NCBI RefSeq assembly: GCF_004323185.1
Contig: NZ_NAPS01000001.1
Location: 1 to 35,011, forward strand
Length of the DNA: 35,011 nucleotides
Reading direction: 5' to 3'
From: Westiellopsis prolifica IICB1
GTDB taxonomy: Bacteria > Cyanobacteriota > Cyanobacteriia > Cyanobacteriales > Nostocaceae
A program made the translations under genes and the position numbers. The notes below the pieces were generated by a model. The model saw only the letters and a list, made by a program, of their open reading frames with translations. It did not search any database and was not told the origin of the DNA. Positions 1 to 35,011 of the stretch are shown here, one piece after another. Numbering within the stretch: position 1 is the first letter of the stretch; each line of letters opens with the position of its first letter.

Positions 1-24
1 TCCCCGATCCCCGATCCCCGATCC
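1..24. repeat. Short tandem repeat (CCCCGAT)n downstream of nifN
   Basis: Three consecutive 7-bp CCCCGAT-like units run up to the nifN stop codon at the left edge of the window; the array may continue outside it. This matches the heptameric short tandem repeats common between genes of heterocystous cyanobacteria. No gene content. Confidence 0.6.
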
Positions 25-1347
25 CTAATCCCCCTGCACATCTCTATCTCTGACTTTCGTTTCCTCTGCGTGTAAAAAGAGATTACCGAGATCAAATAAG
101 AGTTCCATAGTCCCTCGGTAGCCTATTTTGGTAAATTGACCATTACCTAAGCGATCAAAAATGGGCATACCTTGGCGATAGAGGGGAATTCCTAAACGTT
201 TGGCGATCGCCTGAGTATGGGAATTACCAATTAACAAGTCAGAACCAACAGCTAAGTTTTCAAAGTCTTCAAAATCACCGATGGTGACGCTGTCAATCGC
301 AAGTTTTTCTAAAAGTGGCGATCGCGTTGTGGTGACAGCAGCTTGAATTTCCGCACCCATTGATTGCAGAAAATATACTGTTGACCATAGCAAATCTGGT
401 TCCAACGCGAGAGATACCTTTTTTCTACCAAAGTAAAAATGAGTATCCAACATCGCATCTTGCAATTGGCGACGTTGACGGCGATATTTCTCTGGAACTG
501 CTGTTCCACTCAAATTCGCCAAAAACTGCATAAATCTGTCTACCGCTTCTAATCCAGTCAGTTCGGTAAACACTTCGTAAGGTGTGCCAAACTTTTGTTC
601 TAAAATTTTGGCTGCACTCCGCATACTTTCACCTAGTGCTAGAGTATAAACGGAACTACCAATTTTATGTAATTGTACTAAAGTTGTGCCACCCCCGGTA
701 ATCGGACTGTAGGAATCATCCAAGTGACCATCCAAAGAAGCTGAAAGGTCAGGAACTACAATTGGCATTAACCCAAAAGTACTGACAATTTCCTTGATTT
801 GTTGCACATCCCCTGGAGTGAAAGCGGAACTCATCAAAATTGTCACCTGTTGCGCTTTTGGTTCTCCCGCTTGGGGAACTTCTTTGACAATACTTTCTAC
901 TGCTGCTGCAAATCCATCTTGCAGTGCGCCTTTAAAATCCGGTGAAGAGACAAGTACAATTGGCAATTCATCCAATTCCGGGTGACGTTTGCGGAAATCC
1001 TTGAGAATCCCGTCCATGTCATCGCCTCTAGTTTCCGTTAGTCCAGTTGTACACAAACCAATAATTTCTGGCTGAGACTTCTGCACTAAAGTCAAAATTG
1101 CTTGTTCCACATTCTCCTCACCACCCAAGATCGTGCTGACTTCCGTCATTGCTGTAGTGGAAAGGGGTATAGCTTCTCGGAAATGGCGCACCAATATCAC
1201 TTTGGCAAAAGCAGTACAACCTTGGGAACCGTGGAGTAAAGGTATCATCCCTTTCAAACCCAAAAAGGCTAGAGCTGCACCTAAAGTTTGGCTTTGCTTG
1301 AGGGGATTAACTATAACTGGCTTTTTAGGAGTGACAACCTTGGCCAT
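25..1347 (-). CDS. nifN: Nitrogenase iron-molybdenum cofactor assembly protein NifN
   Basis: 440 aa, complete, ATG start to TAG stop. NifN pairs with NifE to form the scaffold on which the NifB-derived cluster is matured into FeMo-cofactor before transfer to NifDK. Visible family features: the N-terminal PLKQSQTLGAALAFLG segment, the cysteine in HGSQGCTAFAK (about residue 44), the IIGLCTTGLTETRGDDM segment, and the oxidoreductase/nitrogenase component 1 fold throughout. The ATG follows the nifE stop directly (TAA immediately followed by ATG), so the two are translationally linked. Length is normal. Last gene of the nif run inside this window. Confidence 0.96.
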   Translation of the reverse strand: MAKVVTPKKPVIVNPLKQSQTLGAALAFLGLKGMIPLLHGSQGCTAFAKVILVRHFREAIPLSTTAMTEVSTILGGEENVEQAILTLVQKSQPEIIGLCTTGLTETRGDDMDGILKDFRKRHPELDELPIVLVSSPDFKGALQDGFAAAVESIVKEVPQAGEPKAQQVTILMSSAFTPGDVQQIKEIVSTFGLMPIVVPDLSASLDGHLDDSYSPITGGGTTLVQLHKIGSSVYTLALGESMRSAAKILEQKFGTPYEVFTELTGLEAVDRFMQFLANLSGTAVPEKYRRQRRQLQDAMLDTHFYFGRKKVSLALEPDLLWSTVYFLQSMGAEIQAAVTTTRSPLLEKLAIDSVTIGDFEDFENLAVGSDLLIGNSHTQAIAKRLGIPLYRQGMPIFDRLGNGQFTKIGYRGTMELLFDLGNLFLHAEETKVRDRDVQGD

Positions 1348-2808
1348 TTAGTAGTCCTCCTCTTCAAAAGATACAGAGATAGGTAGGCGTGTTGAGGATG
1401 AAAATTTTCCTGTGTCTCCCTGTCCCCGTGTTTCTGAGTCGTCTTCCCAAGGTGCTGGTTTACGGACTTGTTCCCACACAGGACTGTAGAGGGCTTCATC
1501 TAATTCCCTAGCCATTTCTACCATGCCGCTGTAACCTGCGTAGGCGTGGTGACGTTCTTGGTTGATATCGAGGAAAGGAATCCGGGCTTTGAGGGCAGTG
1601 TATTGGTTACGACCACCTGCAATCAGCATCTCTGCGTTAGTTTCGTTGATCACCCGCAGAATTTCCTGGGGATTGCCTTTTTCTAGAGTAATGCCGTCTT
1701 TGCCAAGTAATTGCTTGATGCGGGCTTTATCTTCCTCGGTACTTTTTTTGGTACTGGTAGCAACGACTTCCATTCCTAAGTCTTTAGCTGCGGAGATAAT
1801 TGACCAGCTTTTCACGCCTCCGGTATAAAGAACAACTCGTTTTCCTTTGAGGCGATCGCGATAGGGAGCGAGTTTGACATTGAGGGCGGCGGTTTCTTCG
1901 GCAATTAATTTTTCTGTGTGTGCTTGTAAATCAGGATCGCCCAACTTCACTGCGATATTCCGTAAACATCGATTGATGTCTTCAACACCGTAGAAAGATT
2001 CTTCGATGTAGGGAATACCGTAACGTTCCTCCATTTTCCGCCCCATGTTGATCAGAGCTTTGGAGCAAATCATCACGTTGAGTTTGGCACGGTGGGCGCA
2101 ACAAACTTCTTTGTAGCGGGCATCACCAGTAATTTTTGCTAAAACACGAATACCTAATTTTTTAAATAAAGGTAATACATTCCACATTTCACCAGCGATG
2201 TTATATTCACCGATGAGGTTAATGTCGTAGGGTGTGGTGTATTCTGGTTCTTCAGTACCAACGACGTATTCTAGTAAAGCTTCTCCACCGATGCGGTTGC
2301 CAAGATTTTTACTACCAACAAATCCAGGTGAATTTACGGGAATGACCGGAATGCCAATTTTATTGGTAGCGGCTTTGCAGACTGCATCCATGTCTTCGCC
2401 AATCAGAGCAGTAACACAAGTGGAGTAAACAAAAACTGCTTCGGGATTGTAGCGTTTATGAATGTCGAGGATGGCTTTATAAAGCTTTTTTTCACCACCG
2501 AAGATGACATCATTCTCACTCAAATCGGTGGTGAAGCCGAATTTGTAAAGTTGAGGGCCAGAAGAGAAGCTACCACGACTACCCCAGGAATTACCAGCGC
2601 AGGCGATCGGTCCGTGAACTAAATGAGCAGCATCAGTAATGGGTACTAGGGCAATCATTGCACCATCAAAGGCACAACCCCCTTGAGCGGCTCCCGGTTG
2701 AGCTTGTTGCGTGCAAGATTTATTTTTCTTTTCCCCGTTTTTGTGATGATTATGTTCGCATCCTGGCTCAGAGAGCAGCTCGTTGATTTTGCCTTGGGTG
2801 ATTATCAT
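1348..2808 (-). CDS. nifE: Nitrogenase iron-molybdenum cofactor assembly protein NifE
   Basis: 486 aa, ATG start. NifE is the other half of the NifEN scaffold. Visible: a short N-terminal cysteine-bearing region (residues 1-45), then [10 protein letters not shown] and [15 protein letters not shown], the cluster-ligand cysteine regions homologous to NifD, and [16 protein letters not shown] (the third cysteine region). The C-terminal tail after about residue 460 is low-complexity and acidic, with the stop abutting nifN. Upstream lies about 180 bp of repeat-rich DNA separating it from the Mo-nitro_C-like gene. Uninterrupted here; no excision element visible. Confidence 0.96.
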
Positions 2809-2841
2809 CTGTTTCCTCGCGCTGGATGAATTTTGTTCGTT

Positions 2842-2960
2842 GTTAGTCCATAGTCAATAGTCCATAGTCAATAGTAATAACTATTAAATTTGATTGTTAC
2901 TCTTAACCCTTGACCCTTGACTATTGACTTTTGACCAATAACTAATTAGTAATGGATAAT
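2842..2960. repeat. Short tandem repeats upstream of nifE
   Basis: The gap between nifE and the next gene upstream is made of variants of the units TAGTCCA/TAGTCAA and their reverse complements (TTGACTA), a cyanobacterial heptameric repeat cluster that can fold on itself. No promoter is recognisable with confidence. Confidence 0.6.
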
Positions 2961-2989
2961 GAGTATTAATAATGAGTAATTTGTAACGA

Positions 2990-3316
2990 CTAGCAAATAT
3001 ATTTCGAGACATCTTCTCCACATTCATCGCTGAGGTAAGATAATGCCCGAAAACGCAATCCTACAAAATTATCATATAAAGGATTGAGTTTGCATAGCGC
3101 GGGAACGTGGAAAATACGCCCAAATACGTGAATATCTCGCTGAAAAGGACAACAGCAAGGAATAATTCGGCAAATTAAATGAGCGAGACGATAATTTTTG
3201 ATTTGGATGCCATCTACTAATCGACGTAATGGGTATAGAATATCAAAACCGCCAGATTTTTGATTATTAGGCGGATGGTAATTAGGGTGAGAATGAGTGT
3301 GATTGATCGATTCCAT
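2990..3316 (-). CDS. Mo-dependent nitrogenase C-terminal-like (Mo-nitro_C) protein
   Basis: 108 aa, ATG start. The segment from about residue 25 (FDILYPLRRLVDGIQIKNY) to the end (cysteine-rich RIIPCCCPFQRD, then LCKLNPLYDN and ALSYLSDE) is what I recognise as the cyanobacterial Mo-dependent nitrogenase C-terminus family, typically a small protein encoded between nifK and nifE. The first 25 residues are His/Asn-rich (HTHSHPNYHPPNN) and may be a metal-binding or unstructured tail. Its molecular function is not established to my knowledge. Position between the nifK 3' end and nifE fits the family. Confidence 0.8.
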   Translation of the reverse strand: MESINHTHSHPNYHPPNNQKSGGFDILYPLRRLVDGIQIKNYRLAHLICRIIPCCCPFQRDIHVFGRIFHVPALCKLNPLYDNFVGLRFRALSYLSDECGEDVSKYIC

Positions 3317-3431
3317 AATTCTATTTTGAGGAAAAAGTAAAAAGGAAAAAGTAAAAAGTTAAAAGAATGATCTTTAAAGTTTTTACTTTTAACTTTTTAC
3401 TTCATTGGCACGCCGCGAGTTGATGAGATTC
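3317..3431. repeat. A/T-rich inverted repeat between nifK 3' end and Mo-nitro_C gene
   Basis: Multiple copies of AAAAAGTAAAAAG on the left and the complementary CTTTTTAC/TTTTACTTTT motif on the right; the transcript could form a long A/U hairpin after the nifK stop. Otherwise empty. Confidence 0.5.
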
Positions 3432-3691
3432 TTAACGAATCAAGTCAAAGGAAATATCGGTTACACCGGTGATGTTGGTGTTGCGATCCATTTCATCGAG
3501 AATGGTGTTGACAACCCAGTTGAGGAGGTTGATACCACCTTGATAACCGATGGTTGAATAGCGGTGTAAGTGGTGGCGATCGAAAATTGGATAACCAATC
3601 CGTACCATTGGGATCTTAGTGTCACGCCACAGGTACTTACCGTAGGAATTACCAACAAAGAAGTCTACAGGCTCAGTGAACAGCAAGCTAC
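3432..3691 (-). CDS. nifK: NifK, C-terminal fragment (separated 3' part of nifK)
   Basis: Encodes the last 85 residues of the MoFe protein beta subunit (from SLLFTEPVDFFVGNSYG to the terminal DISFDLIR). It has no start codon of its own: upstream of the serine codon the reading frame passes into unrelated DNA at a GTAG core. The matching 5' part (residues 1-427) is on the opposite strand at 11438-12720. Joining at GTAG gives ...LWHFR-SLLFTEP..., the normal NifK sequence, about 512 aa. This is therefore not decay but one side of a programmed-type gene split, with a serine recombinase gene starting 40 bp away. Confidence 0.95.
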
Positions 3692-3708
3692 CAATGCGTT
3701 CTCTATCA
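3688..3708. other. nifK recombination site (right junction: core GTAG plus element arm)
   Basis: The core reads CTAC on the plus strand (GTAG in the nifK sense) at 3688-3691. The element side carries AATGCGTTCTCTATCA at 3693-3708, which matches AATGTGTTTGCTATCA beside the other nifK junction (12724-12739) at 13 of 16 positions. Read from each core inward the two arms face each other, as expected for half-sites bound by a serine recombinase. Core length (4 bp) is short, similar in scale to the 5-bp core known for the fdxN element. Confidence 0.8.
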
Positions 3709-3730
3709 GGTAATATAGTCTAAGACTTTT

Positions 3731-5293
3731 ATGGTACGCTGTATGGACGTTTGGGCTTACGCAAGGGTTTCGACGGATGAGCAGAATGAGGACGAAGGTG
3801 CTTTAATAAAACAAATGCGTCGGTTGCGTAGTGCTGGAGCCACACAAATATATTACGATGTTGAAAGTCGTACAAGTGATAAGCGTAAAGGGCTTCTGAA
3901 GTTGATTGAGGATATCAACGCATCTACACCAGGCAAAGTGTCCAAGCTGCTATTTATTCGGATTGATCGTTTAACATCCTCATCAATGACTTTTTATCGT
4001 TTGATGGATGCGTTGAAAAACAAAGGTATACAACCATGTGCATTAGATGAGCCATTTGATATGTCGAGTATTGGTGGCGAGTTGACAATTGACGTTCGAT
4101 TGGCAGCAAGTAAATACGAAGTGAAGATGCTGGGGATGCGAGTCAAAAAAGAGCGAGATACGCGCAAAGCTAATAAAAAACCCCATTGGAATGCACCTTT
4201 GGGGTATGTGGTTGAGAATGACAAGTACAAACGAGATGATCGTCCATGTGTTTGTTTGATAGCAGGGAAGAGGGAGTTAACGCGATCGCAATTAATGCGA
4301 TTTGTCTTTGATACTTTTTTCGCAGTCGGTACGGTGTCCCAAACAGCGAGAGTACTGCATGATACTTTGGGTATTCAAGCAAATGCTGTGCCAAAAAGTG
4401 CTGATGCTAGGATTAACCTTCTGGAGCCAGAAGAGGAAATTGTCCTAGAAAATATCAACAAATCTCGTAGTGGTGCATTAAATCTGCGTTATCCCCACAC
4501 TGGCTTAAAGTGGTCAGTTTCTGGCTTGCGATCTATTCTTGTAAATCCTGTCTATGCAGGGGGAACACTGTACAACACTTTAGTTCGTTCCAAAGGACAC
4601 AGGAAACCCTTCGATGAATGGGAAGTTGCGTGGGGAACTCACGAGGATGAAGCGATTATCACTCGCGAGGAACACGAACGCATCAAATCAATGATTAGGG
4701 ACAACCGTAAAAACCGATGGGCAAGTGAGCAAAAATATACCAATCCCTTTGCAAACTTAGTCAAGTGCGTCTATTGTGGTGCTGCTTACAGTCGCCAATG
4801 TAAGAAATTGGTTAAGAAAAAGAATTTTGTCAGACATCATTACCAATGTAGTTTTTATCGTACTGGGGCTTGTAGTAACGGAAAAATGATTTCTTCTGAC
4901 GAACTAGAAGCACAAGTGATTAATCATTTAGTTCGTGAGGCTGAACGTTTAGCTGGGTTAGTAGAGAAAGAGGTGGAAAAAACAACAGAATCACCAGAAG
5001 TAAAAACACTTCGAGCATCTTTAAATACTCTCGAAGCGCTACCATCAAATCCAGCAATTGAGAAAGCTAAAGAAGATATTAGGATGCAGATTGCTGATGC
5101 GATCGCGACGACAAACAATACGTCCAAACAATATTTAATTGCCAAAGAACGGATTGTTGTCGCATTTTCAAACCATAGGTATTGGCAAGGGCTAGAACCA
5201 CAGGATCAACAAGCTCTACTTCAAGGGTGCGTGAAGAAAATCATGGTAGATGGCAACACAGTCACTGCGGTCGAATTGCTACATTTGCATTAA
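3731..5293 (+). CDS. Large serine recombinase, XisF-like (probable nifK-site recombinase)
   Basis: 520 aa (508 if the second ATG at 3743 is used; the conserved domain begins right there with MDVWAYARVSTDEQ). N-terminal resolvase domain with nucleophile Ser in YARVST and the FIRIDRLTSS segment (residues 1-150), a recombinase domain (about 165-320), a zinc-ribbon with CVYCGAAYS and later cysteines (about 345-400), then a charged C-terminal helical/coiled-coil region. This is the large serine integrase family that includes XisF of the fdxN element. Its start lies only about 40 bp from the nifK core, so its promoter must overlap the recombination site or lie in nifK DNA. Paired with the nifK site by adjacency (inference). 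Confidence 0.92.
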   Translation: MVRCMDVWAYARVSTDEQNEDEGALIKQMRRLRSAGATQIYYDVESRTSDKRKGLLKLIEDINASTPGKVSKLLFIRIDRLTSSSMTFYRLMDALKNKGIQPCALDEPFDMSSIGGELTIDVRLAASKYEVKMLGMRVKKERDTRKANKKPHWNAPLGYVVENDKYKRDDRPCVCLIAGKRELTRSQLMRFVFDTFFAVGTVSQTARVLHDTLGIQANAVPKSADARINLLEPEEEIVLENINKSRSGALNLRYPHTGLKWSVSGLRSILVNPVYAGGTLYNTLVRSKGHRKPFDEWEVAWGTHEDEAIITREEHERIKSMIRDNRKNRWASEQKYTNPFANLVKCVYCGAAYSRQCKKLVKKKNFVRHHYQCSFYRTGACSNGKMISSDELEAQVINHLVREAERLAGLVEKEVEKTTESPEVKTLRASLNTLEALPSNPAIEKAKEDIRMQIADAIATTNNTSKQYLIAKERIVVAFSNHRYWQGLEPQDQQALLQGCVKKIMVDGNTVTAVELLHLH

Positions 5294-5430
5294 GCAGCCC
5301 TAGATTTGCGGCGTTTAGGTTTGTTCTCCTTTGGCTGTTGCACCTGCAAGGCTTGTTGTAGCTGTGCCTCACGTTTCTCAAACTCCATTATAGTTCGAGC
5401 AACTAATTCTGCTAAGGTTTCACGTTTCAT
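5290..5430 (-). CDS. Small basic helical protein, candidate recombination accessory factor
   Basis: 46 aa: starts MKRETLAELVARTIMEFEKRE, then a Gln-rich stretch and a Lys/Arg-rich tail ending in KRRKSRAA. Not recognised. Its ATG overlaps the stop of the 63-aa ORF upstream (ATGA), indicating translational coupling, and its stop overlaps the 3' end of the convergent recombinase. Size, charge and position next to a serine recombinase would suit a recombination directionality factor, but that is inference only. Confidence 0.55.
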   Translation of the reverse strand: MKRETLAELVARTIMEFEKREAQLQQALQVQQPKENKPKRRKSRAA

Positions 5431-5618
5431 AATTGATTGTTATCGCTTCTTTGACAATAGCTGCAAGGTAAAAAACTTCTGTTAGCTGCGAGCTTTTTGC
5501 GTTGGCTATCTGGTAAGTCTTTCACAAATCTGATTGTGATTTTCTGCCTTAGCTTCATCTGTCGCAGGAATTCAATAACAGATTTTGAGAAGAAATTTTG
5601 ATGCGGTTTCCTCCCCAT
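5427..5618 (-). CDS. Small hypothetical protein coupled to the 46-aa ORF
   Basis: 63 aa, ATG start, strongly basic (begins MGRKPHQNFFSKS), with a CSYC motif near the C-terminus that could bind metal as half a zinc finger. Its TGA stop overlaps the ATG of the next small ORF, so the pair forms a two-gene unit convergent with the recombinase. Not recognised as a known family. Possibly a DNA-binding accessory of the recombinase (inference). Confidence 0.5.
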   Translation of the reverse strand: MGRKPHQNFFSKSVIEFLRQMKLRQKITIRFVKDLPDSQRKKLAANRSFLPCSYCQRSDNNQL

Positions 5619-6000
5619 ATCTAGAAAACAGAGGGTTTTGTCACTAGTAGTCTATCGCATTGATTTTGCCTGACTACAAAGGAAAAATGCCTGTATCTCA
5701 TCCCTGGTTAATGTTGGGCTGCAAGTCAATTTCTTCTTCGTCAGGAGTGAGCAAGTCAATTAGTAAAGTTGCGAGTCCCTTGTCACAAAACTTCACTTTC
5801 TCATCCAATTTCCAGCTTCATGCTAATTCTTATTATTAAGCCTACTTTCTCTTACTTCTATCTTAGTTACCATGTACTACTCAAGCGACTTTTTGTTGAT
5901 GTATGACAGTTAGGGTGCGGAATGTGGGTCTCTTTGTACTCCAAGTTGAAGTGCGGAATGTAGGATTGATAGAAGTCGGGTGCAGACAGCAATTGTCAAT

Positions 6001-6035
6001 CCAAAATCCAAAATCCAAAATCCAAAATCTAAAAT
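6001..6035. repeat. Heptameric repeat (CCAAAAT)5
   Basis: Four perfect CCAAAAT units plus a CTAAAAT variant; a typical cyanobacterial short tandem repeat. Confidence 0.8.
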
Positions 6036-6083
6036 GGTATTAACAGGGGTAGGGCTACGTACCAAGTTTGATATAAAAAATTT

Positions 6084-6111
6084 CTACACTGATGCTCTGC
6101 ATCGAGTGTAG
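6084..6111 (-). terminator. Hairpin downstream of ndhH-like gene
   Basis: CTACACTGATG and CATCGAGTGTAG form an imperfect stem with a 5-nt loop, about 70 bp past the stop of the minus-strand ndhH-like gene; the minus strand then runs into an A/T tract. Possible transcription terminator. Confidence 0.35.
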
Positions 6112-6180
6112 CCTTCTCAAATAATCTGGTTTATTTGAAAACGAGCAATAGCGACGTTTTCATAGCCGTGGGAGCGTCAA

Positions 6181-7374
6181 TTATCGGTCTACTGATCCCA
6201 TGATGATGTCAATACTACCTAATATTACGACTATATCGGCAACCTTAACACCACGTAGAAGTTTAGGTAAAATCTGCAAGTTGTTAAAATCCGCTGCACG
6301 GATTTTCCATCGCCAGGGGAAAACGTTATCATCACCAATTAGATAAATTCCCAGTTCACCTTTACCACTTTCTATACGGCTGTAAATTTCTCCTTTAGGA
6401 ATCTTGAAAGTGGGTGCAACTTTCTTACTGATATATTGGTAATCGAAGGCATCCCACTCGGATTTTTTACCTGCTAACATGCGTTTAGCTTCTAGATTCT
6501 CATAAGGACCACCAGGAAGTTGTTTAAGGGCTTGGCGAATAATCTTGACTGATTCACGCATTTCCCTAATCCGAACCATATAACGGGCAAAACAATCACC
6601 ACTACTATCCCATTGCACTTCCCAATCGAAGTCGTCATAGCATTCGTAGTGATCGACTTTGCGTAAATCCCATTTTACACCGGAAGCACGCAACATAGGA
6701 CCAGAAAGTCCCCAGTTGAGAGCTTCTTCCCGCGTAATGGTACCAACACCCTCAACGCGACGACGGAAAATGGGATTATCGGTAATCAAGCGCTCGTACT
6801 CATCTATCTTGGGTGTCATATAATTGCAGAAATCTTCGCACTTGTCCACCCATCCGTAAGGCAAATCAACTGCTACACCGCCAATGCGAAAGTAGTTATT
6901 GTTGACCATCCGATAACCTGTAGCAGCTTCCCACAGATCGTAAATAAGTTCCCGTTCTCGGAAAATATAGAAGAAAGGAGTTCCAGCGCCAGTGTCAAGT
7001 AGGAACGGACCTAACCACAACAAATGGTTAGCAATCCGGTTCAATTCCAACATAATGACACGGATATAACTAGCGCGTTTGGGGACGGGAATACCAGCTA
7101 ATTTCTCTGGAGCGTTAACTGTAACTGCTTCGTTAAACATTCCCGCTGCATAATCCCATCGACTGACATATGGGACATACTGAATATTAGTGCGGTTTTC
7201 GGCGATTTTTTCCATTCCTCGATGCAAATAGCCTATAACTGGCTCGCAATCGATGACATCTTCGCCATCTAGGGTGACAATTATCCTAAAACACCCATGC
7301 GTAGAGGGATGGTGAGGACCCATGTTGATGATCATGGGGTCTGTTCTTGTTTCAATCCTTCCTGTATAGGCCAT
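6181..7374 (-). CDS. ndhH: NAD(P)H-quinone oxidoreductase subunit H (NdhH-like), cargo of the element
   Basis: 397 aa, ATG start, full length for NdhH (about 394 aa). NdhH is the 49-kDa-type subunit of the photosynthetic NDH-1 complex, located in the peripheral arm near the quinone pocket. Conserved segments: [69 protein letters not shown], and the C-terminal [14 protein letters not shown]. No frameshift or stop, so apparently functional, yet it sits alone without other ndh genes between two recombinase genes. Probably a second, diverged copy; if the element is excised the gene leaves with the circle. Confidence 0.93.
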
Positions 7375-7733
7375 AGCTAAACAAAATATCTTTTTGCAAG
7401 TATCTGAATTGTAACTTATATTAAAGGGCTATGAATGCTTAACAAACAGTATTTATAGAATTGTAAATCATAGGGCGTTGTTGCATGAATAGGGAAAATG
7501 AGGAGTTATACTCATTGCCTGTTCTTTTTCTAGTGCCAACCCATCAGTTAGAGGTTAATCCCTGTTTTGTCACTTTCAGAAGAGAAGTGGTGGGTTGCTT
7601 ACACACTGATTAAGAACGAATTGGTTTTCGTGTGAAGCCTGACAAACAACCTTTTCTTTGAGTTAAATTCAAACGCGATCACGCAAATACATAATCAAAT
7701 TCAAATGTGTTCAAATCTCTAGGTTTGGGATAA
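7375..7733. mobile_element. Intergenic region with an IS-end remnant
   Basis: No gene. At 7472 the sequence GGGCGTTGTTGCATGAAT resembles the terminal inverted repeat style of common cyanobacterial insertion sequences, but I find neither a partner end nor a transposase, so this is at most a solo IS end or decayed copy. Confidence 0.35.
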
Positions 7734-8159
7734 TTAAACAATTGGTGTATACATTGTAGCCAGCCTTCTTGTACTAGTTAATTCCTCCTCCAAATCGCTG
7801 ACTAAAGAAGCAACTACCGCCTTTATAGAACCTGTATTTTCAAAAACTTGCCGTTGGCGGATATAACTCGCTCCTTGATCCAATTTTTTTTCCAGTTGGA
7901 GTAAATATGAGCTTTCTCTGAGAGTATCAGCAGTTTCTCCTAGTGCATTCAAGATATCCTTAACTATATTTCTCATAGGTCTGCTGTTGCCTTGTTCATC
8001 TTCGATGTAGTTGGCATCTAAACCCCAGCGAGATGCTCGAAAGTAGTTTTCTCTCTCAATCAGCCAAGGAAGGGGTTTTAATAGAAATCCTGTTTGTTTT
8101 CCTTGATAGTGGTAATGTAGATCCACAACTAAAGAATGGACAAAAGCAGCGAGCATCAT
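7734..8159 (-). pseudogene. Carboxylate-amine ligase (GCS2/YbdK-like) C-terminal remnant
   Basis: 141 codons corresponding to the C-terminal third of a glutamate-cysteine-ligase-2/YbdK-type protein (ATP-grasp-like carboxylate-amine ligase): the segments ERENYFRASRWGLDA, MRNIVKDILNALGETAD and DQGASYIRQRQVF match the family pattern. Family members are about 370-400 aa, and the N-terminal two thirds are absent; the frame is cut about 15 bp before the end of an ISAs1-like remnant (8175). Read as a gene truncated by transposition or deletion. Family assignment from memory of motifs only. Confidence 0.6.
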
Positions 8160-8174
8160 AGACTCTTTTACCGT

Positions 8175-8735
8175 CAGGGCAAACGCACCTTAAAGTGGCA
8201 TAGACATGATTGACAATTGAATGTATATATGGATAGAAGAGATCAGTACTTGTGACAGGTTACTCGCGAACCGCTAGAGCGTCGAGCCAGTAATATATAT
8301 TGACAAAAATATAATTATGTAATTGCGGTCAAAACGCCCATTTGTGGCTAAATTTTTAGGTCTGGTTAAGAGCGATCGCATTCAAACTGAGCACCCAAAA
8401 GTTCGATCTACGATGCAATGGGTTGCCAGAAAGATATTGTTAACAAGATTGTTGAAAAAGGTGGAGACTACGTTATTTCTTTAAAAAAGAAAAGAATCAA
8501 AACTCTTTGTATCAAAAGGTAGAAGAGCTATTTAAACAAGCAATTACAAACAAATATGAGGGATTTTCTTCTAGCACTATTCGTGTTTCAGAACCGGCTC
8601 ATGGTCGTAATGAAACAAGGTATTGCGTAGTGTTGAGCAATGTTAAAGAACTCATAGCTCCGGAGGGAAAATGGAACAGTTTATGCTCTGTAGGCCTTTC
8701 CAAAAAATAAAATGTCCAGCCCTGCGTTTGCCCTG
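8175..8735 (+). mobile_element. ISAs1-like insertion sequence, internally deleted
   Basis: Bounded by 13-bp perfect terminal inverted repeats CAGGGCAAACGCA (8175-8187) and TGCGTTTGCCCTG (8723-8735). Only 561 bp remain, less than half the normal size, so it has lost most of the transposase. No target duplication is evident. It abuts the truncated ligase gene. Confidence 0.7.
8406..8710 (+). pseudogene. ISAs1-family transposase fragment
   Basis: The sequence IYDAMGCQKDIVNKIVEKGG followed by DYVISLKK is the characteristic ISAs1 DDE-domain core; after an A-rich stretch near 8485 the frame shifts and continues as NQNSLYQKVEELFKQA. Start and C-terminus are missing. Non-functional. Confidence 0.75.
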
Positions 8736-8821
8736 AGCCTCAAACAGAGGAACCAGACAGGCTCAAAGGATGCAATCTCGCCTCTGCGGTAGGCGATCGC
8801 GGACGATATCCACTCCTTACC

Positions 8822-8950
8822 ATGCCAGTAGGAGAAGTTAGCCAAGTGGTATCAGACGAACTGTATCGAGTCAAATGGTCAGATGGGCGTGACAACCTCT
8901 ACGAACTTGGGGAGCTATCCGCGCTGATCGCTGATACAGAAAAATTTTGA
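8822..8950 (+). CDS. Small hypothetical ORF
   Basis: 42 aa (MPVGEVSQVVSDELYRVKW ... LSALIADTEKF). The frame remains open further upstream to about 8706, so this may be the C-terminal remnant of a longer protein. The pattern VSDELYRVKWSDGRD is coding-like (a compact beta-strand domain), but I do not recognise it. Confidence 0.35.
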   Translation: MPVGEVSQVVSDELYRVKWSDGRDNLYELGELSALIADTEKF

Positions 8951-8990
8951 TTTTTGATTAATGTAAAAATATCGCTTCAGGAGAGAAAAA

Positions 8991-9182
8991 ATGTCTAGGC
9001 AAGAATCTAGGGAAGAATTTTTAAAGCGTCTGAGAAAGCTAGCGATTGAGTTTTATGACCTTCACCATCCAAATTCAATCGACGCAACATTACCCGAATT
9101 GTCCACAAACACCACCTCAACAAACGACCTGAATACCTGCCGTAAATCGCCATCATCAAGCGAATCCCAGAAAATTGCCTGA
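8991..9182 (+). CDS. Small hypothetical ORF overlapping the nifD-site recombinase 3' end
   Basis: 63 codons starting MSRQESREEFLKRLRKLAIE, with a good ribosome-binding sequence (AGGAG 8-9 bp before ATG). Only the first 25 codons precede the convergent recombinase stop; the rest is antisense to the recombinase and low-complexity. Likely a gene start truncated when the recombinase DNA arrived. Confidence 0.35.
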   Translation: MSRQESREEFLKRLRKLAIEFYDLHHPNSIDATLPELSTNTTSTNDLNTCRKSPSSSESQKIA

Positions 9183-10411
9183 GAGTATGACCAGGCTAGT
9201 TTGAGTCTGTCAGCGTCGATTCTAGAGGCAGATTTTAGGCGTATTTCCTCAGCTTCAATCTGTCCTTGGATGTCTCGCACAGCCGCAATAATGGCAGGAT
9301 TATTTGAGTTGAGCGCTTCCAAGCCTGCCAACTGTTGTTTAAGGTCGATGAGTGTTTTTGACTCTTCAGGGCTGCGATCGCTCACATTGGATTGCTCAGT
9401 AATTTCTTTTGACTTTTGGGTGATTCGTTCTATCACCTGTTTAGTTAAGACGGTCAACCTCGCGCTGGCTTTGTTTGGGCAAAAATGAACGTTCTGGACA
9501 TGCTTATTGCATTTTATGTAGTGCGTTTCCCCAGATTTGAATTTGGAGATAACGCGGTACATTCCGCCGCCGCAGAGGCTACACCGCAATAAACCTTTCA
9601 ACGGGTAATCCTTCTCTCTGCTTCCTGACAGTCGTGGTTTGGTTTTGGCGTCGCGCCTTATTTTGCTGATTTCGGCTTCTGTTGCGATGCGCTCGTGAGT
9701 ATTGCGGGTAATTTGTGGTGGTCGTGGGTTGCGAGGGTTACGGCGATATTCCATCTCCGTGAAGTATCGAGTGTGTCCTAAAATTGCCGGATTTTTCACC
9801 CAATGCCGCAGCCCGGACAGCGAAAATTCAATGCCATATTCCTCAAAAAGTAGCTTCGACACCGCCCCATAGCTGTACCCGTCCAGCAGCAAATCGATTA
9901 TTTTCCTAGCTATGGGGAAGTTGGTTTCATGCGGTTCCAGCTTGCGATCGCTGTTGAGCTTGTACCCAAAACAAGCCTTTTGCAACTTGCCTTGTGAGCG
10001 AAAATAATTCATTCCGTGTCGGGTGCGTTCCGATAATAACCTGCTTTCAAAGTCCGCTAATGCTGCCATCTGGCTTGCAGAAAAACGCCCAAACGACGAA
10101 CTAACATCAATGGGTGCATCCAGAATCCGCAGTATGATTCCACAGTCATTAAACAGTTGAATAGTCCTGATTACGTCGATATCACTGCGCCCTAATCTGT
10201 CAATACGAGTGATAATGACTTCTCTGACCTTCCCCTCTTTAACCAACTTCAAAAGTTTATTGAATTCCTTTCTTTTGGAACTCCGCCCAGACTCCACATC
10301 CACTAACACCACTTCAGCGCCAGCGTCCTCCAGTCGCTTTACTTGCTGTTTCAAAGCATCATATTCTAAAGATTGTTCCACTGTGCTAACGCGGGCATAA
10401 CCGAAAATCAT
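9062..10411 (-). CDS. Large serine recombinase (probable nifD-site recombinase)
   Basis: 449 aa, ATG start. Resolvase domain with catalytic Ser in MIFGYARVSTVEQS and the IITRIDRLGRSDIDV segment (residues 1-145), recombinase domain (about 150-260, SGLRHWVKNPAILGHTRYF), zinc ribbon (CSLCGGGMYR plus CNKHVQNVHFC, about 280-330) and a C-terminal helical region. Clearly different from the 520-aa recombinase in this element. Starts about 160 bp from the nifD core and is transcribed away from it. Assigned to the nifD site by adjacency (inference). It is not of the XisA tyrosine-recombinase type that serves the classical nifD element. Confidence 0.92.
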   Translation of the reverse strand: MIFGYARVSTVEQSLEYDALKQQVKRLEDAGAEVVLVDVESGRSSKRKEFNKLLKLVKEGKVREVIITRIDRLGRSDIDVIRTIQLFNDCGIILRILDAPIDVSSSFGRFSASQMAALADFESRLLSERTRHGMNYFRSQGKLQKACFGYKLNSDRKLEPHETNFPIARKIIDLLLDGYSYGAVSKLLFEEYGIEFSLSGLRHWVKNPAILGHTRYFTEMEYRRNPRNPRPPQITRNTHERIATEAEISKIRRDAKTKPRLSGSREKDYPLKGLLRCSLCGGGMYRVISKFKSGETHYIKCNKHVQNVHFCPNKASARLTVLTKQVIERITQKSKEITEQSNVSDRSPEESKTLIDLKQQLAGLEALNSNNPAIIAAVRDIQGQIEAEEIRLKSASRIDADRLKLAWSYSQAIFWDSLDDGDLRQVFRSFVEVVFVDNSGNVASIEFGW

Positions 10412-10425
10412 CTCACTTGACCCCT

Positions 10426-10506
10426 AAAAATAATGGGCAGGCTTAAAACCAATTGATTAATCTGTTGGACTTTGCGACTCTCCAAAGAAGCCTGCCCATT
10501 ATTTTT
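10426..10506. repeat. 81-bp palindromic element upstream of the nifD-site recombinase
   Basis: Perfect 19-bp inverted repeats AAAAATAATGGGCAGGCTT (10426-10444) and its complement (10488-10506) separated by 43 bp, beginning 15 bp before the recombinase ATG. It could be a MITE, a cruciform-forming control element, or a 5'-UTR hairpin that would mask translation. Confidence 0.8.
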
Positions 10507-10547
10507 CACGTGTTGGTCTCTCATAGCGAACGCATTCAACCACAACC

Positions 10548-10579
10548 GTTAATCATACCTCGCCGTCGCGGTCTGGTGA
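10548..10579. other. nifD recombination site (3'-half junction: core GGTCTGGTGA plus element arm)
   Basis: The core GGTCTGGTGA is at 10570-10579 in the nifD sense. Element side: GTTAATCATACC at 10548-10559, which matches GTTAGTCATAGC at 18906-18917 beside the other nifD junction at 10 of 12 positions, i.e. similar arms facing each core. Joining at the core restores [11 protein letters not shown]. Confidence 0.85.
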
Positions 10580-11282
10580 CGGTACTGTTAACGAACTGGT
10601 TAATGGTCTGGCAGCTAAGTTAGTTCTGATCCACTGCTATCGTTCCATGAACTACATCTGCCGTGCTTTGGAAGAAGCTTACGGTATGCCTTGGATGGAG
10701 TTTAACTTCTTTGGTCCTACCAAGATTGCTGCATCTCTGCGTGAGATTGCTGCTAAATTTGACTCTAAGATCCAAGAAAACGCAGAGAAGGTGATCGCTA
10801 AGTATACCCCAATCATGAATGCGGTAGTCGAGAAGTACCGCCCCCGCCTCGAAGGTAACACTGTTATGCTTTATGTTGGCGGTCTGCGTCCTCGTCACGT
10901 TGTACCTGCTTTTGAAGACGTGGGTATCAAAGTTATTGGTACTGGGTACGAGTTTGCTCACAACGATGACTACAAGCGCACCACTCACTACATCGATAAC
11001 GCCACAATTATTTACGACGACGTTACCGCCTACGAATTCGAGGAATTTGTGAAGGCTAAGAAACCTGACCTGATTGCTTCTGGTATTAAAGAGAAGTATG
11101 TATTCCAGAAGATGGGCTTACCTTTCCGCCAAATGCACTCTTGGGATTACTCCGGTCCTTATCACGGTTACGACGGCTTCGCCATCTTTGCTCGCGACAT
11201 GGACATCGCACTCAATAGCCCAACTTGGGGATTAGTTAATACTCCTTGGAACAAGAAAGAAGCTAAGGCAAAAGTTGCCTAA
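10570..11282 (+). CDS. nifD: NifD, C-terminal part (3' part of nifD, inverted)
   Basis: Encodes the last 234 residues of the MoFe protein alpha subunit, from the core (SGDGTVNEL) to the stop. Contains [14 protein letters not shown] with the FeMo-cofactor cysteine ligand region, [18 protein letters not shown], and [17 protein letters not shown] with the cofactor histidine (about residue 449 of the rebuilt protein). No start codon; the frame upstream of the core is element DNA. It lies on the plus strand whereas nifH and the nifD 5' part are on the minus strand. The 11-bp sequence used by the classical XisA element (GGATTACTCCG, 11144-11154) is present once and uninterrupted. Confidence 0.96.
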
Positions 11283-11437
11283 AAAAAAGTCTGAACTGAG
11301 GACTAGGGATTAGGGAGTGGGGATTAGGAATTAGGTTAGAGTTCTTCCCCAATTCCCATTCCTCAATTCCCAATTACCAATCCCTGGTCTGCGTGTAAAC
11401 ACCATTACCCACCCCAGCAAGCAAAAGAGATACAAAA
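11283..11437. repeat. nifD-nifK intergenic repeat
   Basis: Variants of GGGATTAGG on the left arm and the complementary CCCAATTCCC/CCTCAATTCCC on the right arm form an imperfect inverted repeat of about 100 bp between nifD and nifK. AAGAGATACAAAA just before ATG serves as the nifK translation-start region. Confidence 0.5.
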
Positions 11438-12720
11438 ATGCCACAGAATCCTGACAAAATCGTAGACCACGTAGACCTATTTAAACAGCCAGAGTATACC
11501 GAACTCTTCAAGAATAAGCACGAACAATTTGAAGGCGCACATTCTGACGCAGAAGTAGAACGGGTTTCTGAGTGGACAAAAGGTTGGGACTACCGTGAAA
11601 AGAACTTTGCTCGCGAAGCACTAACAGTTAACCCAGCCAAAGGTTGTCAACCAGTAGGCGCAATGTTTGCAGCCCTCGGCTTTGAAGGAACTCTTCCCTT
11701 TGTCCAAGGTTCTCAAGGTTGCGTTGCATACTTCCGTACTCACCTCAGCCGTCACTACAAAGAACCTTGTTCTGCTGTTTCTTCTTCTATGACAGAAGAC
11801 GCAGCCGTGTTCGGTGGTTTAAACAACATGATTGAAGGTATGAGTGTTGCTTATACACTCTATAAGCCCAAGATGATTGCTGTTTGCACCACCTGTATGG
11901 CTGAGGTTATCGGTGATGACTTGGGTGCATTTATCACCAACGCTAAGAATGCTGGTTCTATTCCCCAAGATTTTCCTGTACCCTTTGCTCACACCCCTAG
12001 CTTTGTTGGTTCCCACATCACTGGTTACGACAACATGATGAAGGGAATTTTATCTAACCTGAGTGAAGGTAAGAAGAAAGACAAAACTAACGGCAAAATC
12101 AACTTCATTCCTGGCTTCGATACCTATGTAGGTAATAACCGCGAACTCAAGCGGATGCTGGGTTTGATGGACATAGACTACACAATTCTTTCTGATACCA
12201 GCGATTACTTTGATTCACCTAATAATGGTGAATATGAAATGTACCCAGGTGGTACTAAGTTAGAAGATGCTGCTGAAGCTTGCAACGCCGAAGCTACTAT
12301 TGCTCTGCAAGCTTACACTACTCCCAAGACTCGTGAGTATATTAAAACCAAGTGGAATCAGGAAACTAAGGTTTCGCGTCCCTTCGGTGTCAAAGGTACA
12401 GATGAATTTCTGATGACATTGTCAGAATTGACTGGTAAGCCCATCCCCCAAGAATTAGAAATCGAACGCGGTCGCTTAGTTGACGCCATGACCGATTCCT
12501 ACGCTTGGATTCATGGCAAGAAGTTTGCAATCTATGGCGAACCAGACCTAATTATTAGCGTTGTTAGTTTCTTGTTGGAATTGGGTGCTGAACCAGTACA
12601 TATTCTTTGCCACAATGGTGACGAAGTATTCAAGAAAGAACTCCAAGCTATTCTTGATGAGAGTCCCTTCGGTAAGCAAGCGACTATCTGGCTTGGTAAA
12701 GATTTGTGGCACTTCCGTAG
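11438..12720 (+). CDS. nifK: NifK, N-terminal part (5' part of nifK, inverted)
   Basis: Encodes residues 1-427 of the MoFe protein beta subunit; the frame runs past the core into element DNA for eight foreign codons and stops at 12745 (435 aa). P-cluster ligand regions are all present: [36 protein letters not shown] and [18 protein letters not shown] start with the typical [15 protein letters not shown]. Truncated at ...KDLWHFR; the remaining 85 codons are at 3432-3691 on the other strand. Any protein made from this arrangement would lack the C-terminal domain. Confidence 0.96.
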
Positions 12721-12739
12721 ACTAATGTGTTTGCTATCA
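12717..12739. other. nifK recombination site (left junction: core GTAG plus element arm)
   Basis: GTAG core at 12717-12720 followed by the arm AATGTGTTTGCTATCA (12724-12739), which pairs with the arm at 3693-3708. The two cores are in opposite nif-sense orientation in this window, so recombination between them would invert 3688-12720. Confidence 0.8.
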
Positions 12740-13255
12740 AACTAAATTCCCTGCACCGAAACTAGCTAATGGTCTAGCTTGCACTGTTGCTGCCAAACTT
12801 TGAGTCCAGGTAGGTACAAACCGCAACATTAACCACCCTATGAGTATTAATGTTAACAATCTCTGGAACTGATGAATGACAACCCCAGCAGGATTGGGTT
12901 TACCTGCCAATTCTGGAGCCAATTCTTCTTGAACCACACCACCTTTTACCTGTGCGTTTTGACTAATATTTGCTGTGGTCAGTGATTTGTATGTAAGTTT
13001 ACCACCAATCTGAGCAGAATCATCCAGGGTAAGACCAATTGGAACTTGTGGGATAGCCACAGGTGTTTGAGACGCGAAAGGTTCTCGCAAAACATTGGGA
13101 TCGGCGATCGCGGTTACTGTCATGTTCCCGCCAACAGTACCTCGCAAATCCAGAGAATTCATCCCACCAACAACATTCCGTTCAACTTTACCAGCCAATA
13201 AGGCCTGAGTGCCACCAAAATATAAATTTCCCCCAACTGTCAAGACCTTCGCCAA
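12737..13255 (-). pseudogene. Fragment of a bactofilin-like/integral membrane protein
   Basis: 172 codons without an ATG start (the first codon is TTG inside an open frame). Repeated VGGN/IGG motifs (VGGNLYFGG, VGGNMTVTA, IGGKLTYKS) suggest a beta-helical polymer-forming domain, followed by one hydrophobic segment (LLTLILIGWLMLRFV). Larger cyanobacterial proteins of this type carry more N-terminal repeats and several C-terminal membrane helices; here both ends are missing, cut by the nifK-side element end and by the ISH3-like element. Assignment is tentative. Confidence 0.5.
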
Positions 13256-13340
13256 ATTTATGACCCACTAGAACAAGTAGTGGTAGGGTGAATACGCCCT
13301 AAATTGGTAACTGTGTGGAAAATATTCGCGAGTAAAATAG

Positions 13341-14821
13341 CAGTAAACCAAAAAGTTTTTAAGAGAAGAGCGATCGCCAAATATTTTGTAATCTACGATA
13401 CTTTTTGATACCCAATCCTCTAACCAGCAGACATAGTATAGATTATGATTACTTATGATTAGCTAGCCGAGAATGCGTCAATATTAACCTGATGAAATAT
13501 AAATGCTTTCAACTACTTGATATTTCCGCTCAATAGCTTGAGATAAAAAGGCTAACATCTGTTTGAGTACGAAAAGTGTCCGATAAATTAATCGGCTACC
13601 TTTCCTCTTTCGACTGATTCTGAGCCAAAGGAGATTCACCCAGATATTAACTAAAAGAAAAGATATGCCAACGAATAATAATCTTAATGCCGGATTTTTG
13701 TTATTCGTTCTAATTCGACAAATATTTTTCAGACGATAACTAGTTTCAATCCCAAACCTTTTTCGATAATCTTGATAGATATAATCTAAATTTGTTTTGA
13801 TCTTGTAAGCCACGTAAACAAAGTATTGAACTCCATGTTTTTTATGCTTTCCCTTTCTATATTTGCAGACAATCCATAAGTCAAAGGTGACTGAATCATC
13901 TTTGTTTCTTGTGATGGTATAGGTAGTTTTATAACTTTTTTTACCCTTGAGAAATTGTTTGATTCCTCCTGATTTCCCCGTTTTGATAGCAGGCATCATA
14001 AATGGAATATAAGACAGCTTGCAACCATCTGATTACAGGAGTATTATAAAATCCCCTATCTAGATAGAGTTTTTTTACATTTATTTTAAGAGATTCAAGT
14101 TCTGCTAATAAATAGGTAATAATGGCTACACTGGTATCAAATCGTCGAATACCTCTTATTGCAAGGGTTACACGCTTATTATTACTAATAACATATAAAG
14201 TTGCATAGGCATAAAATGAATTAGTACCAGATTTAGCTTCACTTCGATATATGTAGGATAATTCTTCTGATGTTGGCTTACCATAATAACAAATTAAATT
14301 TAAATCAATCGCTATTTTTAAGCACCCCTTTTTTAATCCTAAAGGAATTCGACTTTTTAATGCTTGATTTATTTGCGCCTCTAATTCTTCAAAATTGTTA
14401 ATTTTATTAAGATGATATCTAATATCATTAGCTGTAGGAATATTTTTTAACAATTTAGCGGTGTTTTCAATACTATCTCCACTGCTGGCTGCTTTGATCA
14501 GAATCTCGAATAAAGTTTGTTGGTCACATCTTCCTTGAGTTTCAATGGAAAAGTTTTCTACGAAACACTTAATAACTTCATCAAGGGTTTCTGAATCGGT
14601 TAAAGCGAGTTCTTCTGTAGACTCGCTCCGCGTGGCAATTCGATGAGATGAAACAGTCAATTTTAAGAGCCAATATGCTACACACTACTTTCATCATTTC
14701 ATTTTTTAAAACTTTTCAGAGCAATATAATTATTACTTATGCAATGAGTAGTATATAGCACTTTAGCTTACGTAAATGTGATTAGCGATCGCTCTTCTCT
14801 TAAAAACTTTTTGGTTTACTG
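13341..14821 (-). mobile_element. ISH3-like insertion sequence with 37-bp inverted repeats
   Basis: Perfect 37-bp inverted repeats at 13341-13377 and 14785-14821 (outer end CAGTAAACCAAAAAG, inner end containing GCGATCGC) flank a frameshifted transposase gene. It is inserted at the 3' end of the IS701/IS4-like transposase remnant, whose last codons run into its right repeat. Length 1481 bp. Confidence 0.85.
13484..14660 (-). pseudogene. ISH3-family-like transposase, frameshifted
   Basis: Two overlapping frames: 13941-14660 (N-terminal and catalytic part with IAIDLNLICYYGKP and LYLDRGFYNTPVIRWLQA) and 13484-13999 (FMMPAIKTGKSGG to the C-terminus with the helical KRFGIETSYRLKNICRIRT segment, the usual third acidic residue region). 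The reading frame shifts near 14000-14020, between WLQA and IPFMMPA. I see no obvious slippery run, so decay is more likely than programmed frameshifting. Confidence 0.7.
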
Positions 14822-15668
14822 ATAGGGTCTGGTTTTTGGGGAAGTAATTTTATTGTTTGCTCAACATACCGATAACCCCGGAATAGTGCCTTGAGGTCTG
14901 TAATGCTAAAATCGGGGTTAAATTGGCGAAAGTGGGAAAGCAAGATATGGGAAACATTAACCATAAAAAAAGCAAGATTAGCAGCATTTGTCACGGCATT
15001 TTTGCTAATATTCATAAAATCTTCTAGTCCCCAAAATTGTTTCGCGTCACGAAAATTAAACACGAGAGTGAAATCTCAAGCTGTAATAATCGACAATCTT
15101 GTCATAACTTAAATTCAAATCTGTTGAAAATAGCACAGCATGGCTTCGATTAGAAGTTACAAGATTTGTCCGCACAATAATTACAACATTTAAGGGTTGA
15201 GAAAATTCTTTATGCAGAAGCTGAACCTGATAAAATTTTGTCTGAATGTTATCAATCGTCTCTGTTTTCTTCAGGTAATTTTCTGGTATATCTAAGTAAT
15301 TTATTCTATCTCCATACTTACGACGACTCTTACCATTTGGGTCAGGATTTTGATAAGGGACGTACAAAGCTGAATCACAACGTATTTTACAAATTAGCTG
15401 TAAACCCAATCTCCGAGCCATCACCACAGCACTATTGTTGCCAAAATGACCATCTAAAACCAAATAAGTCAATGGTAAAAACTTATTTATTTTTTTGAGC
15501 AAATCTAAAATTTGCTTTTGAATACGTAGAAGTTCCACGTTATATACCCAGCATTGTAATTCTTCCACTCATCCCTAAAATTGCGTATACGATCGTACTC
15601 CAACGCCTTAGAGTTGTTCTTGTCGTATGTCGCTGCAAGCATTCTAATAGTGCTAATATATCTGGCAT
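14822..15668 (-). pseudogene. IS701/IS4-like transposase remnant
   Basis: Starts at ATG 15668 (MPDILALLECLQRHTTRTTL, then AILGMSGRITMLGI), then a stop and a jump to a middle part (LTYLVLDGHFGNNSAVVMAR, with the DGHFG-type DDE residue region) and, after another frame break near 15063, a C-terminal part (FNFRDAKQFWGLEDFMN, with the family's Y-R-F...E/D region). At least one internal deletion and one frameshift. Interrupted at its 3' end by the ISH3-like element. Confidence 0.65.
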
Positions 15669-15800
15669 GGGCTTTCTGTCAGTGTTGAGTTGTAGTTGTG
15701 GTAAACAATAACTCTACTACGGAAAGCCCTCTTTATTTTGGCGAAGGTATTGCTAAATTGAGACGATTGTATTCTAAAGTAATTTTTTCGACTAAAAATA

Positions 15801-16664
15801 GGGCGTTGCATCATTGCGGGATGATATATAATCGAGGATAAATTTTTCTATTAGCGATCGCCAAAAGGGAAAATGGAAATGAATTGTCCAAAATGCGGAG
15901 GTAATGATATTATAAAAAATGTAAATAGAAGAGGTAAGCAGAATTACCAATGTAAGAGTTGTGGTCGCCAATTTATTGAATCATATTCGGTTAGAGGTTA
16001 TCCCAAAAAAATCAAAGAATCCTGCTTAACCATGTATCTAAATGGCAACGGGTTTAGGGCGATTGAAAGAATTACGAGTGTGAATCATAATACAGTTATC
16101 CGTTGGGTAAAGGAAGTTGGTCAGCGTTTACCAGATAATACTAATGATAGTATACCAGTGGTTGCTCAATTAGATGAGTTACAAACATTTGTCGGTAAAA
16201 AAAAATAAAGTATGGATATGGACGGCTTTAGATAAGGACTATTCGTCCATACTAGAATATGTCATAGGTTCGAGAAGTGCAGAAACATTTGAGAGATTAT
16301 GGAATAAAATAAGCGATTGGAATTGCTATTTTTGGATAACAGATGGATATAAAGTTTATCCGAAATTTATTCCGGACGGAGACCAGATTGTGAGTAAGAT
16401 AGGTATGACAAGAGTAGAAGGGGAAAATAGTCGGTTAAGACATTATTTAGCTAGACTGCGCCGCAAAACTTTTTGCTACTCGAAATCGTTAGAGATGTTA
16501 TCTCTATCACTCAAGCTATTGATTTACTATCTGAAATATCAGGATATTTCCTTGATAGTTTAAATTTTAAATATGATTATTCGCTCTTTTCGCGATCGCC
16601 TGAATTTAATTGCTTTCAAAATGTAGGAAAAAACCGCATATCATCCCGCAATGATGCAACGCCC
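15801..16664 (+). mobile_element. IS1-family insertion sequence, apparently intact
   Basis: 864 bp, bounded by perfect 27-bp inverted repeats (15801-15827, beginning GGGCGTTGCATCATTGCGGG, and 16638-16664). Contains overlapping insA and insB frames. No 8-9 bp target duplication is visible, so its flanks may have rearranged since insertion. The surrounding minus-strand DNA is IS1182-like transposase on the right and a weak match to its continuation on the left (RIVSIS-like at about 15750). Confidence 0.88.
15873..16563 (+). CDS. IS1-family transposase (InsA-InsB', probable programmed frameshift)
   Basis: InsA frame 15873-16208: N-terminal zinc-finger (CPKCGGNDIIKNVNRRGKQN, then CKSCGRQF) and HTH segment GFRAIERITSVNHNTVIRWV. 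InsB frame continues to 16563 with the DDE/N catalytic region (VWIWTALDKDYSSI, YFWITDGYKVYPKF, TRVEGENSRLRHYLARL). The two frames meet at a run of nine A residues (16197-16205), the type of slippery site at which IS1 makes its fused transposase by -1 frameshifting. Both frames are undamaged, so the element may still be active. Confidence 0.85.
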
Positions 16665-17628
16665 GATAGACTTCTGCGACTACTAGCAACATCTTATATT
16701 GGATTTTACTTAAACTTTCAAGAGTTGCCCCTGACAGGATTAGCTGCTCAATATAAGATAAGTTTCTTTTAATATATTGGAGTTGTTTTTTAATCGCTTT
16801 TCTTCTTTCTTTTTGTGACACCCGACGTTTCTTCGCTACTTCTAGATAGTCTCTTCTCGCTATTTCCCGATAGGTTCTTGGTTTTTTCTCTAATTGCCCC
16901 TTTATCTGTTCATAAAGAGAGTCGATAATTTTTTCTGTCTGCTTTCTGGCTTGATTTAATAGCCCTAGGTCTGTCGGATAGGGATCTCCAAATAATAAAA
17001 TGCCCAGCCGTCGCTTTCGCCTGAAGGGCGAAAGCGCCTAAATCTTTGGGCGGATGCCAAAATATATTTAATACGGCTGGGCATTTTATTACGAGTAAGT
17101 GCCATAGCTGATATCACCAGGTGCACAAGTCGCATCCAATATTAATTTCCCACGATTTTTTGGTTCACTTATTTCTTTTTCTTTTTCTTCTATTTTTTTT
17201 TGAGACGGTTGAGAAGATGTTGTTTCTGTCATCTTCTTCACCATTTCTTGATTCACTTTGTTTACCAGACTTACACTTATTCTTTCACGAAAATGTACTA
17301 ACATTGATGCATCAAATGGAGTTTCATTACTATAGGACGACATCCCTATAAAATACTGTAGATAAGGGTTCTCCTTGATTTGCTCTACTGTCTCCCTATC
17401 GCTTATTCCAAGTTTCTCTTTAATTATTAAGGCACCATTAGCCATCCGAAACGATTTAGCTGGTGCACCCATTTCTTCATCAAAAAATGAAGCATATTCC
17501 TCTTCAAACTCCGACCAAGGTATTAACGAAGCCATAATTACCCAACGATTCTCTTCTGATAACTTTCCCTCAAAGGGAAGTTCAAAGTTTTCTGGTGGAA
17601 TTGCAGGTTCTTCTTGTTTTCTGTACAT
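16665..17628 (-). pseudogene. IS1182/IS5-like transposase, interrupted by a MITE and by IS1
   Basis: N-terminal part 17089-17628 (MYRKQEEPAIPPENFELPFE, with the DUF772-like ENPYLQYFIGMSSYSNETPFDAS and the start of the catalytic domain LILDATCAPGDI). The frame is broken by a 97-bp palindromic insertion at 16994-17090, resumes as DPYPTDLGLLNQARKQTEK, RRVSQKERRKAIKKQLQYIK, and is cut off by the IS1 right end. Two insertions into one dead transposase give a relative age order. Confidence 0.75.
16994..17090. mobile_element. 97-bp MITE-like palindromic insertion
   Basis: 18-bp perfect terminal inverted repeats AATAAAATGCCCAGCCGT (16994-17011) and complement (17073-17090), with an internal hairpin (CGCTTTCGCC...GGGCGAAAGCG). 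It carries no ORF and interrupts the IS1182-like transposase between the codons for CAPGDI and YPTDLG. Confidence 0.8.
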
Positions 17629-17907
17629 GGTTGCTAATTATACCATTGTACTGACCACGAACGGTTATGCAAGGGTTTTAAGCTATTCTACGCTTTCTTC
17701 TTGCACTTAACAAGATTTTTCCGGTTTACAATCCTCACAGTGTTACCTTTTTCTACTTTCTCAGCAGACCCTACTTAGGACAAGCGATTTATCTACTGTC
17801 ATATTTTTACAGTTTTTATTTGTTATTTCTGGGTTTACCCGGTAGGTGCAAGATATCAGCTGATATTTTGCAACTGATTTGTTCTATAGTATGTCACCCG
17901 CACCCTT

Positions 17908-17931
17908 AGTCAGCGTAACGTTACGTTGACT
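17908..17931. promoter_or_regulatory. 24-bp imperfect palindrome, copy 1
   Basis: Half-sites AGTCAGCGTAAC and GTTACGTTGACT around a central AACGTT; one mismatched pair. A second palindrome of the same design is at 18848-18871 (AGTCACTATAAC / GTTATGGTGACT). Shared core: AGTCA-5nt..TAACGTTA..TGACT. Two such sites flank the phage-like remnant, suggesting an operator or accessory recombination-protein site. Confidence 0.6.
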
Positions 17932-17934
17932 ATG

Positions 17935-17960
17935 AAAAAGCCGCGTATCAGAGCGCGGCT
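17935..17960 (-). terminator. Rho-independent-like terminator (minus strand)
   Basis: AGCCGCG (17939-17945) pairs with CGCGGCT (17954-17960), 8-nt loop, followed on the minus strand by a run of T (plus-strand AAAAA at 17935-17939). Placed just after the phage-like gene remnant when reading the minus strand. Confidence 0.55.
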
Positions 17961-17990
17961 GACCTATCAGTAGTAAAGGTACTTCCATTA

Positions 17991-18216
17991 TTAGGCGACG
18001 GCGGCGGTGCGATCGCCGTAGAGCTTGAGTATTGCCTGCCTTGGCTTTTCCCAACGCTGGCGGATTTCTCTATACTCAGGGAAATACAGCCCAAGCTGTT
18101 CGTAGTAGTAGGCGATCGCAAGCTCTATGCAAGCAGTTTGTAACAAAAAATAAAGCCCATAATCAGGTTTTCTGTCTATGGGGTCTTGGATAGTAGCTCC
18201 ATTTTGGAGCTACTAT
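17991..18216 (-). pseudogene. C-terminal remnant of the phage-like gene
   Basis: Open frame ending at 17991: ...NGATIQDPIDRKPDYGLYF, LLQTACIELAIAYYYEQLGL, YFPEYREIRQRWEKPRQAIL... AAVA. Coding-like and without a start. It lies downstream, on the same strand, of the terminase-small-subunit-like frame 18424-18792; the two are separated by a MITE and by stop codons, so probably one broken gene. Confidence 0.5.
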
Positions 18217-18217
18217 C
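18189..18217. repeat. Perfect 13-bp stem hairpin
   Basis: GATAGTAGCTCCA and TGGAGCTACTATC separated by TTT, inside the broken phage-like gene. Function unknown; no T-run, so a terminator is unlikely. Confidence 0.7.
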
Positions 18218-18227
18218 GCGTAACTCT

Positions 18228-18407
18228 TAGGACTAGCCCTTTCAAGGTGACTCATAAAATCTCTTTTTTCCTCTCTGCGCTCTCTGCGTTCTCTGCGGTT
18301 TAAAAGTTATTTATTTAACCGCATAGGCACAGAGAACACAGAGATAAGAGCTTACAGAGGAGTTGATTGTTGAGAATTTTGCTCCACCTTTAAAGGGCTA
18401 GTCCTAA
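18228..18407. mobile_element. 180-bp MITE with 22-bp inverted repeats and ACTCT target duplication
   Basis: Ends TAGGACTAGCCCTTTCAAGGTG (18228-18249) and its complement with one mismatch (18386-18407). Five bases ACTCT occur on both outer sides, consistent with a target-site duplication. Internal sequence contains CTCTGCG-CTCTCTGCG repeats and their complement but no ORF. Confidence 0.8.
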
Positions 18408-18423
18408 CTCTTTTGTAGCCATT

Positions 18424-18792
18424 CTAGATGGTAGGCTCAAATTGAGCCGAGCATCCCCAGTTTTCTACCTTCATTGTCGCAACCATCGCCGCACCAATGC
18501 GTTCACTTTCCTCTCGGTAGGCTTCTGTGCGAGAGGCATACTCCATTCTTTTTTCAGTTTCCCTAAAAGAACGGTTAAGGCGGTCAAGGTAAAGGTCATA
18601 CTCGCGGCATCGCTCTACCCAATTGTGTTGGGTAGCCCAGTATTCTAGTGGACGCTTGTATCCTGGTGGCTTACCAAGTGCGATCGCTACCTTAGCAAGC
18701 GACCTATCCGCACCCATATCTCGGTAAACCTGAAAAGCTTTCCACCTTTTAGGTGTCTCATTTTCCTGCCTTTCCCATATCGGGCTATCCAT
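18424..18792 (-). pseudogene. Phage-like (terminase small subunit-like) protein fragment
   Basis: 122 codons: MDSPIWERQENETPKRWKAF, YRDMGADRSLAKVAIALGKP, WATQHNWVERCREYDLYLDR. The pattern 'E.P..W.AF..YRDMG..RS...VA' followed by 'W...H.W..R..EYD' resembles HTH-containing phage terminase small-subunit-like proteins found in bacterial genomes. The frame ends just before the MITE and is probably the N-terminal part of a longer gene continuing at 18216-17991. Start at ATG 18792. Suggests phage ancestry of this part of the element (inference). Confidence 0.5.
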
Positions 18793-18847
18793 TTTGTACC
18801 TGCCGATTCACTTCCGATTCTTTACCGATACTACTTTTTCTACTTTG

Positions 18848-18871
18848 AGTCACTATAACGTTATGGTGACT
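18848..18871. promoter_or_regulatory. 24-bp imperfect palindrome, copy 2
   Basis: AGTCACTATAAC / GTTATGGTGACT with one mismatched pair; same architecture as the palindrome at 17908-17931. It is about 50 bp from the nifD core at 18924 and upstream of the phage-like gene on the minus strand, so it could be that gene's operator or part of the attachment region. Confidence 0.6.
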
Positions 18872-18882
18872 GGGGAACAGTA

Positions 18883-18905
18883 AGCTGCGAGCGTCTCGGC
18901 TTTTT
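18883..18905 (+). terminator. Possible terminator facing nifD 5' part
   Basis: AGC-TG-CGAG / CTCG-GCT bulged stem followed by TTTTT on the plus strand, 20 bp from the nifD core. Could stop antisense transcription from segment Y entering nifD. Confidence 0.35.
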
Positions 18906-18933
18906 GTTAGTCATAGCGCGTTTTCACCAGACC
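18906..18933. other. nifD recombination site (5'-half junction: core plus element arm)
   Basis: Core TCACCAGACC on the plus strand (GGTCTGGTGA in nifD sense) at 18924-18933; element-side arm GTTAGTCATAGC at 18906-18917. Partner of 10548-10579. The two cores are in inverted orientation, so recombination would invert 10570-18933 and restore nifD rather than delete DNA. Confidence 0.85.
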
Positions 18934-19711
18934 ACTGAGCAACAACACGCAAGCCCATTTCTTCTAGTAACATACGGCTTGCCCAAGCATCACCACCGAT
19001 GTTGTAGTCACCAATCAGGGCTACATCGTAGGGACCAGGTTCAATGGTGAGTGTATTTTCCTTTTTCGCTTTGTCAAAGCGAGGGAACATGTGGTCACGG
19101 ATAGCATCGTTAGCGATGTGGTGTCCTAAAGACTGAGATACACCCCGGAAACCTTCACAACGTACAGGTACAACGGGCTTGTTAATTTCTTTAGCAGCTT
19201 TTTTTGCTACAGCTTCGATGTCATCTCCAATCAGACCAATAGGACATTCAGACTGAACACTGATACCACGGTTGAGAGGGAAGAGTTCTTCAATTTCTTG
19301 AATCATCTTCGTGAGCTTTTTGTCACCACCAAAAACGATGTCACGTTCTTGGAAATCGGAGGTAAAATGCATGGTGCCAAAGCTATCAACACCAGTTTTA
19401 CCAACATAGTAGTTACGACGACCAGACCAAGACCAGTAACCGCAACCAACTGGACCGTGGCTGATGTGAACCATGTCCTTAATCGGACCCCAAACCACAC
19501 CCTTGGAACCTGCATAGGCACAACCACGAGCGGTCATTACACCAGGAACTGATTTGATGTTAGACTTAACACCGCAATCTGATTTGCCTTCTTCGTGGAC
19601 GTTGAGGTGTTTTTCCCGCTTTTTGCGAGATTTTTCAGGGTAAGCTTGGAGAACGTCTTTAATTAGTTCTTTATGTTCTTCTATGAGGTTCTTGTTTTCT
19701 GGAGGTGTCAT
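18911..19711 (-). CDS. nifD: NifD, N-terminal part (5' part of nifD)
   Basis: Encodes residues 1-262 of the MoFe protein alpha subunit, then four foreign codons (ENAL) and a stop from the element. ATG start with GAGGCAGAC upstream. P-cluster ligand regions are visible: [36 protein letters not shown] and [16 protein letters not shown]. The FeMo-cofactor cysteine and histidine are in the separated 3' part (10570-11282, opposite strand). The split falls in ...[14 protein letters not shown]. Product of this arrangement would be non-functional. Confidence 0.96.
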
Positions 19712-19885
19712 TGTCTGCCTCGGTTAGACTTATGGGTTAGGGTAATTGCAGGTATAGGAAGGAGGATTAGGGAAGAGGAAGGAGGAAGGATGAAGGTAGA
19801 AGGATGAAGGCTGAAAGAAGGGACAATTTCATGCTTCATACTTCGTACTTCATACTTTTCCTATCTCTGATTGAGAGTGTTAGGA
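19712..19885. repeat. nifH-nifD spacer with purine repeats
   Basis: GGAAGGAGGA / GGATGAAGG-type purine-rich repeats followed by the pyrimidine-rich CTTCATACTTCGTACTTCATACTT; the two can pair in RNA. Such a hairpin after nifH could stabilise the nifH message relative to nifDK (inference). Confidence 0.5.
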
Positions 19886-21116
<1,231 letters not shown>

Positions 21117-21470
21117 TCACTTGTTCAAAATAGCGTCCTTCAAAGCTGAGACACGAGCAAGTGCAGCGTTTGTGTCTTCTGCTGATACTCCACGGGTAGC
21201 CATTGCTTCACGAAGGTGCTTTGAAATAGCATCGAAGTGTTGTGGCTGTAGGCTCATACCCATGTGTGTTTTCTCCATTGGGCGACCAGTGTATTGGTCT
21301 GGACCCTCAAAAATCTTAGAGAAGAAAGAAATTTGCAGACGACGCTGTTTTTGCATATCTGTATGAGCGAAAAAGTGATTGAGGGTGTTGTCAGCCATGA
21401 CACGTTTGTAGAAATCATCTACTATTTGTCCGATACCTTGCTCTCCACCAAGATTGTTGTACAATGTCAT
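21117..21470 (-). CDS. glbN: Cyanoglobin (truncated haemoglobin) GlbN
   Basis: 117 aa from the ATG at 21470 (MTLYNNLGGEQGIGQIVDDF); a longer frame reaches 21512 but the AAGGA ribosome-binding sequence precedes 21470. Group I truncated globin: the FAHTDMQKQRR B/E-helix region, GPDQYTGRPMEKTHMG with the proximal-histidine region, and the C-terminal helix ending ILNK. The gene between nifU and nifH matches the arrangement described for Nostoc commune, where the protein is made under nitrogen-fixing, low-oxygen conditions and is thought to scavenge or deliver oxygen. Not present in all heterocystous nif clusters. Confidence 0.93.
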   Translation of the reverse strand: MTLYNNLGGEQGIGQIVDDFYKRVMADNTLNHFFAHTDMQKQRRLQISFFSKIFEGPDQYTGRPMEKTHMGMSLQPQHFDAISKHLREAMATRGVSAEDTNAALARVSALKDAILNK

Positions 21471-21654
21471 AATCCTTGTCCTTTGAAGCGAATTGGATAA
21501 TGAAATTTGCACTTTAGGACTTAATACCCTCGCCTATGTGCTTTTTGAAGCATTGAGAAGCAGACTATCATAATTGATCAAATCCTACTTTTTGTTCTTG
21601 GCTGATGCACATCTTAGGACATATTTGTAGAGTGCGTAAGTTCAAAAGTAATAA

Positions 21655-22575
21655 CTAAACTGCTTCGACTATAAGATCTTTGCTTACACGATCGCGTAGT
21701 CTAGATTCGATCGCAATCTTTAATGTGGCTGTGCTGCTAGAACAAGAACCGCAAGCACCTTTTAGTATCACTTTGACGCGAAGAATGCTTTCACGTCCAG
21801 CTTCGCTAATGCCTTCTACATCGAATAGTTCTACATCTCCCCCGTCGGCAATCAAAACGGGTCTAACTTCTTCATCTAACACTCTTTGAATTAGTGCTAT
21901 TTTTTGCACTGGCGTCAGTGGTTTTACGGCTGACTTTCCATTAGTCTGACTGAGGGAATTACTTACAGCAGTGGCGGATGCTTTTTCTTTTTGCACAGAT
22001 ACAATAATGTCATCAATATTTGCTAGACAAGATCCGCATCCGCCACCAGCTTTGACGTAATTTGTCACTTCTTCGGCGGTGGTAAGGTTATTTTCAACAA
22101 TTACCCGTCGGATTTTGGCGTCACTAATACCAAAGCAAGTACAAATTAGCGTTCCTTCGTCATCATCTTCATGAGTGTCTAGGGGGATACCTCGGTAATT
22201 ATAAATAGCTGCTTCTAGCGCTTCTTGTCCCATTACCGAGCAGTGCATTTTTGCTTCTGGTAAACCACCCAAGTAATTAGCAATTTCTTTATTAGTAACC
22301 TTAAGGGCTTCATCTAAAGTTTTACCCTTGATTAGTTCTACCAGAGCTTCAGATGAAGCGATCGCACTGGTACAACCAAAAGTTTGAAAACGAGCCTCAA
22401 GGATTTTCTCTGTATTTTCCTCAACTTTCAGGTGCAGTCTGAGGGCGTCTCCACAAGCAATGCTACCCACATCACCCACAGCAACTTTAATTCCTGCTTC
22501 ACCCTTATCTTCTATTGCTCCCTGATGTTGGGGATTGTAGAACAGTTCCAATACTTTATCTGTATAGTCCCACAT
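21655..22575 (-). CDS. nifU: Fe-S cluster scaffold NifU
   Basis: 306 aa, ATG start. Three domains: IscU-like N-terminus (residues 1-125; FQTFGCTSAIASSEAL and AKMHCSVM cysteines), central [2Fe-2S] BFD-like domain (LICTCFGISDAKI, GGGCGSCLANID, about 140-190) and Nfu-type C-terminus with CGSCSSSTATLK (about 275). Receives sulfur from NifS and supplies clusters to NifH, NifB and NifDK. Follows nifS with about 80 bp of repeats between. Confidence 0.97.
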   Translation of the reverse strand: MWDYTDKVLELFYNPQHQGAIEDKGEAGIKVAVGDVGSIACGDALRLHLKVEENTEKILEARFQTFGCTSAIASSEALVELIKGKTLDEALKVTNKEIANYLGGLPEAKMHCSVMGQEALEAAIYNYRGIPLDTHEDDDEGTLICTCFGISDAKIRRVIVENNLTTAEEVTNYVKAGGGCGSCLANIDDIIVSVQKEKASATAVSNSLSQTNGKSAVKPLTPVQKIALIQRVLDEEVRPVLIADGGDVELFDVEGISEAGRESILRVKVILKGACGSCSSSTATLKIAIESRLRDRVSKDLIVEAV

Positions 22576-22586
22576 TATTTTTGTCC

Positions 22587-22673
22587 TTTGTCATTTGTCA
22601 TTTGTCATTTGTCCTACCCTGCGGGAAGCCATGTGTCATTTACTAATGACCAATGACTAATGACTAATGACCA
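22587..22673. repeat. Heptameric repeats between nifS and nifU
   Basis: TTTGTCA repeated three times (22587-22607) followed, after a CCTGCGGGAAGCC spacer, by ATGACCA/ATGACTA units. The array overlaps the nifS stop: the last NifS residues (SMVISH) are encoded by repeat units. Confidence 0.7.
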
Positions 22674-23862
22674 TTGACCGTTCTTGCAGCCAACTTGCTT
22701 CGTCATTCTTGAAGGGTGAGAGGGCGCGTAGGTGTTCAATAATACCAGATATCACTGCTAGCACAGCATCAATTTCGGCGTCTGTGGTATAACGACAAAG
22801 ACTGAAGCGAATCGAACCGTGCAGAATGGTATAGGGTAATCCCATTGCTCGCAAAACGTGAGAAGGTTCCAAAGAGCCAGAACTGCAAGCAGAACCAGAT
22901 GATGCACAAATACCGTGTTTGTTGAGATGGAGGAGAATTGCTTCACCTTCAATGTACTTGAAGCCTATGTTCGTGGTGTTGGGCAATCTCTGCGTAGAAT
23001 CACCGTTGACTTGGCAGTCGGGAATAGTTGCAATAATAGTTTGTTCTAAGCGATCGCGCAGTTTTCTTTCTCTGGCGGTTGCTGTTTCTAAATGTAATAA
23101 CTCTAATTCGGCAGCTTTACCAAGAGCTACAACTCCTGAAACATTTTCTGTTCCCGCCCTTCTACCGCGTTGTTGTCCGCCACCAATCAGCATCGGCCGA
23201 AATCTCACACCACGTCGCACATATAAAGCACCAATTCCTTTGGGTGCATGAATTTTGTGACCGGACATGGTTAACATATCAATGGTGCTAGTCTTCATGT
23301 TCATCGGAATTTTACCGACTGCTTGCACCGCGTCCACATGGAAAAGAGCGCCGCTTTCTTTAACTCTCAAACCAATCTGCTCAATGGGAAAAACTACGCC
23401 AGTCTCGTTGTTAGCATACATAATGCTGACTAAAGCAGTATTACCAGTAAGCGCAGCTTCTAGTTCATTTAAGTCTAACTGCCCTGCGTGATTTACTGAG
23501 AGATAGGTAACATTATAACCTTGCTTTTCCAACTGTTTACAGAGAGTTAGGACTGCTGGGTGTTCTACCTGGGTAGTGATAATGTGTCGCTTATCTGGTT
23601 GCGCCAGCAGTGCGGCTCGAATAGCGGCGTTATCTCCTTCTGTACCACCACTAGTGAAGATGATTTCTGATTCGTCAGCACCAAGGAGAGCAGCAACTTG
23701 TTCATGAGCTTTGTTAACTGCTTTTTTTACTTGTCCGCCAAAGGTGTGCATACTAGAGGGATTACCATAATAATCCGTCAAGTAAGGTAGCATCGCCTCT
23801 ACAACTTCAGGATCTACTTTGGTGGTGGCATTATTATCCAAATAAATACAATTTTTCTGCAT
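22657..23862 (-). CDS. nifS: Cysteine desulfurase NifS
   Basis: 401 aa from the ATG at 23862 (MQKNCIYLDNNATTKVDPEV; the frame is open a little further with only TTG). PLP enzyme supplying sulfur for nitrogenase clusters. PLP lysine in TMSGHKIHAPKG, the active-site cysteine loop ASSGSACSSGSLEPSH, and TSGGTEGDN near the N-terminus. The C-terminal tail ERSMVISH is derived from intergenic repeats and is probably dispensable. Confidence 0.97.
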   Translation of the reverse strand: MQKNCIYLDNNATTKVDPEVVEAMLPYLTDYYGNPSSMHTFGGQVKKAVNKAHEQVAALLGADESEIIFTSGGTEGDNAAIRAALLAQPDKRHIITTQVEHPAVLTLCKQLEKQGYNVTYLSVNHAGQLDLNELEAALTGNTALVSIMYANNETGVVFPIEQIGLRVKESGALFHVDAVQAVGKIPMNMKTSTIDMLTMSGHKIHAPKGIGALYVRRGVRFRPMLIGGGQQRGRRAGTENVSGVVALGKAAELELLHLETATARERKLRDRLEQTIIATIPDCQVNGDSTQRLPNTTNIGFKYIEGEAILLHLNKHGICASSGSACSSGSLEPSHVLRAMGLPYTILHGSIRFSLCRYTTDAEIDAVLAVISGIIEHLRALSPFKNDEASWLQERSMVISH

Positions 23863-23937
23863 TGCTTCCAATTTTGTTTAAAATTTTGTTTGTTGGTTGT
23901 TGGTTGTTAGTTACAATCAACAACCATCTATCAACAA

Positions 23938-24279
23938 TTAGGCAACTTGGTGTTGATGTTTCTCTAACTGCTCGGAGAATCTTTGGGAATAGAAATTAAA
24001 CCAAGTTTCCCAATAATCTTGTTTTTTTGTTAATTTTGCGACCAATGGGTAATAAGTGTTAAACCAGCTTTCCCAGTAATCGGTAGAAACTTTTATGCAA
24101 CCATTGCTTGTCGGACAACCAGCTTTGCACTGAGGTACGGTGTGAATACTACCAACGCAATTTGTACAAAGTTCAGGATCAATCCAGGGACGATCGCCAT
24201 CTATTTTGATTGCACCAGTTGGACATACAGATTGACAAAGATTGCAGGAAATGCACTCGCTGGTTATTTGGTAAGCCAT
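23938..24279 (-). CDS. fdxN: Bacterial-type ferredoxin FdxN
   Basis: 113 aa from ATG 24279 (MAYQITSECISC), preferred over the ATG four codons upstream because GGAGGA lies 4-5 bp before it. Two [4Fe-4S] cluster motifs (CISCNLCQSVCP and CTNCVG...CKAGCP) with an extended C-terminus containing the repeated WETWFN/WESWFN motif. Located nifB-fdxN-nifS as usual. In some relatives this gene is interrupted by an XisF-dependent element; here it is intact. Confidence 0.95.
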   Translation of the reverse strand: MAYQITSECISCNLCQSVCPTGAIKIDGDRPWIDPELCTNCVGSIHTVPQCKAGCPTSNGCIKVSTDYWESWFNTYYPLVAKLTKKQDYWETWFNFYSQRFSEQLEKHQHQVA

Positions 24280-24299
24280 ACTATCCTCCATTGAAGAGA

Positions 24300-24422
24300 G
24301 TAGATTGAGGATTGGGTTTTGGGTAATGAGTGCTGGGTAATGAATTTGTTGGTTAGTAGTTAGTGGATAGTGGTTAGTGATTACCTACCAACTACTAACT
24401 AATAACTACTAACTCTTAACTA
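24300..24422. repeat. Repeat-rich nifB-fdxN spacer
   Basis: Units such as TTAGTAGT and TGGTTAGTGA followed by their complement (ACTACTAACTAATAACTAC), forming an imperfect inverted repeat between nifB and fdxN. Confidence 0.5.
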
Positions 24423-25871
24423 CTAAACTTTTTCCTGGATGTATTGCTGATAAAACTCTAAAGCAGCCTTGTCAATTGTGTCGTAAGTTTCAACGGTTTG
24501 GATACCGGCTGTATGCAATTTTTCTTGGGGACAATCACCGATTTTGGCAACAAATACCGCTTTGCAATCTGCGATCGCTTCGATAATATTTTCGAGAGTA
24601 GCTGTTTCGCCATAACCACCTTGGCAATAGTGGTCTATTTTACGATGACCGATAAAGCGGACTTCCCTACCATCGACTTCGTACACCTGGAATTCCTTAG
24701 CATGACCGAAGTGTTGGTTAACTAAACCACCGCCTTTGGTTGCAACTGCAACTAGAATTTTCGGCGCGTTTTGTATAGACGCGACATGTCGCGTCTCTAG
24801 AGATTGTTTAGCAGCTTTGAGTTCTTCTCTAAATTTCTCAATACCTGCGTGAACTTCTTGACGTTGAGCAAGGTCATATTCTGGAGCCATGGCCATGAAT
24901 TTATCTTTAGTAAATTCTTGGCTGCGGTCTTCTCCCAATAATCCTACCGCATCGGCACGGCATTGACGACAGTGGCGCATCATCTTCATGTTACCAGCAC
25001 AGCTGTCTTGCACTGCCTTTAATTCTTTGGGAGTGGGACCACGCTGTCCTGTTAAGCCGAAATGAGTGCCGTGTTCTGGCGCCGAAATTAATGGCATGAT
25101 GTTGTGCAGGAATGCACCGTGGGAGCGAATGACTTTATTAACTTCTGCTAAATGTTGGTCATTAATTCCCGGAATCATCACCGAGTTGACTTTGCAGAGA
25201 ATATCGGCTTCTTTGAGGGCTTGCAATCCTTCCATTTGTTTTTCGTGGAGGATTTTTACGCCTTCGATACCTCTATAACGTTTGCGCTTGTAGTGAACCC
25301 AAGGATAAATCTTAGCACCGATTTCTGGGTCCACCATGTTAATGGTGATTGTAACGTGATCTATATTTAATTGTTTAATGCGATCAATATATTCGGGAAG
25401 CATTAAACCGTTGGTTGATAAACAAAGTTTGATATCGGGTGCTTTCTCTGCTATCAACTCAAAGGTGCGAAAAGTCCTTTCTGGATTTGCTAGAGGATCA
25501 CCAGGGCCTGCAATTCCTAAAACGGTGAGTTGGGGAATTTTGCCAGCAATCACTAAAGCTTTGTGTGCTGCTTCTTCTGGTGTCAACAATTCGCTAACTA
25601 CGCCGGGACGACTTTCGTTAGCACAATCGTATTTGCGATTACAGTAGTTGCACTGAATATTACAAGCAGGAGCAACTGCAACATGCAACCTAGCATAGTG
25701 ATGGTGAGCTTCTTCGCTATAGCAGGGATGATTGGCAATGCGCTGTTGAAGTTTTTCATCCATTTCCCCGGTGTCGCTGCTGCTGCATCCGCTACCGCAA
25801 CCACTGGATTTCGATGCGATTGTAGTTTCCGTAATTGGGGAGGTGACGAGTCCTGTAGACGATAGATTCAT
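24423..25871 (-). CDS. nifB: FeMo-cofactor biosynthesis protein NifB
   Basis: 482 aa from ATG 25871 (the frame extends four codons to a TTG). Radical-SAM enzyme that builds the carbide-containing precursor cluster NifB-co. [14 protein letters not shown] with the CxxxCxxC SAM-cluster motif near residue 70; additional cluster ligands in the Gly/Cys/Ser-rich N-terminus ([11 protein letters not shown]) and [12 protein letters not shown]. The C-terminal NifX-like domain (about 365-482) begins at [13 protein letters not shown] 20-bp palindrome is inserted in frame in the linker. First gene of the operon, preceded by a long gene-free region. Confidence 0.97.
24777..24796. repeat. 20-bp perfect palindrome inside nifB
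   Basis: AGACGCGACA / TGTCGCGTCT, in the codons for ETRHVAS in the linker between the radical-SAM and NifX-like domains. Related GAGACG...CGTCTC palindromes occur in this window at 31419-31447 and 33415-33442, outside genes. Confidence 0.8.
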
Positions 25872-27226
25872 TGAATTTCGCAAGGTGTCGATGGACTGGC
25901 AAAAGCCACTGTGGGAGATGGAACACTAACCAGTTATCAGTTAGCTAGAGACGCAAGGAACATCGCCTCTGTACAGTTATCAAAAAATTAATCACTGTTC
26001 ACTGATTTGTAAGGAATGGAAGTCGCGTCTGTTTATAGCGCTGCCCACCGGGGTTCGGGGTAGGCTATTAACCCTATTTTTCTCGGCTGGTGTGTCATGC
26101 ACAAGATACGGGTGGAATTTGCGCTGACAGCCGCGACTTCTGTTCACAGGGGCATGGTGCTATCTCATCCCTCCACTCACTCATCGCTCCTTGATTGGTG
26201 CGTCAAGTGATTGGCGATATATGTTTTATATCAGCCGTTAGAGAGGGAGACTGGATTGCAACTTGGATAAGATTTATTAAAATTATTAAGTTTGTACTCA
26301 AATTTTCAAACTTCGATTATGAGGGGATAACGAAAGATCAGAAAAATTTTTTGGGTAGGGGTACTAGTATTTTGGGGTGGAAGTACAAGCATTTATAGAG
26401 GAGGGGACAAGTCTTTTTGTACTCACCTTAAACCCAGTCATAATAAGGGTTTTAAATAAAATTAAGTTTTTTTGAGCTTGTTTTTAAGTTGCACTCACTG
26501 GCTTGAAAAAGGGTGTAGGGGTATGGGGGTGTGTGGGTTTAGGAGGAGTCTTATTTTCATTGGGACTGCCTTCTTCTCATCGACCCAGAGGCTTACTAAT
26601 TAATGCGTTTTTGGGGTTTGGAAATCTGGAGCAGATTACGGACAACTACTCCAGAAATATGCGAAATTCAATTCTGTATCCAACATATCACTTTTTTTTT
26701 GATAATAAATGCGATTTAAAATTTTTTAATTATTGGGAGAAAATCAAGACGCGAGTATTGCAAAAGGCTGACTGAAAGCGACTTAGAGACACTCTCAAGG
26801 CTCAGAGATGAGAATAAATTGCAAAAAATAACAGCTAAAGTTACTGCTGAACTTTAATCGTCATCAAAAGTTGTTTTATCAATTGCTCAAAATTACTAAA
26901 TAGAGCGGGAAACTGAAATTACTGGTGAGGGTCGTCATTTGTCATTGATTATTGGTCATTTGTAAGGGTTTGAAGGATATTTACGTTTCGTAATTTGCGT
27001 TCTGTTTATTTTGGTCGATTTAACTTATTTGTTCGATAGTTGGCAATACCAACCATATACCAACTATTCTACATTACTTTTAAAGCGATCGCATTGCACT
27101 AATTTCACAAAAAGTAGGTTGATATCAATTTACTTGAATTTACCTACTTCATTGTTACTTTGCTTTGGTGCTGGGGTACTTTAAACTCAGAATCACAAAA
27201 CTAAGGATATTTATTGGTATTGATCC
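25872..27226. promoter_or_regulatory. Gene-free region upstream of nifB
   Basis: About 1.35 kb without a convincing gene; short frames at 26195-26398 and 26503-26775 (plus) have no recognisable content. The nifB promoter and leader should lie in the left part. Contains a diverged AGAGACG repeat (about 25948-25975), a G-rich stretch (26515-26545), and an A/T-rich right half before the PstS-like gene. I did not identify specific regulator sites. Confidence 0.45.
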
Positions 27227-28096
27227 ATGAAAATAATTAGGATTCCAGTAATTTTAGGAATGATCTTTTTAGGGCTTTGCAGCTGTAATTCTGTCAAATC
27301 GACTACGACAACAAATTCGAGTCAACTCACCAGCCAGAATAATTCACAAACTCAATCAACCGTCAAAATAGGTGGTTCTAGCTCCACAGTACCGATTGTG
27401 AAATTATTAGCACAAGCTTATCAATCCCAAAATCAAACTACCAAGATTGAATTTATATCTGTGAGCCAATCTGAAGGAGCGATCGCAGCACAGAAAAATA
27501 GCATTATTGATATTGCTAGTAGCAGTCATAAACTCAAGCCTGAAGAGGATAACGGTAAAATTCAATATCGTGAATTGGCAAAAGATATGCTCATAGTTGC
27601 TACTCACAACAGCGTTGAAGGTGTTACCAATGTAACAACAGATCAGTTGAAATCAATCTACGCCGGAAAAATTACTAACTGGAAAGAGTTAGGCGGACCT
27701 AATGCCCAAATTGTGGTATTAGATAGACCTGAAGATGAATCTGCCAAAAAGTTATTGCGAAAATATTATTTGGGTAAAGACAAAACCACAACTAAAGCCG
27801 TAATTTTAAGTAAAGAAGGAGAATTAATAGAGGCTTTACAAAGCACTCCTTATTCAATCGGTGCTTTTTCTTTTGCTTATTCTGTGAACAATCAACTACC
27901 AATCAACCGCCTGAGTCTCAATGGTGTTGCTCCGAACAAAGAAAACCTTAGTAACGGTAAATATCAGATGGTGCGTCATATTGGACTAATTTGGAATAAA
28001 GCACCTTCACCTAGCACTGAAAAATTTATTAATTTTATCTTTAGCGGTGAAGGTACCAAACTACTGCAAAATAAAGGTTTTATTCCTAGTAATTAA
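27227..28096 (+). CDS. PstS-like periplasmic phosphate/anion-binding lipoprotein
   Basis: 289 aa, ATG start. Type II signal peptide with lipobox GLCSC (lipidated Cys about residue 18-20), then a Ser/Thr/Gln/Asn-rich linker to residue 45. PBP superfamily core: VKIGGSSSTVPIVKLLAQAY, DIASSSHKL, LKSIYAGKITNWKELGGPNAQI and VLDRPEDESAKKLL match the PstS/PBP-like pattern (GSST anion-binding loop). No pstCAB genes nearby; a histidine kinase follows 16 bp downstream, so the protein may act as ligand-binding partner of that sensor rather than in transport (inference). Confidence 0.85.
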   Translation: MKIIRIPVILGMIFLGLCSCNSVKSTTTTNSSQLTSQNNSQTQSTVKIGGSSSTVPIVKLLAQAYQSQNQTTKIEFISVSQSEGAIAAQKNSIIDIASSSHKLKPEEDNGKIQYRELAKDMLIVATHNSVEGVTNVTTDQLKSIYAGKITNWKELGGPNAQIVVLDRPEDESAKKLLRKYYLGKDKTTTKAVILSKEGELIEALQSTPYSIGAFSFAYSVNNQLPINRLSLNGVAPNKENLSNGKYQMVRHIGLIWNKAPSPSTEKFINFIFSGEGTKLLQNKGFIPSN

Positions 28097-28112
28097 ACTC
28101 TCAGCAACCATC

Positions 28113-30098
28113 ATGCGGACATTTCGCTTTCAACTCAATCTCAGCCAGAAGATTATTCTGCCATTTCTGTGCGTATGTTTGAGTGTATTTATATTGTGTT
28201 TATTCATTGTTGGACATTGGTTTACGGATTTTCTTGAGCAGAGTCTTCGTCAGGAAGTCGCAAGTTTTGCGGATCGGGTTCACCAAGATTTGCAGTATGA
28301 GCAAGAAAGTCTGGAAACACAAGCCAATTTGCTCGCCGACCGAGATACAATTCGTTTGGCGATCGAACAGCAGGATAAACAAAAACTCCTACAAACTTTA
28401 TTACCCCTCAGAACTGCTCTGGATTTAGATTGGATTAAGGTGGTCGATACCAAGGGTAATATTTTACTGGATACACGGCAAGCAGAACTGATACAAGCGA
28501 AGCTATTCGATCAAGTAATTACTAATAGTGCTAGTGGTGGAGCTAGTTTTAATGATTTAGTAAGTGTGGAAGACAATCAAAAAGTCCTGCAAGTTGTAAT
28601 TCATCCGGTTAAATCCTCAACAAAATTAATAGGAGGAATTATCATTGGTCATTTACTAAACGATAACTCGTTACAAAAAATGGCTGATGGTTCTTCTAAA
28701 CAATTGGTTGCTATTAAATCAAATAGCATATTTGCAACAACATTACCAAAAGTTAAACATATCAAATGGCAGCCTCCACCATCAGATTTATCTACCGTCA
28801 AAATCATAATTGATAATCAAAGATATTTAGCAAAAAATGTTGTTTTTGTTGGTGCAAGTCAGTCTATTGCTATAACTGTACTTTATCCCACTCTTCAACT
28901 AGAAACTGCTCAAAGAATGCTTTGGCTACGGTTGGTATTTTTGTTTTTATTAGGAGGTATACTTGTCACAGTGGTCGGATTTTTTATTGCTAAAACAATT
29001 ACCCGCCGCTTGAAAGCTGTTACCTTTATTGCTAAACAAGTTACACAAAACTTTAACTTTGATTTGCAAGTTCCAATCATTACTGAAGATGAAGTTGGGA
29101 TATTAGCTATTTCTTTGAATAAGTTAATTCAACAGGTAAAGCAACTTTTAATAGAACAGCGTGAAGCCAACTTAAAGTTAGAATTGTATAACCAAAATTT
29201 AGAACAAAAAGTCGAGGAAAGAACACAAGAGATTCAGCAAAAAAATCTTGATTTAAAACAGACTATCCATGAACTTGAACAAACTCAATTGCAACTAATT
29301 CAAAGCGAAAAAATGTCTTCTTTGGGACAGTTAGTAGCTGGAGTTGCTCATGAAATCAATAACCCTGTTTCCTTCATTTACGGTAACATTGAATATGCTG
29401 ATAAATACATTAAAGACCTACTGCGTTTGATTCAACTTTATCAACAACACTACCCTGATCCAAACCCAGACATTGAAAATGTGCTAGAAGAAATTGAAAT
29501 TGAATATCTTGTAGAAGATTTACTCAAATTGCTGATTTCAATGAAAGTAGGTGCTGAACGCATTCATCAAATAGTCCTTTCTTTGCGAATCTTCTCTCGC
29601 TTAGATGAAGCTGAATTTAAAACTGCGGATTTGCATGAATGCATAGACAGTACTATATTAATTTTGCAACATCGGCTCAAAGCACAAACTCATCGTCCGC
29701 CAATTACATTGATCAAAGAATATTGTGAAATAGCTCGCGTCAAATGTTTTGTAGGTCAATTAAATCAGGTATTTATGAACATCTTAGCAAATGCAGTTGA
29801 TGCTTTAGATGAAGCTTGGGAAAATGGTCTTTGTCCAAATCCTTCAATTCGCATTATTTCTGAATGTAGAAATGACAAGATGATCATTCGTATTGCTGAT
29901 AACGGAACAGGAATTCCACAAGAAATACAAAATCGCATCTTCGATCCTTTTTTCACTACTAAAACTATTGGAAAGGGAACTGGTATTGGATTATCAATTA
30001 GCTATCAGATCATTACTGAAAAACATAGCGGATCATTACGATGTATTTCATTATCAGAAAAGGGTACAGAGTTTGTGATTACAATTCCTATTGGGTAA
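28113..30098 (+). CDS. Membrane-bound sensor histidine kinase
   Basis: 661 aa from ATG 28113 (a longer frame from 28047 would overlap the preceding gene). TM1 about residues 13-35 (IILPFLCVCLSVFILCLFIV), extracytoplasmic sensor region about 36-265, TM2 about 270-292 (LVFLFLLGGILVTVVGFFIA), HAMP about 293-345, a Gln/Glu-rich coiled coil (QNLEQKVEERTQEIQQKN), then HisKA with phospho-acceptor VAHEINNPVSFI (about 414) and HATPase_c with N-box NILANAVDA, G1 ADNGTGIP and G2 GKGTGIGLS. No receiver domain and no response regulator next to it: orphan kinase probably co-transcribed with the PstS-like gene. Confidence 0.92.
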   Translation: MRTFRFQLNLSQKIILPFLCVCLSVFILCLFIVGHWFTDFLEQSLRQEVASFADRVHQDLQYEQESLETQANLLADRDTIRLAIEQQDKQKLLQTLLPLRTALDLDWIKVVDTKGNILLDTRQAELIQAKLFDQVITNSASGGASFNDLVSVEDNQKVLQVVIHPVKSSTKLIGGIIIGHLLNDNSLQKMADGSSKQLVAIKSNSIFATTLPKVKHIKWQPPPSDLSTVKIIIDNQRYLAKNVVFVGASQSIAITVLYPTLQLETAQRMLWLRLVFLFLLGGILVTVVGFFIAKTITRRLKAVTFIAKQVTQNFNFDLQVPIITEDEVGILAISLNKLIQQVKQLLIEQREANLKLELYNQNLEQKVEERTQEIQQKNLDLKQTIHELEQTQLQLIQSEKMSSLGQLVAGVAHEINNPVSFIYGNIEYADKYIKDLLRLIQLYQQHYPDPNPDIENVLEEIEIEYLVEDLLKLLISMKVGAERIHQIVLSLRIFSRLDEAEFKTADLHECIDSTILILQHRLKAQTHRPPITLIKEYCEIARVKCFVGQLNQVFMNILANAVDALDEAWENGLCPNPSIRIISECRNDKMIIRIADNGTGIPQEIQNRIFDPFFTTKTIGKGTGIGLSISYQIITEKHSGSLRCISLSEKGTEFVITIPIG

Positions 30099-30099
30099 T

Positions 30100-30137
30100 G
30101 AGCGCTATACGCGCAGCGTTTCCGCAGGGTAGCGCTC
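30100..30137. terminator. Hairpin between convergent genes
   Basis: GAGCGCTA and TAGCGCTC (8-bp stem) enclose a GC-rich loop with further pairing (ACGCGCAGCGTTTCCGCAGGGT). It directly follows the kinase stop and lies between it and the convergent pirin gene; likely bidirectional terminator or a dispersed repeat serving as one. Confidence 0.5.
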
Positions 30138-30155
30138 ACTACGAACTGTTACCTT

Positions 30156-30872
30156 TTAGCCTAAATCAAACAACAAGATTTCTGCACCGACATCAGTGGT
30201 AATTTCTAGTCGTTCTTCGCCATTCATTTGCACACCATCACCTCCTCGGAGTTCTTCACCATTGAGTTTGGCGACACCTTTGGCGATTTGCAACCAACCA
30301 TAACGGTTAGGTAAAAGATGGTAATTCACAACATCACCTGCTTCTAAAACAGATGTGTACAAATCAACATCTTGGAAAATTTTCACAGCACCATCACGTC
30401 CATCTTTTGCTGCTATTAAGCGTAATTTCCCTTTTCTTTCTTCAATAGGAAAAGCTTTTTGGTCATATCTCGGTTGTAGTTTTTGCTGATTGGGAATAAT
30501 CCAAATTTGCAATAAGTGGGTTGGTTCTGTATCAGAAGGATTAAATTCGCTGTGTAAAATTCCAGTTCCAGCACTCATAATTTGTGCTTCTCCTGGACGA
30601 ATGATTGAACCATTACCTAAACTATCTTTATGCTCAATCGCACCTTCTATGACATAGGTGAGAATTTCCATGTCTTTATGACCATGGGTAGGAAAACCTG
30701 CACCAGGAACTATCCGGTCATCGTTAATGACACGCAAAGAACGAAATGCTATGCGATTAGGATCATAAAAGTTACCAAAGGAAAATGTATGGTAACTATC
30801 GAGCCATCCTGTTTGAGTACGACCACGTGCATTTCTATCATGAATTAGATGGGTTTTAGTGTTGGAAGCCAT
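30156..30872 (-). CDS. Pirin family protein (cupin)
   Basis: 238 aa, ATG start. Bicupin of the YhhW/pirin type, some members of which are quercetin 2,3-dioxygenases. N-terminal cupin: FGNFYDPNRIAFRSLRVIND, metal ligands in FPTHGHKDMEIL and the later GILHSEFN; C-terminal cupin from about 150 to the end. Monocistronic on the minus strand. Substrate not predictable. Confidence 0.88.
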   Translation of the reverse strand: MASNTKTHLIHDRNARGRTQTGWLDSYHTFSFGNFYDPNRIAFRSLRVINDDRIVPGAGFPTHGHKDMEILTYVIEGAIEHKDSLGNGSIIRPGEAQIMSAGTGILHSEFNPSDTEPTHLLQIWIIPNQQKLQPRYDQKAFPIEERKGKLRLIAAKDGRDGAVKIFQDVDLYTSVLEAGDVVNYHLLPNRYGWLQIAKGVAKLNGEELRGGDGVQMNGEERLEITTDVGAEILLFDLG

Positions 30873-31418
30873 AATTTACTCCGTAAATTGATTGAAAGGA
30901 AGACAAGGGAGACAAGGAGATTAATTTAACACATAACACATTATTAATCTGTGTGTATCAGTGGTCGATTTTCTCCAATTATTGTGTACAAAAAATTTCT
31001 GAGTTTCTAGTTTGATAATGAGCAATATGCGGTGATTTAAATGAATAACTGACAATTTACAGACCGCTATATTGCTAAAAAATCAGTTTTGACATATATT
31101 TCACTAGAGGTTAAATTACTATTAATCAAATTTGAATAACATAAGCATGATTTACTGATTGATTTATTTTTACCCTGGTTTTTACCTATTTCAATATTAG
31201 AGTATATGTCTTCCAAATGAAAAGTAGACACTTAAAAGTAAGGTAGTTACCAAAAAGTTACTGTTCTTTGTATCCTAATTACATGAAATTACAAGCAACG
31301 GAGAAATTATAAAAAATGGTACGTTGCACTGAGCATAACGTACCTAAAAAAAAGTTGATTGTTGAGGGCGTAAATTTTGCGTCCTCGTTAACTATTAGAC
31401 ATAGGCGTGAAAAAGAAT

Positions 31419-31447
31419 GTAGAGACGTAGCAGTGCTACGTCTCTAC
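31419..31447. repeat. 29-bp palindrome of the GAGACG family
   Basis: GTAGAGACGTAGCA / TGCTACGTCTCTAC around a single central G; perfect 14-bp arms. Same outer motif (GTAGAGACG) as the palindrome at 33415-33442. Confidence 0.8.
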
Positions 31448-31502
31448 CAGGATTCTGGATAACGTATATTTAATTTCACCAGATGTCTATTGATTAATAT
31501 AC

Positions 31503-31522
31503 GGGCGCACAGTTGTGCGCCC
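31503..31522 (-). terminator. Hairpin downstream of dps
   Basis: GGGCGCACA / TGTGCGCCC with a 2-nt loop, 25 bp past the dps stop on the minus strand. Strong stem but little T-run. Confidence 0.55.
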
Positions 31523-31547
31523 CTAATCATTAACTAAACAGTCTTAA

Positions 31548-32111
31548 TTATTTAACAGCAACTTTTTCTTTAGTTTTAGCAGTTGTAGCACCATTTTCTG
31601 ATTTTACTTCTGCTGCTTGCAGATGAGCTTCTAAGAACCACAGCCGTTTGTCAATTGTGCGAGATACTTCAGTGTAAAGATCGGCTGTATCTGCATCACC
31701 TAAGTCATTGGTTGTGTCGATCGCTTGTCTGATATGTTTAGCATAGGGTGCAAAGCGGTCTGCCAAGGCGGTAACATGTTGTATACCATCCAAAATATCA
31801 ACTGGATATTCTGGCAAAATAGAATTAGCTGCTGCCATCCGGGCTGTACCACAAGCATAACCACCTAAAGCGGTGATTCTTTCTGCAAACATGTCAACGT
31901 ACTCTTCTAACTCACCTGCAATTTCATCAAACAATTCATGCAGTTGGTAGAAATCGGTTCCTTTGACGTTCCAGTGCGCTTGTTTTGTCTGAGTTTTGAG
32001 GTCTGTTGTTGCGGCTAAAGTTTGGTTAAGGAGCTCAACGATTTTGACACGTGCATCAGCAGGAAGGTCAATACGACTGGGATAAAGACGTGATGAAAGC
32101 TGATCAGCCAT
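31548..32111 (-). CDS. dps: Dps family ferritin-like protein
   Basis: 187 aa, ATG start. Dps proteins form 12-mers that oxidise and store iron using peroxide and may bind DNA. Ferroxidase residues of the inter-subunit site are visible: TKQAHWNVKG (His) and FDEIAGELEEYVDMFAERI (Asp/Glu). The C-terminal 20 residues are Lys/Thr/Ala-rich (TTAKTKEKVAVK), possibly DNA binding. Relevant to oxidative/iron stress in nitrogen-fixing cells, but nothing ties it directly to nif. Confidence 0.93.
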   Translation of the reverse strand: MADQLSSRLYPSRIDLPADARVKIVELLNQTLAATTDLKTQTKQAHWNVKGTDFYQLHELFDEIAGELEEYVDMFAERITALGGYACGTARMAAANSILPEYPVDILDGIQHVTALADRFAPYAKHIRQAIDTTNDLGDADTADLYTEVSRTIDKRLWFLEAHLQAAEVKSENGATTAKTKEKVAVK

Positions 32112-32263
32112 AGTCCTAACTCTCTTTTTTTAGTTCTGTTGTTTTGGATCGACAAGACAAGTGTACAGATTCTACGCTGCTGTAAGAAACTCTCTGACGA
32201 CAGATGGTATTTTGAGCTTGTCGCTATAAAATAATTGCATTCTAGTAGACGCCCCTACTAACA

Positions 32264-33316
32264 TCAAGAATGGTGATTGTCTATTAAGTTAAATGTGCCA
32301 CCAAAGAGGCGATCGCGTATCAGATCATTCTGCAAAAACTCATGGGGAAAACCAAGTTCAACTTGGCTAATTTGATTGAGACGTTGCAAATGTTCTGGTG
32401 ACAGATGAATGTCAACACAAGCTAAATTATCTTGAATCTGCGATAATTTCCGCGCCCCAATAATAGGAATAATTACACCAGATTGAGCGCGTAACCAAGC
32501 CAGGGCGACTTGGGAAGGTGTGCGTCCAATTTCTTGGGCGACTTGGGTAACAACTTCGGCGATCGCTAAAGCACGGTCGGAAATATTTCCACCAGCAGTA
32601 GTTGCAAGTCGCCCTTGTTCATTACTATTACCCTGACTCTGATTGTATTTACCTGTTAATACGCCACCACCTAAAGGAGACCAAGGTAATACAGCTAAGT
32701 CAAAGGCTTTTGCCATTGGTAGTAAATCTCGCTCTGGAGTTCTCTGCAACAAATTATACTCGATTTGGAGAGCGACAAATGGTGTCCAGCCGTGGAACTG
32801 CGCCAAAGTATTCGCTTGAGCAACTACCCAAGCAGGTGCATCGGAAATACCGATGTATAATACTTTTCCTTGACGTACAAGGTCATCAAAAGCACGCATG
32901 ATTTCTTCGATAGGGGTCATAAAATCCCAAGCGTGCAACCAAAATAAATCTATATAATCAGTGTTGAGGCGTTTTAAGCTCCCTTCTAGGGACTCCATCA
33001 TGCTTTTGCGATGATTCCCACTACCATTAGGGTTGTTTTTGTGGTTATTCATTTGCACAGGAAACGAATACTTAGTTGCAACTACAAAGCGTTCCCGTTC
33101 CGAAGCGATGAATTCACCAACAATCTTTTCACTAGATCCATCAGTGTAACCATTAGCGGTATCTATAAAATTACCACCAGCTTCGACAAAAGCATCAAAG
33201 ACTTTGCGACTTTCATCTTGGGACGCACCCCAACCCCAGTCTTCACCAAAAGTCATGGTTCCTAAGCAGAGTTCAGATACTCGTAACCCGCTTTTACCCA
33301 AGAGTTTATATCTCAT
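32264..33316 (-). CDS. Aldo/keto reductase
   Basis: 350 aa, ATG start. NADPH-dependent oxidoreductase of the AKR superfamily, Tas/YajO-like subgroup. Catalytic tetrad visible: Asp and Tyr in FIDTANGYTDGSSE, Lys in VVATKYSFP, His in DLFWLHAWD; cofactor-binding PIIGARKLSQIQDNL near the C-terminus. Complete. Substrate unknown. Confidence 0.92.
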   Translation of the reverse strand: MRYKLLGKSGLRVSELCLGTMTFGEDWGWGASQDESRKVFDAFVEAGGNFIDTANGYTDGSSEKIVGEFIASERERFVVATKYSFPVQMNNHKNNPNGSGNHRKSMMESLEGSLKRLNTDYIDLFWLHAWDFMTPIEEIMRAFDDLVRQGKVLYIGISDAPAWVVAQANTLAQFHGWTPFVALQIEYNLLQRTPERDLLPMAKAFDLAVLPWSPLGGGVLTGKYNQSQGNSNEQGRLATTAGGNISDRALAIAEVVTQVAQEIGRTPSQVALAWLRAQSGVIIPIIGARKLSQIQDNLACVDIHLSPEHLQRLNQISQVELGFPHEFLQNDLIRDRLFGGTFNLIDNHHS

Positions 33317-33414
33317 GACTACCTCTTACTTGCCAAAATAGAGTTTAGCGAATACCCGTATAATTTTCTTGTCTGTTCTTGCTAAAAATGCCAATATCTT
33401 ACTTTTGGTGGATA

Positions 33415-33442
33415 GTAGAGACGCGAAATTTTGCGTCTCTAC
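33415..33442. repeat. 28-bp palindrome of the GAGACG family
   Basis: GTAGAGACGC / GCGTCTCTAC with the loop GAAATTTT, upstream of the DCC gene and followed by ATGACTA heptamers (33461-33475) that overlap its possible start codons. Confidence 0.75.
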
Positions 33443-33475
33443 ATTCTAACGACTAATAACCAATGACTAATGACT

Positions 33476-33880
33476 ATGAACTACTACATAATCTATGACG
33501 GAAATTGCAATCTTTGCGTTACCTGGGTACAACTGCTGGAAAATCTAGATAAAGGTAAGCTATTTCGCTACATTCCGATGCAAGATCAGCAAACACTGCA
33601 AGAATGGGGAATTACACCTGAAGATTGTGAGTTGGGTGTGATTTTGATTAATGCTAATGCGCCGGAACAACGTTGGCAAGGTAGCGCTGCGGCGGAAGAA
33701 ATTGGCCGTATATTACCGTTTGGTAGTGTGTTTGTGGATGCGTATCGGGCTTTACCTGGGGTAAAATGGACAGGCGATCGCATTTACGAACAAGTCCGCG
33801 ACAATCGTTATAGTCTGTTTGGCAAGCGTTCTAGTACTTATCACTCAGTATATTGTGCGGAAAATAATTGCAAATTTTGA
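33476..33880 (+). CDS. Thiol-disulfide oxidoreductase DCC family (DUF393)
   Basis: 134 aa from ATG 33476 (an in-frame ATG six bases upstream lies in heptamer repeats). N-terminal YDGNCNLCVTWVQLLE carries the DxxCxxC motif that defines the family; a predicted thioredoxin-like fold follows, with RWQGSAAAEEIGRILP conserved. Redox partner unknown. Confidence 0.85.
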   Translation: MNYYIIYDGNCNLCVTWVQLLENLDKGKLFRYIPMQDQQTLQEWGITPEDCELGVILINANAPEQRWQGSAAAEEIGRILPFGSVFVDAYRALPGVKWTGDRIYEQVRDNRYSLFGKRSSTYHSVYCAENNCKF

Positions 33881-33974
33881 ACTGAGTTATTTTTTCGGAC
33901 AAAATACGCGAACCACACCAACTTTAATACGTTTGTAATGAGGGGAGCATCCCAATTTTTTCAAAATACCGTAA

Positions 33975-34097
33975 AGCAAAGGGTTTAAACCCTTTGCTAG
34001 TAGCACAAGTCGTCTTCAGACGACTTCACAAAATCAAACAGTCTGCTTAAAGCAGACTTTTGCTATAAGACTGCGATTTCAATCGCAGGCGTTTTTT
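33975..34097. terminator. Array of four consecutive perfect hairpins ending in a T-run
   Basis: Palindromes at 33975-33998 (AGCAAAGGGTTT / AAACCCTTTGCT), 34007-34026 (AAGTCGTCT / AGACGACTT), 34040-34058 (AGTCTGCTT / AAGCAGACT) and 34071-34088 (CTGCGATT / AATCGCAG), the last followed by GGCGTTTTTTT. All four differ in sequence. They sit between convergent genes and would act as a bidirectional terminator; the last one looks like a plus-strand intrinsic terminator. Confidence 0.7.
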
Positions 34098-34118
34098 TGA
34101 ACTTCCTTTTACTTCCTT

Positions 34119-34580
34119 TTACGTTTTAGAACGCTGTTGTTGATAATAGCCAACAACTTTTTGTACATAAGCAGCAGTAAAACCACTGTTACAGCCTGTA
34201 TAATTACCAGTCATCCACCAACAAGCAGCCCCACGTACAGCACCGATTTCATTACTTTTGCTCGCTGCATACTGAGTATTCAACTCACGCTGCATAATAC
34301 ATGAAATAACTTGACGTGCCAATTCTGGATTATTTTCAAATTGTGTTGGCGTAACTTCTTTTTTCAAACAATTTCTTGACCAACCCTTAAGGGTTTCTGG
34401 CTTGACTTGCCAATCACTATAATAGCCATCATTGGCTTTACCTGTATTCGGTGCAGCTAATCGTAATGCTTCCACCATCGCTGCTACTTGGGTATCAGAT
34501 ACCTGTTTTTGTGCCTGTGCGAGGGCTGGCAATGGTAAAATTCCTAAGCTAGCAATGACTCCCCACAGTAAAAATCGCAT
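34119..34580 (-). CDS. Secreted hypothetical protein
   Basis: 153 aa from ATG 34580, chosen over the upstream TTG because GGTGAGGA precedes it. Signal peptide MRFLLWGVIASLGILPLPALAQA with a likely cleavage after ALA. Mature part has four cysteines (RNCLKKE, VISCIMQ, GAACWWM, TGCNSG), possibly two disulfides. Family not recognised. Confidence 0.7.
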   Translation of the reverse strand: MRFLLWGVIASLGILPLPALAQAQKQVSDTQVAAMVEALRLAAPNTGKANDGYYSDWQVKPETLKGWSRNCLKKEVTPTQFENNPELARQVISCIMQRELNTQYAASKSNEIGAVRGAACWWMTGNYTGCNSGFTAAYVQKVVGYYQQQRSKT

Positions 34581-34852
34581 GTTTATCCTCACCAATTCAT
34601 CTGTTTTTGCAATGTAACAAATTATGACTTCTTTATATGACGAGTTCTCTGTTCCCTGTTCCTTCTTAACGACCTTTTAGTTTATTGAGATCATCACCAC
34701 TGATAAAATAAGCTGCGCCACATCAGTGAGAGGTTAAGGTAATACCAATTTGAAAAAAGAATACGACATAGAACTTACGCACTGTACAAATTGTCTATTC
34801 TGTGCATAAGGATATTTGGTTGTCTGGGAGTATTATCGATTTTAACCGAGTA

Positions 34853-35011
34853 ATGATGGCTTTACGAGTGCGATCGCTACGCACTTGTGTTTTCAACGAA
34901 CAGACTCATGTTTTCAATAAACAGACTCGTGTTTTCAACGAACAGACTCATGTTTTCAACGAACAGACTCGTGTTTTCAACGAACAGACTCGTGTTTTCA
35001 ACGAACAGACT
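34853..35011 (+). CDS. Partial ORF of heptapeptide repeats (VFNEQTR)n, runs off the window
   Basis: From ATG 34853 (or 34856) the frame is MALRVRSLRTC followed by VFNEQTH, VFNKQTR, VFNEQTR... and stays open to the window end. Each heptapeptide is one 21-bp repeat. Because the unit contains no stop in this frame, an open frame is expected even if the DNA is just a minisatellite, so coding status is uncertain. Confidence 0.35.
   Translation, partial: MMALRVRSLRTCVFNEQTHVFNKQTRVFNEQTHVFNEQTRVFNEQTRVFNEQT
34889..35011. repeat. 21-bp tandem repeat, about six copies, continuing beyond the window
   Basis: Unit GTTTTCAACGAACAGACTCGT with copies starting at 34889, 34910, 34931, 34952, 34973 and 34994; variation is confined to the CAT/CGT end and one AAT-AAA copy. 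Very young array. Confidence 0.92.

Follow-up and report, generated by a model that had tools for sequence, protein, structure and literature searches.

We found that nifD and nifK of Westiellopsis prolifica IICB1 are each present in two pieces, each split by an element of the XisF serine-recombinase type, and that the nifD(3')-nifK(5') block between the two elements is inverted with every half-site intact. This scrambled arrangement probably arose by an inversion within two elements, and an inversion together with an excision would be needed to unscramble it. The window, that is, the whole stretch of DNA analysed, comprised 35,011 nt (GCF_004323185.1, NZ_NAPS01000001.1, positions 1-35,011) and lies at the end of a contig in a draft assembly of 29 contigs. 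ORF analysis and homology to relatives placed an unsplit nifH (19886-20773, minus strand) 5' of the first nifD piece, and unsplit nifE and nifN (25-2808, minus) 3' of the last nifK piece. Between them, empty-site comparison and joining defined the nifD 5' piece (18924-19711, minus), which holds codons 1-262 plus the core and matched NifD residues 1-266 by tblastn, and the nifK 3' piece (3432-3691, minus). The nifD 3' piece (10570-11282, plus) and the nifK 5' piece (11438-12720, plus; codons 1-427 plus the core) are both inverted relative to the operon. This four-piece layout, proposed in the initial annotation, was borne out to the base in all coordinates and strands. A search of the IICB1 genome found no second nitrogenase; matches to XisI and to PF03574 (Pfam), which we take to be the HetR family, were present.

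Empty sites were taken from G002, a member of this genus whose nifDK is uninterrupted. Aligned to it, the matching pieces overlapped by exactly 10 bp in nifD and 4 bp in nifK. The nifD core, GGTCTGGTGA, occurs as an attL copy (18924-18933, minus) and an attR copy (10570-10579, plus), and the nifK core, GTAG, as attL (12717-12720, plus) and attR (3688-3691, minus); both were defined by exact match and by joining. The length of only 4 bp for the nifK core corrects the initial annotation. Joining at the shared cores restored open frames, as had been claimed, yielding a NifD of 496 aa and a NifK of 512 aa, identical to the intact G002 proteins at 485/496 and 507/512 residues, respectively. Codon differences from G002, given as synonymous to nonsynonymous, were 43 to 5 and 31 to 6 in nifD, and 50 to 5 and 12 to 0 in nifK. 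In silico, whichever pair recombined first gave an inversion, the other pair then became direct, and a circle of 13.1 kb left the chromosome; the nifD-first and nifK-first orders led to an identical chromosome and an identical circle of 13,095 bp, in agreement with what had been predicted. It could be argued that the inversion broke nifD and nifK permanently and that nitrogen fixation was recently lost, the more so as the exact arrangement occurs in one genome only and may have had little time to decay. However, the pieces and both recombinase genes are open, all four half-sites are present, most codon changes relative to G002 are synonymous, the IICB1 genome yielded no spare nitrogenase, and the comparable opposed nifK/nifE halves described below have remained under purifying selection across several species. 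We consider such a dead end quite improbable.

Each element has a recombinase gene adjoining a gene-element border. The nifD-788 element contains xis1 (9062-10411, minus), which encodes a 449-aa XisF-type serine recombinase with the Pfam domains Resolvase, Recombinase and Zn_ribbon_recom; its orthologues adjoin nifD3' in direct elements of relatives. The nifK-1283 element contains xis2 (3731-5293, plus), encoding a 520-aa enzyme of the same type whose counterpart beside nifK3' in another genome of the genus (G001) is 96% identical. Against the XisF family profile (NCBIfam NF041201, recomb_XisF; cut-off 375 bits), xis1 scored 451.7 bits and xis2 530.7 bits. Neither enzyme is XisA-type: both are XisF-type, and the nifD 1355 site is unsplit in the window, the break lying at 788 and being accompanied by a serine recombinase.

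Next to the cores, arm alignment identified an inverted-repeat pair for each element: 18906-18920 (attL, minus) with 10548-10562 (attR, plus) for nifD, and 12724-12739 (attL, plus) with 3693-3708 (attR, minus) for nifK. In shuffle tests, equally good pairings arose in 6/1000 shuffles for nifD-L with nifD-R and in 5/1000 for nifK-L with nifK-R, and arm pairing within each element is more than chance. The cross pair nifD-L with nifK-R was at chance (406/1000), and nifK-L with nifD-R showed a moderate likeness (24/1000). Arms similar to those of each element also occur in the direct elements of relatives. Sequence inspection revealed a palindrome, GTCACTATAACGTTATGGTGAC, close to the nifD attL (18849-18870); the exact motif also occurs near the attL of G017, and looser forms were seen by eye in G034 and G187. 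The window has what is expected of XisF-type elements, namely an XisF-family recombinase at the element end, a heterocyst-related gene split at a site that homologous elements use in other species, and cores with paired arms, except that both pairs of cores are inverted instead of being direct and bounding one excisable segment. The definition of the XisF-type element has to widen to include inverted pairs.

The DNA outside the gene pieces falls into two segments. On element comparison, segment X (12721-18923) reads as a fusion of the two left ends, one from the nifD and one from the nifK element, and segment Y (3692-10569) as a fusion of the two right ends. Segment X contains IS remnants at 13241-15752, within which an ISH3-like copy is nested, an IS1-like remnant (15798-16667) and an ORF resembling a terminase small subunit; inspection by eye revealed no target duplications at its IS. 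Segment Y carries both recombinase genes, a glutamate-cysteine-ligase fragment and an ndhH gene. This ndhH was the only one found in the IICB1 genome, so excision would transfer it to the circle, an odd fate for a gene of housekeeping type. The element ORFs scanned included no XisH or XisI, and a search of viral contigs found no relatives of the elements. Comparison with other elements did not locate the inversion breakpoints in X and Y, of which the ends align and the middles hardly do.

Opposed gene halves might also be produced by an assembler that flipped a block lying in normal orientation in the cell. The IICB1 genome is a draft, and IS copies of segment X recur elsewhere in it. In addition, the part of the survey by Hilton et al. 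(2016) that deals with such cases describes seven pairs with opposed halves, termed 'odd assembly', which it set aside as probable mis-assemblies and left uncharacterised (PMC4874684). The claim in the initial annotation of a new mode of rearrangement must be narrowed accordingly: the inverted geometry stands, and opposed halves had been seen before. For repeats to drive such an error, the two ends of the block would have to carry matching inverted repeats. Between X and Y, exact inverted matches reached 13 nt at most, against 11-15 nt in 20 shuffles, and the window contains no N; a match at chance level makes this route unlikely, and we rejected it. This shuffle comparison is the actual test of mis-assembly; a separate repeat survey covered the 25 longest of 47 inverted pairs. 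Moreover, the comparison of operon order in related genomes, which had been proposed as a check, uncovered the same kind of inversion kept across species: the analogous nifK/nifE inversion occurs in separate genomes whose junction DNA is homologous, and G100, assembled as one contig, has opposed nifE halves. Mis-assembly of the window is thus very improbable, and our data argue against it as a general explanation for opposed pairs.

The nifD-788 and nifK-1283 sites recur with orthologous recombinases in relatives. Two genomes (G186 and G187) have both elements together, each in direct orientation. In the same genus, G001 has a whole nifD and a split nifK, with the halves on two contigs and xis2 beside nifK3', and G003 has a whole nifK and a nifD split near 1355 only. 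The nifD3'-nifK5' inversion was found in the IICB1 genome only, nifD-788 halves being opposed in one of the five genomes with both on one contig. G035, in which an unsplit nifK occurs along with an additional nifK3' next to xis2, and nifE5' is present twice, was left out of the orientation counts.

We propose that two ordinary heterocyst interruption elements, at nifD 788 and nifK 1283 and each served by an XisF-type serine recombinase of its own, were once adjacent and direct. A chromosomal inversion whose endpoints fell within the two elements, one in each, would have flipped the nifD3'-nifK5' block and reshuffled the element halves, sending the left ends to X and the right ends to Y. The half-sites would have been left intact, and the recombinases in a developing heterocyst could still rebuild the genes: the first to act would invert, its pair being inverted, the other pair would become direct, and the second recombinase would cut out X plus Y as one 13.1-kb circle. 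We infer both that the arrangement arose through an inversion within two direct elements and that rearrangement occurs in heterocysts. Alternatively, a nifK element bearing xis1 and an attP could have recombined with a nifD attB in inverted orientation, the inversion itself being the recombinase product. Such an intramolecular integration needs no breakpoint within the elements, would explain why the junctions lie exactly at normal element sites, and would fit the cases with one nifE inversion as well; both histories predict the same resolution reaction. Nevertheless, both elements are direct in the same relatives (nifD/nifK in G186 and G187; nifK/nifE in G015, G184 and G198), and G001 lacks a close xis1 orthologue, its best match being about 40% identical. 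Furthermore, in the xisE tree the inverted nifK/nifE clade has the direct G015 as its sister, which favours inversion between elements already present. We therefore regard intramolecular integration as unlikely, though worth some weight, and keep to inversion within two existing elements.

An analogous inversion affects nifK and nifE. The nifK3'-orf108-nifE5' block is inverted in three genomes (G016, G017 and G022), among them Nostoc carneum NIES-2107, and, as far as contigs show, in Nostoc linckia FACHB-104 (G018); the named records L078 and L080 also let it be read. Alignment between these genomes extends to the joined element halves, P in three of them and Q in all four, which suggests a single inherited event. 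In all six pairs among the four genomes, nifK3' showed 5-9 synonymous and 0 nonsynonymous differences, and dN/dS was 0.009-0.063 for nifE3' and 0.031-0.219 for nifE5'. Judged by these substitutions, the opposed halves are under purifying selection. Rejoining gave a NifK of 511 aa and a NifE of 466-474 aa, with identical results for both orders in 3/3 genomes tested. We also considered whether xis2 is broken in the four genomes: the reported stop at codon 3 precedes a second ATG at codon 5, and the gene is consequently open. Further nitrogenase-like sets are carried by G016 and G017, and a second full-length nifE match by G015, G016 and G018.

Altogether, nifE halves were opposed in 7 of the 12 genomes with both on one contig. 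In G188 they are opposed with nifK5' on another contig. In G100 and G173, the inversion takes in nifE3' together with the nif genes that follow; the nif genes of the two genomes align, but there is hardly any alignment of the DNA that lies between xisE and the cluster end. A single inversion would by itself restore nifE in both. The geometry of the two-recombinase programme put forward in the initial annotation holds for the window, but 'compulsory' was overstated, as these two relatives would need one inversion and no excision.

The block could also invert to and fro in vegetative cells, with part of the population always direct. Large serine integrases convert attL and attR into attP and attB and are not simply reversible, which counts against such a flip-flop. 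Serine recombinases are well known to carry out site-specific inversion in bacteria (PMC8987985), yet X and Y share no long homology to drive a flip-flop, and the inverted state is common to four genomes in the nifK/nifE case. We consider this extremely improbable.

The window would thus be a case of interruption elements resolved by inversion, a variant on known excision elements. As far as the interrupted genes are described in Hilton et al. (2016), they include nifD, nifK and nifE, the nifK recombinase is linked to XisF, nifD elements come in four variants with positions named 227, 895 and 1355, and removal occurs between direct repeats (PMC4874684). Like the fdxN element with XisF (Nostoc PCC 7120) and the elements of that survey, the window has an XisF-family serine recombinase beside the element end; unlike them, its att pairs are both inverted, and the first reaction must invert. 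To the 'odd assembly' pairs, whose halves are opposed as in the window, we add paired att arms, order-independence, inheritance and selection. The nifD-1355 element with XisA, a tyrosine recombinase, also splits nifD, and G003 has an element at the matching site; the window element differs from it in site, recombinase superfamily and orientation, the 1355 element being direct. Beyond cyanobacteria, rearrangement in Oxytricha is RNA-guided, eukaryotic and unrelated to serine recombinases acting at fixed cores, and sigK/skin elements leave by simple excision without inversion. The latter likewise represent developmental removal of a gene-inserted element, in sporulating bacteria (PMC5025042), and the Oxytricha scrambled genes offer an analogy only, germline pieces, some inverted, being ordered in the differentiating somatic state (PMC2394655, PMC9797194).

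On the simplest reading, ordinary elements let random inversions survive, since the recombinases can still rebuild the genes. Heterocyst formers probably carry scrambled nif operons, whose germline pieces lie in mixed orientation and would be ordered in the terminal cell by obligatory programmed inversions, with excision (the window and the four-genome nifK/nifE clade) or without DNA loss (G100 and G173); recombinases would rescue random inversions in neutral elements, so that scrambling accumulates as in ciliates. Annotation may label such nif genes broken or absent. If true, some cases formerly dismissed as mis-assembly are real, bacteria have a counterpart of scrambled genes, and the effect of interruption elements on genome architecture becomes open to a tractable experimental test. 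The rearrangement known from heterocysts is the deletion of an element bounded by direct repeats; should these loci function as we read them, programmed inversions, some without DNA loss, would also belong to heterocyst development, and nitrogenase genes could be scrambled yet maintained by selection.

The genome that contains the window (7.31 Mb in 29 contigs; the window covers the first 35 kb of one of 3.48 Mb) carries nif genes without interruption on the minus strand from nifB (25883) to nifH (19886). The 5' piece of nifD (nifD5') ends at 18924 on the same strand and is followed by X (12721–18923, 6.2 kb), read as the joined left ends of the nifD and nifK elements. Between X and Y (3692–10569, 6.9 kb), the latter read as the joined right ends of the two elements, nifK5' and nifD3' lie on the plus strand, opposite to the surrounding nif genes. 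Y adjoins nifK3' at its end far from nifD3', and nifK3', orf108, nifE and nifN lie beyond it on the minus strand. The nifD core was GGTCTGGTGA and the nifK core was GTAG, each pair in inverted orientation. The initial annotation was thus right that both genes are split and the block between them inverted; the piece layout and core pairs were as it described. Elsewhere in the window, an ORF resembling truncated haemoglobin (GlbN, by eye; 21117–21512, minus strand) lies between nifU and nifH and had no match in NCBIfam, and a tandem array with a 21-bp unit of approximately ACTCRTGTTTTCAACGAACAG occupies 34862–35008.

The products of xis1 (9062–10411, minus strand) and xis2 (3731–5293, plus strand), the recombinases of interruption sites nifD-788 and nifK-1283, each carry Resolvase, Recombinase and zinc-ribbon domains, and both scored above the NCBIfam XisF equivalog cut-off. 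Each element is of a known kind. Among 217 family genomes, xis1 had matches at E ≤1e-60 in 50 and xis2 had matches in 68; besides the window's own, the xis1 matches in seven genomes covered almost the full length at 54% identity or more. Relatives have left and right arms at both sites that resemble the window's. Within one element, the two arms were inverted repeats of each other on either side of the core, a layout expected of attP. Shuffled sequences paired as well in 6/1000 (nifD) and 5/1000 (nifK) cases in the window, in 1/1000 for both nifK and nifE in the compared genome G016, and for nifE in 9/1000 in G100 and 2/1000 in G173. Cross pairs, an arm of one element against an arm of the other, gave 406 and 24/1000 in the window and 215 and 520/1000 in G016; the window pair of left nifK and right nifD arms was moderately alike too, as only 24/1000 shuffles were as good. 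Palindromes around TAACGTTA were seen at 17907–17932 and at 18849–18870, the latter with the nifD attL core some 55 bp away. The motif of this second palindrome recurs near attL in G017, with looser forms in G034 and G187 (by eye); a directionality factor may bind here. X also contains an ORF resembling a terminase small subunit (18424–18792, minus strand; phrog_6299), which may point to a phage origin for one of the elements.

We then simulated recombination at the cores. When the nifD pair recombined first, 10570–18933 was inverted, giving a 496-aa NifD, and the nifK pair became direct; its recombination gave a 512-aa NifK and a 13,095-bp circle. Starting with the nifK pair produced a chromosome and circle identical letter for letter, which bore out the claim that either pair can go first. 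Compared with the uninterrupted genes of the same-genus genome G002, synonymous and nonsynonymous codon differences numbered 43:5 (5') and 31:6 (3') for the nifD pieces and 50:5 (5') and 12:0 (3') for the nifK pieces. Neither a further nifDK set nor a vnfDK set turned up when the window's genome was searched with Pfam PF00148: six of eight matching places were the nifD, nifK, nifE and nifN pieces in the window, and the other two, on contigs C8 and C1, we take to be chlorophyll-synthesis relatives. PF03574, presumably the HetR family, matched at one place and XisI at three, one with a stop.

Y also contains a full-length ndhH (NAD(P)H-quinone oxidoreductase subunit H; 6181–7374, minus strand), the sole copy found in a search of the genome; the closest copies in same-genus genomes were about 80% identical to it in DNA. 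The predicted excision would therefore carry ndhH onto the circle, an oddity. A C-terminal fragment of glutamate-cysteine ligase lies at 7734–8159 (minus strand) in Y. The Y stretches 5780–5929 and 8224–8435 recur at C12:248148–248642 of the same genome with 98–99% identity, about 130 bp apart and in rearranged order.

In Hilton et al. (2016; PMC4874684), 101 elements are catalogued and removal is described as taking place between direct repeats; seven pairs in opposite directions are considered likely mis-assembly, without further characterisation there. Among the matches listed from titles and abstract openings, there was no other description of an inversion within heterocyst rearrangement, which is not proof of absence because the search covered open-licence papers.

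To survey orientation, we used uninterrupted nifDK as the query against 40 genomes and searched 23 for nifE. The nifK-1283 halves shared a contig in 24/40 genomes, 20 direct and four opposed (the window's genome, G016, G017 and G022); nifK was unsplit in three (G003, G032 and G035, the last with an extra nifK3' on a different contig), and in 13 the halves were on separate contigs or one was absent. The nifD-788 halves on one contig were direct in four genomes (G016, G017, G186, G187) and opposed in the window. For nifE, 12/23 genomes had both halves on one contig, direct in five (G015, G184, G192, G193, G198) and opposed in seven (G016, G017, G018, G022, G100, G173, G188); nifE was unsplit in three (G031, G032, G068), and eight had halves on separate contigs or one absent. 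These fractions are not family-wide rates, because the genomes were mostly picked for carrying these recombinases. In G188, a metagenome-assembled Richelia, the opposed nifE halves lie about 64 kb apart (C270:19673–86186) and nifK5' is on another contig. In G100 (C1:3910145–3913657) and G101 (C152:9978–13455), nifK has a further split, of about 2 kb near codon 155, away from the 1283 site.

The window's case was supported most strongly by an inverted nifK3'-orf108-nifE5' block, shared and under purifying selection, between the nifK and nifE elements in G016, G017 and G022, in which nifD, nifK5', nifE3', nifN and the genes beyond share one direction. In G018, nifE3' is opposed to nifK3'-nifE5', and nifK5' is on another contig. 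Two named records show the block, that of Nostoc carneum NIES-2107 (L078, 3736–21020) in full and that of Nostoc linckia FACHB-104 (L080) in part; the Calothrix brevissima NIES-22 piece (L075) was direct. Simulation of both orders gave a single product in 3/3 genomes, with circles of 12,278, 17,635 and 12,983 bp, a 511-aa NifK and a NifE of 466–474 aa. The joined element halves P (three genomes) and Q (four genomes) were homologous from one genome to the next, so the inversion looks like one event predating their divergence. The nifE-element recombinases (xisE) of G016, G017, G018 and G022 formed a clade (support 100/98) whose sister was that of G015 (95/82), where nifE is direct; most deeper forks were without resolution. 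Cis integration by the recombinase itself could also have produced the inversion in the window, and is less likely where such a direct sister exists.

Among these four genomes, nifK3' pairs had 5–9 synonymous and no nonsynonymous differences, and 11/12 nifE dN/dS values were ≤0.07; the exception, 0.219 for nifE5' between G016 and G017, rested on few changes. Function has thus been retained in the opposed halves, and this requires a working means of joining them, an argument limited by the other nitrogenase-like sets in G016 and G017. In G022, the PF00148 search found no second nifDK pair, with three matches outside the nif cluster (C1:867314, 4900018 and 6642065). In the aligned frame of xis2 from the four, codon 3 is TGA and codon 5 is a second ATG. 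The gene is open, since translation can start at this ATG, upstream of the catalytic region. xisE was open in 7/7 checked.

Inversion without excision is predicted for G100, on one contig (C1:3914430–3944036), and G173 (C3:242077–258392). Here nifE5' lies with nifK, and nifE3', nifN and the nif-cluster genes after them, the last presumably fdxH, are reversed. One simulated recombination at the nifE pair inverted 29.0 kb (G100) or 15.8 kb (G173), gave a 467-aa NifE and restored gene order with zero DNA loss. PF00148 matched only the nif cluster and two other places in each genome.

Most likely, the elements serve as neutral landing places for the ends of inversions. Whether the ends of an inversion fell in two different elements or one of them in other neutral DNA, the half-sites would stay whole, and site-specific recombination at them could still rebuild the genes. 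Because large serine recombinases join attL to attR whichever way the two sites face, no new enzyme would be needed. Inversion plus excision is a mechanism predicted from sequence and the best-supported reading of how nifD and nifK may be rebuilt in W. prolifica, and it gains strength from the cases in other genomes that are inherited and under selection.
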